A stretch of 53,670 nucleotides of DNA from Paracoccaceae bacterium (GTDB taxonomy: Bacteria; Pseudomonadota; Alphaproteobacteria; Rhodobacterales; Rhodobacteraceae): contig JAJFIC010000010.1 of the NCBI GenBank assembly GCA_021775315.1, forward strand, positions 1 through 53,670, written 5' to 3'. This document shows positions 1-53,670 of this stretch, piece after piece. How positions within the stretch are numbered: position 1 is the first letter of the stretch; every line of letters starts with the position of its first letter. The translations under genes were made by a program, and so were the position numbers. Below the pieces are notes generated by a model. It did no database searches and was not told where the DNA came from. It was given only the letters and a program-made list of their open reading frames with translations.

Positions 1-405
<405 letters not shown>

Positions 406-419
406 GCAAGGGGGCCACG

Positions 420-818
420 ATGGCCGATATGATGCAATTTGACCTTGTGTCGCCAGAACGGATGCTGGCGTCTTTGGAAGCCCGGGAAATCGAAATTCCC
501 GGGGCCGAAGGCGACTTTACCGCAATGGTCGATCACGCGGCACTTGTCACCACAATGCGCCCCGGCGTTTTGAAGGTGAAAGCTGACAATGAGACCTCGG
601 AATATGTTGTCACCGGCGGTTTTGTCGAAGTTACAGCAAAGACGGTTTCGGTTCTGGCTGAAACCGCTGTTTTGCGCAGCGATATCAACCGCGAAACTGT
701 TGAGGCGATGATCGTTGAGGCTGAAACGGCTGCGGCAGGCGCGTCGGAAGAGACCCAGAATTCCGCCGACAAACGTCTGGCAGACACCCAAGGATTGATC
801 GAACTTCTGGGTCTCTGA
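420..818 (+). CDS. atpC: F1 ATP synthase subunit epsilon
   Basis: The 132-residue product is the central-stalk epsilon subunit that couples rotation to catalysis and can inhibit ATP hydrolysis. The N-terminal beta-sandwich is recognisable (FDLVSPERMLASLEAREIEI, then GAEGDFTAMVDHAALVTTMRPGVL), and VTGGFVEVTAKTVSVLAE is the conserved end of that domain. The C-terminal helical hairpin is short but of normal length for alphaproteobacteria. It follows atpD by 14 bases with a GGGGG ribosome-binding site, and a strong terminator closes the operon 28 bases after the stop. Confidence 0.97.
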   Translation: MADMMQFDLVSPERMLASLEAREIEIPGAEGDFTAMVDHAALVTTMRPGVLKVKADNETSEYVVTGGFVEVTAKTVSVLAETAVLRSDINRETVEAMIVEAETAAAGASEETQNSADKRLADTQGLIELLGL

Positions 819-845
819 TCTGATTTTCGGTGCGATAATGAATAG

Positions 846-872
846 AAGGCCCCGCAAGTTGGGGCCTTTTTT
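846..872 (+). terminator. Rho-independent terminator of the atp operon
   Basis: The stem AAGGCCCC pairs perfectly with GGGGCCTT across a 7-base loop and runs into six T residues, starting 28 bases after the atpC stop. This is a canonical intrinsic terminator. Confidence 0.92.
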
Positions 873-952
873 CGTTTGGTACGCACTTTTGCCGCATTTA
901 TACTTCAGTTATTGATTGAGATACTGGTGTAGATAATCTGTGAACCATAGAT

Positions 953-1303
953 ATGAAGAAACTTAGAAACCACCTGATCGGCGTCGATCAGGGCAGCAAA
1001 ATCCTGTTTTCGGATTTCGAAAACAGCGGCGAAATGTGGACCGGCAGCGGCCAACGTTCCCGTCGGGTTGCGGTTGAGTTCGGCAAACCTTTCAGATCAC
1101 CACCAGCGGTTCAGGTGGCGCTTGATATGTGGGACATGGATCAAAAAACCAACCAACGTGCTGATATAACGTCAGAAAACATCACCGAGCGTGGTTTTGA
1201 TATTATGTTTAAAACCTGGGGCGACACCAAAATCGCCCGTGTGCGCGCCACATGGATGGCGATTGGTGAGTTGTCAGGCGATGATGAATGGGTGCTGTAT
1301 TAG
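953..1303 (+). CDS. H-type lectin domain protein
   Basis: The 116-residue protein matches the H-type lectin fold known from snail agglutinins. The visible signatures are IGVDQGSKILFSDFEN near the N terminus, FGKPFRSPPAVQVALDMWD in the middle, and ITERGFDIMFKTWGDTKIARVRATWMA near the end, where the Trp-containing strand helps form the sugar site. There is no signal peptide, so it probably stays inside the cell or is released by another route. Such short lectins sit beside atpC in several Rhodobacterales, but their role is not known to me. The start ATG lies about 80 bases past the atp terminator, so it is likely transcribed on its own. Confidence 0.85.
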   Translation: MKKLRNHLIGVDQGSKILFSDFENSGEMWTGSGQRSRRVAVEFGKPFRSPPAVQVALDMWDMDQKTNQRADITSENITERGFDIMFKTWGDTKIARVRATWMAIGELSGDDEWVLY

Positions 1304-1342
1304 CGCCAATCAACCAGACCTGCCCGTCAGTTTTTCAAGGAC

Positions 1343-2359
1343 CTAGGAATTGCCGAAATGGCCCTGATAGATCGTTCGCAGGGTTTCGGTTTCAAACAAA
1401 GATGACACCGACGTGCCGTTCGCGATGTTCAGGATCGCTTGTGCCAGAATAGGCGCCGTTGGCAGGATGCGAATGTATTGAGCTGATTTGACCGCTTCTG
1501 TCGCCTCGATTGAATCGGTGATCACCAAGCTTTTCATAACAGATTTTTCAATCCGCTCAACCGCAGGACCGGACAACACGCCGTGGGTGATATAGGCATG
1601 CACCTCGGCAGCGCCCATCTCCATCAGCTTGTCAGCGGCCTTGCACAGGGTTCCCGCAGTGTCGCAAATGTCGTCCACAATCAGGCATGTACGCCCGGTC
1701 ACGTCGCCAATCACGTTCATTTCAGCAACTTCACCCGCTGCGGAACGACGCTTATCGACCACCGCCAGATCCAGATCCAGCCGTTTGGCCAGTTCGCGCG
1801 CCCGGCCCATACCACCGACATCCGGTGAAATGACCATAGGGCGGGCACTTTCCGGGAACGTGTTGGCGATATCCATTGCAAAGATCGGCGAGGCATAAAG
1901 GTTGTCGACCGGAATGTCGAAAAACCCCTGAATCTGGGTCGCGTGCAGGTCCATCGTCAAAACCCGTTCAACCCCGGCGCGGGCGACCAGATTGGCCACC
2001 AGTTTGGCGGAAATAGGCGTGCGCGCCTTGGTGCGACGGTCTTGGCGGGCATAACCGAAATAGGGGATCACCGCGGTGATGCGCGAAGCGGACGAGCGTT
2101 TCAGCGCATCTGCCATAATCAACAATTCCATCAGGTTATCGTTGGCCGGATTGGATGTGGGTTGGATGATGAACATATCCTCGCCGCGCACATTCTCAAA
2201 AACCTCGACAAAGATTTCCTGATCGTTGAACCGCTCGACCCGTGTGTCGATCAGCTTGACCTGACGGCCCGTATGCATCGACATGCGCCGTGCAATCGCA
2301 CTGGCCAGCGGCCTGTTGGCATTTCCTGAGATTAGTTTTGGTTCGACAATGGCAGTCAT
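1343..2359 (-). CDS. prs: Ribose-phosphate pyrophosphokinase (PRPP synthase)
   Basis: This 338-residue enzyme makes PRPP from ribose 5-phosphate and ATP for purine, pyrimidine, histidine and tryptophan synthesis. It has the class I layout: the N-terminal flexible region with [10 protein letters not shown], the PRPP synthase signature starting [17 protein letters not shown], and the PRPP-binding loop [10 protein letters not shown]. The length is normal for alphaproteobacteria, with about 20 extra residues compared with the E. coli enzyme. It faces the lectin gene 39 bases away and is divergent from the isomerase gene at 2499. Confidence 0.97.
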
Positions 2360-2498
2360 CGGATGTCCCTTAGTCCGGTGTCATCGGGTGGCCCCAGTGA
2401 CAGTTTTGTGAACTTGGCACCGCTTAACATTGCGTTGCCTATTTGCCTAGTGTCATAGGTTAACTGAAACCAAGAAAACCGAAAAACCGGAGCGTCAA

Positions 2499-3095
2499 AT
2501 GGCCCACATCGACTATTTCCTTTCTACATTGTCACCATTTACCTACCTGGCCGGGGATCGGTTGGAAGAAATTGCCCAAACGCACGGTGTTGAGGTTCAT
2601 TACCGGCCTTTTGACGTGGTTGCCAATTTCGCCCGCACCGGCGGCATCCATCCATCCGAGCGTCACGAATCGCGGGTGAATTATCGTTTGCAGGATTTGA
2701 AACGCCTGTCCAAGCGGTCCGGCATGAAACTGAATTTGAAGCCAGCCCATTGGCCGACCAACTCCGCGCCCAGTTCATATGCGATCATTGCCGCCCAAAA
2801 CGCCGGGGGCGGCGATGTCGGGGCGCTGGTGCGCGCCTTGCTAAGCGCGTGCTGGGTTGAAGAAAAAGACATTGCCGAGGATGCAGTGATCCGGGATTGC
2901 CTGTCTCGTGCCGGGTTTGACGCGGGGCTTGCCGACAGCGGCTTGGTCGTGGGTGCTGAAACCTTTGGCGCCAATAACGAGGCTGCCGCCACGCGTGGAG
3001 TGTTCGGTGCCCCGACTTATATGGTCGGTGACGAAGTGTTCTGGGGGCAGGACCGTCTGTCCTATCTTGATGATTATCTGACCGAAATCGCCTGA
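2499..3095 (+). CDS. 2-hydroxychromene-2-carboxylate isomerase family protein (DsbA/GST-kappa fold)
   Basis: The 198-residue protein belongs to the kappa-class glutathione transferase / HCCA isomerase family. It opens with IDYFLSTLSPFTYLAGD, where the Ser-Pro pair replaces the CxxC of DsbA and the serine activates glutathione. The C terminus has the cis-proline strand GVFGAPTYMVGDEVFWGQDR. Naphthalene degradation gives the family its name, but most genomic members act on unknown isomerisations, and nothing nearby suggests aromatic catabolism. Its stop overlaps the start of the next hydrolase gene (TGATG), so the two are translationally coupled. Confidence 0.85.
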   Translation: MAHIDYFLSTLSPFTYLAGDRLEEIAQTHGVEVHYRPFDVVANFARTGGIHPSERHESRVNYRLQDLKRLSKRSGMKLNLKPAHWPTNSAPSSYAIIAAQNAGGGDVGALVRALLSACWVEEKDIAEDAVIRDCLSRAGFDAGLADSGLVVGAETFGANNEAAATRGVFGAPTYMVGDEVFWGQDRLSYLDDYLTEIA

Positions 3096-3907
3096 TGCCA
3101 ACCGAGGTTCTGGCAGGAACGTCTACTTATTGGCGTGTCGAAGGGCACGGCGCGCGCCGGGCAATCCTTCTGCATTGCACCTTCGCCCATTCCGGCGCGT
3201 GGAAGGGCGTGATGGCTGATCTTCGCGACCTTCTAACGATGGAGGCAATGGATTTGCCGGCGCATGGGCGCAGCGGTGGTCGGGATATTGCCATGACATG
3301 GCAGGCACAATCTGCCGCGATGGTGGTGGATTTGATCGCGCGGAACGATGCACCCGTTGATCTTATCGGCCATTCCTTTGGCGCCACCATTGCCCTTAGG
3401 TTGGCGGTTGCGCGGCCCGAACTGGTGCGCAGTCTGACTTTGATTGAACCCGTGTTCTTTTCCGCTGCAAGGGATGCGGGCCGGGCGGAATATGCGGCCC
3501 ATATGGCCGACCATGGTGGATTTGTTGACCTGCTGGAAGCGGGCGATTTTGAGGGGGCTGCACGAGGTTTTTCAGACATGTGGGGTGGTCCGCAAAAATG
3601 GGCTGACCAAAGCACCAGCCAACGTCAGTATATCATCGACCGCATTGGTCTGATCCGTGACAGCAGCGATACGGCGGTTGGCGTGGGCGCGGATTATGTG
3701 CCGCTAAGCGACGTGGCAAAGATCGCCCAACCGGTCCTATTGATCGAAGGCGACAAGTCCGATCCGATCATTGCCGCCGTGCAGCAATCGCTTGATGACG
3801 TGTTGCCCAATTCCCGGCGGGCGGTCATCAAGGATGCCGGGCATATGGCACCCCTGACCCATCCAGCTATGGTCGCCGCCAGTATACGCAAATTCCTTAG
3901 CCCGTGA
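3095..3907 (+). CDS. Alpha/beta-fold hydrolase
   Basis: The 270-residue protein has the single-domain alpha/beta hydrolase pattern. The oxyanion region is LHCTFAHSGAW, the nucleophile elbow is GHSFGA with Ser94, and the catalytic His is in DAGHMAP near residue 250. A DLPAHGRS segment is typical of the esterase / epoxide-hydrolase-like group. There is no signal peptide, so it is cytoplasmic. It overlaps the isomerase by one base and probably acts with it on the same small molecule; the substrate cannot be told from sequence. Its 3' end overlaps the threonine aldolase gene on the other strand by 11 bases. Confidence 0.85.
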   Translation: MPTEVLAGTSTYWRVEGHGARRAILLHCTFAHSGAWKGVMADLRDLLTMEAMDLPAHGRSGGRDIAMTWQAQSAAMVVDLIARNDAPVDLIGHSFGATIALRLAVARPELVRSLTLIEPVFFSAARDAGRAEYAAHMADHGGFVDLLEAGDFEGAARGFSDMWGGPQKWADQSTSQRQYIIDRIGLIRDSSDTAVGVGADYVPLSDVAKIAQPVLLIEGDKSDPIIAAVQQSLDDVLPNSRRAVIKDAGHMAPLTHPAMVAASIRKFLSP

Positions 3908-4946
3908 CGGCGGCCACAAAATCGGCGATTTCAGCATCGCTGGTTGCCCAGTTGCAAACCAGCCGCGCTGTCAAAACCTCATCGTCCGGTCCGTCCAGCG
4001 ATTGTCCAAAATGCAGGCCATAAGCCACCCCGGCCTTTTTAGCGTTTTGGTGGCCTTTGCGGCTCCAGCCTGCGAACAACATGTTGCCGTCGCGCCTATG
4101 GATCAGTTGGCCGCCGGGAAGCGACAGAATGGCCGCCTCGAGCTTTACGGCCGCTGCATTTGATTTGCGGGCCAGATCCAGCCACAGATCGTCGGTCAGG
4201 TATGCCTCCATCTGGGCGGAAAGATAACGGTGTTTGGAAAACAACTGTGCGGCACGTTTGCGGCGCAATTCAAACTCCCAAGCCTTGTCTGGGTTGAACA
4301 GAACAACGGCCTCAACCCCCATCAATCCGTTCTTAGTACCGCCAAAACTGACAGCATCTATGCCCGATTTCCAGGTCATTTCTGCAGGCGTGCAGCCCAA
4401 TGATACCAGCGCATTGGTGAATCGCGCCCCGTCCAGATGGCAAGGCATGTTATAAGATTTTGCCAATTGGGTAAGCGTGCGGATTTCCTCAAGCGAATAG
4501 GCCGTGCCTCGCTCGGTCAACTGGGTGATCGTCAGAATGCCACGCTGAACGACATGCGGGTCAGTGTCGTCGACGGTAACCAAGGCGGCCCGCAAGCTCT
4601 CGGGGTCGATTTTTGCCGAGCCGCCGGAAAGCGGCACCAGTTTTGCGCCATTGGTGAAAAATTCAGGCGCGCCGCATTCGTCCACTTCGACATGGGCGTC
4701 GCGGTGGCAAAAAACCGACTGCCAGGGATTAATATGACAGGCCAACGCCAGAGCATTGGCAGCCGTGCCAGTGCCAACCAGAAATACTGCCGCGTCCGGG
4801 GCTTCAAAGACATCGCGAATTTTATCGCGCACGCGATCCATAATCTGATCGTTGCCGTAAGCGGTCGCATAGCCCTGATTGGCGTTTACGATTGCGGTCA
4901 TGACCTTGGGCGCGACAGGCCCGGTATTGTCTGAGGCAAAAAACAT
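3897..4946 (-). CDS. ltaE: Low-specificity L-threonine aldolase
   Basis: This 349-residue PLP enzyme cleaves L-threonine or L-allo-threonine to glycine and acetaldehyde. It belongs to the fold-type I aromatic amino-acid beta-eliminating lyase / threonine aldolase family. Visible landmarks are SDNTGPVAPKVM at the start, GTGTAANALAL, the cofactor aspartate in HLDGARFTNA (residues 170-179) and the Schiff-base lysine in FGGTKNG (Lys205). It is immediately upstream-adjacent to the cysteine-cluster gene, with no spacer, and the two probably share a transcript read right to left. Confidence 0.93.
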   Translation of the reverse strand: MFFASDNTGPVAPKVMTAIVNANQGYATAYGNDQIMDRVRDKIRDVFEAPDAAVFLVGTGTAANALALACHINPWQSVFCHRDAHVEVDECGAPEFFTNGAKLVPLSGGSAKIDPESLRAALVTVDDTDPHVVQRGILTITQLTERGTAYSLEEIRTLTQLAKSYNMPCHLDGARFTNALVSLGCTPAEMTWKSGIDAVSFGGTKNGLMGVEAVVLFNPDKAWEFELRRKRAAQLFSKHRYLSAQMEAYLTDDLWLDLARKSNAAAVKLEAAILSLPGGQLIHRRDGNMLFAGWSRKGHQNAKKAGVAYGLHFGQSLDGPDDEVLTARLVCNWATSDAEIADFVAAVTG

Positions 4947-5417
4947 TCAGGTGATTTCCTTTACGATGTAATCTTCCAGATCATCTTCATTGATTTCAAA
5001 TTCGGCCACAACCTTGTGCCGCATGGAAATGCCACTTTCATGCACAGTTTTGGGCGAGCCTGAAACCAGCGGGTGCCAGTCAAAAAGTGGCTTTCCCTCG
5101 TAGAGCAGGCGATAGGCGCAGGTCGTTGGCATCCAATAGGCGTGGCGTTCGATGTTTTGTGGGCTGAGCATCACACAATCCGCCACCATCTGTTTGCGCA
5201 GCGCATATTGGCTGCAGCGCGAAGTTTCGCTGTCAAACAGGCGGCAGGAAATATTGGTGAACTCGATTTCCTGCGTATCCTCGTCTTCGAGTTTTAACAG
5301 GCAGCAGCGACCACAGCCGTCGCACAGGGCCTCCCATTCGGGTTTGCTCAAATCTTCGAGCAGATGGTTTTCCCAAAATTTTGGGCGCAAGTCAGAAGGG
5401 GGGCTGGTCTTGGTCAT
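4947..5417 (-). CDS. YcgN/UPF0260-type cysteine cluster protein
   Basis: The protein of about 156 residues has the cysteine pattern of the YkgJ/YcgN family: CDGCGRCC near residue 35, then CRLF, SRCSQYA, ADCVML and TTCAYRL. These probably bind a metal or a Zn/Fe cluster; the biochemical role is unknown. A longer reading frame runs upstream to 5621, but MTKTSPPSDLRPKFWENHLL at 5417 is the family start and the upstream part has no similarity I recognise. The stop abuts the threonine aldolase start. Confidence 0.85.
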   Translation of the reverse strand: MTKTSPPSDLRPKFWENHLLEDLSKPEWEALCDGCGRCCLLKLEDEDTQEIEFTNISCRLFDSETSRCSQYALRKQMVADCVMLSPQNIERHAYWMPTTCAYRLLYEGKPLFDWHPLVSGSPKTVHESGISMRHKVVAEFEINEDDLEDYIVKEIT

Positions 5418-5523
5418 GGCGCGACATTGGACCGGATCAGAGCCAGTGAAAAGGTCGAAATCAGCAGGATATTGAGTGCAGGGCGGAACCAGAGTAGCAT
5501 CGCCCGAAAAAAGAGAGCAGCAG

Positions 5524-6228
5524 ATGCGCGAGACGGATCTATACGCCCCGATCAAGAGCTTTCTTGAGGGGCAAGGGTATGAGGTAAAGGCCGAGATCAC
5601 CGATTGTGACATGGTGGCCATGCGCGGTGATGACCCCCCGGTGATTGTCGAGTTGAAGCTGAATTTATCGCTGGCGCTGCTGTTGCAGGGTGTGGATCGG
5701 CAATCAATCAGCGATGCGGTTTATGTGGCGGTGCCCGCCCGCAAAGGGCGTCGGTGGTACGGGCAGATCAAGGACGCGGTCAAGCTGTGTCGCCGGCTTG
5801 GGCTTGGGCTGATTTCGGTGCGTATTCGCGAAGTGGGTTCGGTGGTGGAGGTGCATGCAGACCCCGGACCGTATAGGCCGCGCAAGAATGGTAAGCGACA
5901 GACAGCGTTGCTGCGCGAGTTTTCCAGACGTGTGGGGGACCCGAACAAAGGTGGGCAAGTGCGCCGCCCGATCGTCACGGCTTATCGGCAGGATGCACTG
6001 CGGATTGCCGTGGCTTTGCGCAACGAGGGGGCCGCAAGCCCCGCTGTTCTGGCGCGATCTGTTGGAGTGGCCAAAGCCGGGTCGATATTGTTGAACGATC
6101 ATTACGGCTGGTTTCAGAAAGTATCACGCGGTGTCTATGAGATTGGGCCACAAGGTCTGGAGGCGCTTGAATTGTATCAGGATGTTTTGACAGTTTTGAC
6201 GGCGCAGGCTGATCTGATCGAGTTGTGA
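5524..6228 (+). CDS. DUF2161 domain-containing PD-(D/E)XK-like protein
   Basis: The 234-residue product begins MRETDLYAPIKSFLEGQGYEVKAEI, followed by a core that resembles a PD-(D/E)XK nuclease: CDMVAMRGD, then VIVELKLNLSLALLLQGVDR, where the Asp and the E-x-K are the candidate metal and catalytic residues. The C-terminal 80 residues look like a winged helix (SPAVLARSVGVAKAGSILLNDHYGWFQKVSRGVYEI). DUF2161 proteins are widespread in Rhodobacterales and are annotated as putative phosphodiesterases without a proven role. The start is ATG 5524, after an AGCAG purine run; an upstream in-frame ATG at 5476 is also possible. It is divergent from the cysteine-cluster gene and convergent with ribF. Confidence 0.8.
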   Translation: MRETDLYAPIKSFLEGQGYEVKAEITDCDMVAMRGDDPPVIVELKLNLSLALLLQGVDRQSISDAVYVAVPARKGRRWYGQIKDAVKLCRRLGLGLISVRIREVGSVVEVHADPGPYRPRKNGKRQTALLREFSRRVGDPNKGGQVRRPIVTAYRQDALRIAVALRNEGAASPAVLARSVGVAKAGSILLNDHYGWFQKVSRGVYEIGPQGLEALELYQDVLTVLTAQADLIEL

Positions 6229-6286
6229 TGGGCAAGCGGTGCGCTCCCGTGTTAATTCTCGCGATGCTCGAATGAACTTGGGCCGG

Positions 6287-6380
6287 GCCGACGACGCCTG
6301 AACGGCGCGTCGGCAAGGGGGCGCTGCCCCCACGGCGCTGGTGCGCCTTCCCCCGGAGTATTTTTGCAACGATGAAAAAG
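6287..6380. repeat. Compound intergenic hairpin element
   Basis: Three adjacent hairpins fill the gap between two convergent genes. The first pairs GCCGACG (6287-6293) with CGTCGGC (6308-6314) and continues with CGCC/GGCG. The second is GGGGGC-gct-GCCCCC (6317-6331). The third is GGCGC-tggt-GCGCC (6334-6347). A tail CCCCCGGAGTATTTTTGC follows. Tails of this kind after GC hairpins recur in intergenic spaces of Rhodobacteraceae genomes (recalled, not searched). It may act as a bidirectional terminator or a REP-like repeat. Confidence 0.6.
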
Positions 6381-6413
6381 GGAGGGGGGCGTGATTTTTG
6401 CAATCGGCAGAGG

Positions 6414-7355
6414 TTACGTCGCTGCGGCCAGGATTTTTTTGCTTTCGATGCAATCTTCGTCGATCTGGGTGATCAGGGCCTCAAGGCTGTCGAATTTCAG
6501 CTCTGGGCGCTGGAAGCCGACCAATGCGACCGAGATATCAGCGCCGTATATGTCGCCGGAAAAATCAAAGATGAAGACTTCGAGGTTGGGGAATTCGCCG
6601 CCGAATGTCGGGCGCAGGCCGATTGAGGCGGCGCCGTGGTAATGGCCTTTATGCGGGCCTTCGAGCACGTCGACCAACACCGCGTAGACGCCGAATTTTG
6701 GCGGATGCAATCCGTCTATCGCAAGGTTCGCCGTGGGATAGCCAAGGTCGCGCCCGCGTTGATCGCCGCCGACGACTTTGCCTTCGATGCGGTGCCAATG
6801 GCCAAGCATGCGCGCGGCATGTTCCGGTTCGCCAGCCGTGAGGGCGTTGCGGATGTTGGTTGAGGAAAACTCGCCCAGATCATCGGCCACAAGTGGGGCA
6901 ATGGTGACGCCAAAACCCATTTCGGCCCCCATTTCGACCAACATGTCTGCGGTGCCGCCTCGGTTTTTGCCGAAAAAGAAATCCGATCCGATAACCACAT
7001 GTTTCAAGCCAAAGCCCCCGACGATCACATCTTTGGCGAATTCCGTTGCAGTGAGCGAGCTGAGGGCGGCGTTAAAATTAAGCTCGTAAAGCCGCTCGAC
7101 CCCGAGTTTTTCTAAGCGGTGCGCCCGGGCTTCGGCGTTCATCAGGCGAAATGACGGGGCGTTGGGGGCGAAATATTCACGCGGATGCGGCTCGAATGTC
7201 AGGATACCCAAGGGGCAGCCAAGATCCACGGCTTTGCCGCGCGCAAGGTCAATCACCGACTGGTGGCCGCGATGGACCCCATCGAAATTACCAATGGCAA
7301 CGGCCGCGCCTTTGTCAGCGTCGCTAATATATTGATAGTCCCGGATAATCCGCAT
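6414..7355 (-). CDS. ribF: Bifunctional riboflavin kinase / FAD synthetase
   Basis: The 313-residue enzyme phosphorylates riboflavin to FMN and adenylates FMN to FAD. The N-terminal nucleotidyltransferase domain has AIGNFDGVHRGHQ (residues 20-32) with the HxGH motif and the conserved TFEPHPREYF. The C-terminal kinase domain begins near residue 185 with GRDLGYPTANL, whose PTAN motif binds ATP and Mg. Length and layout are normal. It is followed on the same strand, after short gaps, by no other flavin genes; the MaoC gene lies 18 bases upstream of it and the four genes from ppaC to ribF may form one transcript. Confidence 0.95.
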   Translation of the reverse strand: MRIIRDYQYISDADKGAAVAIGNFDGVHRGHQSVIDLARGKAVDLGCPLGILTFEPHPREYFAPNAPSFRLMNAEARAHRLEKLGVERLYELNFNAALSSLTATEFAKDVIVGGFGLKHVVIGSDFFFGKNRGGTADMLVEMGAEMGFGVTIAPLVADDLGEFSSTNIRNALTAGEPEHAARMLGHWHRIEGKVVGGDQRGRDLGYPTANLAIDGLHPPKFGVYAVLVDVLEGPHKGHYHGAASIGLRPTFGGEFPNLEVFIFDFSGDIYGADISVALVGFQRPELKFDSLEALITQIDEDCIESKKILAAAT

Positions 7356-7373
7356 GATTAGCCCTTTAAGTTG

Positions 7374-7820
7374 TCAGCCCCGGTGGGGTGCCAGTACAAG
7401 GGCGTCACCCTTGATCACCACGGTATCGCCGACCTTGGCGATGCAATCAAGGCTGACCCGGCCTTTGGCCGCATTGATGTCGGAAACCGTCACGGATGCG
7501 TGCACAAGATCGCCGGGTTTGACCGGGGCGGTGAAGCGCAGATTTTGGCTGAGATAGATCGTGCCGTGGCCGGGCAGGCGTTCGCCAATAAGCGCGGAAA
7601 ACAGCGCCGATGACAGCATTCCATGGGCAATGCGTCCTTTGAACATCGTCGATTTCGCGTATTCTTCATCCAGATGCACTGGGTTCCGGTCCTCGCTAAG
7701 AGCGGCGAACATGTCGATTTCTGCGTCCGAGATGACCTTGCTGAGGGACCGCGACAAACCGATTTCCAAATCCTCAATGAAGATTGTGCCGATTTCATGT
7801 GTGTTAAGAAGGTCTGTCAT
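7374..7820 (-). CDS. MaoC-family (R)-specific enoyl-CoA hydratase-like protein
   Basis: The 148-residue single hot-dog domain carries the hydratase-2 motif SEDRNPVHLDEEYA followed by GRIAHGMLSSALFS, with the Asp and His of the catalytic pair. Members hydrate trans-2-enoyl-CoA to (R)-3-hydroxyacyl-CoA for fatty acid metabolism or polyhydroxyalkanoate supply, or act on other acyl-CoA esters. There is no adjacent polymerase gene to fix the role. It lies between the HAD hydrolase gene and ribF on the minus strand with gaps of 24 and 18 bases. Confidence 0.87.
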   Translation of the reverse strand: MTDLLNTHEIGTIFIEDLEIGLSRSLSKVISDAEIDMFAALSEDRNPVHLDEEYAKSTMFKGRIAHGMLSSALFSALIGERLPGHGTIYLSQNLRFTAPVKPGDLVHASVTVSDINAAKGRVSLDCIAKVGDTVVIKGDALVLAPHRG

Positions 7821-7844
7821 AAGGTTTCCTTTGGTCTTGGTTGG

Positions 7845-8723
7845 TCAGCGCAAATGGCCGATCGCATAAGTTGGGGACAATTGCGCTTTGTCCAGAAAAG
7901 CCGCGAGTTTTTGCGGATCCGGCTGGCCGTCCGTGCCAGTTTCTTTGGCAGCCAGTCCGCCAGAAATGAACAGACTGTCGAGGTCTTCCCCCATAGCGCC
8001 CTTGATATCGGTATTGATGCCGTCGCCAATGCACAAAATGCGGTGATCCTCGATCCCGCTCGACAGCGCATCAAGACGCCGACGGGCAAGGTCATAAATC
8101 GGCGGGTGGGGTTTGCCGAAATACAGGCTGGTGCCGCCCATATCGGTGTAGGCCTCGGCCAGTGCGCCTGCACAAAAGATGCGTTTGTCGCCCTTGTCAA
8201 CGATGACGTCCGGGTTGGTGCACAGCAGTTTCAGGCCTTTGTTTTTGGCATAAAGAAACGTCGCACGGTAATCTTCCGGCGTTTCTGTGTCATCATCAAA
8301 CAGACCGGTGCAAACGATGCCTTCGGCCTGTTCCAGCGGCACGCGGGTGATTTCGCGATCTTTTAGTATTTCAGGTGGCAAATCGGCGAAAAACCCAAGG
8401 TCGCGTTCCGGGCCAAGATGATAAACCTTGTTGCCGACATCGCCCGCCGCCAGCGAAAACTGGGATGCATCGCCTGAGGCTGTGATGTCATCGTATAAAC
8501 CGCGTGGCACGCCGATTTTATCAAGCTGGCGCGCCACCGATGGGCGTGGGCGGGGCGAGTTGGTCAGCAGGATGATCTTGCCACCTTTGGCGTGGAATTT
8601 TTCCAACGCCACGACCGCCGCTGCAAACGGTTCAAACCCATTGTGCAGACAGCCCCACAGATCGACATAGGCCGCGTCATAGCGGTCTGTGATCTGTTGA
8701 AAGCTGTCGATGATTTGGGTCAA
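7845..8723 (-). CDS. TIGR01459-family HAD-type hydrolase
   Basis: The 292-residue protein is a HAD superfamily class IIA phosphatase of the NagD-like group. The N terminus YDAAYVDLWGCLHNG is the aspartate motif in the form specific to this family, where the usual second Asp-Gly-Thr is altered. ILLTNSPRPRP is motif II. The cap region is followed by YFGKPHPPIYDLARRRL (motif III Lys) and ILCIGDGINTDIKGA (motif IV acid pair). Such proteins are found in alphaproteobacteria with unknown phosphorylated substrate. It sits 7 bases downstream of ppaC on the same strand, so it is probably cotranscribed with it. Confidence 0.87.
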   Translation of the reverse strand: MTQIIDSFQQITDRYDAAYVDLWGCLHNGFEPFAAAVVALEKFHAKGGKIILLTNSPRPRPSVARQLDKIGVPRGLYDDITASGDASQFSLAAGDVGNKVYHLGPERDLGFFADLPPEILKDREITRVPLEQAEGIVCTGLFDDDTETPEDYRATFLYAKNKGLKLLCTNPDVIVDKGDKRIFCAGALAEAYTDMGGTSLYFGKPHPPIYDLARRRLDALSSGIEDHRILCIGDGINTDIKGAMGEDLDSLFISGGLAAKETGTDGQPDPQKLAAFLDKAQLSPTYAIGHLR

Positions 8724-8730
8724 GTTCTGC

Positions 8731-9648
8731 TCAGACCTTGAGGTTTGGGATGATCTGTTTTTTGCGGCTCATGACGCCGGGCAGAACCACTGAATTGCCG
8801 TCAACGCTGATGCCAAAGCTTTTTTCGGCAACCGATTTCACCAAGTCGTTGGGCACAAGTAGGGTGGCCTGTTCGTTCAGGATATCAACCACGAACAAAA
8901 GAACCTGATCAACGCCATCCTCAGTCGCAACTGCGCCCATCGACGCCATGATGCTGTCTTGGCGGTCAAGAACGACAGCCGGGGCGGTGGTTTCCAGAAC
9001 CGAGACGCGGAAATTGGTGCCGTCGACCTCGTATTTCTTTGAATCCATGCGGATCAGTTCCGCGTCCGAAAAGCTGGACACGTCGGATTTTGCGGCGAAC
9101 ATTTCGGCGGCATAATCCGCGATGTTAAGGCCCAGTTCGCCTGCCAGTTTTTCGGCCAGTGCTTTGTCGGTTGGGGTTGTGGTCGGGCTGCGGAATTCCA
9201 GCGTGTCAGACAGAACGCAGGACAACATCAGCCCTTTGATCGCATCCGGGGCGTTGTCCAGATCGCGACCGATAAGCCAGCTCATCACTGTGGCGGTGGC
9301 GGCTACCGGGCGCAGGGTGATCTTGATCGGGTTTTTGGTTTTGATCCCGCCGGTCAGAAGATGGTGATCAATGATTTCGGCAATATTTGCGTCGTTAATA
9401 TTTTCCGGCAATTCGCCCGGATTATTCGTGTCAACGATGACAACCTCGTCGTCTGAACCTAGCGCGCCTAGGGTCGTTGGCATGTCCACGCCCCAACGGT
9501 TCAGAACGAAAACGGCCTCGGTGTTGGGCTGCTCCAGAACAAAGGCTTGCGCGGTTTTGCCTTGCACGTCGCGCAGATACCATTCCCAGATAAGGGCTGA
9601 ACAGGTGGCATCGGTGTCGGGGGCCAGATGGCCGAAAATCTTGATCAT
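8731..9648 (-). CDS. ppaC: Manganese-dependent (family II) inorganic pyrophosphatase
   Basis: The 305-residue DHH-family enzyme hydrolyses pyrophosphate to phosphate and pulls biosynthetic reactions forward. The metal-site motifs are present in order: GHLAPDTDATCSA at residues 6-18, VIVDTNNPGELP near residue 70, and the DHH triad in EIIDHHLLTGG near residue 90. The C-terminal DHHA2 domain ends with the substrate loop PGVMSRKKQIIP, whose SRKKQ is the family signature. The length is normal. Family II is less usual than family I in proteobacteria but is regular in Rhodobacterales. Confidence 0.95.
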   Translation of the reverse strand: MIKIFGHLAPDTDATCSALIWEWYLRDVQGKTAQAFVLEQPNTEAVFVLNRWGVDMPTTLGALGSDDEVVIVDTNNPGELPENINDANIAEIIDHHLLTGGIKTKNPIKITLRPVAATATVMSWLIGRDLDNAPDAIKGLMLSCVLSDTLEFRSPTTTPTDKALAEKLAGELGLNIADYAAEMFAAKSDVSSFSDAELIRMDSKKYEVDGTNFRVSVLETTAPAVVLDRQDSIMASMGAVATEDGVDQVLLFVVDILNEQATLLVPNDLVKSVAEKSFGISVDGNSVVLPGVMSRKKQIIPNLKV

Positions 9649-9821
9649 AGGTTTGGATTCGTCTTCTTAGGTGGGAAATCAACGGTCTTATAAGAGTATG
9701 CCCAACCCTTGTCACCCGCCTTGTCGTTCTGCGCGGCGCTGCTGGTGGTGCTAACCTGCGGTACCCTGTCGCGCAGGCCATGTGCCCGCGGCTTTTTCTG
9801 GTGCGTATGCGGGTGCAGCCG

Positions 9822-10829
9822 TTAGTTTTTGCGAACGCTATCCAGCGCTGTGATTTCAAATCCTTCACGGACCAAAAGGTTTAGCAACCCTTCCTGACCA
9901 GATAAATGCAAAGCACCAGCGGCTACGAAAACCTGTGTGCCGGTGACCTCGGCCAACAATTTTTCGACCCATTTCTTGTTGCGCCCGCTCAGCAATATTT
10001 CTTCGGATTTGGCGAACATTTCCGTCACTTTTTCGGGGCTGTAGCGTCCGCTTGCATTGGCATTGATTTTGGAAATTTCCCAAATCTCACGTACCTGACC
10101 TTTGAGGTATTGATTGCGCATGGTGATAAACATGTCGTCAGCGTTTTCGATGTTCAGCAGCGCGCCCCGGACCATCTCGATCTGATCGTCAAACTTTTCA
10201 TCACTAAACAAATTGATCAATGTGTCATGTGGTTCGAGGCTGCGAAGCGGGATCGCATTTAAGGTCGCCGTGTCCATGATGTTAAAATCAATTCCTTCCA
10301 GACCGGCGGCCTCCATTTGCAGTGCACATAACGGCAGGGATATCGTCATTGACACCAACCACGGCGCCATTTTGCTGGCGATGAAGGGAAGCATTCCACG
10401 ATCTTTCAGGGCGGTTGACAATAATTGCCATTCTTCTTCTGTAAGGGTGTCGGGCAGCGTCGGGTTGTCGTAATTGAATAACAGGGCCGGATTGGCCAGC
10501 ATGTCCTTTTGCAACCGTTCCAAGTCTTGGCGCGTTGCCTCAACATAAACGGCGTCAGCGCGTTCGATCAGTGGTGTGATCCTGCCCATCATCAACGCCG
10601 CTTCAGCGTCGTAGATGTGAAAGGTGCCAAACAGCCAAATCGTAGTGTCATTGCGCGTCGCTTGCCACAATAGCCCGGTTGGATAGGGGTGCTTTTTCAC
10701 CAGCGACGCCAATTCAGACCGTTCCTCGGCGGACATTTGTTCGATCTGGTCGCTGCCAGCGCATTCTTGGGCTGCGGAAACAGTGCTGGTGAATAAGAGC
10801 GCGCCAAGTACCAGCCAGAATTTTAACAT
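9822..10829 (-). CDS. TraB/GumN-family secreted protein
   Basis: The 335-residue protein has a signal peptide (MLKFWLVLGALLFTSTVSAAQE) and the TraB/GumN signature. Near residue 65 is TIWLFGTFHIYDAEA with the GTFH motif, and near the C terminus is FVAAGALHLSGQEGLLNLLVREGFEI with the second conserved His. The family resembles Tiki-type metalloproteases, so it may be an exported metal-dependent peptidase, but activity is not shown for bacterial members. An in-frame ATG five codons upstream (10844) is possible; the chosen start gives a cleaner signal peptide. About 170 bases separate it from ppaC and I see nothing in that gap. Confidence 0.85.
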   Translation of the reverse strand: MLKFWLVLGALLFTSTVSAAQECAGSDQIEQMSAEERSELASLVKKHPYPTGLLWQATRNDTTIWLFGTFHIYDAEAALMMGRITPLIERADAVYVEATRQDLERLQKDMLANPALLFNYDNPTLPDTLTEEEWQLLSTALKDRGMLPFIASKMAPWLVSMTISLPLCALQMEAAGLEGIDFNIMDTATLNAIPLRSLEPHDTLINLFSDEKFDDQIEMVRGALLNIENADDMFITMRNQYLKGQVREIWEISKINANASGRYSPEKVTEMFAKSEEILLSGRNKKWVEKLLAEVTGTQVFVAAGALHLSGQEGLLNLLVREGFEITALDSVRKN

Positions 10830-10925
10830 TTTCGAATTTTCCACCTGTTAATTCCAATTTCCGCCACTGTTGGGGCAATGCAACTTATAGGCAAGTCGAA
10901 AAAACCGTGTCTGATCTTGGCTTGG

Positions 10926-10955
10926 CCTTGACTCGGAACTGGCATGTCCCTAAAT
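10926..10955 (+). promoter_or_regulatory. Candidate sigma-32 (RpoH) promoter of groESL
   Basis: CCTTGAC (10926-10932) and TCCCTAAAT (10947-10955) are separated by 14 bases, which resembles the alphaproteobacterial heat-shock promoter (CTTGAA and CCCCATNT). The expected start point falls just before the CIRCE element, as in other groESL operons. This is inferred from the motif and the position. Confidence 0.5.
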
Positions 10956-10962
10956 CCCTCTG

Positions 10963-10991
10963 GTTATCACTCAACGGTGGCGAGTGATAAC
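10963..10991. promoter_or_regulatory. CIRCE operator (HrcA binding site) of groESL
   Basis: GTTATCACTC and GAGTGATAAC form a perfect inverted repeat around a 9-base spacer. The CIRCE consensus is TTAGCACTC-N9-GAGTGCTAA, so spacing and the ACTC/GAGT core are exact. Both arms carry T instead of G at the fourth position of the consensus half-site, a symmetric change. The element is 56 bases before the groES start. HrcA bound here would repress groESL until heat or misfolded protein titrates GroEL. Confidence 0.93.
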
Positions 10992-11047
10992 AACACGTTC
11001 AAGCCACCACTGAAATTTGGAATACTCGCAACTAAGGAGCGATTTCT

Positions 11048-11332
11048 ATGGCATTTACACCTTTACACGACCGTGTTCTGGTTCGTCGTCTTGAAGGCGA
11101 AGAAAAAACAGCTGGCGGGTTGATCATCCCGGATAGCGCAAAAGAAAAGCCCGCCGAGGGTGAAGTTGTTTCCGTGGGCGCAGGCGCACGTGACGAAGAC
11201 GGCGAGCGCATCGCGATGGACGTCAAAGCAGGCGACAAAGTCCTGTTTGGCAAATGGTCCGGCACAGAAATCACCCTTGACGGTGAAGAACTGTTGATCA
11301 TGAAAGAAAGCGACATTCTGGGCCTGCTGTAA
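11048..11332 (+). CDS. groES: Co-chaperonin GroES
   Basis: The 94-residue co-chaperonin forms the heptameric lid of the GroEL cage. The family features are complete: [29 protein letters not shown], where [11 protein letters not shown] is the mobile loop that docks on GroEL, and the C-terminal YG-like [26 protein letters not shown]. It follows the CIRCE operator, has an AAGGAG ribosome-binding site, and precedes groEL by 48 bases in the usual bicistronic operon. Confidence 0.98.
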
Positions 11333-11353
11333 GCGCTCGATTGATCCCTTTAA

Positions 11354-13030
<1,677 letters not shown>

Positions 13031-13067
13031 AAACCGGCTTTGGCCCTGCAAAGGGCCAAAACGGTTT
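13031..13067 (+). repeat. Post-groEL hairpin repeat, copy 1
   Basis: Immediately after the groEL stop lies a nested inverted repeat. Outer arms AAACCG and CGGTTT enclose the inner stem TTTGGCCCT / AGGGCCAAA. The sequence recurs 77 bases downstream. It could protect the 3' end of the groESL mRNA or act as a weak terminator, since no long T tract follows directly. Confidence 0.7.
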
Positions 13068-13107
13068 TCGCGGTAGGGGTTTGCACAGAAAACACCGAAA
13101 GCATCAG

Positions 13108-13146
13108 GAACCGGCTTTGGCCCTGCAAAGGGGCTGAAACGGTTTC
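13108..13146 (+). repeat. Post-groEL hairpin repeat, copy 2
   Basis: A second, imperfect copy of the hairpin found at 13031-13067. Both share AACCGGCTTTGGCCCTGCAA. The second arm has changed to GGGGCTGAAACGGTTT, so the inner stem has a mismatch while the outer AACCG/CGGTT pairing remains. Tandem duplication of a hairpin downstream of a highly expressed operon is the simplest explanation. Confidence 0.7.
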
Positions 13147-13193
13147 AGTCTGACCAGACCACCCGGACTTGATCCGGGAAATGCAAAGATTAG

Positions 13194-13221
13194 AAAAGGG
13201 CTGCTTTGGCGGCCCTTTTTT
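13194..13221 (+). terminator. Rho-independent terminator downstream of groESL
   Basis: AAAAGGGC (13194-13201) pairs with GCCCTTTT (13212-13219) and ends in six T residues. It is about 165 bases after groEL, beyond the two hairpin repeats, and is the first canonical terminator of the operon. Confidence 0.87.
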
Positions 13222-13305
13222 GCGTTTTCCGGGTTGCGCTTGGAATTGCCGGGGCAACGCAACCCCGTGCTTGACTTTGGTTGGCATTAATATAACAATA
13301 ATGTT

Positions 13306-13674
13306 ATGGAACAGATTGGTTATACATCTGCGCAATCAAATCTGGATGCTGTGTTTGCGGCATTGGCCGATCCGACGCGCCGCGCGATTCTTATGCGGCT
13401 GGCAGATGGCGAAGCCAGCGTAAATGAAATTGCGGCTCCTTTTGAGATTTCGCAACCTGCGGTCTCGCGGCATCTTAAAGTGTTGGAAAAGGCTGGTCTG
13501 ATCGAACGGGAAGTCGATGAACAACGCCGCCCGGCCCGGTTAAACGGTGCAAAACTGGCGGTCGCTGTGAATTGGCTTGAGGAATTCCGGGCCTTTTGGG
13601 GCACCAGTTTTGATCAGCTCGACGATGTTCTGGATACATTAAAACAATCAAAAGAATGGGAAGCAAAAAAATGA
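13306..13674 (+). CDS. ArsR-family transcriptional regulator
   Basis: The 122-residue protein is a winged-helix repressor of the ArsR/SmtB family. The recognition region is clear: ALADPTRRAILMRLADGEASVNEIAAPF, then the helix-turn-helix ISQPAVSRHLKVLEKAGLIE (residues about 45-64). It lacks the metal-binding Cys pair of arsenic sensors, so it is not a classical metal sensor. It belongs to the subgroup paired with SRPBCC proteins and its last codons overlap the start of the next gene (ATGA), which implies coupled translation and probably control of its own operon. Confidence 0.93.
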   Translation: MEQIGYTSAQSNLDAVFAALADPTRRAILMRLADGEASVNEIAAPFEISQPAVSRHLKVLEKAGLIEREVDEQRRPARLNGAKLAVAVNWLEEFRAFWGTSFDQLDDVLDTLKQSKEWEAKK

Positions 13675-14174
13675 GTACTCTGCCTGAATACGTCCTTGAT
13701 CGTGTTTTTGACGCGCCACGTGATTTGGTCTGGCGCGCCTGGACTGATCCCAAGCTTTTGTCGCGGTGGTATGGGCCGGGCGTTGAAACCATCATCCACG
13801 AATTTGACCTCAAACCCGGCGGTAAATGGTTGAACGAAATGAAATGGGGCGAGAAATCCATGCTCAGCGTGGTCGAATTCACCGACGTCACGCCGCCTGA
13901 ACGGCTGGTCTGGCACCATTCAACTGCTGACGAGAACTGGAATGTCGTCGCCTCGCCGATGATGCCGGATTGGCCGCGTGTTTTGCTGACCACCGTGACA
14001 TTCACCGATCAGGGTGAAAAAACCAACGTGCGCTTGTCGCAAATCCCAGTGGATGCGACAGAGGCCGAGATCGCCTGTTTCACCAATATGATGGACGGCA
14101 TGAGCAAAGGCTGGGGCAGCGGATACGCCATCATGGACCAGATGTTCGCCGAGCTTCAGGCGAGCGGGGCATGA
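13671..14174 (+). CDS. SRPBCC / AHSA1-domain protein
   Basis: The 167-residue protein has the START/Bet v1-like fold of the AHSA1 (activator of Hsp90 ATPase) family. It shows VFDAPRDLVWRAWTDPKLLSRWYGP near the N terminus, GGKWLNEMKWG and TDVTPPERLVWHH in the middle, and a final helix starting GMSKGWGSGYAIM. These domains bind small hydrophobic ligands; the ligand here is unknown. It starts inside the arsR stop and ends inside the start of the next membrane protein gene, so the three form a tight operon. The ArsR-SRPBCC pairing is common in proteobacteria. Confidence 0.9.
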   Translation: MSTLPEYVLDRVFDAPRDLVWRAWTDPKLLSRWYGPGVETIIHEFDLKPGGKWLNEMKWGEKSMLSVVEFTDVTPPERLVWHHSTADENWNVVASPMMPDWPRVLLTTVTFTDQGEKTNVRLSQIPVDATEAEIACFTNMMDGMSKGWGSGYAIMDQMFAELQASGA

Positions 14175-14611
14175 CAACGGGCGACGACGCCACGCAAAGA
14201 GTGCATTGGAGCTTTTGGCTCATCGCCGTGCTGGCGCTGATCTGGAATGCAATGGGCGGGGTCAATTTCATCATGCAGATGAGCCCCGAAACGCTTGCCG
14301 CAATGCCGCCGTCGCACCGTGCCATCGCGGAAAGCCGCCCACTTTGGGCCTCTGGTGCATTTGCCGTTGGCGTTTTTGGCGGTGTGGTTGGGTGCATTCT
14401 GCTGTTGCTCAGGAAAAAGACCGCGACGCCGGTCTTTATTCTTTCGCTGGTCGCCATAATGGCCACGATGATCCATGCCTATCTGTTGTCCGGCGCGCCT
14501 GTCGATTTCAGCCCGTTTGAAATCGTGCTGGCCGTGCTGATGCCGATTGTGGTTGCCGGGTTTTTGGTTTGGTATTCCGCCCGCGCTGACAAAAATGCGT
14601 GGCTGACCTGA
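14171..14611 (+). CDS. Small integral membrane protein, four predicted helices
   Basis: The 146-residue protein has about four hydrophobic helices: residues 13-35, 61-80, 86-106 and 116-137. It contains the segment WNAMGGVNFIMQM between the first and second helices, which I associate with small proteobacterial membrane proteins sometimes annotated as sugar transporters without evidence. Its ATG overlaps the SRPBCC stop, so it belongs to the ArsR-controlled operon. A terminator follows 28 bases after the stop. The function is unknown. Confidence 0.75.
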   Translation: MTTGDDATQRVHWSFWLIAVLALIWNAMGGVNFIMQMSPETLAAMPPSHRAIAESRPLWASGAFAVGVFGGVVGCILLLLRKKTATPVFILSLVAIMATMIHAYLLSGAPVDFSPFEIVLAVLMPIVVAGFLVWYSARADKNAWLT

Positions 14612-14639
14612 ACCGGGTTGCCAACAAATCAGTAAAGGA

Positions 14640-14668
14640 AAGGGGATCGGGCAATCGGTCCCCTTTTT
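14640..14668 (+). terminator. Rho-independent terminator after the ArsR operon
   Basis: AAGGGGATCG pairs with CGGTCCCCTT (one G-T pair) around a 6-base loop and ends in five T residues. This fits the end of the arsR-SRPBCC-membrane protein operon. Confidence 0.88.
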
Positions 14669-14761
14669 CATTTCGGTCTTTCGCACCAGAAGCCGTGCAG
14701 AAACATGATGCAGGCACAATCTCGGATAGCTAGGGTGGTTAAGAAATAAGGAGCCCCACAT

Positions 14762-15817
14762 ATGGACAATGAAAAAATCAAAGCCTTCGCCAACACTGTT
14801 TACCGCGATATGGCGGGCGCGATGGCCGTGGGCATGGCAGATGTCGGCACGCGCACCGGATTGTTCCGTGCTATGGCGGGCAAAGGCGGCATGGACGCCG
14901 CCGAACTGACCAAGGCGACCGGGCTGCAAATGCGTTACGTTGACGAATGGTTGCGCGGCATGGCGGCGGCTGAATACCTGACTTATGCCCCTGACGATCA
15001 GACCTACACCCTGCCTGACGAACACGCTTATCTTTTGGCCTCAGAAGGCAGCGACCATTTCACCGGCGGTTTGTTCCGCTTTGCCCCGGTTTTGCTTAGC
15101 AAAGTGTCAGAGGTTTCCGAGGCTTTTAAAACCGGCGGCGGTGTCAAGTTTGACGAATTCGGCGAAGATTGCGTTCACGCGGTGGATATGATCAACGCCG
15201 GAACCTACGACCAGCGGTTTTCTGGCTACTGGCTGGCGTCCATGCCGGATGTGATTGCCAAACTGGAAAAAGGCGCGCGGGTTCTTGACGTTGGCTGCGG
15301 CGTAGGCCGGGTGTCGCTGAATATCGCACGTCACTTTCCCAATTGCGACGTCGTCGGGCTGGACCCTGACGCGGCCTCAATCCGGCACGCGCGCGCGGCG
15401 GCCGGGCAGGCTGGCCTGTCTGACAGGATCGAATTTGTCTGCGGCTCCACGCGCGATTATGCCCCGGCCAGTGGCTTTGATCTGATCACCGCTTGCGATT
15501 GCGTGCATGATTTCGCAGCCCCCATCGGCACACTGGCAGAGATACGCCAATTGTTAGCCCCCGATGGCACCTTGTTCATTGTGGAACCTAAAGCCTCGGA
15601 CCGGGTTGAGGATAACATTCATCCCATTGGGGCGATGTATTATGGCTTCAGCCTGTTTCATTGCATGACACAGTCGCTGGCCAACGGTGGTCCGGGACTG
15701 GGAACTTGTATGGGCCCCGCCAAAACCAGCGCCCTGCTTGGCGAGGCGGGTTTTGGCCAGATCGAAACCTTGCCGATAAAAAGCCTGACGAACGCATTCT
15801 ATCAGGCAAAACTGTAG
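14762..15817 (+). CDS. SAM-dependent class I methyltransferase with N-terminal winged-helix domain
   Basis: The 351-residue protein has an N-terminal dimerisation/winged-helix segment (residues 15-85, GMADVGTRTGLFRAMA, then TKATGLQMRYVDEWLRGMAA) like O-methyltransferases. A Rossmann methyltransferase domain follows. Motif I is RVLDVGCGVGRVSLNIAR (residues 173-190), motif II DVVGLDPDAASIRHAR, and motif IV DLITACDCVHDFAAP. The acidic residue after strand 2 (GLDPD) binds the ribose of SAM. The substrate is unknown. It stands alone behind a GGAG ribosome-binding site, between a terminator and a pseudogene. Confidence 0.9.
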   Translation: MDNEKIKAFANTVYRDMAGAMAVGMADVGTRTGLFRAMAGKGGMDAAELTKATGLQMRYVDEWLRGMAAAEYLTYAPDDQTYTLPDEHAYLLASEGSDHFTGGLFRFAPVLLSKVSEVSEAFKTGGGVKFDEFGEDCVHAVDMINAGTYDQRFSGYWLASMPDVIAKLEKGARVLDVGCGVGRVSLNIARHFPNCDVVGLDPDAASIRHARAAAGQAGLSDRIEFVCGSTRDYAPASGFDLITACDCVHDFAAPIGTLAEIRQLLAPDGTLFIVEPKASDRVEDNIHPIGAMYYGFSLFHCMTQSLANGGPGLGTCMGPAKTSALLGEAGFGQIETLPIKSLTNAFYQAKL

Positions 15818-15851
15818 CAACGGATTGAGCCGTCAAACCAAAGGCAACGCT

Positions 15852-16045
15852 ATGTTGATCAGGCCCGCCAGTGTGCAAGATCATCCTGCCATTGGCCGGA
15901 CGATCGAGGTCGCTTTGGCTATGACGTCGAAAACGAGCGTGGGTTCAGTTCGCCCTATCCGGCGGAATTCATGGCGGCCTGTGTGTTTGACGCCAGCGCA
16001 TTCCGCTCACTTCCACGCGAGCTTGTCTATCCCGCAGAATTTTAG
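15852..16045 (+). pseudogene. GNAT N-acetyltransferase, internally deleted and frameshifted
   Basis: The first 20 or so codons read MLIRPASVQDHPAIGRTIEVA, the usual start of a GNAT acetyltransferase. From 15911, in another frame, the sequence reads RFGYDVENERGFSSPYPAEF and continues FMAACVFDASAFRSLPRELVYPAEF to a stop at 16043-16045, which is the usual end of the same family. The central part of about 100 residues, including the acetyl-CoA loop, is missing, and the two pieces are out of frame. The junction is near 15905-15920. The fragment cannot make an active enzyme. Confidence 0.82.
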
Positions 16046-16083
16046 GCTGGCGGTGGCGCTGTTTCAGTGCAGGATGCTGGGAC

Positions 16084-16911
16084 ATGCGCCTGTTCCTCTT
16101 AACCTCTCTCACCATGCTGGCCTTTGCGGCCAATTCGGTTCTGAACCGGCTTGCGCTGGCTGAGGATCTGATCGGCCCGTCCGGATTTGCCTTGGTGCGG
16201 GTTTTGTCCGGGGCGGTGGTTCTGGCCGCTTTGGTTTGGTGGCGTCACGCAAGGCCCGTTGATTTGTCTGAGGTTAAGGTGAGTTCGGTCGCGGCGCTGT
16301 CGGTTTATATTCTGGGCTTTACCTATGCTTATATCAATCTGGATGCCGGGATCGGCGCGCTGATCCTGTTTGGCGTGGTGCAGGTCACCATGTTCGCAGG
16401 CGCTTTGGTGTCGGGCGAGCGGGTCACAGCCAGACGATGGGCGGGTGCTGTGGTCGCCTTTGCGGGCCTGGTCTATCTGCTGGCGCCGTCAGCGGAGGCG
16501 CCTGACTTGGCCAGTGCGGCATTGATGGCGGCGGCGGGTGTCGGTTGGGGGTATTATTCGCTTTACGGAAAACATGTAGCAAAGCCCTTGCAGGCAACGG
16601 CGGGGAATTTCCTGCTATCGGCACCGCTGGCCCTTTTGGCTTGGTTTTTCATCACAGATACCCACGCGGCCAGCCTGATGGGTGTGGTGCTTGCAATCCT
16701 TTCGGGCGCGGTGACGTCCGGGCTTGGCTATGCGCTTTGGTACAGTTTGCTGCCGCGCTTAGAGACGGCACAGGCGGCAATTGCACAACTGACCGTGCCT
16801 GTGATCGCTATGGCTGGCGGCATCCTGTTTCTGTCCGAGGCGCTGAGCCTGCAATTCATTCTGGCGTCGCTGCTGATCCTTGGTGGCGTAGGTATTTCGA
16901 TCCGGCGCTAA
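16084..16911 (+). CDS. DMT-superfamily (EamA) transporter
   Basis: The 275-residue membrane protein has ten predicted helices in two EamA repeats of five. The first repeat includes FAANSVLNRLALAEDLIGPSGFALVRV and YILGFTYAYINLDAGIGALILFGVVQ, the second begins near GVGWGYYSLYGKHVAK. EamA proteins usually export amino acids or other metabolites. The substrate is not predictable. The start ATG is 38 bases after the GNAT pseudogene stop, and it may once have been cotranscribed with it. Confidence 0.88.
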   Translation: MRLFLLTSLTMLAFAANSVLNRLALAEDLIGPSGFALVRVLSGAVVLAALVWWRHARPVDLSEVKVSSVAALSVYILGFTYAYINLDAGIGALILFGVVQVTMFAGALVSGERVTARRWAGAVVAFAGLVYLLAPSAEAPDLASAALMAAAGVGWGYYSLYGKHVAKPLQATAGNFLLSAPLALLAWFFITDTHAASLMGVVLAILSGAVTSGLGYALWYSLLPRLETAQAAIAQLTVPVIAMAGGILFLSEALSLQFILASLLILGGVGISIRR

Positions 16912-16989
16912 ATTTGACGTTGCGTTCGCGCCAGCACGAAGCCGAATGGCCACATGGAAAAACCTGTGTGCAAGGACTACATATCGCGG

Positions 16990-17718
16990 ATGAGAAACCT
17001 AATCGTTGCCTTGATGTTGTTTCTGTCGGTGCCGCTGTCGGCACAGGCTGATTGCGTTTTGCTGCTGCATGGGCTGGCGCGGACATCCATGTCCCTAAAG
17101 GCGATGGAAATTGCGTTAAAGGCGGATGGCTATAGGACGGTTAACACGTCCTATCCATCGACCGAGGCCACGATTGAGGAATTGTCCGAAACGGTGATCC
17201 CCGTAGCGATCGCTGAGTGCGGCGACGAAAAGGTGCATTTCGTGACGCATTCGATGGGCGGTATTCTAGTACGGGCCTATCTTGACGGCGCGAAGCCGGA
17301 AAATCTGGGGCGCGTAGTCATGCTGGCGCCTCCCAACAAAGGCAGTGAAATCGTCGACACTTTTGGCGATCTCAAATTGTTTGAGTGGTTGAATGGCCCG
17401 GCGGGAATGGAAATGGGTGTAGGACCTGCAAGCGTTCCTGTGGGGTTAGGCCCGGCGAATTTCGAGGTCGGTATTATTGCTGGAAAAATGTCGGTCAGCC
17501 CGGTTTTTTCCTATGTGATTGAGGGTAGAGATGACGGTAAAGTGTCGGTCGACAGCACCCGGCTTGAAGGCATGCAGGACCATATTGTTTTGCCCAGCAC
17601 CCACACCTTTATGATGCTGAACCCCTTTGTTATTGCGCAAACCCTGACGTTCCTGAAGGACGGTGCGTTTGATCCTGACTTGTCGCTTAAGGATTTTGTC
17701 AAAGAGAAATTGCCGTGA
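16990..17718 (+). CDS. Secreted alpha/beta-hydrolase lipase/esterase
   Basis: The 242-residue protein starts with a signal peptide ([20 protein letters not shown]), chosen over an in-frame ATG 12 codons earlier because it begins exactly at the positive N region. The mature protein opens [15 protein letters not shown], the oxyanion-hole HG motif, and has the nucleophile elbow [16 protein letters not shown] with Ser88. The family resembles PGAP1-like and bacterial triacylglycerol lipases. A likely catalytic His is in [10 protein letters not shown] near residue 205. It would act in the periplasm on a lipid ester. Confidence 0.87.
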
Positions 17719-17756
17719 ATGTGCGGGGCGTATTGGCGGGAGGGATTGGTTAAGGT

Positions 17757-17795
17757 TTTGGCTTTTTTGAGTATTTAAGCAATAAAGAAGCCAAA
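17757..17795. terminator. Possible bidirectional terminator between lipase and purK
   Basis: TTTGGCTTTTTT (17757-17768) and AAAGAAGCCAAA (17784-17795) form a 12-bp stem with one G-T pair between two convergent genes. The stem itself is T-rich on the plus strand but lacks a separate T tract, so its strength is uncertain. Confidence 0.45.
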
Positions 17796-17823
17796 GTTGA
17801 GGAAAAGCCTTTTACAGGTTTTA

Positions 17824-18909
17824 CTATGCCGACCCAGTGATTTTGTTGATGTGGCCCATTTTACGGCCCATACGCGCCTCGGCTTTGCCGTAGAGGTGGA
17901 TGCCGGTGCTTGCGTCTGTTGCCAGCGCGTCGACATTCAGGGCCTCGTCGCCAATCAGGTTGATCATTTCAACGTTAGAGTGCCGTGCGCCATCACCCAG
18001 CGGCCAGCCCGCGATGGCACGGATATGTTGCTCAAACTGGTCGATCACGCAGCCATTTTGGGTCCAGTGGCCTGAATTATGCACCCGTGGGGCGATTTCG
18101 TTGACGATCAGACCGGTTTTGGTGACAAACAGCTCGACCCCTAAAACGCCGACATAATTCAGCGCGTTCAGAATGCGACCGGTCAGGATGATTGCGTCGG
18201 TATGTTGGGCGGATGTCAAATTGGCAGGCACTGTTGTTGTGTGCAGGATGCCGTCGCGATGGACGTTTTCGCCGGGGTCAAAACAAACGACCGCACCGTC
18301 GATTGACCTTGCGCCGATCACGGAAACTTCGTGACTGAAATCTATGAAGCCTTCCAAAACCGCTGGTGCTGCGTTGATTGCGTCAAAGGCGGCGGCGGCC
18401 TGATCTGCGTCGGTAATCCGGACCTGTCCTTTGCCATCATAGCCAAAGCATCGGGTTTTCAGGATGGCGGGTGTGCCGATTTTGCTGAGTGCATTTTGTA
18501 GGTCGAGCAAGCCGTCGATTTGGGCGAAAGGGGCGGTTGTCAGGCCCAAACCATTCAGGAAATCCTTTTCCTTCACCCGGTCCTGCGACACGGCCAATGC
18601 TGTTAGTCCCGGATGCACCGGGCAGATTCTTTCAATTTCATCAAGTGCATCTGGCGGGATGTTCTCAAACTCGTAAGTGACCACATCGACAGATTTGGCA
18701 AATGCCCGGATTGCGGCGGTGTCACTGTAAGGTGCGGTTGTGAGTTCTGCCGTGACTTGAGCCGCCGGTGGGTTGGTACCAGGCTCAAATATATGGGTTT
18801 GCAAACCCAGACGGGAGGCTGCCACGGACAGCATGCGGCCCAGTTGACCGCCGCCCAAGATGCCGATTTTGCCGCCCGGGCGCAAAGGCTCAGTCATCCT
18901 GAGGCTCAT
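17824..18909 (-). CDS. purK: 5-(Carboxyamino)imidazole ribonucleotide synthase (PurK)
   Basis: The 361-residue ATP-grasp enzyme joins bicarbonate to AIR to form N5-CAIR in purine synthesis. The N-terminal domain has [23 protein letters not shown], and the ATP-grasp core shows [19 protein letters not shown] and FFDPGEN-like [33 protein letters not shown] is the conserved catalytic region of PurK. The first 20 bases overlap the end of purE, so the pair is translationally coupled. Confidence 0.96.
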
Positions 18910-19390
18910 CCGCGATCGAGGCGGTCAGCGCGGATCGCCATTCGTCTAGTCTTGCGGCCAGATCGGCATCGCTCAGCGCCAGAATGGCCGCTGCCATCAG
19001 TCCGGCGTTGGCCGCACCTGCCGCGCCAATGGCCATTGTGCCGACGGGATAGCCCTTTGGCATCTGTACGATTGAATAAAGTGAATCGACACCGGAAAGG
19101 GCCTTGGTTTGAACCGGCACGCCCAAAACCGGCAGCCGGGTTTTTGACGCCATCATGCCCGGCAAATGCGCCGCACCGCCAGCACCGGCGATGATCACTT
19201 GCAGGCCACGGTCCACCGCTGAGGTGCCGTAGGCCCATAATCTGTCGGGTGTGCGGTGGGCCGAGACGATCTTGGTCTCATAGGTGACGCCCAGTTCATC
19301 CAATACATCGGCTGCGGCCTTTAGGGTCGACCAGTCGGACTGGCTGCCCATGATGATCCCGACTTGGATCCCGATTTTCGTCTCTGACAT
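18890..19390 (-). CDS. purE: 5-(Carboxyamino)imidazole ribonucleotide mutase (PurE class I)
   Basis: The 166-residue enzyme converts N5-CAIR to CAIR. The class I signature is complete: [24 protein letters not shown] near the N terminus, [13 protein letters not shown] with the active-site His, and [27 protein letters not shown]. It lies upstream of purK and overlaps it, the normal class I arrangement. Confidence 0.97.
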
Positions 19391-19446
19391 TGCCGCACCT
19401 GTTTTGTGAAATGCATGTGAAAAAGCGCGTACAACACCAGCGCGCG

Positions 19447-19665
19447 CTACGCAATGATGTCCGGGGTTAGCTCGTCTTCTATCCTGGCAATTTTGTCTTT
19501 CAGCGCCAGTTTGGCCTTTTTAAGCCGTCGCAAAGTCAAAGGATCGGCCCGCCCGCCTTCGTGCAGGGCGGCAATTGCGGCGTCCAGATCGCGATGTTCG
19601 CGGGTGAACATTTCCAGTTCGACGCGCAAAACCTCTTTGCGTTCCATTTGGGCTGATGTGTTCAT
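19447..19665 (-). CDS. YdcH-family (DUF465) small coiled-coil protein
   Basis: The 72-residue protein ends [17 protein letters not shown] then [26 protein letters not shown], the DUF465/YdcH pattern of a short helical hairpin. The role is unknown. A longer frame extends upstream to 20055 through the antisense of hsp20 and is not real; [12 protein letters not shown] at 19665 gives the family length. It is read away from hsp20, with 186 bases between the two starts. Confidence 0.8.
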
Positions 19666-19756
19666 GGGCCTGCTATGTTGAAGGGTGGGATCATCCGGTT
19701 GGCGCAACCTTATACGTGCAGCGCATCTGCGCATAGCCGAAGTTTCGTCGCAAGGT

Positions 19757-19786
19757 CTTGCCATATAGTTATGGTGTACCCATATT
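19757..19786 (+). promoter_or_regulatory. Candidate heat-shock promoter of hsp20
   Basis: CTTGCC (19757-19762) and CCCATATT (19779-19786) stand 16 bases apart, slightly longer than usual for sigma-32. They are 66 bases before the hsp20 start. The match is only moderate, and is supported mainly by the identity of the downstream gene. Confidence 0.3.
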
Positions 19787-19851
19787 TTAAACACGATCGC
19801 CGATACCGGGATCACAAACCTAAAGTCGCTTTTGTATAAGGGCTTGAATGA

Positions 19852-20265
19852 ATGACAAAGATGACGTTTTCTTCGCACCCTTTCCTTTTGGGGTTTGAAC
19901 AATTGGATCGCCTCGTTGAACGCACGGTGAAAACCGGCAACGACGGGTATCCGCCTTACAATATCGAACAATCCTCGGCCGACACCTTTCGGATCACGCT
20001 GGCCGTGGCTGGTTTCAGTGACGATGATCTGAGCATCACGCTGGAAGATCGGCAATTATCAATCCGTGGCCAGCAAACCGAAGCGACTGACGATCGGGTG
20101 TTTTTGCATCGCGGCATCGCAGCGCGGCAATTTCAACGGGTGTTCGTGCTTGCCGAAGGGGTCGAAGTGGCGGCCGCGTCAATGGAAAACGGGCTTTTGT
20201 TTGTTGATCTGAAACAGGCAACCCCGGATAGGATCGTGCAGACAATAAACATCACCAAAGGTTAG
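19852..20265 (+). CDS. Hsp20/alpha-crystallin small heat-shock protein
   Basis: The 137-residue holdase has the IbpA-like layout: N-terminal HPFLLGFEQLDRLVERT, then YPPYNIEQSSADTFRITLAVAGFSDDDLSI starting the alpha-crystallin domain, RGIAARQFQRVFVLAEGVEV in the middle, and ENGLLFVDL with the C-terminal beta strand of the domain. It binds unfolding proteins and passes them to the DnaK and GroEL systems. DUF1150 follows 9 bases downstream. Confidence 0.94.
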   Translation: MTKMTFSSHPFLLGFEQLDRLVERTVKTGNDGYPPYNIEQSSADTFRITLAVAGFSDDDLSITLEDRQLSIRGQQTEATDDRVFLHRGIAARQFQRVFVLAEGVEVAAASMENGLLFVDLKQATPDRIVQTINITKG

Positions 20266-20274
20266 GCGAACGGA

Positions 20275-20502
20275 ATGGATCACATATTTGAATTTGAAGG
20301 CGATGAGGCCAAGGCCATCGTTTACGTGCGCCCAATACAGGTCAAAGACCTGCCCGAGGAATTGCAGGCCCAGACCGGTGAATTGTCGGTGATTTATGCA
20401 GTGCATGATGGCGACGGACAACGCTTGGCCCTTGTCGGGGATCGAAAGCTGGCCTTTGCGCTTGCCCGGCAACATGATTTGTCGCCAGAAAACGCGCATT
20501 GA
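20275..20502 (+). CDS. DUF1150 family protein
   Basis: The 75-residue protein has the DUF1150 core: KAIVYVRPIQVKDLPEELQ, then LSVIYAVHDGDGQRLALVGDRKLAFALARQHDL. It often follows an hsp20 gene in alphaproteobacteria, as here, and is presumably coexpressed under stress. No function has been assigned. The ATG is 9 bases after the hsp20 stop, with a GCGAACGG spacer and only a weak ribosome-binding site. Confidence 0.85.
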   Translation: MDHIFEFEGDEAKAIVYVRPIQVKDLPEELQAQTGELSVIYAVHDGDGQRLALVGDRKLAFALARQHDLSPENAH

Positions 20503-20544
20503 GCGGACGTAACCCGCAACCCATCAAGAATTTCCGAAAACACC

Positions 20545-21600
20545 TCAGGCTGCGAAAAGAGCCAGCGCTTCGTGCGCGGTCAGGCACATCCGTGCGGTTT
20601 TCCCTGCCGAGGTTGGGTGGCTTTGTAATTCTGGGAACAGTGTGAACAGTTCGGTCCGGGCAGCGTGATCCAACGTGCTGAGGCATTGCGCGCCGGGATG
20701 AAAGCTTTCGCTGGGGCAGTCTTCGGCAAAGACGATTTCGTGGCGGTCAAACAGGATATGGATATATTCGACCTCGGCCATCGGTGTTTGGCAGATCGTT
20801 TCACCGTTAATCAGGTGTTTTGCGGCCACCAAAACCTCATTGCAGCCGAACATTAATTCCGCCCGCCAGCCTGTGATCAGCATCCGATGCTGTGGCGAAA
20901 CCAGAAGGGTGTCGGTATTGCCAATTGCGCCTGCCATGAACCGGATGGGCGCCATGGCACCATTTCCGGCAACCCGACGTTTTCCAATCCAGCGTAATGG
21001 TTGCAAGCCATGATCTTGCGTGCAGACCAAATCACCGACTTGCAGCGTTTGGATAGGCTTGGCGCCGTCGCTGGTTTGGACATAGGTGCCGGCCGTGAAA
21101 CAGGCAAAGAACTCGTCGCGGGTTGAGACCCAGGAATGGGAATATTCACCGCCTGATGAATCGTCATCCCGACCGCCATTATTGCGAAATTCGCCCAAGG
21201 TTATTTCAGTGACGTCACTCCAATGTGTGCCCGCCGGAATGTCGGCGTCGTTCAGGCGGACGCCGTAAGTTCCATCCTCAAACACCCAAACCGGCAAATC
21301 CACGGTGTAGGTCACGCCGTCGATTGTGACGGTTGAGTCCTGATACCGCGCCATCTCGGCGACGACTTTGTCATCACCGCCGATTGTTACGGTGTCATTG
21401 GTGGAGGTGCTGGCGTCGTCGCCGTCAGTGTCGGCGATTTTGCCATCGTCGTCGTCATCTTCCCAAGTGGCATTGGTATAGGTTGACGGATCAATCGACA
21501 TGCCATTTTCGCTGGCATCCAGGTTTTCGTCACTGTCTGCATCAAATCCCGGCAGGGTTTCAGTGACATGCCATATCCAGCTTGCGGTCGAGGTCGACAT
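20545..21600 (-). CDS. Hint-domain protein with acidic N-terminal region
   Basis: The roughly 351-residue protein has a C-terminal Hint (Hedgehog/intein) domain beginning at CFTAGTYVQTSDGAKPIQTL (Cys168 when numbered from the ATG one codon upstream). It continues VGDLVCTQDHGLQPLRWIGKR and LVSPQHRMLI, the conserved His motif. The first 160 residues are very acidic, with runs such as WEDDDDDGKIADTDGDD, and resemble the calcium-rich N-terminal regions of Rhodobacterales secreted Hint proteins. There is no signal peptide, which fits type I secretion, although no RTX nonapeptides are visible. The protein probably self-cleaves; the target is unknown. Two ATG codons overlap at the start (21603 and 21600). 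Confidence 0.85.
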   Translation of the reverse strand: MSTSTASWIWHVTETLPGFDADSDENLDASENGMSIDPSTYTNATWEDDDDDGKIADTDGDDASTSTNDTVTIGGDDKVVAEMARYQDSTVTIDGVTYTVDLPVWVFEDGTYGVRLNDADIPAGTHWSDVTEITLGEFRNNGGRDDDSSGGEYSHSWVSTRDEFFACFTAGTYVQTSDGAKPIQTLQVGDLVCTQDHGLQPLRWIGKRRVAGNGAMAPIRFMAGAIGNTDTLLVSPQHRMLITGWRAELMFGCNEVLVAAKHLINGETICQTPMAEVEYIHILFDRHEIVFAEDCPSESFHPGAQCLSTLDHAARTELFTLFPELQSHPTSAGKTARMCLTAHEALALFAA

Positions 21601-21603
21601 CAC

Positions 21604-21986
21604 ACGCCCCTTTCAGGTCGCGCAAAACCGGGCCCCGCATTGAGGCAACCCAATGCGAGAACCCAGACTCTGATCGAAGACAGTCGATCCATCACACACC
21701 TGCACGCTACACTTGCTACACAATTTGGCGCGGGGTTTTGCCGCCCTAACACGCCATCTACAATCACGATACTGATGGGCAATAATGCTTAGAATTTGAC
21801 ACAAATCTGACATATTGGCGCAAAGATCAGAACAGTGCAGCCGGATGTTGGCGACTGTTTCCGAATGTGCCGAAAAACGCAAGAATCGCAGATTTAACGG
21901 ACTCAATCAGAACGGGGCAAGTTTATTCAAAGCGCGCTGGTTTTGCGCCGTTAAACCTTGAAAAGTGCTGGCAACGCAACTCGGGG
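21604..21986. other. Gene-free interval of 383 bases
   Basis: I see no credible gene, RNA or repeat here. It contains the upstream region of the Hint gene and the downstream region of the crotonase gene. A short GC hairpin (GGCGC and GCGC around 21938-21953, read on the minus strand towards TTTGAAT) could be a weak crotonase terminator. Short open frames in this stretch have no family features. Confidence 0.5.
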
Positions 21987-22784
21987 TTATTTGAACGCAG
22001 GCTTACGCTTTTGCACATTTGCCATCACCGCCTCTACCTGATTTGGGCTGGCAATGATCTTGGCTTGCAATTCAGCCTCAAGCTTTAGGCCGTAGCCGTC
22101 TGTCGCGCTCCAGCTTTCTTCGACCAGACGCTTGGCATCGCGCAACACCTCGGGCGAACGGGTCACCAGTTCAGCCGCAAAACTGCGCGCGGCGTTAAGC
22201 GGGTCGTCAGCAAGGCGGGTGACCAAGCCCAGCGACAATGCCTCGGGCGCATCAAGTATGCGCCCCGTCATCATCAATTCCTTGGCCTGATCGGCGCGCA
22301 GCAGTTTTGGCAGGTTCTGGGTGATGCCCATATCCGGGATAAGCCCCCATTTGCTTTCCATGATGGAAAAACGGACATCCGGGGCCGCGATGCGAAAATC
22401 GGCCCCCAGCGCAATTTGCGCACCACCACCGTATACCGCGCCCTGCAAAGCGGCAATCACCGGAACCCCAAGTTCCTGCCAAACAAACGACGGCTTTTGA
22501 AACAGGTTGGCAACCTCGCCAGCCGGTGGATTAAGCATTTGTTCACGAATATCGTCAATTTCAGCAATCAGTGTGCCAAAGACCGAGGTGTCGATCCCAG
22601 CGCAGAAATTCGCGCCCTGTCCATGCAACACAACAGCCCGCACCGCTTTGTTGCCCTTCAGGCTTTCACCAGCCTCACCAATGGCGCGAAACATTTCCAG
22701 ATCCAGCGCGTTCATTTTTTCAGGGCGGCTTAGGGCGACCTCGGCCACGTTGTCGTTGATGGTGATTGTGACGCGATCAGACAT
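21987..22784 (-). CDS. Enoyl-CoA hydratase/isomerase (crotonase) family protein
   Basis: The 265-residue crotonase has VALSRPEKMNALDLEMF at the N terminus, the oxyanion loop GANFCAGIDTSVFG, and the signature GAVYGGGAQIALGADFRIAA followed by FSIMESKWGLIPDMG. The position of the second catalytic glutamate in classic hydratases is occupied within MESKWG, so hydratase or isomerase activity is plausible. Several crotonase paralogues exist in these bacteria and the acyl-CoA substrate cannot be told. It is divergent from the AsmA gene. Confidence 0.9.
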   Translation of the reverse strand: MSDRVTITINDNVAEVALSRPEKMNALDLEMFRAIGEAGESLKGNKAVRAVVLHGQGANFCAGIDTSVFGTLIAEIDDIREQMLNPPAGEVANLFQKPSFVWQELGVPVIAALQGAVYGGGAQIALGADFRIAAPDVRFSIMESKWGLIPDMGITQNLPKLLRADQAKELMMTGRILDAPEALSLGLVTRLADDPLNAARSFAAELVTRSPEVLRDAKRLVEESWSATDGYGLKLEAELQAKIIASPNQVEAVMANVQKRKPAFK

Positions 22785-22920
22785 GTGGGGACCTTTTCAT
22801 TGTTCGGCGCAAGACTGTCCTGTTGTGCGGGGCTTCGCAAGCCTGACGTCAGGCAATCTTGTGAGCAGCGGTTTCGCCCGCTACAATAGCAAAAAACAGC
22901 GAGCAGAAAAGGCGATTGCC

Positions 22921-24867
22921 ATGCGCTGGATATTCAGGTTGATAGGATTGATCGTCGTCATTGCGGTTTTGGCAATGGGCGCGGTGTGGCTGGTTCCGGC
23001 AGAAAAAATCGCAGGCTTTGCCGCGCGTGAAATTGCATTGCGAACCGGGCGCGACGTTGCTCTTGGTGACAAGGTTAGGCCGGTGTTTTTCCCGATATTG
23101 GGTGTGAAAACCAACGGCCTGAGCATTGGCAATGCCGAATGGGCAAGTGATACACCGATGCTAACTGCCGACAGCGTGCTGGTCGGGGTCGAGCTTTGGC
23201 CGTTACTGTCGGGTCAGGTCCGGGTCAGCGAATTTCGCCTAACCCGGCCGAAAATCAGGCTGGAACGGGCCGCGGACGGACGTGTGAATTGGACCCTGGA
23301 TCAGACCGGGGTGCCGCCAGAAACGGGCGAAGGCACAGGCAGCGATGGCGTGACGCTTGCCGGTTTTTCGCTTCAAGATGGCCGGATTATCGACGGCGAG
23401 TTGGTCTTTGCTGACCATCAGGCAGGTAGCAGCGTTCAGATACAGGCGCTTGATCTGGCGTTGTCCATACCCGCATTGACCAGTGCTGTCACGTTGTCGG
23501 GCAGGATGCAATTTAACACGCAAATGCTGGATTTTGAGGCTGAGATTTCGCAGCTGGCCGCCGTCATGGCCGGGGAGCTGGTCGATATCGGCGCGTCAAT
23601 CAACGGCGATTTTGGGTCGGGTGATTTTAAAGGCCAGATCGGTCTTGATCCCGTGGTGGCCGATGGGGATCTGACCGTTGAGGTCAAAAATCTGGCAGCG
23701 GCTGGGCAATTGGCCCAACAGGGTGATCCGCTGGCGGGGATGGTTGAAACGGTGGGTCTCAACAGCAAAATAACCTATGCGGCGGATGGCAAAATCTATC
23801 TGCGAGGCGCGGTTATGCGTTTTGATTCAAACCAGATCAGCGGCGATCTGGACCTGACTTTGGATGAAGTCCCTTTGCTGACGGCCAAGATTATCGCCTC
23901 GGATCTTGATCTGAAACGGATTGCAGGCGGGGATGGTGACGCCAGTGGAGCCTCGTCTGCGGGTGATAGCGGTTGGTCCGCAGACCCGCTGGACCTCACC
24001 GCTTTGCACGCCCTGAATGCTGATGTGGTTTTCGCTGCGCCGTCGGTTGATTTCGGTATCGCCAAACTCGGTGAAACGCGCTTGCGGTTGCGGCTGGATC
24101 AGGGCCGTCTGGTTGTTGGCCTGACCAATGTTCAATCCTATGGTGGCAGTCTAAATGGTGAATATGTCGTTAACGCGCGCGGTGGTCTGTCGATGGGTGG
24201 CGACATTTCCGTCAGTAAAATCCAGTTGAAACCGTTGCTTGAAGATATGGCCGACTATGACCGATTGATTGCGGCGGCAGATTTCCGGCTGAAGTTTTTG
24301 ACCTCTGGCAACAGCGTCAAGGCAATGATGGGTAATTTGTCGGGCGACGGTCGATTTGACGTCGGGCAGGGGGAAATCATCGGGTTTGATCTGCTGGGAA
24401 TGCTCAGAAACCTCGATGCCTCTTACCGGGGCGAAGGGAACAAGACGATATTTTCCGAAATTTCAGGCAGTTATAAGATTGAAAGCGGCGTGTTGTCGAA
24501 TGACGACCTAAAGTTTTCTTCCGGTGTTGTTGATGCGTCGGGAGCGGGACAAGTAGATATCGGGGCGCGATCTGTGACCTATCGAATTATCCCTGTGGCC
24601 TTTTCGGGCCGCGACGTGGCCGAGGCTGGTGGGCTAAGCGTGCCCTTGTTGATCACGGGCCCTTGGGCGAACTTGTCGTACCGCCCGGACCTGCAAGGCT
24701 TGTTTGATGCGGAACTTGAAAAACAGCAAAAAGAGCTTGAGGAAAAGTTAAAAACCGAACTGGACAAGGCACAAAAGGACGCCGAACAGCGGGTGCAGGA
24801 AGAGGTCGACAAAGCTGTGCAAAAGGCGCTGGATGATGCGTTAAACCGGTTAACCGGGCAGGACTAA
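22921..24867 (+). CDS. AsmA-family protein
   Basis: The 648-residue protein starts with one transmembrane helix (FRLIGLIVVIAVLAMGAVWLV) and continues with the AsmA N-terminal repeat (FAAREIALRTGRDVALGDKV, then GVKTNGLSIGNAEWASD). The C-terminal part VMGNLSGDGRFDVGQGEIIGFDLLGML resembles the AsmA_2 domain. The last 60 residues are a highly charged coiled coil rich in Lys and Glu. AsmA proteins form bridge-like grooves in the envelope that move phospholipids between membranes. The start ATG at 22921 precedes the helix; an open frame extends upstream to 22507 but it is antisense to the crotonase gene. Confidence 0.92.
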   Translation: MRWIFRLIGLIVVIAVLAMGAVWLVPAEKIAGFAAREIALRTGRDVALGDKVRPVFFPILGVKTNGLSIGNAEWASDTPMLTADSVLVGVELWPLLSGQVRVSEFRLTRPKIRLERAADGRVNWTLDQTGVPPETGEGTGSDGVTLAGFSLQDGRIIDGELVFADHQAGSSVQIQALDLALSIPALTSAVTLSGRMQFNTQMLDFEAEISQLAAVMAGELVDIGASINGDFGSGDFKGQIGLDPVVADGDLTVEVKNLAAAGQLAQQGDPLAGMVETVGLNSKITYAADGKIYLRGAVMRFDSNQISGDLDLTLDEVPLLTAKIIASDLDLKRIAGGDGDASGASSAGDSGWSADPLDLTALHALNADVVFAAPSVDFGIAKLGETRLRLRLDQGRLVVGLTNVQSYGGSLNGEYVVNARGGLSMGGDISVSKIQLKPLLEDMADYDRLIAAADFRLKFLTSGNSVKAMMGNLSGDGRFDVGQGEIIGFDLLGMLRNLDASYRGEGNKTIFSEISGSYKIESGVLSNDDLKFSSGVVDASGAGQVDIGARSVTYRIIPVAFSGRDVAEAGGLSVPLLITGPWANLSYRPDLQGLFDAELEKQQKELEEKLKTELDKAQKDAEQRVQEEVDKAVQKALDDALNRLTGQD

Positions 24868-24873
24868 CGCAAA

Positions 24874-26319
24874 CTAGGACAAGGCATCGCCAAGGGCGAC
24901 GATGTTTTCAACCAGAAACTTCAGATCAGATATTTGCGTCCGGTGGTTGGTGATATTGACCCGGATCGCCAGTTTGCCGTTGATGCGCGTGGTTGACGGC
25001 GCCGCCAGACCTTTTTCCTGCAATTCCACAACGATTTCGCTGTTTAGTTGATCGAGTGCGGCTTCGCCCAAGCCATCACGCACAACCCGAAAACACGCAA
25101 TGTTCAGGCTAACCGGCGCGAGTAATTCCAGACCGTCCGTTTGCGCGATCACATCCGCCAATGCACCCGCCTGATCGCAATTTTCGCTGATTTTTGCGCC
25201 AAGGCGATCCAGACCAAAACGTGACATGTGATACCAGACTTTGAGCGCGCGAAAGCCGCGGGATAGTTCCGGGCCATATTCACAAAACCACGGGTTGCCT
25301 GCGGCCAACCCCCTTGTCGCGCCTTCCAAATATTCAGGCCGCTCGGAAAATGCGCGGCGCTGGTCCTCGTCATCACGGGTCAGCACAAAACCCGCGTCAT
25401 AATTCACATGCATCCATTTGTGAAAATCAAAGGCCAGCGAATTTGCCCGCTCGATGCCTTTTAGGCGCGGTTTGAGTTTTTCCGACAGCACCGCTAGCGC
25501 CCCGAACGCGCCATCCACATGTAACCAAAGCCCAAATTCCTGGGCGATATCGGCCAATTCGTCCAGTGGATCGATTGAGCCGACATTGACCGTGCCAGCC
25601 GTTCCAATCAGGCAAAACGGCTGCAATCCAGCGGCCAGATCCTGCCTGATTGCGGCGTGCAGGGCATCCGTATCCATCTGAAACGCAGCGTCGGTTGGTA
25701 TGGACCTGAGCGCATCTTGCCCCAGCCCTAAAATATCAAAACTGCGCGCGATGCAGCTATGGGCTTGTTGGGACGTATACCCAACCAACTGCGCCGCCGC
25801 ACTGGTAACGCCGCCCTTGCGCAGGTCCAGACCGCCATGTTTTTCTCGTGCCGCCTTAAGCGCGATCAATGTCGCCATAGAGGTGCCCGAAACAATAAGA
25901 CCACCGGCGGTTTTCGGAAAGGAAAAGATTTCCACGCACCAATCAATGACCTGTTTTTCAACCTCGTTGGCCACATGATCCCGCCCGCCCAGATTGGCGT
26001 TCATCGCGGCGGCAAACATTTCGGGGATCAGACCTTCGGGGGTGCCAGAACCATGCACCCAGCCAAAAAATCGCGCGTGGGTGTTGCCAACCCCGAAAGG
26101 TAGGAAATCACGCGCGATCCTGGCGTTCAGGACTTCGGCATCTTCCCCTGATCGGGGCAATTGTGCGCGCAGGGATTGCTTGACCTCGGCAGGAACCGGC
26201 TGCCAGACCGGGCTTTGTTTGCGCGTCTCCATATGCGAGATCGCGACATCAAGTGCGGCATGAGCGTTGGTGCGAAATGCCTCCCAATCGGTTGGGTCCA
26301 GGGAAGTTTCGTCGCTCAT
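24874..26319 (-). CDS. Group II PLP-dependent amino-acid decarboxylase
   Basis: The 481-residue fold-type I enzyme belongs to the group with aromatic-L-amino-acid, glutamate and aspartate decarboxylases. The cofactor aspartate is in LHVDGAFGAL (residues 266-275) and the Schiff-base lysine is in FDFHKWMHVNYD (Lys301). GGLIVSGTSMATLIALKAAR is the phosphate-binding region. Bacterial members called PLP-dependent decarboxylase or pyridoxal-5'-phosphate-dependent aspartate decarboxylase align similarly, but the side-chain pocket does not reveal the substrate. It is convergent with AsmA, with 6 bases between the stops. Confidence 0.88.
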   Translation of the reverse strand: MSDETSLDPTDWEAFRTNAHAALDVAISHMETRKQSPVWQPVPAEVKQSLRAQLPRSGEDAEVLNARIARDFLPFGVGNTHARFFGWVHGSGTPEGLIPEMFAAAMNANLGGRDHVANEVEKQVIDWCVEIFSFPKTAGGLIVSGTSMATLIALKAAREKHGGLDLRKGGVTSAAAQLVGYTSQQAHSCIARSFDILGLGQDALRSIPTDAAFQMDTDALHAAIRQDLAAGLQPFCLIGTAGTVNVGSIDPLDELADIAQEFGLWLHVDGAFGALAVLSEKLKPRLKGIERANSLAFDFHKWMHVNYDAGFVLTRDDEDQRRAFSERPEYLEGATRGLAAGNPWFCEYGPELSRGFRALKVWYHMSRFGLDRLGAKISENCDQAGALADVIAQTDGLELLAPVSLNIACFRVVRDGLGEAALDQLNSEIVVELQEKGLAAPSTTRINGKLAIRVNITNHRTQISDLKFLVENIVALGDALS

Positions 26320-26352
26320 GGCCGGCCTTTTCTGCGTTGTTCTGACGGATGA

Positions 26353-27048
26353 TCAGTTGCGGTTGATCACAATACTTGAGGGATAGCTGCCCCAGGTTGA
26401 GGTGGAGACGCCATTGGCGCTGCTGCCCCGGTAAGAGTCCAGTCCCGTCAGGCGAAAAACCGAAATCGCCCCGCCGTTTTGCCCGATGACGCCTGCGTGA
26501 CGCGCGGCGTTACACAGATTGCTGTCGGCGGTGTATGGCCCGCTGCCCCAAACGCTGGCACTTGGATTGACACCGCCTGCGCAGGTACAGCTATAGGCGT
26601 TCATTCCGTCGGGCATGACCGCGCAGGTTTGCACGTTCCTGATGACCGTTTGCTGTGCGCCGAACAAGCGGTAACTGGTGCCATAAGCCCCCCAGTCGCC
26701 GGTGCTGATCCCGTTGCTGTTTGTGCCGGCATAGCTGTTTTGCCCCGGTTCGCGTAAGGCCACAACCGGCCCGCCGCGCTGCGTTATGACGCCTGCGTGC
26801 AATGCCGCTGTGCAAATGTTGCTGTCCGCAGTGTAAGGCCCGCTGCCCCAGACCGATCCAAGTGAGAACCCAGACAGGCACCAGCACAAATACCCGCTTT
26901 GGGCGGTTGGGTAGGCGCTGCATTCCGGCGCATTTGCGATTTCAGTGGCGCTGTAGGTCTGCGATTGCGCAGAAACGGGCGTCGTTTGAAAGGTGGTCAA
27001 GAAAGCTGCTGTAAGGCATAGGGCAAGGCTGCGGAATAGGGGGCTCAT
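26353..27048 (-). CDS. Secreted protein with two LCCL domains
   Basis: The 231-residue protein has a signal peptide ending near TTPVSAQS and two copies of an LCCL domain. The shared motifs are VWGSGPYTADSNICTAALHAGVI and VWGSGPYTADSNLCNAARHAGVI, with matching Cys pairs. Each copy continues to GG-x(5)-L/F...Y-G/S and ends SNGIST or ANGVST. LCCL domains bind lipid or carbohydrate in eukaryotic proteins; the bacterial role is unclear. It lies 33 bases beyond the decarboxylase start on the same strand, and may be expressed with it. Confidence 0.87.
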   Translation of the reverse strand: MSPLFRSLALCLTAAFLTTFQTTPVSAQSQTYSATEIANAPECSAYPTAQSGYLCWCLSGFSLGSVWGSGPYTADSNICTAALHAGVITQRGGPVVALREPGQNSYAGTNSNGISTGDWGAYGTSYRLFGAQQTVIRNVQTCAVMPDGMNAYSCTCAGGVNPSASVWGSGPYTADSNLCNAARHAGVIGQNGGAISVFRLTGLDSYRGSSANGVSTSTWGSYPSSIVINRN

Positions 27049-27329
27049 ATTCGTGCTCCATTCGATTGTTAATAACCTGATGTGTGAAACCTAGCATAGA
27101 CAAGACGGGGCGACAAAAACCCTGGGCGCGGCCCCTCGTCACATCGCCCTTAGGGTGTATGTTTTGCGGGATTTTCATCAAAATAGGCTGTCGTTTAAAA
27201 TGGTCTTGCGAAAAAATGCCATCCTGACAAAGTGCGTTGGTGGCTGCGTGTTTGTTTCACATGCTGCGCAAAGCAGAAGTTGGAGCCGATACAGCCGCGA
27301 AAACGCCAGTAGATGAAAAGAGACGCCCC

Positions 27330-28553
27330 ATGAGCACAGGTGATAATCGACAAGCACCAACACAATCATCTTATGATGTTGTCATCGTTGGTGGTGCAAT
27401 GCTGGGGTCCTCAACCGCTTGGTTTTTGTCAAGCAATCCGGATTTTAACGGTAGTATTCTGGTGGTCGAAAAAGATCCAACTTACGAGGCTTGTTCAACC
27501 GCGCACACCAACAGTTGCATCCGCCAGCAATTCAGTCAGGAAATCAACGTCCGCATTTCGCAGTTTGGCGCGCAATACATCAAGGATTTTCGCACCAATA
27601 TGGGCGGTGATACACGCATTCCCGACCTGACAATCCAAAGCTATGGCTATTTGTATCTGGCGGATACCGAAGGTTTTGCAAGCGTTCTGCGGGACAGTCA
27701 CAAGGTGCAGGTCGCCGCAGGGGCTGGCACCAAATTGTTAAGCGCTGCTGATATCAAACAGGCCTATCCATTTTATAATGTCGATGACGTGGTTTTGGCC
27801 AGTCACAACCTGATCGACGAGGGGTATTGGGACGGCGGCACTGTATTTGAATGGTGGCGACGCTCAGCGCGCGGACGCGGTGTGGAATATATCGACAACG
27901 CGGTGGTTGGTATGACCAAGAATGCTGCGGGTAGTCGGGTTGAAACTGTGACGCTGGCCTCTGGCGAAAAGGTGGCGGCGGGTCATGTGGTCAACGCATC
28001 CGGGCCACGTGCGGTTTTGACCTCGCGTATGGCAGGGATCGAGCTGCCGGTAGAGCCGCGCAAGCGGTTTTCCTATGTCTTTTCAGCGGCGCAACCGATC
28101 GACGGTGACTTGCCATTGACGATTGACCCAAGTGGCGTTCACATGCGTCAGGATGGGCCAAGTACATATCTTGCAGGCTGTGCTGAGGATATTGATCTGC
28201 CGGTTGATTGCGATGACTTCAACATTGACCACAGCCTGTGGGAAGAAAAGGTTTGGCCGTCACTGGCCACCCGCATCCCGCAGTTTGAGGCGCTTAAGCT
28301 TATCAATGTCTGGGCCGGGCATTATGCTTATAATACGCTGGACCAAAACGCGATTATCGGGCCGCATGACGAGGTTGAAAACTTTATGTTCCTAAACGGG
28401 TTTTCGGGTCATGGGTTGCAACAATCCCCGGCAATGGGGCGTGGCATGTCGGAGTTGCTGATCTATGGCGAGTTCCGCAATCTTGACCTCAGCCCGTTTG
28501 GTTTTGGGCGCATCACCCGGAATGAACCCTTCGCGGAAAAAGCGGTGATTTAG
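27330..28553 (+). CDS. FAD-dependent oxidoreductase, DAO family
   Basis: The 407-residue protein has the Rossmann FAD motif YDVVIVGGAMLGSSTAWFL (residues 15-33) and continues ILVVEKDPTYEACSTAHTN, as in sarcosine/glycine-type oxidases and dehydrogenases. The C terminus has WAGHYAYNTLDQNAIIGPHDEVEN and the conserved LNGFSGHGLQQSPAMGR, the flavin-binding end of the family. The start is chosen at MSTGDNRQ behind AAGAGA; the frame continues upstream without a better start. FAD oxidoreductases of this family recur near phnW and phnX and some act on N-methylated aminoethylphosphonate, so this is a candidate for that role, but the substrate is not shown here. It is followed by an unusual double hairpin. 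Confidence 0.82.
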   Translation: MSTGDNRQAPTQSSYDVVIVGGAMLGSSTAWFLSSNPDFNGSILVVEKDPTYEACSTAHTNSCIRQQFSQEINVRISQFGAQYIKDFRTNMGGDTRIPDLTIQSYGYLYLADTEGFASVLRDSHKVQVAAGAGTKLLSAADIKQAYPFYNVDDVVLASHNLIDEGYWDGGTVFEWWRRSARGRGVEYIDNAVVGMTKNAAGSRVETVTLASGEKVAAGHVVNASGPRAVLTSRMAGIELPVEPRKRFSYVFSAAQPIDGDLPLTIDPSGVHMRQDGPSTYLAGCAEDIDLPVDCDDFNIDHSLWEEKVWPSLATRIPQFEALKLINVWAGHYAYNTLDQNAIIGPHDEVENFMFLNGFSGHGLQQSPAMGRGMSELLIYGEFRNLDLSPFGFGRITRNEPFAEKAVI

Positions 28554-28559
28554 GCCCAA

Positions 28560-28607
28560 CGCGGGTTATTCTGCCAAAACCAGAACCCGCGACGACGTGC
28601 GGGTTTT
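28560..28607 (+). terminator. Overlapping hairpins after the FAD oxidoreductase (terminator or attenuator)
   Basis: CGCGGGTT (28560-28567) can pair with AACCCGCG (28584-28591). The same second arm AACCCGC (28584-28590) can instead pair with GCGGGTT (28599-28605), which is followed by TT and a short T-rich stretch. The two structures are mutually exclusive. The first would disrupt the second. This is downstream of the oxidoreductase and 37 bases before the DMT gene, so it could attenuate read-through. Confidence 0.5.
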
Positions 28608-28643
28608 AGGTGTCGCGATTCAGGGCGTGACATCGTTGAAATC

Positions 28644-29552
28644 ATGGTGTCAGGTAATCCTCAGCACCATTTACCTGTGACTGGACCAACCCTGAAACCT
28701 CTTGATATTCTTTTAGCGCTGTCTGTGCCTGTGATTTGGGGGCTTGGCTTTACCTTTGCCAAAGCGGCCTTTGTGTTTGCCGATTTTCCGCCGATCCTGT
28801 TGATTGCCTTTCGCTTTACCCTGACTGCGTTGGTGGTGGTGCCCTTCGTCAAAATCCCTAAAGGGTATATGTGGCAGATATTTTGGATCGCGTTGGTCAG
28901 CGCAACCATTCAGTATTCACTGACCTTTACCGGGCTTGATGGGTTGAACGCATCAACCGCAATTATCGTGGTGCAGCTTGAATTTCCGTTTATGGCTTTG
29001 TTAGCCGCAATCTTTTTAAAAGACCGCCTTGGCTGGCGCGGCTCTTTTGGCGTGGCGATTGCCTTTTTGGGGATCCTTCTGATCGCCGGGCAACCGCGCC
29101 TGCAAGGCAACCTTGATGCTGTGTTTTTGGTGATCGGCGGCGCTTTTACCTGGGCGATAGGGCAAATCATGATCAAGCGGATGAACGGCGCGGTTGGGGG
29201 CTTTACCCTGATCGCATGGGTCGCGGTGTTTTCCGCGCCGCAATTGTTTGCCATGTCTTGGATATTTGAATCCGGCCAGATCGAAACCATCAAAACCACG
29301 GGTTGGATTGGTTGGGGCGTGGTGGTCTATCTGGGTTTGGTGATGACGGCCCTTGGATATGGCATCTGGTATCATCTTTTGGGCACCTACCCGGTGACCA
29401 AAGTAGGCCCTGTGCTGTTGTTGCTGCCTGTTACCAGCATCGCTGGCAGTGTTTTCATTCTGAACGAGCGTGTGGCGGGTATTGAGTTGATCGGCGCGGT
29501 CGTAGTAATCGCAGGTGTTTGGTTTGTGACCTCAAAGGGCAGGGCGGCTTAG
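28644..29552 (+). CDS. DMT-superfamily (EamA) transporter
   Basis: The 302-residue protein has ten predicted helices in two EamA repeats, beginning LDILLALSVPVIWGLGFTFAKAAF and repeating from NLDAVFLVIGGAFTWAIGQIMIKR. It ends with the typical VAGIELIGAVVVIAGVWFVTSK. It follows the FAD oxidoreductase, with a hairpin between, and could export a product or import the substrate of that enzyme. The stop overlaps the LysR gene on the other strand by 4 bases. Confidence 0.88.
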   Translation: MVSGNPQHHLPVTGPTLKPLDILLALSVPVIWGLGFTFAKAAFVFADFPPILLIAFRFTLTALVVVPFVKIPKGYMWQIFWIALVSATIQYSLTFTGLDGLNASTAIIVVQLEFPFMALLAAIFLKDRLGWRGSFGVAIAFLGILLIAGQPRLQGNLDAVFLVIGGAFTWAIGQIMIKRMNGAVGGFTLIAWVAVFSAPQLFAMSWIFESGQIETIKTTGWIGWGVVVYLGLVMTALGYGIWYHLLGTYPVTKVGPVLLLLPVTSIAGSVFILNERVAGIELIGAVVVIAGVWFVTSKGRAA

Positions 29553-30448
29553 CTGTTTCCCTGCGCCAAAACATCACTTTGCGAATGCGCGATTTCAAGA
29601 AATGCCCGGATCAGGCGCACGTCTTTTCGTTGGCTCAGACAGATCACAGATTCCGTCATAGGGATCGCCGGGCCGTCGATATAGAACCGGTGCAGACGCG
29701 CATCCTGACCATATTCGGCCTCGGAAACAAAGCCGATACCAGCACCTGAGGCCACGATTTCATGCACGGCTTCGCGGCCTTCGGCCTCAATCTTGGCGTT
29801 CAGGCGAATGCCTAGTTTCGCCGCCGCCTCTGCCAGCTTTTGCCGGGTTTTTGAGCCGCGCTCGCGCAACACCAAAGGCTGTTTTGCGATGGTTGCCAGA
29901 TCTGCCCGCGGTCGCAGGTTGCTGGCGATGCCTTTGGCGGCGAAGGCCACAATAGGCGATGAGCCAAGGTTGATTTGCACAAAATCAGCACTGGTGTGCA
30001 TATTCCCAAGCACCCCAATATCGGAGTCATAGGCGTGTAGCGCGGTCAGAACGTCCTTTGAATTGCCGGTTCGCATGGTGATGTCCACCTCGGGATAAAT
30101 CGCCCGAAATCGCGTTAAGGACTCGGTTATATGGTGCGCGCTGTCCGCGATGATGCTTAGTCGTCCCCGGGTTTGGGTGCGCGATTCCGTCAATAATTCA
30201 AGGGCTTGCGATTCAATCTCGAACAATTTGTGGGTGATGTCCAGTAATTGTGCCCCCTGCGGGGTCAGGCTGACCTGTTTGTGCTGACGGTTGAACAGGC
30301 TGGTATCATATTCGATTTCCAGTTTGCGAACCTGATCCGAAACCGCAGGCTGTGTCAGGTGCATCGCCTCGGCCGCGCGGGAAAACCCACCGGCAATCGC
30401 CACGTGATGAAAGGCGCGTAATTGGGTATATCGCATTGGATCATCCAT
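29549..30448 (-). CDS. LysR-family transcriptional regulator
   Basis: The 299-residue regulator has the LysR helix-turn-helix at residues 16-45 (HHVAIAGGFSRAAEAMHLTQ, then PAVSDQVRKLEIEYDTSLFNR) and an effector-binding domain that starts near residue 92. It is divergently placed from phnW, with 107 bases to the phnW start chosen here, so it most likely controls the phnW-phnX unit and senses an aminophosphonate or phosphonoacetaldehyde-type signal. LysR control of phnW clusters is common in proteobacteria. The effector is inferred from position only. Confidence 0.9.
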   Translation of the reverse strand: MDDPMRYTQLRAFHHVAIAGGFSRAAEAMHLTQPAVSDQVRKLEIEYDTSLFNRQHKQVSLTPQGAQLLDITHKLFEIESQALELLTESRTQTRGRLSIIADSAHHITESLTRFRAIYPEVDITMRTGNSKDVLTALHAYDSDIGVLGNMHTSADFVQINLGSSPIVAFAAKGIASNLRPRADLATIAKQPLVLRERGSKTRQKLAEAAAKLGIRLNAKIEAEGREAVHEIVASGAGIGFVSEAEYGQDARLHRFYIDGPAIPMTESVICLSQRKDVRLIRAFLEIAHSQSDVLAQGNS

Positions 30449-30459
30449 CAGAAAAATTT

Positions 30460-30489
30460 ATGTAATGATATGTTATAACGATTTTACAT
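30460..30489. promoter_or_regulatory. Candidate LysR operator between lysR and phnW
   Basis: The interval is AT-rich and holds ATGTAA (30460-30465) and TTACAT (30484-30489) as an inverted repeat, with a palindrome GTTATAAC (30472-30479) near the centre. LysR regulators bind interrupted dyads in such divergent intergenic spaces. No exact T-N11-A box can be confirmed by eye. Confidence 0.5.
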
Positions 30490-30555
30490 ATGGCTGGCCA
30501 GCCCGTTACAAATTGGCATGGCCACACACTGGCCCGCTGGGAATCGAGACTTGAT

Positions 30556-31713
30556 ATGCCGCTAAGCGCACCCAAACTGGGCGAACCTTATCTACTGACC
30601 CCGGGGCCGCTGACCACGTCCTATGCCGTGAAATCAGCGATGTTGCGGGATTGGGGGTCGTGGGATCAGGATTTTCGCGACATGACGGCAAAACTGCGGT
30701 CCATGCTGGTTGAGATCGCGGATGGTGACGATCTGGATTGCGTGCCAATTCAAGGCAGCGGCACTTTTGTGGTTGAGGCGATGCTGGGCAGTTTCGTGCC
30801 GCGCGATGGCAAAGTTCTGGTGCTGAGCAACGGGGCCTATGGCAAGCGGATCGCTGAGACGCTGGATTATCTTGGCCGCGCGAATGTTGTAATAGACAAG
30901 GGCGATTATATGCCACCGCGCGGGGACGAGGTCGCGGCGGCGTTGGCTGCTGATCCGGATATCACCGACGTTGTCGTCGTGCATTGCGAGACATCCTCGG
31001 GCATTTTGAACCCGATTGGCGAAATCTCGGATGTGACCTATGGCGCCGGGCGACGGTTGCTGATCGACAGCATGAGCAGCTTTGGCGCGATCCCTGTCGA
31101 TACCAAGTTTGAGGCTTTGGTTTCCTCTGCCAATAAATGCATCGAGGGCGTGCCGGGATTTGGGTTTGTAATTGCGTCCAAAGCCTCGCTTGCGGCCACC
31201 AAGGGGCGCAGCCATTCGCTTAGCCTCGATGTTTTTGCGCAATGGGACCATATGAACAAAACCGGACAGTGGCGGTTCACGCCCCCAACCCATGTCATTG
31301 CGGCGTTTCTGGAAGCCCTAAGGGCCCATAAATCAGAAGGCGGCGTCGCGGCGCGTGGTGCACGATACGCCAACAATCGCGACGTGGTGGTGGCGGGACT
31401 GCGCGGTCTGGGATTTGAAACCCTGCTGAAAGACCGCTGGCTGTCACCGATCATAGTAACGGTTTTCTGCCCGGAACATCCGGCGTTTTCGTTTAGTCGG
31501 TTTTACGTACTGATGGAGGAAAAGGGGTTCATCATCTATCCCGGCAAGCTGACCATTGTGGCCAGTTTCCGCATTGGTTGCATCGGGCAGATGGATGAAC
31601 ACGTCATGCATAAAGTGGTCGCTGCAACAGCCGCTGCCCTAAACGAATTGGGGGTGCCTGATGGCGCGCCACCAAAGCTGGCTTTGCTTGAAAGGGCAAA
31701 GCTGGCGGTCTGA
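30556..31713 (+). CDS. phnW: 2-Aminoethylphosphonate--pyruvate transaminase
   Basis: The 385-residue PLP enzyme moves the amino group of 2-aminoethylphosphonate to pyruvate, giving phosphonoacetaldehyde and alanine. The family start is [20 protein letters not shown], and the active region has [13 protein letters not shown], the cofactor aspartate in [13 protein letters not shown] (Asp171) and the Schiff-base lysine in [16 protein letters not shown] (Lys194). The chosen ATG gives the usual N terminus; an in-frame ATG at 30490 would overlap the putative LysR operator. It is 31 bases upstream of phnX. Confidence 0.94.
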
Positions 31714-31744
31714 ATTTCAATCTTACAAAACAAGGAAAACACCC

Positions 31745-32593
31745 ATGAGCAAATTTGGTGACTACACATACGAGCGGCAATATCGCGGCGGCGTCAAAGC
31801 GGTTGTACTTGACTGGTCCGGCACCCTTGCCGACGCTTATGTCATTGCGCCTGCCGTTGTCTTTGTCGAGGTTTTCACATCCCAAGGTGTTGAGATTTCG
31901 ATGGAAGAGGCGCGCGGCCCAATGGGATTGCGCAAGGATTTGCACATCAAAAAACTAACGGAAGATCCGGTGATTGCAGCGCGATGGGAAAGCATCAAGG
32001 GCAAGGCCCCGGATCAGACCGATGTGGATGCGATGTTCGCGGAATTCGTTCCCGCACAGCTGGCGTGCTTGCGGAAATACACAACCCTGTTGCCGGGCGT
32101 AAAAGACGTGTGTCTTGACCTGCAAAAGCAGGGCATCAAAATCGGTGCGTCAACCGGGTTCGTCCGCTCGATGGTTGATGTGTTGCTCGAGGATTGTATC
32201 AAACAGGGTTTCACCCCGGATGCGACTGTTGCAGGCGACGAGGTGATCAACGGTGCGCGCCCTAATCCGCATATGGTTTTCAAGAACCTTGATCTGCTGA
32301 ATATTTCTGACGTGAAATCCGTGGTCAAATGCGATGACACGGTGTCAGGTATCGGCGAAGCCCAGAACGCGGGTTGTTGGGGCGTTGGGTTGGTACGCTA
32401 TTCCAATTATATGAACATCAACACACTGGAAGAAGAAGCAACCCTAAGCGAGGCCGAAATGGCGCGTCGCATGGCGAAAACGCGGACCATTCTGGAACAG
32501 GCGGGTGCGCATTACGTTATCGATTCACTGGTCGATTTGCCCGCGGTGATTGACGACATCAACGCGCGTCTGGCGCGGGGTGAAAAGCCTTAA
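31745..32593 (+). CDS. phnX: Phosphonoacetaldehyde hydrolase (phosphonatase)
   Basis: The 282-residue HAD-family enzyme splits phosphonoacetaldehyde into acetaldehyde and phosphate, breaking the C-P bond. The nucleophile is Asp23 in VLDWSGTLADAY, and the Schiff-base lysine typical of PhnX is in PMGLRKDLHIKKL (Lys64). Motif III/IV is VKCDDTVSGIGEAQNAG. Length and layout are normal. It begins behind AAGGAAAAC and belongs to the phnW transcript. The released acetaldehyde and phosphate feed central metabolism. Confidence 0.94.
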   Translation: MSKFGDYTYERQYRGGVKAVVLDWSGTLADAYVIAPAVVFVEVFTSQGVEISMEEARGPMGLRKDLHIKKLTEDPVIAARWESIKGKAPDQTDVDAMFAEFVPAQLACLRKYTTLLPGVKDVCLDLQKQGIKIGASTGFVRSMVDVLLEDCIKQGFTPDATVAGDEVINGARPNPHMVFKNLDLLNISDVKSVVKCDDTVSGIGEAQNAGCWGVGLVRYSNYMNINTLEEEATLSEAEMARRMAKTRTILEQAGAHYVIDSLVDLPAVIDDINARLARGEKP

Positions 32594-32604
32594 GAACATG
32601 ACCC

Positions 32605-32639
32605 AAACAGCCGCCCTGCGCGATTGCAGGGCGGTTTGT
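32605..32639 (+). terminator. Terminator-like hairpin after phnX
   Basis: CCGCCCTGC (32611-32619) and GCAGGGCGG (32626-32634) pair perfectly around a 6-base loop. AAAC on the left and TTTGT on the right extend the stem. The T tract is short and broken by G, so it may be inefficient. Confidence 0.6.
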
Positions 32640-32743
32640 CTGCGGGTTGGCAGAGACAGTTCCAACCTTAGATTATGCAACCCGTCGCAATGTGTATTTG
32701 CGGCGGGTAAAAATCATAGGCGCAACATTATTGATTTGACCCA

Positions 32744-33580
32744 ATGAGTGTCACAACCTTCGCAATCGTACTAAGTGCTGCAATCCTGCACGCGTCTTGG
32801 AATGCGATGCTGAAGGCCACGACCGACAAGACCGCCATGCTCGGCATGATTTCTTTTGGCCATGTTCTGACGGGTGGGGTGCTTGCCTGTTTTGTGCCGG
32901 TGCCGGACGTGGCAAGTTGGCCATATCTGGCTGGTTCGACCCTTATTCATTTTGCCTATTACTATTTGCTGGGCCGGTCGTATCGTTTGGGAGATCTTAG
33001 TCAGGTTTATCCAATTGCGCGCGGCATAGTTCCGGTTCTGGTGGCGCTTGGCGCTCAGATAACCGTGGGTGAAGCGTTACCGCTGGCGACCTGGATTGGT
33101 GTGTTGATTGTGTCGGCTGGTGTGATGTTGTTGTCGGCCGGATCATTGCTGGCGCGCAGTTCACCCGGTGTTGTTTCCATAGCGATTGTAACTGGCCTTT
33201 TCATTGCTGCCTATTCGGTGGTGGATGGCTTGGGTGTACGGCAGGCCCATGCCGCGCTGGGGTATATCGCATGGTTGTTTGTGCTGGAAATTTTTGTCGT
33301 GCTGTTTGTGATCTGGTTGCGCCACAAACAGTTGAGGCAAATGCCGCGTAAAACTTTGATGCTAGGGGTGGCTGGAGGTTTGGTCTCGGCTCTGGCTTAT
33401 GGTCTGGTGATTTATGCCAAAGAATTTTCACCACTTGGTGTGGTGTCAGCTTTGCGCGAAACCTCGGTGCTTTTTGCCTCGTTGATCGGCGTTGTTTTAC
33501 TGGGTGAACGCCCTTGGCGCAATCGTCTGGGTGCGGCGACGATTGTTGTGGTTGGCGTGGTTGTCATCGCGCTGACCTGA
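32744..33580 (+). CDS. DMT-superfamily (EamA) transporter
   Basis: The 278-residue protein has ten predicted helices in two EamA repeats. It starts FAIVLSAAILHASWNAMLKAT, and the segment YYYLLGRSYRLGDLSQVYPIARG is typical of the EamA group sometimes called phosphonate utilisation associated putative membrane protein. That name fits its place directly after phnX. The substrate is not known. The gene is separated from phnX by a hairpin and 150 bases. Confidence 0.88.
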   Translation: MSVTTFAIVLSAAILHASWNAMLKATTDKTAMLGMISFGHVLTGGVLACFVPVPDVASWPYLAGSTLIHFAYYYLLGRSYRLGDLSQVYPIARGIVPVLVALGAQITVGEALPLATWIGVLIVSAGVMLLSAGSLLARSSPGVVSIAIVTGLFIAAYSVVDGLGVRQAHAALGYIAWLFVLEIFVVLFVIWLRHKQLRQMPRKTLMLGVAGGLVSALAYGLVIYAKEFSPLGVVSALRETSVLFASLIGVVLLGERPWRNRLGAATIVVVGVVVIALT

Positions 33581-33838
33581 AACAATCCCAAGCCGAATAA
33601 AGTTGACAGGCCGCACCCACGGCGTCAGTGTTTTTGTAATCTCAAAATTTTGTCCAAATGGATGGAATCTGCCGACGTAGGCCAATGCTTCCCTTGGGAG
33701 GGGGCGAGAAGTGGTGCTGTGGGCCCTGTTGTTCATGGCGAAGCCTGCGAAAACAAAAACGCCCAAGAATAGTGTTTTATAAGTTCAAAAATATAGGGGC
33801 GTAGTCCCAACAATGAATCCAAAACAGTGAGGAATAAG

Positions 33839-35878
33839 ATGAAACAAATACTTCTTTCAGGGGTCGCGCTATTGGCGCTGTCCGGGACGGCCTTTGCGGC
33901 CTGTCCGGCAGTGACTGTTGCCGATCCGATGGGTATTGCTGCGGGGTCTTTTCCGCAACAATATGAGCTAGGCGAATTTGAATCGCTGGCCAGTTGTAAA
34001 CTGGAATTCTCGGCAAACCCGGCAGCTGCCGAGATGAATGCCAGAATCCGGGGCAATGGTGATCTGCCATCCCTGACCGACCGCTTGCCGACCGAGCCGC
34101 TGGTCGTCGCACCTTACGCGTCCATTGGCCACTATGGCGGAACGTTTGACGCGCTTTCAAATGCGACAGAGGCAGGCACATCCGACTTTATGTCGGTGCG
34201 CCACGTCAATCTTGTGCGCTTTTCCGACGATCTAAAGACGATCGTACCGAATGTTGCAAAAAGCTGGTCCTGGAATGACGACTTTACCCAACTGACATTT
34301 GTTCTGCGTGCGGGCCACAAGTGGTCGGACGGGGCACCTTTTGGCGCCGAAGATGTCGAGTTCTGGTATGAAAACCTGCAAATGGACACCAACGTTATGG
34401 AGGTTCCAAAAGGCTGGTTGCTGGCTGGCGGCGAGCCGATGACAGTTGATGTTATCGATCCGCTAACCGTGCGTTTCAACATGCCGTCGCCAAAACTGGG
34501 CTATCTCGCGCATTTTGCAAACCACTATGGCCAGGGCTTCCAGCCCAAGCATTTCCTTGGGCAATATCATCCGGACATTAACCCGGACGCCGACGCATTG
34601 GCGCAATCGCTCGGGTTTGAAAATGGCTATGATCTGATCAAAGCTTACTATGGCAGTTCCGACTGGATGGACACGCCGACACCCATGTTGGCAAAACCCG
34701 ATTTGGTTGCAGGCCTGCCGCTTGATGCAGCACCCACGTTGGAAAGCCATATCGTGATCGCTGAGAACACCGAGGGCCGGCATTTCGTCGCCAACCCTTA
34801 CTATTTCATGGTAGATACTGCGGGTCAGCAGCTTCCATACATCAACGAGATGGACGAGATATTTGTTGGTGAAAGCGAAGTGCGTTTGATCAAGCTTATC
34901 AACGGCGAAGTCGACTACAAAGCGCAAGCGTTGCAGACCGATTATGTGCCTCTACTGTTGGAAAATCAGGAAAAGGGCGGTTTTCTGATCGACCTGAAGC
35001 CTGATATCACGATGCCAACCTTTGCATTCAACGTCACCTCTGAGGACCCTGAAAAGCGCAAAGTATTTGGTGATCTGAAATTCCGTCAGGCGATGTCTGT
35101 CGCGATGAACCGCGATGAGATAAACGAAGTTGCGATGTTCGGACTGGGAACACCTCAACAATACGTTGGGTTCTCGCCTTCTCCTGATTTCATCACAGCT
35201 GAATGGGAACAGCATTTCGCGCAGTATGATCCTGCACTGGCAATGTCCCTGCTGGACGAAATCGGCGTTGTTGATAAAGACGGAGACGGGATGCGCGAAT
35301 TGCCAAATGGCGACAAGCTGATCCTGAACCTTCAGGTTGCCACACAAGGTATGTCGATCAAAATCGTCGAGCTTGTCGGGCAAACCTGGCGCGATGTTGG
35401 CATCAACAATACGGTCAAAGAGGTCACAACCGACGAGTATCGTTCGGCCCAATCCTCAAACCAACTTGATGTCACAATGTACGAGAAAAGCGTGCCTTTG
35501 ACGACGGTTCTGGGCAATCCAGAGATTTTCATCCCGCCGTTTGATAACTACTTCAACATGCGTACAGCGATGTTGTGGGGCGAATACGTTGAGTCCGACG
35601 GCGCCGCAGGTGTAAAACCACCAGCGTATGTTTACACCATGATGGACGACATCAACGCCTTCCAAGCAACGCCGGTTGGTACAGCCGAATCCGATGCTTT
35701 GGGCTTGAAACTGGTTGCGAACATGACCGGAAACCTGTTGTTCATCGGCACGGTTAAAGAGCAAAAGCCAATTTATCACTCGGCATCGCTCAAGAACTTC
35801 CCGACGTTCAATACCGCATCCTACGCGTATTACCGGACATATCCTTACCGCCCGTCGCAGTGGTTCTTTGACGAATAA
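33839..35878 (+). CDS. ABC transporter substrate-binding protein, family 5 (Opp/Dpp type)
   Basis: The 679-residue periplasmic protein has a signal peptide (MKQILLSGVALLALSGTAFAAC) and the family 5 core. The hallmark is GTPQQYVGFSPSP and the LLDEIGVVDKDGDGMREL region near residue 480. At about 680 residues it is longer than the usual 500-550, with extra sequence at both ends. It would capture an oligopeptide-sized or ester-like substrate and hand it to the permeases downstream. The ligand is not predictable; the location among phosphonate genes suggests a phosphonate conjugate. The start is chosen for the signal peptide. Confidence 0.88.
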   Translation: MKQILLSGVALLALSGTAFAACPAVTVADPMGIAAGSFPQQYELGEFESLASCKLEFSANPAAAEMNARIRGNGDLPSLTDRLPTEPLVVAPYASIGHYGGTFDALSNATEAGTSDFMSVRHVNLVRFSDDLKTIVPNVAKSWSWNDDFTQLTFVLRAGHKWSDGAPFGAEDVEFWYENLQMDTNVMEVPKGWLLAGGEPMTVDVIDPLTVRFNMPSPKLGYLAHFANHYGQGFQPKHFLGQYHPDINPDADALAQSLGFENGYDLIKAYYGSSDWMDTPTPMLAKPDLVAGLPLDAAPTLESHIVIAENTEGRHFVANPYYFMVDTAGQQLPYINEMDEIFVGESEVRLIKLINGEVDYKAQALQTDYVPLLLENQEKGGFLIDLKPDITMPTFAFNVTSEDPEKRKVFGDLKFRQAMSVAMNRDEINEVAMFGLGTPQQYVGFSPSPDFITAEWEQHFAQYDPALAMSLLDEIGVVDKDGDGMRELPNGDKLILNLQVATQGMSIKIVELVGQTWRDVGINNTVKEVTTDEYRSAQSSNQLDVTMYEKSVPLTTVLGNPEIFIPPFDNYFNMRTAMLWGEYVESDGAAGVKPPAYVYTMMDDINAFQATPVGTAESDALGLKLVANMTGNLLFIGTVKEQKPIYHSASLKNFPTFNTASYAYYRTYPYRPSQWFFDE

Positions 35879-35904
35879 GGCTCACTACGGCCAAATGTGA
35901 TCCC

Positions 35905-35936
35905 GTTGCGGGCCGGTTTACTGGCCCGCAACTTTT
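35905..35936 (+). promoter_or_regulatory. Intercistronic hairpin between the binding protein and permease genes
   Basis: GTTGCGGGCC (35905-35914) and GGCCCGCAAC (35923-35932) form a perfect 10-bp stem with an 8-base loop, followed by TTTT. It starts 27 bases after the binding-protein stop and ends 54 before the first permease. Such a structure lets most transcripts stop or be protected here, giving more binding protein than permease. Confidence 0.82.
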
Positions 35937-35989
35937 AACAAAAGGCGAACCATAATGGCTCGCATCTTGCTCTTGGGGCGCCATTATCA

Positions 35990-36994
35990 ATGATCCAGTT
36001 TCTTAGATTTGCGCTGGTCCGCGCCGCCCTCGCATTCTTCACCCTATGTTTCGTTTCTTTCATCGTGTTTTCGCTGATGGAACTCGTGCCCGGCGACTGC
36101 GCCGAGCGCTACCTCGCGTTTAAAAACTCGCAAGGCGCGATGATTTCCGTCGCTGATATCCAGGCGGAACGTGTGCGCCTCGGGCTGGACAAACCTTATC
36201 TTCAGCGATGGGGAACGTGGATTATTAACGCTTTTCAAGGGAAATTCGGCGAAAGCTGCATCCTGCGCCTTGATATCAGCCAATTACTTGGGCAAAAAAT
36301 CTGGCTGAGCGTCGGATTGTGTCTGGCATCCCTTGCGGTTGCGTATGCAATCGCGATACCGGTCGGAATTATTGCCGCAACCTCTAAGAACCCGTATCTG
36401 AACAACAGCCTGCGGCTTGTCAGCTATTTGGGACTGGCCCTGCCGAACTTCTTGCTGGCGCTGATGATCATGCTGTTTTCCACCGTTGTTTTTGGCGATA
36501 GCCTGACCGGGTTGTTCTCCAAGGAGTTCCGCGACGCACCCTGGTCTGGTGCGCGTGTATGGGATTTCCTGTCGCATGCGTGGCTGCCCGTTTTCATTCT
36601 TGGCTGGTCAGCCACAGCCTTTGCCATTCAGACAGTGCGCGCGCTGATGTCTGATGAGATCGGAAAGCTATATGTCACCGCCGCCGCCGCCCGTGGTGTG
36701 TCGGGGCGTAGATTGCTGATGCGATATCCGGCGCGACATGCGCTGACCCCAATCATCAACTCGCTGGGCTTTGATCTTAACCGGATTTTCAACGAACTGC
36801 CGATTGTGGCGCTGATCCTGACACTGACCGAAGCCGGGTCATTGTTGATCGAGGCATTGGCGCGCTCTAACGATCAGCAACTGGCCGGTGCGATTATCTT
36901 TTTCTTAACTGCAAGCATCGTGGGCATTAATTTTCTGACCGACATGATACTGGCGCTGACGGACCCACGTGTTCGCCACAGCATTATGGGATAA
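35990..36994 (+). CDS. ABC transporter permease (DppB/OppB type)
   Basis: The 334-residue inner-membrane permease has six to seven helices and the BPD_transp_1 domain. The N-terminal helix is ALVRAALAFFTLCFVSFIVFSLM, and the EAA loop in VTAAAARGVSGRRLLMRYPARHA contacts the ATPase. The layout is standard for OppB/DppB, with a periplasmic part containing ERYLAFKNSQGAMIS. The stop is 5 bases before the next permease. Confidence 0.93.
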   Translation: MIQFLRFALVRAALAFFTLCFVSFIVFSLMELVPGDCAERYLAFKNSQGAMISVADIQAERVRLGLDKPYLQRWGTWIINAFQGKFGESCILRLDISQLLGQKIWLSVGLCLASLAVAYAIAIPVGIIAATSKNPYLNNSLRLVSYLGLALPNFLLALMIMLFSTVVFGDSLTGLFSKEFRDAPWSGARVWDFLSHAWLPVFILGWSATAFAIQTVRALMSDEIGKLYVTAAAARGVSGRRLLMRYPARHALTPIINSLGFDLNRIFNELPIVALILTLTEAGSLLIEALARSNDQQLAGAIIFFLTASIVGINFLTDMILALTDPRVRHSIMG

Positions 36995-36999
36995 CGGAT

Positions 37000-38145
37000 A
37001 TGACCGATACAACAAATGCTAACGTGCCGCATGTAGATCAGAAAGCCAAGGATGCCTATTTTACGGCGTCCCAAGGACAGCTGATCTGGACACGGTTCAA
37101 GAAGCAAAAGGCGGCAATGGTCGGGGCGTGGGTTCTGATTATCCTGATCATTTCCGGGATATTCGCGCCATTCCTGACACCTTATGATCCAACGATTGCG
37201 GGCCGCGATAAAACCTATCAAAATGGTGCGCCGCAGATGCCGCAGTTTTGCGACGATAACGGCTGCTCTGCCCGGCCCTTCATTTACACGTACGAGCGGC
37301 AACGCTCGATCAAAACCAACTTTCGTTGGGTGACCACCATTGATACTGACAAACGGCGCTATTTGCAGTTTTTCGTTAAGGGTTCAGAATATTCGATTTT
37401 CGGGATCAGCGGTTCAACCCATTTGTTCGGCGTTGATAGCGGTCAAATCCATATATTTGGAACGGATTCAACCGGCAAGGATATCCTGTCGCGCACCTTG
37501 CATGCGATCAACACGTCGATGGCTGTTGGCACGATCGGGGTTTTTATCGCCTTTGTGCTGGCGCTGATTATTGGCGGAATATCGGGGTATTACGGCGGTT
37601 GGCTCGATTCATTTCTGCAAATGATAACGGACGCCGTGCGAACGGTGCCCGCCATTCCGCTATTCATGGCACTGGCGGCGTTTATCCCGGATACCTGGAG
37701 CGCCGAGGAAAGGTTCTTTTTCATCTCAATCATCCTTGGGTTTATCGGCTGGCCGACGCTGGCGCGACGTGTGCGCACCCATTTGTTGACCGAAAGAAAT
37801 CAGGAATATGTGTTGGCAGCCAAGCTATGCGGAGCCTCGCCAAGCCACATTATTCGCAAGCATTTGCTGCCGAGTTTCACCAGTTACATCATTGTCGATC
37901 TGGTTATTTCGTTTCCGTATATGGTGCTGTCAGAAACCGCGCTTAGCTTTATCGGCCTTGGATTGAAAGACCCGGTAAATTCACTGGGTGTCATGTTGCA
38001 AAACGTGACCAGTGCGGATGTTTTGCTGAACTACCAATGGTACTTTATCCCGGTGATTTTCTTTATCGTGTTGGTGATGGCTTTTGTTTTTGTGGGTGAC
38101 GGATTGCGGGATGCTGCTGATCCCTATGGGGATACCAAGAAATGA
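37000..38145 (+). CDS. ABC transporter permease (DppC/OppC type) with enlarged periplasmic insertion
   Basis: The 381-residue permease has the OppC layout: an N-terminal helix (AAMVGAWVLIILIISGIFAPF), then a large periplasmic insertion of roughly 100 residues (about 65-165), and a C-terminal BPD_transp_1 domain with the EAA loop EYVLAAKLCGASPSHIIRKH. The insertion contains CDDNGCSARPF and GSEYSIFGISGSTHLFGVDSG, with a likely disulfide pair. Related permeases of 300 residues lack this. The insertion may help dock the long binding protein. The stop overlaps the ATPase start (ATGA). Confidence 0.9.
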   Translation: MTDTTNANVPHVDQKAKDAYFTASQGQLIWTRFKKQKAAMVGAWVLIILIISGIFAPFLTPYDPTIAGRDKTYQNGAPQMPQFCDDNGCSARPFIYTYERQRSIKTNFRWVTTIDTDKRRYLQFFVKGSEYSIFGISGSTHLFGVDSGQIHIFGTDSTGKDILSRTLHAINTSMAVGTIGVFIAFVLALIIGGISGYYGGWLDSFLQMITDAVRTVPAIPLFMALAAFIPDTWSAEERFFFISIILGFIGWPTLARRVRTHLLTERNQEYVLAAKLCGASPSHIIRKHLLPSFTSYIIVDLVISFPYMVLSETALSFIGLGLKDPVNSLGVMLQNVTSADVLLNYQWYFIPVIFFIVLVMAFVFVGDGLRDAADPYGDTKK

Positions 38146-39137
38146 CGCGCCTGCTTGATGTTGAAAACCTGACCTTACAATTTGACACCGACGAAGGCCG
38201 GATAACAGCCGTTGAAAACGTGTCTTTCGACCTTGAAGCTGGCGAAGTGATGGGCCTTGTGGGCGAAAGTGGATCGGGAAAATCGGTGACCGCCAAAGCC
38301 TTGATGAAACTGAACCCCGGCAACGCACATTACGGTGAAAACACCAAGATCGACCTGCATCTGGAAGACGGATCAGTTGATATCATGTCGCTTAAGACGA
38401 ACAAGGAAATGGAAATTGTGCGCGGCTGCGCCATTTCGATGATTTTTCAGGAACCAATGGCCAGTTTTGCGCCGGCGATCACCATTGGTGATCAAATGGT
38501 CGAACAATTGCTGATCCACACCGATTTGAACAAAAAGCAGGCCCGCGATCTGTCTATTGAAATGCTTGACAGGGTCGGGATTTCTGACGCCGCCCACCGG
38601 TTCAAGCAATTCGCGTTCGAGCTGTCTGGCGGTATGCGCCAACGCGCGATGATCTCGATGGCTTTGTCCACCAGCCCCAAACAGCTGATTGCGGACGAGC
38701 CGACCACCGCACTTGATGTGACCATACAGGCCCAGGTGATTGATCTGATGAAGGATCTTGTGGCCGAATTTGGCATGGGCATCATCTTTATCACCCATGA
38801 TCTGGGTGTTGTGGCGCAAACCTGCGACAAGGTCGCCGTGATGTATCTGGGCCGCCTGATCGAACAGGGTCCGGTCCGCGAGGTGATACGAAACCCAAAG
38901 CACCCCTATACCAAGGGGCTTTTGGATGCGCTGCCCAGATTGGATGATCTGGATGCGCCCCTGATCCCGGTGCCGGGCGATATACCCTCGCCTTTGGAAC
39001 GGCCTGCCGGGTGCGTGTTCAACAATCGCTGCGCGGTCGCCATTGAAGGACGATGCACCGTTGAGGTTCCGAAATTCACCCAAGTGGACGCAACGCATTC
39101 GGTTGCCTGCCATTTTGCTGCGGAGGCTTTGAAATGA
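38142..39137 (+). CDS. ABC transporter ATP-binding protein (DppD/OppD type)
   Basis: The 331-residue ATPase has the Walker A GLVGESGSGKSVTAKAL, the ABC signature ELSGGMRQRAMISMAL, Walker B LIADEPTTALDVT and the H-loop ITHDLGVVAQ. The C-terminal oligopeptide/dipeptide extension has GCVFNNRCAVAIEGRC, the cysteine-rich motif that coordinates an Fe-S cluster in this family. It pairs with the following ATPase as a heterodimer on the permeases. Confidence 0.95.
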   Translation: MTRLLDVENLTLQFDTDEGRITAVENVSFDLEAGEVMGLVGESGSGKSVTAKALMKLNPGNAHYGENTKIDLHLEDGSVDIMSLKTNKEMEIVRGCAISMIFQEPMASFAPAITIGDQMVEQLLIHTDLNKKQARDLSIEMLDRVGISDAAHRFKQFAFELSGGMRQRAMISMALSTSPKQLIADEPTTALDVTIQAQVIDLMKDLVAEFGMGIIFITHDLGVVAQTCDKVAVMYLGRLIEQGPVREVIRNPKHPYTKGLLDALPRLDDLDAPLIPVPGDIPSPLERPAGCVFNNRCAVAIEGRCTVEVPKFTQVDATHSVACHFAAEALK

Positions 39138-40135
39138 GTGACAAGCCCCTGATCTCGGCCCGTGATTTGTCGGTGCATTATCCGCTGCGTGGCGGGATAA
39201 TCGGCCCGAAACCGGTCGTTCGTGCTGTGGAAACCGTCAACGTTGATATCGCCGCTGGCAGCTTTTTCGGGCTGGTCGGTGAAAGCGGCTCTGGCAAAAC
39301 CACCTTTGGTCGGGCTTTGCTGCGGGCCGCACCGATTACCAATGGCCATGTGCAATATAACGACGACGAGGTTGAATATGACCTTGCCACAGTCGACAAA
39401 AACCAGCTCAAGGATTATCGCAAGCGCGCCCAGCTGATTTTTCAGGATCCTTATGCGGCCCTAAGTCCGCGAATGACGGTGCGTGACATTATCGCCGAAC
39501 CGTTACAGGTCATGGGTCTGACCAAATCGCGCGAAGAAACCGACGAGCGTGTGCGCGAAATCGCCGCCAAATGCCGCCTGAATGTGGAACATCTGCGCCG
39601 TTTCCCACATGCGTTTTCCGGTGGTCAGCGGCAACGGATTTCAATCGCAAGGGCGTTGGTTTCACGACCAAAGTTTGTGGTGGCTGACGAAAGTGTGGCC
39701 GCACTTGATGTTTCTATTCAGGCCGACGTGCTGAACCTGCTGAAGTCCATCCAGCTGGAAATGGGCCTGACCTTTTTGTTCATCAGCCACGATTTAAGCG
39801 TGGTTGCGCATATCTGTGATCATGTGGCGGTGATGTATCTGGGGCGGTTGGTGGAAACAGCACCAACCCGCGAATTGTTTGCATCCCCCAAACACCCTTA
39901 CACCAAGGCATTGCTATCGGCGATCCCGTCGCTTGACCCTGATGACCGGGGCAAAGTGCAAAAGCTGGAGGGTGAGATTCCGTCGCCAACCAACCCACCG
40001 CCGGGATGCAAATTCCAGACCCGGTGCCCGATGGCGCAGGATCATTGCCGCAAGGTTGAACCGAAACTCGAAAACGCCGGTGGCGAGCATGAGGTCGCCT
40101 GCCATCGCTGGCGTGAACTTTTGGAAACTACCTGA
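39134..40135 (+). CDS. ABC transporter ATP-binding protein (DppF/OppF type)
   Basis: The 333-residue ATPase has Walker A GLVGESGSGKTTFGRAL, the signature FSGGQRQRISIARAL, Walker B VVADESVAALDVS and an H-loop FISHDLSVVAH. It ends with GCKFQTRCPMAQDHC, the oligopeptide/dipeptide extension with cysteines. In Walker B the usual EPTS-type continuation reads DESVAALD, common for OppF. It starts in the stop of the DppD gene (ATGA), completing the five-gene ABC operon. Confidence 0.95.
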   Translation: MSDKPLISARDLSVHYPLRGGIIGPKPVVRAVETVNVDIAAGSFFGLVGESGSGKTTFGRALLRAAPITNGHVQYNDDEVEYDLATVDKNQLKDYRKRAQLIFQDPYAALSPRMTVRDIIAEPLQVMGLTKSREETDERVREIAAKCRLNVEHLRRFPHAFSGGQRQRISIARALVSRPKFVVADESVAALDVSIQADVLNLLKSIQLEMGLTFLFISHDLSVVAHICDHVAVMYLGRLVETAPTRELFASPKHPYTKALLSAIPSLDPDDRGKVQKLEGEIPSPTNPPPGCKFQTRCPMAQDHCRKVEPKLENAGGEHEVACHRWRELLETT

Positions 40136-40144
40136 TTAGTCGGT

Positions 40145-40165
40145 GGGCAAAGCGATGGCTTGCCC
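40145..40165. terminator. Small hairpin between convergent genes
   Basis: GGGCAA and TTGCCC with an inner GC/GC pair form a stem of eight pairs with one bulged A, between the ABC operon and the sulfatase-family gene. No T tract follows on either strand, so any terminator role is weak. Confidence 0.3.
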
Positions 40166-40170
40166 GGGTT

Positions 40171-41646
40171 TCAGACGGAAACAGCCAATGATCTGTCCAA
40201 ATGCTGCATCCGGTGGCTGAGAAGTGCGCGCGTCATATGCAGCAAATCGGTGGCATAATCGGGATGGGCGGCCAGATTGACCTGCTCTTGCGGGTCATTT
40301 TCCAGATCGAACAACAACGGCGCGAAGCCTTGATTGAAATGCACCAGCTTAAGCTTCTTGCTGCGCAGAATTGCAAGATTGGCCTGTTGCGGCCGCAGGC
40401 CTGCTTGGGCCAAAAGATCAGAACCGGCTGCAGTGAAATCAAGCTCAAGATGCACATGTTCGCGCCAGTCCTTTGGCGTTTCACCCGTTAGGAAAGGCTG
40501 CAAAGATTGGCCGCTCATTACCGCAGGCGTGGCAAGTTCAAGCCAGTCAAGCAGGGTCGGGGCCACGTCGATCGACTCCGTCAGGTGGTTGATCTTTGTG
40601 CCATGTTGCGCCGGATGGTTGGGGTCACGGATCAGCAAAGAAATGTGATAAGCCGGATCAAACACATGCTGCTTGGCCCACAAACCGTGATCACCCAGCA
40701 TCTCGCCGTGATCAGCGGTAATGATTATCAGCGTGTCGTCATATTGTCCGGTTTCGCGCAAAAAGGCTATGACGCGCCCGATATGATGATCGACCTCAGT
40801 CGCCAGCCCCAGATATATTGCGCGCAACGCCTGTGTGTCGTCTTCGTCAACTGAACGGCATCCGGTAACGGTTTTCTGGATGGGTTGAAGATGGCCGGAA
40901 ATGGCGCTGAAAGGATGCGGATCACCGGGTTTTGAAGGCGGCGGCAAATCGGCAGGGCGATACATTTTATTGTAAGGCGCCGGGGCGACAAATGGCGGGT
41001 GCGGTCGGATATAGGTCAGATGGGCGAACCAGTTTTGATCGGTGCGCACGGCGAGTTCTTCCAGCAACCGGTCGGTCAGAAACGCGGTGTCACTATGTTC
41101 GGCCGCATAAAAGGCCGGATCATCCGGGCGCGCAGGTTCGCCAGCCACGGATGGCACCGGGTTATAGAAATCCGCGAAGGCCGGAATGTCGTAACCCTTG
41201 GCTTTCAGGTATGCGCGCCAGGGATAACTATCCTCGAACCGCATTTCTGTTATCTCGCGAAATCCATCCATAACCTGTTCAACCGAAGCAAGATCCGGGT
41301 CATTTTCATGCCGTGCTGTGGGATCAATCGTCGTGTCGGTATAGCCAAACAACAAAGGCTCGAACCCGGCTTTGCGCGCCTCAAGCGCGATATTTGGTGT
41401 GCCTTGTTTTAGCGGCGTGCCGTTGCTGACAGAGCGGTGGTTCATCGCATATTGCCCGGTCAACAAACTGGCGCGGGCCGGGCCGCAGGGATTGGTGACG
41501 GTGAAATGGTTCAGAAACGAAACGCTGTCGTCTTGCAATGCCTTTAGGTTTGGCAAATCGACATGATCCGCCAGCGCGCCGTTCAGGCAATCGGCGCGCA
41601 ATTGGTCAATCACCACGAAAAGAACTTTTTTGCTGTTTTCGGTCAT
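40171..41646 (-). CDS. Sulfatase-family hydrolase, phosphonate monoester hydrolase-like
   Basis: The 491-residue alkaline phosphatase superfamily protein has VLFVVIDQLRADCLNG with metal-binding Asp14, and the formylglycine motif TNPCGPARASLLTG with Cys54 and Arg58. IIITADHGEMLGDHGLW supplies the second metal-site residues. It has no signal peptide, which is unusual for arylsulfatases but normal for cytoplasmic phosphonate monoester hydrolases, whose formylglycine lies at a similar position. In this locus it could release a free phosphonate or alcohol from an imported ester. Arylsulfatase or phosphodiesterase activity is also possible. The ATG at 41646 is preferred over an in-frame start at 41733. 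Confidence 0.78.
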   Translation of the reverse strand: MTENSKKVLFVVIDQLRADCLNGALADHVDLPNLKALQDDSVSFLNHFTVTNPCGPARASLLTGQYAMNHRSVSNGTPLKQGTPNIALEARKAGFEPLLFGYTDTTIDPTARHENDPDLASVEQVMDGFREITEMRFEDSYPWRAYLKAKGYDIPAFADFYNPVPSVAGEPARPDDPAFYAAEHSDTAFLTDRLLEELAVRTDQNWFAHLTYIRPHPPFVAPAPYNKMYRPADLPPPSKPGDPHPFSAISGHLQPIQKTVTGCRSVDEDDTQALRAIYLGLATEVDHHIGRVIAFLRETGQYDDTLIIITADHGEMLGDHGLWAKQHVFDPAYHISLLIRDPNHPAQHGTKINHLTESIDVAPTLLDWLELATPAVMSGQSLQPFLTGETPKDWREHVHLELDFTAAGSDLLAQAGLRPQQANLAILRSKKLKLVHFNQGFAPLLFDLENDPQEQVNLAAHPDYATDLLHMTRALLSHRMQHLDRSLAVSV

Positions 41647-41903
41647 CTGCGATTCCCTTTCCGCAGCTAAGGCAGGCGATACTCTGGCCACAATCCCAGC
41701 CTTTGTGAAGCGGTTTCTTAGCCGGACGAGCAATTGGTTTTCGGTCGAGATCCCTTGGAAAATCCGTGGAAACCCGCGATCAGGTCAGGTGATTTCGGCC
41801 TTTGCCTGCTTGAGGTTTTCGCACTCAGCGGCTATAGACACACGGTTCAACGGCAGCACGCGAACAACTGGCAATCAGGCAACCCATTAACCGCGGACCG
41901 ATA

Positions 41904-43586
41904 ATGTCAACCATTGCATTTTTGATAAACCTTGCCGGCGCGACCATGTTGTTGTTGTTTGCGGTGCGCATGGTGCAGACCGGGATCGAGCGATCAATGG
42001 GTCCGTCATTTCGCCGTGTCGTGACCCAGCGCAAGGACAGTCGTGTTCAAACCGCAATGGCCGGTATAGTGCTGGCCATTGTTTTGCAAAGCGCGACGGC
42101 GGTGGCGTTGCTTGCCTCGGGATTTGCAGCGTCAGGGATATTAACCTTTGCCGGGGGATTGTCGCTGGTTTTGGGGGCCGATCTTGGCTCGGCCCTTGTC
42201 ATTCAGATACTTTCCTTCAAGCTCGACTGGCTGATACCTTTGCTTTTGGCCGTTGGTGGTTGGTTGTTCCTGAAACTTGAACGGCGTCGTGCCAAACAGT
42301 TTGGACGTATCTTTCTGGGCATCGCGTTTATCCTGCTGGCCTTGCGTCTGGTTGGAACCGCGATGGAGCCGATCCGTGACAGTGGGTTTCTGCCCTTGAT
42401 CGCGAATTATTTGAAAACTGATTTTCTGACGGCCTTTCTGGTGGGCGCGGCGGTCACGTTTGTTATGCATTCAAGCGTGGCGGCGATCCTGATGGTGGTT
42501 ACTTTTACCGCCCTTGGGGTGTTGCCTTTTGTGGCGGGTGTGTCCCTTGTTTTAGGTTCAAATCTTGGCAGTGCTTGTCTGGCGGTGTGGCTGACGCGCG
42601 GCATGCCCGTGGCCTCAAGGCGTATTCCGATCGGCAATCTGCTGTTGCGTGGGACAGGCGCGTTGCTGGCACTGCCACTGGTTAACCTGACGCCGGTTTT
42701 GGCCGTTTTTGACACCTTTGACGCGGGGCAGGCATTGGTGGCGGTGCATCTGACATTCAATGCAGCCCTTGTGTTATTGGCGGTGCCAGTCGTGGGGTTG
42801 CTAGACGCACCGATCATGTTGTTGCTGCCAGACAAAGGCGACGCTGAAACGCCTCAGGATCCGCTGGCGCCAGTGTCTGTGCTGGCTTGGAACGTGCTGG
42901 ATGACCCAAAGCAGGCCCTTGGCAGTGTCACTCGCGAAGTCTTGCGGATGAACCAGATTGTCGAGGTGATGACCCGCCCGATTATGGAGCTTTACGCATC
43001 CGGCGATTTGCGAAAAATCAGCGAAGTTCGGGCGTTGAACGAAGGGGTGAAAACCGCATCGACCGACATCCGCCGGTATGTGGCCAGTCTGGATCACGAG
43101 CAAATGCGCAAACCGGAAAACCGCCGCGCCAGAGAGCTGACAGAATACGCGATAAACCTTGAAACAGCAGGTGACATCGTCGCCCGACGTCTGTTGCCGC
43201 TGGCCAAGGAAAAAGCTCGTGATAAACTGGAATTTTCGCGCGATGGCTGGAATGAACTTGTGGCAATCCACGAGCGTGTGATCGCCAATATGAACCTAGC
43301 CTTCAACGCTTTGGTCTATGAAGACATCGAATATGCCCGGCTTTTGGTGGCGGAAAAGACTGAAATGGCGGCACGGGAACGCGGCAGCCGAAAAAAACAT
43401 CTCAAACGGTTGCGCGACGGGGTGGAAAGCAGTTTTGAATCAAGCGACGTGCATCTTGAAACTTTGCGCGGGCTAAAGGCCCTCAACTCTCAAATCGCGG
43501 CAGTGGCATATCCGATCCTTTACAAAAATGGCCAGCTTCTTGAAACCCGTTTGGTTGAAACCATCGAGGACGACGACAGCGATTGA
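41904..43586 (+). CDS. Na/Pi cotransporter family protein with PhoU-like C terminus
   Basis: The 560-residue protein has the Na/Pi-cotransport II repeats: GATMLLLFAVRMVQTGIERS, LQSATAVALLASGFAASGIL and the second repeat MHSSVAAILMVVTFTALGV, with QS-type motifs in each half. The last 200 residues form a helical PhoU-like domain (VTREVLRMNQIVEVMTRPI to GLKALNSQIAAVAYPIL). Such proteins may carry phosphate either way. Its place beside genes that release phosphate from phosphonates fits phosphate export or uptake. Confidence 0.9.
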   Translation: MSTIAFLINLAGATMLLLFAVRMVQTGIERSMGPSFRRVVTQRKDSRVQTAMAGIVLAIVLQSATAVALLASGFAASGILTFAGGLSLVLGADLGSALVIQILSFKLDWLIPLLLAVGGWLFLKLERRRAKQFGRIFLGIAFILLALRLVGTAMEPIRDSGFLPLIANYLKTDFLTAFLVGAAVTFVMHSSVAAILMVVTFTALGVLPFVAGVSLVLGSNLGSACLAVWLTRGMPVASRRIPIGNLLLRGTGALLALPLVNLTPVLAVFDTFDAGQALVAVHLTFNAALVLLAVPVVGLLDAPIMLLLPDKGDAETPQDPLAPVSVLAWNVLDDPKQALGSVTREVLRMNQIVEVMTRPIMELYASGDLRKISEVRALNEGVKTASTDIRRYVASLDHEQMRKPENRRARELTEYAINLETAGDIVARRLLPLAKEKARDKLEFSRDGWNELVAIHERVIANMNLAFNALVYEDIEYARLLVAEKTEMAARERGSRKKHLKRLRDGVESSFESSDVHLETLRGLKALNSQIAAVAYPILYKNGQLLETRLVETIEDDDSD

Positions 43587-43712
43587 TAACCTTGCCGAAA
43601 CCGGCAAATTTGGCAATTGCGCGCAACAGGGTTTCAACCCTATGATCCGCTTGGACGGATGGATCACACCTGAAAAATCTGCCAATTCCGATGACGAAAA
43701 AAGGATCACCTG

Positions 43713-45077
43713 ATGCCTGGAAACCTGAGCTTTGATGCGCTGAAAACCAAGGTTGAGGCGGGTGAAATTGATACCGTTCTGGCCTGTCTTGTGGATATGC
43801 AGGGGCGCCTGATGGGCAAGCGGTTTCAGGCTCAGTTCTTTGTTCAGTCAGCTTGGAAAGAAACCCATAGCTGCAATTACCTGCTGGCCACGGATCTTGA
43901 GATGGAAACCGTTGACGGCTACGCCTCGACCTCGTGGAAGGCCGGGTATGGCGATTACACGATGAAGCCCGACATGACTTCGCTGCGGCTGGTGCCATGG
44001 CTTGAAGGAACAGCGCTGGTTCTGTGTGACGTGCTGGATCACGCCACACACCAAGACGTGCCACATTCGCCACGTGCGGTGCTCAAGCGCCAAATTGCAC
44101 GGCTAGAGGCCCTTGGTCTGGTGCCGATGATGGCGACCGAGCTTGAGTTCTTTTTGTTTCGCGAAAGCTTTGATGAAATCCGTGACGGCGGTTATCGCGG
44201 AATGTCGCCGATCAGCGCCTATAATGAAGATTACCACATTTTCCAGACCACCAAGGAAGAGGGCGTCATGCGCGCCATTCGCAACGGTCTTTATGCGGCT
44301 GGCATTCCGGTTGAAAATTCCAAGGGCGAAGCGGATGCCGGTCAGGAAGAAATTAACGTGCATTATTCAGACGCGCTGGATACGGCAGACAATCACGTGG
44401 TCACCAAAAACGCCTGCAAGGAAATTGCCTGGCAAAAAGGGCGCGCCATAACCTTTCTGGCCAAATGGGATACCAATGCAGCGGGGTCTTCCAGCCATGT
44501 TCACATGTCGCTTTGGCGCGATGGCGACCCGGCGTTTTATGATCCCGAAGGCCAATACGGAATGTCAGAACTGATGCGCCAGTATATGGCCGGGCTGTTG
44601 GCACATGCCTCGGAAATAACGTGGTTTCTGGCGCCTTATGTGAATTCTTATAAGCGGTTTGCAGAGGGTACATTTGCCCCGACAACGGCGATCTGGTCTA
44701 AAGACAACCGCACGGCGGGCTATCGGGTTTGCGGCGATGGAACCAAGGCCGTGCGCATGGAATGCCGGGTTGGTGGGTCTGACCTGAACCCCTATTTGGC
44801 GATGGCGGCACTGATTGCGGCAGGCCTTGATGGGATCGAGCGCAAGTTAGAACTGGAGCCTGAATTTGCCGGGGATGCCTATCAGGCCCAAAACGAGCGT
44901 TCCGTTCCACGAAACCTGCGTACCGCGACCGAGGCGATGCGTGGCTCTGATATGCTGCGCACGGCTTTTGGCAATGACGTGGTGGACCACTATGTGCGCG
45001 CCGCGGAATGGGAACAACAGGATTTTGACCGCAAAGTCACCGATTACGAAGTCGCGCGGGGGTTTGAGCGCGCCTAA
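43713..45077 (+). CDS. Glutamine synthetase-family gamma-glutamyl ligase
   Basis: The 454-residue protein has the GS fold. The catalytic domain contains MMATELEFFLF (metal ligands), DAGQEEINVHYSDAL, GSSSHVHMSLW and the ATP-site region YKRFAEGTFAPTTAIWS. It resembles GlnT/PuuA-type ligases rather than the dodecameric GlnA: the start is LVDMQGRLMGKRFQAQFFV and the adenylylation Tyr loop of GlnA is not visible. Such enzymes ligate glutamate to amines (putrescine, ethanolamine, methylamine, isopropylamine). It precedes an iron-type alcohol dehydrogenase. The amine partner is not known. Confidence 0.85.
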   Translation: MPGNLSFDALKTKVEAGEIDTVLACLVDMQGRLMGKRFQAQFFVQSAWKETHSCNYLLATDLEMETVDGYASTSWKAGYGDYTMKPDMTSLRLVPWLEGTALVLCDVLDHATHQDVPHSPRAVLKRQIARLEALGLVPMMATELEFFLFRESFDEIRDGGYRGMSPISAYNEDYHIFQTTKEEGVMRAIRNGLYAAGIPVENSKGEADAGQEEINVHYSDALDTADNHVVTKNACKEIAWQKGRAITFLAKWDTNAAGSSSHVHMSLWRDGDPAFYDPEGQYGMSELMRQYMAGLLAHASEITWFLAPYVNSYKRFAEGTFAPTTAIWSKDNRTAGYRVCGDGTKAVRMECRVGGSDLNPYLAMAALIAAGLDGIERKLELEPEFAGDAYQAQNERSVPRNLRTATEAMRGSDMLRTAFGNDVVDHYVRAAEWEQQDFDRKVTDYEVARGFERA

Positions 45078-45166
45078 ACCCAGCTACGGCCCAACTGGCC
45101 GCAAACCGTTGGGTGTTTCGCGCGGGGCACAAGCGCAAGCGTTAATGTTATTGAAGGAAGTCACAC

Positions 45167-46312
45167 ATGAACCTTGTCGGCAATTGGTCCTACCCAACCG
45201 CAATAAAATTTGGTGCCGGGCGCATCAGGGAAATCGCGGCCGCCTGTGAACAGGCTGGTATCAAGAACCCGTTGCTGGTGACCGACAAGGGACTGGCTGG
45301 TTTGCCAATCACGGGTGCAACGCTCGATTTATTGGCCGCGGCTGGTCTGGGTCGGGCGATGTTTTCCGAGGTTGATCCGAACCCAAATGAGCAGAACCTG
45401 ACGGCTGGCGTTGCGGCTTATCAGGCGGGCGGTCACGATGGTGTGGTTGCGTTTGGCGGCGGCTCGGGCCTTGATCTGGGCAAGATGATTGCCTTTATGG
45501 CCGGTCAGACCCGCCCGGTCTGGGATTTTGAGGACGTCGGCGATTGGTGGACGCGCGCCAATGCCGATGTGATTGCGCCGATTATTGCTGTGCCAACAAC
45601 CGCTGGCACCGGTTCAGAAGTTGGCCGCGCAAGCGTCATCACCGACAGCGAAACGCACGTCAAAAAGATCATATTCCACCCCAAAGTGTTGCCGTCAGTG
45701 GTGATTTGCGACCCGGAACTGACGATTGGCATGCCAAAAATAATCACTGTCGGCACCGGCATGGATGCGTTCGCCCATTGTCTCGAGGCGTTTTCTTCGC
45801 CGCATTACCACCCGATGAGCCAGGGAATTGCGCTTGAAGGCATGCGTCTGGTCAAAGAATACCTGCCGCACGCCGTAGCCGACGGCGAGGATATAGAGGC
45901 CCGCGCGCATATGATGTCGGCGGCAATGATGGGCGCGACCGCGTTTCAAAAAGGTCTGGGGGCGGTGCATGCGCTAAGCCATCCAATCGGTGCGGTCTAT
46001 AACACCCATCACGGCATGACCAATGCGGTGGTGATCCCGCCTTGTCTGGAACTGAACCGCCCGATGATCGAGGGAAAGATTGGCGAAGCCGCCGAGTATC
46101 TGGGCATATCGGGCGGATTTGACGGGTTTTTCGACTATGTTCTGCAACTGCGATCTGATCTCGGCGTGCCGGACAAATTGCGTGCCTTGGGTGTCGGTGA
46201 CAACCGCATTGGCGAGCTGACAGCGATGGCGTTAAACGATCCAAGTTGCGGCGGGAACCCGGTTGAACTGACCTCAGAAAACGTCAGCGAATTGTTCCGG
46301 GCCTGTATTTAG
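45167..46312 (+). CDS. Iron-type alcohol dehydrogenase
   Basis: The 381-residue protein has the Fe-ADH family N-terminal Rossmann region (VVAFGGGSGLDLGKMIAFM), the conserved AVPTTAGTGSEVGRASVIT, and the metal ligands in GMDAFAHCLEAFSSPHYHPM and GAVHALSHPIGAVYNTHHGMTNAV. The metal-binding Asp and three His are present. It is 89 bases after the glutamine-synthetase-like gene and presumably acts next in the same pathway, oxidising an alcohol group. The alcohol is unknown. Confidence 0.9.
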   Translation: MNLVGNWSYPTAIKFGAGRIREIAAACEQAGIKNPLLVTDKGLAGLPITGATLDLLAAAGLGRAMFSEVDPNPNEQNLTAGVAAYQAGGHDGVVAFGGGSGLDLGKMIAFMAGQTRPVWDFEDVGDWWTRANADVIAPIIAVPTTAGTGSEVGRASVITDSETHVKKIIFHPKVLPSVVICDPELTIGMPKIITVGTGMDAFAHCLEAFSSPHYHPMSQGIALEGMRLVKEYLPHAVADGEDIEARAHMMSAAMMGATAFQKGLGAVHALSHPIGAVYNTHHGMTNAVVIPPCLELNRPMIEGKIGEAAEYLGISGGFDGFFDYVLQLRSDLGVPDKLRALGVGDNRIGELTAMALNDPSCGGNPVELTSENVSELFRACI

Positions 46313-47042
46313 GGCTGGGCGGCAGAGTTGTTGAGATCAGACGCCGAAAAGTGGCTTGGTGTTCAGGGAAGTGCTAATTTGATGGCCCTATGCGGCCAAT
46401 TATCCAAGCTCCTTTCCATCACAAAGCCTATTGGTGTCAGATTCCTGCGCGATGAATGTGGTCTGTAGCATTTGTAATCCTGCTGCCTATGCTTCCAGCG
46501 TTTCTTTGGCGTCAAAGTATTGACCTGCCCCCGAGGCTCCCTCGTTCATAACGAGAGTTTGCGGGTTTGGATTTCATATTCCTCGTCGTCAGTTTGGGCA
46601 AGCGCCCTCTCGTTGGTTGCTTGGCAAACCACTGTCTTGCAGTGGTCGTGCGCTGAGCCCTCAGATTGCTCAAGCGCTCGACGCGGTTCAGCGGGTGTTT
46701 TGTTGCTCAGCGAAGAATGTGGCCTGAGTTTGTTGTAGTCGTATCGCCAACGGGTCAGCTTGCGGCGGGCATCATCCAAGGTGTCGAACAGTTCTTCGTT
46801 TGGCAATTCAACCCGAAGGCTGCCATTGAAAGACTCGATGAAGCCATTCTGCTGCGGTTTGCCCGGATCAATATAATGCCAGTCAACATTATTGTCGTTC
46901 GCCCATTTCAGGATCGCCCGACTGGTGAACTCCGTCCCGTCGTCGCTGACAAAACAAGCTGGCTTTCCGTGGGTGCGCAAAAGCGCATCCAGTTCCCGCG
47001 GAACCCGAGCGCCCGAGATGCTGGTGACAGCCATCCACTGGC

Positions 47043-47070
47043 CGGCAGGCGATTGCGAAGCAATCTGCCG
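47043..47070. repeat. Short palindromic element inside OrfB
   Basis: GATTGC-gaa-GCAATC (47051-47065) with outer arms CGGCA and TGCCG (47043-47047 and 47066-47070) forms a hairpin. It separates the CL and SISGAR residues of OrfB, which are almost adjacent in intact transposases, and shifts the frame. That makes it an inserted piece of about 44 bp rather than native sequence. Confidence 0.6.
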
Positions 47071-47171
47071 AAAGGCAGGCACAGGTTCTCACGGCGGCAA
47101 TCGTCATTCACGGCCAACATGCGGAACTTGCGTGATGCGCCAAAGGTGTCAGACACAAAGCCCTAGGATCC

Positions 47172-47198
47172 CGTTGCCCGGCAACGCATGCTTGCATG
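47172..47198. repeat. Double hairpin at the OrfB deletion junction
   Basis: CGTTGCC-c-GGCAACG (47172-47186) is directly followed by CATGC-tt-GCATG (47187-47198). The two tight hairpins lie exactly where OrfB loses about 90 residues. Similar paired palindromes with a GAGAGGGG flank resemble repeats I recall from Rhodobacteraceae genomes, but this is from memory. Confidence 0.55.
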
Positions 47199-47291
47199 TG
47201 TGAGAGGGGACAAGCCTGCACGCCCGGCGTTGCGAGATATCATGATCCCGCATTGCCTTGCATGCTGCCGCCCGTCGCTGAGCCGGTGTCG

Positions 47292-47555
47292 TTAAGGTTT
47301 TCCCAGCAGATATTTCAGGACAACGTTGTCCAACATGGTGTCCGCCAGAAGACGCTTCAGCTTGGCGTTCTCATCTCCCAGAGATTTAAGGCGATGGGTT
47401 TCAGAGGCATTCATACCGCCATATTTGGCTTTGAACTTGTAGAAAGATGCTGGGCTCAAGCCATGCCGACGACACACCTCCGCTGTCGGCATCCCGGCCT
47501 CCTGCACCTTAATCATCCCAATAATCTGTGCCTCAGTAAAACGGCTCTGTCGCAT
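47292..47555 (-). CDS. IS3-family transposase OrfA
   Basis: The 87-residue protein is complete: RFTEAQIIGMIKVQEAGMPT, then the helix-turn-helix TAEVCRRHGLSPASFYKFKAKYGG, and the leucine zipper SLGDENAKLKRLLADTMLDN. OrfA binds the terminal repeats and regulates transposition. OrfB normally follows by programmed -1 frameshifting near the end of this frame; the frameshift region is retained, but the OrfB part is broken. Confidence 0.9.
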   Translation of the reverse strand: MRQSRFTEAQIIGMIKVQEAGMPTAEVCRRHGLSPASFYKFKAKYGGMNASETHRLKSLGDENAKLKRLLADTMLDNVVLKYLLGKP

Positions 47556-47889
47556 TTGTTTGCTCCTTCAAAAGGTTGAGCAAACTCTACATTAAAGTGA
47601 GGGAAGTTTCGGGGGGCAGGTCAGCGGAAATCGCCGACGGAATGACCGACACCGAACTTGAGAATAAATTGCTCCTGGTTTTGGGCATTTTCGGTGGCAG
47701 TTGTGGCCCGGATCAACCATGCGTCACCCAAAAAGGTTCCGGCCTAAAGATCTGGGGAAGTTGGGGTGTTCATAGTCATGTCATCACGATGCCGCTGTTT
47801 GCAGGCAAAGAAACGATAGTGATGGCACGTTTCATCTATCACATTGCTGACCCCCAAGGAGGATCAGATATCCCTGTTCTGAATCATTG

Positions 47890-47917
47890 AAACCCGCCAA
47901 GGGATTGGCGGGTTTTT
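47890..47917 (+). terminator. Rho-independent terminator
   Basis: AACCCGCCAA and TTGGCGGGTT pair perfectly around GGGA and run into TTTTT. The hairpin begins right at the stop of the short frame that ends at 47890, which supports that frame being a former gene. Confidence 0.85.
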
Positions 47918-47946
47918 CTTTTTGGCTTCTATCGCTGCTCCCACAT

Positions 47947-48183
47947 CTACGCCGCGATCTGCATCTCTTCGCGCCCAGCGGCTGTGGTGTAGATCGCTGT
48001 GGTGGTCATGCTGATATGACCCATCCATTTTTGCAGCATATGAAGCTGTGCGCCCACACGCAAAGCGTGGATGCCAAATCCGTGCCGCAGGCCCTTAGGA
48101 CAGGCCCGAGGGCCTGATATGCCCGCTTCACGCATGACCTGCGTGATCCGGCGATAAAGGTTAGTGCGATTAGAGAGTCTACT
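47947..48183 (-). pseudogene. Tyrosine recombinase (integrase), C-terminal fragment
   Basis: The frame from a stop near 48184 reads SRLSNRTNLYRRITQVMREA, then PKGLRHGFGIHALRVGAQLHM, then LQKWMGHISMTTTAIYTTAA. These carry the box II R/H motif, the second His (WMGH) and the nucleophilic Tyr (AIYTT) of tyrosine recombinases. The N-terminal core-binding domain and the first catalytic Arg are missing, so it is inactive. It lies about 100 bp from a tRNA-derived att fragment, its usual position in an integrated element. Confidence 0.88.
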
Positions 48184-48283
48184 TTATTGGTGAGTTATAG
48201 CCAAAAAACGCGCAAATAGAACCCCTGTAGAACCCCAAGAGGCGATCGAGTCGCTATTCTATGACGTAACTCATTGATTTTGT

Positions 48284-48328
48284 TGGTAGCGGGAGAGGGA
48301 CTTGAACCCCCGACACACGGATTATGAT
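48284..48328 (-). other. Attachment-site fragment: 3' half of a CAT-anticodon tRNA gene
   Basis: Read on the minus strand, the sequence ATCATAATCCG, then the T-arm GGGGG-TTCAAGT-CCCTC, then TCCCGCT and ACCA, is the anticodon loop to the 3' end of a tRNA, with CAT as the anticodon. The acceptor 3' strand needs AGCGGGA on the 5' side, but the expected 5' half is absent: at 48329 the sequence becomes unrelated. It most resembles an elongator Met tRNA, though Ile-CAT is possible. This is the expected scar of an island that integrated in the tRNA. The orientation puts the intact tRNA to the right, beyond the window. Confidence 0.82.
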
Positions 48329-48443
48329 TGTTGCTGGATTGCTATTCAGACCGCTGCAAACTGAAGCAAGGCGGATCAAAGCTTTTTAGGTTCAATAAGT
48401 TAAGGCTCTTCAAACCTTCTCAAAATGCTTCGGACTATCCCAC

Positions 48444-48480
48444 TCAAGCCCACGCATTCTGACACCCAAATGGAACCCAG
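48444..48480 (+). repeat. Direct repeat, left copy
   Basis: The 37-base sequence TCAAGCC...ACCCAG matches 52115-52151 in the same orientation at about 30 of 37 positions. The core TGACACCCA, then ATGG, then ACCCAG, is nearly identical. It brackets the three cargo genes at 48.66-52.05 kb and may represent integrase arm sites or ends of a smaller module. Confidence 0.65.
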
Positions 48481-48664
48481 ATTGAATTTGTGCTACCTTG
48501 AAACCAGTTGGCGATCACAAGGATGTGACCTTGCCCCCAATCGCGCAGCGTGTTTCCGGTTTTTGCAAATGCTTTAGAATTCGTTTTTTGGATCCTAAGG
48601 TCAGGAAAGTTAGTTTTGGAGCTAGTTTTGAAATCTCAATTCAGATCCCTGAACGCTGTGTGGA

Positions 48665-49162
48665 CTAACAGTTATCTGGGCCTGACCAGTTCCCAGCCTG
48701 CTTTGCGAACAAACACAGACGCTTAGCTCGATCACGAGGAGAACCGTAAGTATGCCAATTCGAACTGCTACCTCCATTGTTGAATAGATTCCAGGCAACA
48801 ACAATCGTTTCAGGCGGTGCGTTCTGGGCGGCGTAATTATCTGCGTCTCGTTCACGAATCATTGGTGTTACAAAAGAGTTGACATGATGGCCCAAAGCAA
48901 TGTGACCATGCTCATGGTACTTAAAAAATATACAAGCAGCCCCAATCCGTTGACAGATTACAGGATTATAAACAATCACTGCGCCAGTTGGGGATCTATT
49001 ATCTGCGAAAACAGCAGCAATGTCTCCAAAATTTGGATTTGGTATTTCAGGTGAATTGGTCAATCCTGAAGTGGAACTAGGGTACGTGGAAATCGGTGTT
49101 ACAACACTGGTTTTACAGGCGGCCAATAACAAAAAGCAAAAAATTGTTAGAAAGTTTTTCAT
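48665..49162 (-). CDS. M48-like metalloprotease lipoprotein
   Basis: The 165-residue protein has a lipobox (FLLLAACKTS, Cys at residue 16) and the zinc motif HEHGHIALGHH (residues 83-93), a complete HExxH. The third ligand fits ERDADNYAAQ, the ExxAD motif of M48 peptidases, and SPRDRAKRL near residue 141 resembles the last conserved arginine region of that family. The domain is shorter than typical M48 proteins. It should be anchored to a membrane and cleave small protein targets. It is on the island strand with its two neighbours, and the base composition is AT-rich. Confidence 0.72.
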   Translation of the reverse strand: MKNFLTIFCFLLLAACKTSVVTPISTYPSSTSGLTNSPEIPNPNFGDIAAVFADNRSPTGAVIVYNPVICQRIGAACIFFKYHEHGHIALGHHVNSFVTPMIRERDADNYAAQNAPPETIVVAWNLFNNGGSSSNWHTYGSPRDRAKRLCLFAKQAGNWSGPDNC

Positions 49163-49432
49163 GGGTCCTCACACAATTGAAACAAATATTTTGAAAACTA
49201 TTTGGAACGGCTAGAAACTAACTATTCCATATTCTAGTAGGTTTTTTTTGAGAAGCGCAACAAAATATTAGAAAGTTAAAACGGTCTGCTACCCGGATGT
49301 AGAAAACTGCCAGCAAGTTCCCAGACTTCATGCCTCGAAGGCAAGGCTGCGAAAAACCAAAACGATGAATCGTATTGCCAATCAGCATGAGTTCAGCTCT
49401 TAGTTTGGACTTTGCCCAAATTACAGTCGTTT

Positions 49433-51190
49433 CTAGCGAGTTGCTTTTGCAGCAAGTGACCACCAAGGAATTCGCGCGGTTTGAATTACAGTTTTGGCAA
49501 GAAGCTTCGGGTTTGTATTGCGACCAAACAGAACATGACGCGTTTCGGAAGTTGTATAAAATTCCTTCATTCTTTTCCTAGCGGGCGTGTGCAAGCCGAG
49601 CCCATAAAACTCAACCGCATTACCACCGAAGACCGCTCGGTGGTACCGGCTTGGAATAAGGCGCTTTGACTCCGCGATGTATCTTACTGCATTTCTACTC
49701 GCACCTGGCATGTGGAAATCCGAACCATACAGAGTTCTCGAACCAAAACTTGGTGTATTTCTGAACAACCTATGAACGGCAGAAATCGGGCCATTTTTCA
49801 AAGACTTGGAATACCCCATGATGTCCGACATTTCAGAGAAATCAGCATATAGACCCGGCGTGGAAGAAATCAGTTTTATCAAGTTGGAAAGCCACGGAGA
49901 ATCCGCAAACCCGTTACTCGTATCTATTCCCCCAGCCATATGGGCCAAACAGACCCGAAGTTTGCGGCCTTTCAATAAAAGATCCGCTTTCGTCTTTTCG
50001 TCGGTCTCACCGTTAGCCTCACGTTTCAGGGCTGCTTTGTACCGGCGCGACGCCTCTTTGTTCATTTTCGATATTGTCCTTGCCCAAATGTCCGGGGAAT
50101 TGGTTTGCTCGCTAGGTGAGGTTGGTTTCCAAGTATTTGGTCGATATTTGAAATCGCCGTTCGATTGTTCGATTGTGCGGCCATTGTCTGAACAGATCTT
50201 GTTGGTATCCAACCCTTTGCCACCGTGAACCAGAACCGGAGCATCATAGCGCATACAAATCATAAAAAGATCGGTCATGTACTCGTCGTAAGCTTCAAAC
50301 CTTTCCTTTATTCTAATTTCATCTTTGAGCGACCTCTTGTTGTTTTCTTTTTGATCTCTGGTGTTTAAGCATCCGTATGTCTTGTTTTCAATCGGAGAAA
50401 ATCCGGTGGAAGGGTGTAGTTTTACACCGATAAAACCCAAGTCGCGGATGGCGATTTCAACCATATCAAGAGGCAAAACATAGCTAAGGTCGTCTTTGGT
50501 TTTGCGCCCATCTTCCACGTCATCAAACTGCCGTTCAGGATTGAAACCTATTAGGGGGACGAACCGACCATCCGTCGCCAAATTCAGAGCCGCATAAAAC
50601 CGTGCCTCTTGAACGGGATCATAGGGTGAGTTTCCTTCATAGAAATCAATTAGTGCCGGCGTAAAAAGATGAACAGACGGAAACTTGCTCATCATATCTG
50701 CGGCATTTTTTAGTCGGGCGCTCGTAAACCCTTCAAACCCAAATTCAGATATCAAATCCTGCTTGTAGTGTTTTTTGTATGCAGATCTGCAGATTGCGTG
50801 TTCTGGATTGTCAGGCCAAATTCTGTCCGATTTACCTTCCTCAAAATCAAGCTCTCCTTGCGCCCATCTGAGTATCTCTCTGGACAATTCATCTTTTTCC
50901 CTTGCAACCCGCTTTGTTCTTAGGGCTGCCTGGCTAATGATCCCGGCAATACCAGGTCTGCGAGCAACCTCTGAAGTTTCGGATTTCAAATACCGCCGGA
51001 TTACAAAGGTCGCCCCGTCAACGTCTTTTGCATTTAACAAATGACAATGAGCGTCAATTTTGAGAACCGAGTTCGATTTCGGGTTGAAACATTGCTGTGA
51101 TCGGCTAGCTATTTCAGTAGGTTTTAGGTTCCGTCCACAGGCACTGATAGCTGTACTTGCGGCCAGAAAAAGTAATGTACGACGGTTCAT
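49433..51190 (-). CDS. Amidohydrolase-2 (TIM-barrel) lipoprotein
   Basis: The 585-residue protein has a signal and lipobox (RTLLFLAASTAISACGR, Cys18) and the amidohydrolase-2 metal sites in order: IDAHCHLLN (HxH), GFIGVKLHPSTGFSP, PVLVHGGKG, LAHMAGG and TLYGSDFHMPG. These are the five ligand positions of a metallo-hydrolase. It has long insertions between strands, such as EIRIKERFEAYDEYM and the lysine-rich KRESNGETDEKTKADLL-like segment, that are not typical of the family. The start is ATG 51190 since it directly precedes the positively charged n-region. The substrate is unknown. It is between the protease and the ADP-ribosyltransferase-like gene. Confidence 0.82.
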   Translation of the reverse strand: MNRRTLLFLAASTAISACGRNLKPTEIASRSQQCFNPKSNSVLKIDAHCHLLNAKDVDGATFVIRRYLKSETSEVARRPGIAGIISQAALRTKRVAREKDELSREILRWAQGELDFEEGKSDRIWPDNPEHAICRSAYKKHYKQDLISEFGFEGFTSARLKNAADMMSKFPSVHLFTPALIDFYEGNSPYDPVQEARFYAALNLATDGRFVPLIGFNPERQFDDVEDGRKTKDDLSYVLPLDMVEIAIRDLGFIGVKLHPSTGFSPIENKTYGCLNTRDQKENNKRSLKDEIRIKERFEAYDEYMTDLFMICMRYDAPVLVHGGKGLDTNKICSDNGRTIEQSNGDFKYRPNTWKPTSPSEQTNSPDIWARTISKMNKEASRRYKAALKREANGETDEKTKADLLLKGRKLRVCLAHMAGGIDTSNGFADSPWLSNLIKLISSTPGLYADFSEMSDIMGYSKSLKNGPISAVHRLFRNTPSFGSRTLYGSDFHMPGASRNAVRYIAESKRLIPSRYHRAVFGGNAVEFYGLGLHTPARKRMKEFYTTSETRHVLFGRNTNPKLLAKTVIQTARIPWWSLAAKATR

Positions 51191-51452
51191 GTCAGCCCCC
51201 AATTAGATTTCTTCCAAAAAGACCAATTACAAATTTTACAACTTTAAAAAGAAAAATTCTGGTCAATCTCCCTTGGGAGTCAAGGTTTCTGGGAGCCCGC
51301 CATCCTGTTTTTCGCAAAAAGTGTTGCCGTATTGCTGGCTGGCTGGCACCGCCAACATCGCCATACCCTGAGCCATCACACACAGCTAGAACTATTGTCG
51401 TAGACATCAGTTTTCATGGATTTCAAACAGATATCAGCACTCGGCGGGTTGG

Positions 51453-52049
51453 TCATTTGCCCTGCAGCACACCTTGGAAATCGGGTTTAAGTTTGAGGTG
51501 AAGAATTCCCTCGTTGCTTTCAGGCAAAGGAATAGTTTCAGCATCGAATATTAAATATCTCGGTTCTCTTCCGAGCAAATATTCTTGTTCGCCAAAGGCT
51601 CCCACCAGCGTCATATCGAGGGCGTTGAATTTAGCGGGTAGATGAAACTCCAGCAAAGTTGGGGATGACCCAGTTTTTGCACTTTTTGACAAGAACGAAT
51701 TCAGGGCTACGTCTTTGCTGAGACTCGCGGAAATATATCCTTGGTAATAATATTTTAAACCAATGAAATGTTTTGCGTCACCAGTAATTGATCCGCGAAC
51801 GTTGAAACCATTGCCGTGACCGGAATACAGTTTAACATCTTCTGTCAACGAATTTTTGCTAATAGCGCTATCTGTTAGATGAATTTTTTTACGGCCTGTT
51901 TTCATGAACTCAATGTAGTCAATCGTATGAGGAATTGATGCTTCCCGATATTGAAATAGATCGTGAAAAAACCTTGAATCGCTTGCGTACGAGCCTGCAG
52001 CTTCGATTTCTTCTTTCGACAGATTTTCAACTGTATCGTTTTGAGACAT
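51453..52049 (-). CDS. ADP-ribosyltransferase-like protein
   Basis: The 198-residue protein has the layout of R-S-E class ADP-ribosyltransferases. KLYSGHGNGF near residue 74 takes the place of the arginine motif, GYISASLSKDVALNSF (residues 104-119) is the S-x-S motif, and GEQEYLLGREPRYLI (153-167) is the Q/E-x-E motif with the catalytic Glu156. At the first motif the usual arginine is Ser76 (LYSG). It is therefore either a degenerate or an altered enzyme. The start ATG at 52049 has a good GGAGAG site six bases upstream; a GTG start at 52136 falls inside a direct repeat and is less likely. Confidence 0.68.
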   Translation of the reverse strand: MSQNDTVENLSKEEIEAAGSYASDSRFFHDLFQYREASIPHTIDYIEFMKTGRKKIHLTDSAISKNSLTEDVKLYSGHGNGFNVRGSITGDAKHFIGLKYYYQGYISASLSKDVALNSFLSKSAKTGSSPTLLEFHLPAKFNALDMTLVGAFGEQEYLLGREPRYLIFDAETIPLPESNEGILHLKLKPDFQGVLQGK

Positions 52050-52114
52050 TTGCTCTCCAAATAATGATGCCAAACCCTTTTCAATCAATCGCATTCGGCT
52101 CCATGTGGTTTCAT

Positions 52115-52151
52115 TCAAGCCTACGATTATTGACACCCAGATGGCACCCAG
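52115..52151 (+). repeat. Direct repeat, right copy
   Basis: See 48444-48480. This copy lies 65 bases upstream of the ADP-ribosyltransferase-like start (minus strand). The two copies are 3671 bases apart. Confidence 0.65.
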
Positions 52152-52284
52152 TCCGGCACGCCGCTAGGAACAATCGAAAAATGCCGGACCACTTCTATTT
52201 GAAGTAACAATATGAGCCACAGTGGGACTAATTGGATTTCTAATTAGGGCTCCAAATTCTGACTAAGGAATGCCAGTACGCCCA

Positions 52285-52986
52285 CTATTCTGAATATATT
52301 GCTGTTCTTGATCGCACACTTGTTTTGGATCGAATAGAGGATAGTTTTTTAACTGTTGAAACAGCAACGGCATTTCCACTTTTTTCAAAATACTCCATGA
52401 AATCCTCGGCTGAATCTTTATTAGGTCGTTTTGCACAGTGGGCCTCAATAAAATCTGAAAGCATGACCGTTCGCTTTCTTGACTTCGATTTTGACCGTCT
52501 CAGATTGATCAGTTGTGGAACGCTGTTCTTGGGGTATTCTGCAGAAAGTGCGTCTGGGGCAAAAATGAACCGACCCCGTTCAACTAGTTCAGATATTACA
52601 ATTGTTCTCACACACCAAGCAATTCTCTTGTTTACAAGCGCGGCCTCATAGGTGCTCCCATAGTCATGCAGAAACCAAGCTAGATCCGAAGCTGCCGCTC
52701 TAACTTCAGAATAGGTACTTCGAACTTTCAACCGTTCCTTGAAGTCTTTAAAAATGTGTTTTGAATCGAATATCTCCTTGCCTTCGTAAGCTAAATGAAT
52801 CGCAAACAGATCACCTTGATCGGCCATCTCAAACAGATATTGGGTAGAAATAAATTGTATTTCCACCGCCCGCTCTTTTCGACTTGAGGGTTCAAAGTTT
52901 TCACCGACGAAAAGCAAATCGACATCAGACTCCCGATTGATATCACCTCTCGCAGCACTGCCAAACAACATCATTGCCTCAATCAT
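52285..52986 (-). CDS. Nucleotidyltransferase-domain (MNT-like) protein
   Basis: The 233-residue protein opens MLFGSAARGDINRESDVDLLF (residues 6-26), the nucleotidyltransferase motif G-S-x(9)-D-x-D with Asp21 and Asp23. The next 100 residues look helical (EVRAAASDLAWFLHDYG, then NKRIAWCVRTIVISELVERG), resembling a HEPN-type helical domain, but no R-x4-6-H motif is visible. It has an AT-rich base composition. Its ATG overlaps the stop of the membrane-protein gene (ATGA), so the pair is coupled. MNT proteins occur in toxin-antitoxin and phage-defence systems and in resistance enzymes; the role here is unknown. Confidence 0.8.
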   Translation of the reverse strand: MIEAMMLFGSAARGDINRESDVDLLFVGENFEPSSRKERAVEIQFISTQYLFEMADQGDLFAIHLAYEGKEIFDSKHIFKDFKERLKVRSTYSEVRAAASDLAWFLHDYGSTYEAALVNKRIAWCVRTIVISELVERGRFIFAPDALSAEYPKNSVPQLINLRRSKSKSRKRTVMLSDFIEAHCAKRPNKDSAEDFMEYFEKSGNAVAVSTVKKLSSIRSKTSVRSRTAIYSE

Positions 52987-53492
52987 CCCCGTACCCTCGT
53001 TAGTTTGTTAACGATTGTTGGTATGGCTACGACATACCACAGCAAGCCCAGAATCGCGTTGTAGAAGGTCACCGCTGATTGTGAATTTTCCCCAGTAACA
53101 TGAACAGAATAACCAAAAAGAAACATTATCTCAGCGGATTTTCGGCTTGAGTTATCGAAAGATTCGAGGTCTGCATAAATGTAGTACAGCGAGAAGCTCA
53201 ACCAAATAACGACTCCCAAAACAGCCACACGAGCGATACTGCTACCCCAATTATTTAATAGACCTAACAGACTCAGCAGCACCAGCTCGACAAATGCAAT
53301 GACTGCAGAAGTACCGCCCCAAATTCCGGTCAGTGATTTTACTAAGAAACCATCTTTCTGCCCTCCGTCGGAGATGAACGGTATTTTAAGAAGAGCCGTT
53401 GATATCCTAGCCCAAGCTTCTTGTGTGGAAGATAGTTTAACCGCTTCATAGTAGGAGGCTTCAGAGCCTTCTGTAGTTAGGTTCGCCAGCAT
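52983..53492 (-). CDS. Three-helix membrane protein, partner of the MNT gene
   Basis: The 169-residue protein has three hydrophobic segments: GIWGGTSAVIAFVELVLLSL, ARVAVLGVVIWLSFSLYYIY and AVTFYNAILGLLWYVVAIPT. The N-terminal 60 residues are soluble and charged. No family is recognised. The ATG at 53492 is chosen over a TTG at 53504, which would lie inside a palindrome. The palindrome at 53499-53518 ends 7 bases before this ATG, and the stop overlaps the MNT start, so both genes are probably under the same control. Confidence 0.7.
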   Translation of the reverse strand: MLANLTTEGSEASYYEAVKLSSTQEAWARISTALLKIPFISDGGQKDGFLVKSLTGIWGGTSAVIAFVELVLLSLLGLLNNWGSSIARVAVLGVVIWLSFSLYYIYADLESFDNSSRKSAEIMFLFGYSVHVTGENSQSAVTFYNAILGLLWYVVAIPTIVNKLTRVRG

Positions 53493-53498
53493 TGTTCT

Positions 53499-53518
53499 AG
53501 ACAAAGTCGACTTTGTCT
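53499..53518. promoter_or_regulatory. Perfect 20-bp palindrome upstream of the membrane/MNT operon
   Basis: The half-site AGACAAAGTC is followed at once by its reverse complement GACTTTGTCT, giving a perfect 20-bp dyad with no spacer. It lies 6 bases upstream of the ATG at 53492, so it may be an operator or an mRNA structure that limits translation. Alternatively it is a leftover end of a mobile element. Confidence 0.55.
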
Positions 53519-53550
53519 GGGAAAACCTTAATCGTTGTACTGTGGCAGAA

Positions 53551-53670
53551 TGAACCGCACCGGGTTTTCAGGAGGCTCCAAATCGAGGAAAGATTGGAGC
53601 TATGGAAAAAAGCAGCAGAGCAAACAGGTTTTCACCTGAGGTACGCGCAAGAGCCGTGCGGATGGTTTTC
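53551..53670 (+). mobile_element. IS3-family element, left end
   Basis: The sequence TGAACCGCACCGGGTTTTC starting at 53551 is the typical terminal inverted repeat of IS3-group elements. It is followed 32 bases later by a transposase start. The element continues beyond the window. Confidence 0.8.
53602..53670 (+). CDS. IS3-family transposase OrfA, partial
   Basis: The first 23 codons read MEKSSRANRFSPEVRARAVR and continue MVF to the window edge. This is the usual start of an IS3-group OrfA of the helix-turn-helix type. The gene continues beyond the window. A GGAGC site precedes the ATG. Confidence 0.85.
   Translation, partial: MEKSSRANRFSPEVRARAVRMVF

Follow-up and report, generated by a model that had tools for sequence, protein, structure and literature searches.

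Gene content of the locus

The window analysed here, a stretch of 53,670 nt from a Paracoccaceae bacterium (GCA_021775315.1, contig JAJFIC010000010.1, positions 1 to 53,670 of the forward strand), carries genes for the catabolism of 2-aminoethylphosphonate (AEP). The gene phnW (30490..31713, plus strand) encodes a 2-AEP:pyruvate transaminase that exceeds the cut-offs of three NCBIfam equivalog models, NF010006, TIGR02326 and TIGR03301 (scores and cut-offs of 533/296, 455/401 and 447/361 bits). It is followed by phnX (31745..32593, plus strand), which encodes a phosphonoacetaldehyde hydrolase with 293 bits to TIGR01422 at a cut-off of 220; the ATG at 31745 is the likelier start than the opening of the reading frame at 31661. 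A LysR regulator is encoded divergently from phnW (29549..30448, minus strand), and its best model is TIGR03339 (phn_lysR), to which it scores 295 bits, below the cut-off of 341. An EamA transporter (32744..33580, plus strand) resembles phn_DUF6, with 151 bits to TIGR03340, below the cut-off of 288. Downstream lie an Opp-type importer, a hydrolase of the sulfatase superfamily, a Na/Pi-cotransporter family protein with a PhoU domain (41904..43586, plus strand; PF02690 and PF01895), a glutamine synthetase (GS)-like ligase and an Fe-dependent alcohol dehydrogenase (ADH).

All genes named in the original prediction were recovered by family models and a check of the reading frames, which open where it had placed them. 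Its extent of 30449-46312 holds for the gene content, except that the LysR gene sits just upstream of this start. The grouping of the genes also exceeds chance; however, they do not appear to form a single unit, because the Na/Pi and EamA proteins also occur in AepX-type AEP operons that lack both the Opp importer and the hydrolase (Na/Pi-PhoU in L146, L147 and L149, EamA in L146-L149). Both are thus general AEP-operon genes, and a LysR regulator is found at the same position in the AepX-type operons L146, L147 and L150. A consensus scan returned 15 promoter-like sites versus a shuffled expectation of 11.3, and 30 terminator-like sites versus 23.1, both within about 1.4 standard deviations; therefore, no claim is made about promoters.

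An Opp-type importer with a large binding protein

The importer has the complete Opp/Dpp-type architecture and is encoded on the plus strand by five genes: an SBP_bac_5 substrate-binding protein (SBP) of 683 amino acids (33827..35878; PF00496) with a Sec-type signal sequence as judged by eye, an OppB-type permease (35990..36994; BPD_transp_1), an OppC-type permease (37000..38145; BPD_transp_1 and OppC_N) and two ATPases of the OppD type (38142..39137) and OppF type (39134..40135), each with an ABC_tran domain and an oligo_HPY C-terminus. The AF2 model of the SBP (pLDDT 79.4, pTM 0.77) has its best fold matches among oligosaccharide-binding proteins, together with one protein titled OppA. The top-ranking relatives of known structure are SPH1118 (galacturonate), 5ipw (third-best, titled oligopeptide-binding protein OppA) and 6epy (raffinose). 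Among the PDB and fold matches, no close solved relative is named with a phosphorus ligand, and the list of 55 PDB sequences matching the SBP includes none named as binding agrocinopine. A pectin-type ligand was considered on account of the homology to SPH1118; however, Arg57, Arg438 and Trp594, which are particularly important according to the SPH1118 paper, are replaced by Met, Gln and Tyr in a sequence alignment read by eye, and this ligand is therefore unsupported.

Known AEP importers (AepXVW, PhnSTUV, PhnCDE, AepSTU and AepP, with phnWX or phnWAY) are likewise found in operons with LysR, PhnW and PhnX or PhnAY, and AepX operons share the EamA and Na/Pi neighbours with the window. The window differs from them in its five-gene Opp architecture and the linked hydrolase. 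According to the available excerpts of PMC8316502, AepX and AepS carry pfam13343, whereas the window SBP belongs to PF00496 and lacks the PF13343/TIGR03261 signature of AepX/PhnS-type AEP importers. No AepX-type SBP was detected in the window's own genome with TIGR03261 at an E value of 1e-30.

A putative phosphonate monoester hydrolase of the D-PMH type

The gene downstream of the importer on the opposite strand (40171..41646, minus strand) encodes a putative phosphonate monoester/phosphodiester hydrolase (PMH), for which 41646 (MTENSKK) is a likelier start than the opening of the frame at 41733. Its best PDB match is 4upk, titled 'phosphonate monoester hydrolase' (549 bits), and it scores 457 bits to the NCBIfam PehA model, whose cut-off is 900. 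It contains the formylglycine motif CGPAR. In an alignment of 48 rows, which includes the same-genome duplicates L024/L058 and L025/L059, the C of the CxPxR motif is present in 47 rows (one gap) and P and R in all 48. At the diagnostic columns, placed by alignment and by what we take to be the RlPMH numbering, Asp replaces the His of arylsulfatases in 48/48 rows, Tyr occupies the LysA position and Asn the AsnB position in 48/48, and Gln the AspB position in 47/48 (one gap). This is the pattern given for PMHs in the excerpted text of PMC5488252, in which Asp (D-PMH) or Thr (T-PMH) stands in place of the arylsulfatase His, Tyr replaces LysA, Gln replaces AspB and AsnB is conserved. No signal peptide was seen by eye. 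The enzyme is thus predicted to be a cytoplasmic D-PMH with activity on phosphonate monoesters/phosphodiesters. The window's own genome has one weak match for a formylglycine-generating enzyme (PF03781, 29.7 bits at a cut-off of 23.3) and no NCBIfam match for it.

The CxPxR motif and the Gln/Tyr/Asn/Asp pattern are shared with the PMHs 2vqr (RlPMH), 2w8s, 4uph and 4upk. In the portions of the literature available, these enzymes are characterised by their in vitro activity and no natural substrate is named for them, whereas the gene context of the window suggests one. A rule that PMH always lies beside an importer was dropped: some Opp-free PMH loci show no importer neighbour, the apparent ABC neighbours in L132 and L135 are MlaE lipid permeases, and PotD- or PhnS-like ABC binding proteins lie near PMH in L133, L134 and L145.

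A probable but incomplete ethanolamine branch

The GS-like protein (43713..45077, plus strand; 709 bits to PDB 5dm3) is probably a gamma-glutamyl ligase of the ETAGA type (ethanolamine gamma-glutamylase), and the adjacent ADH (45167..46312, plus strand; PF00465) is probably of the GETADH type (gamma-glutamylethanolamide dehydrogenase). They match the corresponding proteins of related loci (including L047-L060, L072, L116 and L153) at 66-87% and 69-86%, respectively; the ADH matches those of the GS-ALDH-ADH cassettes L054, L060 and L153 at 72-82%, and the GS matches that of L060 at 67%. In L060, the cassette follows a TRAP protein with 588 bits to 4uab, the ethanolamine-bound Csal_0678; the same order of ligase, aldehyde dehydrogenase (ALDH) and ADH beside an ethanolamine TRAP protein occurs in the EtoVWX-ETAGA-GAADDH-GETADH operon of Phaeobacter MED193. 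An ethanolamine gamma-glutamyl route for both genes, in line with the original prediction that an amino alcohol is passed to the ligase and the dehydrogenase, is supported indirectly by this relatedness to the cassette loci. Compared to the MED193 operon, the window keeps only the ligase and the ADH and lacks the ALDH that normally lies between them; uptake would occur as a diester via Opp. The branch is incomplete, since the own genome has no EtoX match at an E value of 1e-20 and no close GAADDH (best ALDH at approximately 32% identity).

Co-occurrence of importer, hydrolase and AEP genes

Among 147 related genomes, 22 of which carry the Opp importer and 125 of which do not, PMH is present in 20/22 versus 14/125 (Fisher 1e-13) and PhnW in 18/22 versus 21/125 (Fisher 4e-9). 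These values overstate independence, as the genomes are kin, and the PMH threshold of at least 300 bits was placed post hoc at a gap between 315 and 249 bits. Within 15 kb of the SBP, PMH was found in 14/22 and PhnW in 13/22 cases, compared to 0/150 and 1/150 listed control SBP_bac_5 rows. Locus counts were taken from tblastn maps, because clustering by longest open reading frame picked antisense frames in some loci. Of 38 Opp loci with full flanks, 32 carry PMH, 11 an IMPase, 8 a GS and 7 PhnW; the importer is thus accompanied more regularly by PMH, which is missing from six loci, than by PhnW. In the window's SBP clade (21 rows), PhnW lies in the locus of the window only; L118, which covers a part at 80% and has PhnW, was too short for the tree. 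Nevertheless, distant clades repeatedly have PhnW, together with either PhnX or PhnAY, next to Opp and PMH, including SBPs with 47-50% identity and other gene orders; across loci, PhnW is partnered by PhnX or by PhnA and PhnY. Two plasmid records matched: one has the order Opp-PhnW-PhnX-PMH, and the stretch shown of the other, from Ruegeria conchae, reads PMH-DeoR-IMPase-amidohydrolase-GS-ALDH-ADH-EamA-DeoR-Opp without phnW. The window combines both arrangements.

The original prediction linked an Opp-type importer, a cytoplasmic PMH-type hydrolase and AEP catabolism, and the gene context supports this. The expected co-occurrence holds for Opp, PMH and PhnW. GS and ADH accompany Opp and PMH chiefly in loci with no phnW nearby, and were seen in one locus with PhnW in just two genomes, that of the window and that of L024/L058 (GS only, where the contig ends). 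PhnW is linked to the importer, but less constantly than PMH.

Which substrate is imported?

It is unlikely that Opp is just another importer for free AEP that replaces AepXVW, and that PMH is an accessory with an unrelated function. An AepX-type SBP, called by TIGR03261 over its cut-off, occurs in 0/13 genomes with an Opp-adjacent phnW but in 15/26 others (p = 3.6e-4), and both importers hold the same place in like operons, as this explanation would predict. In the window's genus, two phnW-positive genomes without Opp and PMH carry AepX in a similar LysR-NaPi-PhnW-EamA operon, whereas all seven genomes with Opp have PMH and no AepX-type AEP importer. However, Opp and PMH are present or absent together in 10/10 genomes of this genus (seven with both, three with neither, one of the latter being only 77% complete), and Opp follows PMH more closely than PhnW. 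Furthermore, an AepX-phnW operon coexists with an Opp importer on a separate contig in three genomes (G040, G045 and G088). With 683 amino acids, the SBP also has almost double the length of the AepX-type protein of L127 (371 amino acids), and most of its top fold matches bind oligosaccharides. Opp thus takes the place of AepXVW in the presence of PMH, a pattern that import of an ester, and not of free AEP, would produce.

Importer and PMH could also serve phosphate diesters only, such as glycerophosphoethanolamine or phosphoethanolamine-sugars, with phnWX as a neighbour of convenience. The R. conchae plasmid, with PMH, a phosphatase, an ethanolamine-type set and Opp, is in line with this, as is the mostly phnW-less locus type of the window's SBP clade. 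Moreover, 21 of 47 checked importer-bearing genomes, of unstated completeness, have no PhnW match (13 of these no PhnJ match either), and AEP esters are therefore unlikely to be the sole ligand. The recurrence of PhnW beside Opp and PMH in distant clades and its genome-level enrichment nevertheless leave an exclusive phosphate role with a small share of the probability. The general annotation of the SBP_bac_5/OppBCDF and sulfatase-domain families and the near SBP relative titled OppA might point to a standard oligopeptide importer and a standard sulfatase that adjoin an AEP operon by chance; the control SBP rows and the invariant Asp of the hydrolase make this very improbable.

A proposed scavenging system for aminoethyl diesters

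Gene identities from family models, the residue pattern of a PMH without visible signal peptide and the conserved linkage lead us to favour, with some reservation, a system that scavenges aminoethyl diesters of the phospho- and the phosphono-type, which are taken up by Opp and cleaved in the cytoplasm. The large SBP and OppBCDF would import AEP in the form of a small glycerol or sugar ester, and probably also the analogous phosphate compound, a diester of phosphoethanolamine. The D-PMH would hydrolyse the P-O-C ester with its formylglycine nucleophile. Released AEP would be converted by PhnW to phosphonoacetaldehyde, and by PhnX to acetaldehyde and Pi, while ethanolamine from the phosphate analogue could enter via the ligase (gamma-glutamylethanolamide) and the Fe-ADH. 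The Na/Pi-PhoU protein may deal with surplus Pi, and LysR presumably senses an AEP-pathway compound. The original prediction envisaged one conjugate as the source of AEP as well as of an amino alcohol; the context supports conjugate import, but two isosteric substrates are more likely than a single one.

A precedent is the import of agrocinopine, a sugar phosphodiester, by AccA of Agrobacterium, its cleavage inside the cell by AccF and the subsequent action of the putative phosphatase AccG (excerpts of PMC4526662). Intact diester import and cytoplasmic cleavage are common to both systems, and genes for an IMPase and a DeoR regulator are likewise present in some of the Opp loci. To our knowledge, AccF does not belong to the sulfatase superfamily.

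In the text available, PhnCDE, PhnSTUV, AepXVW, AepSTU and AepP are described for free phosphonates (PMC10574752, PMC8316502). According to similarly partial sources, AEP decorates glycans and glycolipids in marine invertebrates (PMC6994554), phosphonates are incorporated in lipids and glycans (PMC9381506), and alkylphosphonates of marine dissolved organic matter (DOM) are polysaccharide esters (PMC5649143). The last of these sources suggests that phosphonate esters in DOM may be substrates of a Sulfitobacter PMH ('PEH'). The import of intact lipid headgroups is left open in the accessible part of PMC10132767, and in excerpts and listings of the open-licence literature no Opp-type importer is described in connection with PMH and AEP. 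More tentatively, SBP-OppBCDF and D-PMH might form one general uptake route for zwitterionic aminoethyl headgroups on glycerol or glycans, in AEP and phosphoethanolamine forms, and this might be the natural role of these D-PMHs; marine bacteria could thereby exploit phosphono- and phosphoglycans as well as lipids, from which free-AEP importers would not take up the bound AEP. If the proposed system is confirmed, it would represent an unrecognised uptake route for ester-bound aminoethyl phosphonates and phosphates, and an import-and-cleave module that gives D-PMH enzymes a physiological role. It would also provide a new uptake marker that surveys of aepX and phnD would miss, and link the cycling of AEP and ethanolamine in the same bacteria.

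Genes of the Locus

The window (G000:C101:1-53670) belongs to a 3.69 Mb genome, and all genes named in the original prediction were found in it, all with open reading frames. PhnW and PhnX passed the cut-offs of curated models; the LysR regulator and the EamA transporter after phnX gave best matches to phosphonate-associated models, with scores under the cut-offs. The Opp operon is complete and begins with the gene for the substrate-binding protein (SBP; 33827-35878, + strand), and the gene for the sulfatase-domain hydrolase (PMH; 40171-41646, - strand) lies in the opposite orientation. No signal peptide was seen from the likely start of the PMH, and its relatives have similar N-termini, as judged by eye.

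Directly upstream of the locus, an FAD-dependent amine-oxidase-type enzyme and a second EamA protein are encoded (27237-29552, + strand). The FAD enzyme may share the metabolism of the locus, since homologs (60-62%) are located near OppF in three compared loci (L051, L052, L057) and at the edge of a fourth (L031). Near both genes lies a PLP-dependent decarboxylase (24874-26319, - strand), whose best NCBIfam match, the diaminobutyrate type, is far under cut-off. A secreted-looking protein (26353-27048, - strand) contains two stretches of the LCCL domain, which is known mainly from eukaryotes. The small-ORF cluster at 51453-53504 (- strand), in which one product is nucleotidyltransferase-like and one ADP-ribosyltransferase-like by eye, is possibly a small mobile islet.

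Among solved structures, the PMH scores best against 4upk (549 bits), a protein named phosphonate monoester hydrolase; the match to the PehA model (457 bits) did not reach the cut-off of 900. According to PMC5488252, arylsulfatases and PMHs differ at the position of T107 in RlPMH, with His in the former and Asp or Thr in the latter; PMH features in the same paper include a Gln, a Tyr and a conserved Asn. In an alignment of 48 rows (the window and 47 from loci, same-genome duplicates counted), the Asp, the Tyr and the Asn are each present in 48/48, and the Gln and the nucleophile Cys in 47/48, each with one gap. At the other metal, His and Lys positions, which we take to be those of the RlPMH structure, the residue is kept in 47 or 48 of the 48 rows. 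Because the Asp/Tyr/Asn/Gln/Cys pattern is kept across the 48 rows, the hydrolase of the window is, by residue pattern, a predicted D-PMH. For the conversion of the cysteine to formylglycine, a single, weak FGE match was found in the same genome. In L045, a metagenome contig, the Opp-adjacent PMH gene contains an in-frame stop near its start.

Linkage of the Opp Importer, PMH and PhnW

Among 147 relatives, own genome counted, SBP orthologs (E <= 1e-100) were found in 22, PhnW in 39 and PMH in 34, the latter at >=300 bits, a threshold placed after the fact in the gap that separates 315 from 249 bits. SBP occurs with PMH in 20 genomes and with PhnW in 18. Within 15 kb of the SBP, PMH was found in 14/22 and PhnW in 13/22 cases, some of the remaining SBPs being located at contig edges; for the best 150 control SBP_bac_5 rows listed, the numbers were 0/150 and 1/150.

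A second collection comprised 79 loci, 38 of which have 8 kb on both sides. These 38 contain PMH in 32 cases (six lack it), EamA in 16, an inositol-monophosphatase-type protein in 11, DeoR in 9, NaPi and GS in 8 each, ADH and PhnW in 7 each, and PhnA and PhnY in 6 each, the last two identified through a single representative of each that scored above the cut-off of NCBIfam models. The collection reaches Gammaproteobacteria, SAR324 and Deltaproteobacteria (as labelled), all as MAGs. In four genomes, the SBP is only 47-50% identical, yet the partner genes are the same. The order is SBP-OppBCDF-PhnW-PhnX-PMH in L040, L042 and L144 and PhnW-PhnX-PMH-SBP-OppBCDF in L041. In loci such as L047, L048, L050, L053, L055 and L082, a divergent M81 metallopeptidase (MlrC-like), RpiR and an FAD oxidoreductase are found upstream of the SBP; MlrC adjoins the Opp operon in 11/38 full-flank loci.

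A search of 72,556 plasmid records with the SBP gave only two matches. The Ruegeria conchae plasmid carries, in order, PMH (783 bits to 4upk), DeoR, inositol monophosphatase, N-formylglutamate amidohydrolase, GS, ALDH, Fe-ADH, EamA, DeoR, SBP and OppBCDF; the plasmid of a sea-cucumber gut isolate has the order SBP-OppBCDF-PhnW-PhnX-PMH.

Opp and AepX

AepX-type AEP binding proteins (TIGR03261) exceed the cut-off in 18/147 genomes. Among the 39 phnW-positive genomes, AepX is present in 0/13 with Opp beside phnW versus 15/26 of the others (p = 3.6e-4). Seven of the 10 genomes of the window's genus contain Opp, and the same seven contain PMH; AepX is over cut-off in 0/7 of these, and PhnW lies within 15 kb of the SBP in 7/7. 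Two further members (G003, G006) are without Opp and PMH and possess the operon LysR-NaPi-PhnW-PhnA-PhnY-EamA-AepX-ABC; in G004 (77% complete), Opp, PMH, PhnW and AepX are all absent at the limits used. The order in L150 is LysR-PhnW-PhnX-AepX. As NaPi and EamA occur in AepX operons without Opp, they are general AEP-operon genes. PMH is what arrives together with Opp, as an ester ligand would predict.

PMH also occurs without Opp. Fourteen such genomes were inspected, two of them with short or one-sided stretches; PhnW is no more than 9 kb from PMH in one of them (L126, which has AepX) and no more than 30 kb away in three. In L127, whose genome carries Opp at another place, PMH is flanked by an AepX operon and LysR-PhnW-PhnA-PhnY. 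A PotD- or PhnS-like ABC binding protein is found near PMH in L133, L134 and L145, and in other Opp-free loci PMH adjoins other genes. The link between PMH and AEP is therefore real, yet not universal.

Putative Ethanolamine Genes

The GS-like ligase of the window matches 5dm3 (709 bits), and from its gene content the window appears to carry both an AEP and an ethanolamine arm. An ALDH between GS and ADH is absent in the window, and the best ALDH elsewhere in the genome shows about 32% identity. An IS-type integrase-core (rve) ORF (46546-47082, - strand) lies immediately past the Fe-ADH; at this point, a cut or a rearrangement may have altered the ethanolamine cassette. In three loci (L054, L055, L060), a TRAP binding protein is followed by a GS-ALDH-ADH set; the one tested (L060) matches 4uab/4xf5 with 588 bits. 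PMC12410723 and PMC4646407 describe 4uab as ethanolamine-bound Csal_0678. In Phaeobacter MED193, EtoX, ethanolamine gamma-glutamylase, gamma-glutamylacetaldehydeamide dehydrogenase and gamma-glutamylethanolamide dehydrogenase are encoded in this order; according to PMC10132767, the pathway is predicted and accompanied by proteomic data, and EtoX binds ethanolamine.

Another AEP-ethanolamine neighbourhood is that of L130 (G129:C2), from a distant family: its AepX-phnW operon is separated by ~2 kb from an ADH and an ALDH that are 56-57% identical to the ethanolamine-type ones, and the Opp SBP is absent from this genome.

Cargo of the Importer

The SBP model (pLDDT 79.4, pTM 0.77; poorly predicted at 1-23, 113-119, 277-283 and 557-576) has its closest match in SPH1118 (7veu with galacturonate, TM 0.78); next come 5ipw, whose title is oligopeptide-binding protein OppA, raffinose-bound MelB, and chito-oligosaccharide proteins interspersed with peptide and nickel proteins. 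Arg57 and Arg438 of SPH1118 contact pectin, according to PMC9314435; in the alignment, read by eye, they correspond to Met and Gln in the window SBP, and Trp594 to Tyr. The modelled fold is compatible with a conjugate bigger than free AEP, without identifying the ligand.

PhnW was found in 26 and PhnJ in 14 of 47 genomes with the importer, and neither matched in 13, whose completeness is not given; PhnJ had no match in the window's own genome. In the SBP tree (FastTree, 89 rows), the label changes at least 9 times for PhnW and 10 times for PMH; partner genes were therefore often gained or lost. The window is the sole member of its 21-row SBP clade with PhnW in the locus. Given this pattern and the importer genomes without PhnW, the cargo is unlikely to consist of AEP esters only. 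An aminoethyl phospho- or phosphono-diester is our unifying reading of the cargo.

The individual parts of the system are already known; the combination of Opp, PMH and AEP genes and the uptake route that it implies were not found in the open-licence literature searched. The genomic context gives good support to a route, which we consider probable, in which the ester would be imported by Opp and cleaved in the cytoplasm, and the AEP passed to PhnW and PhnX.
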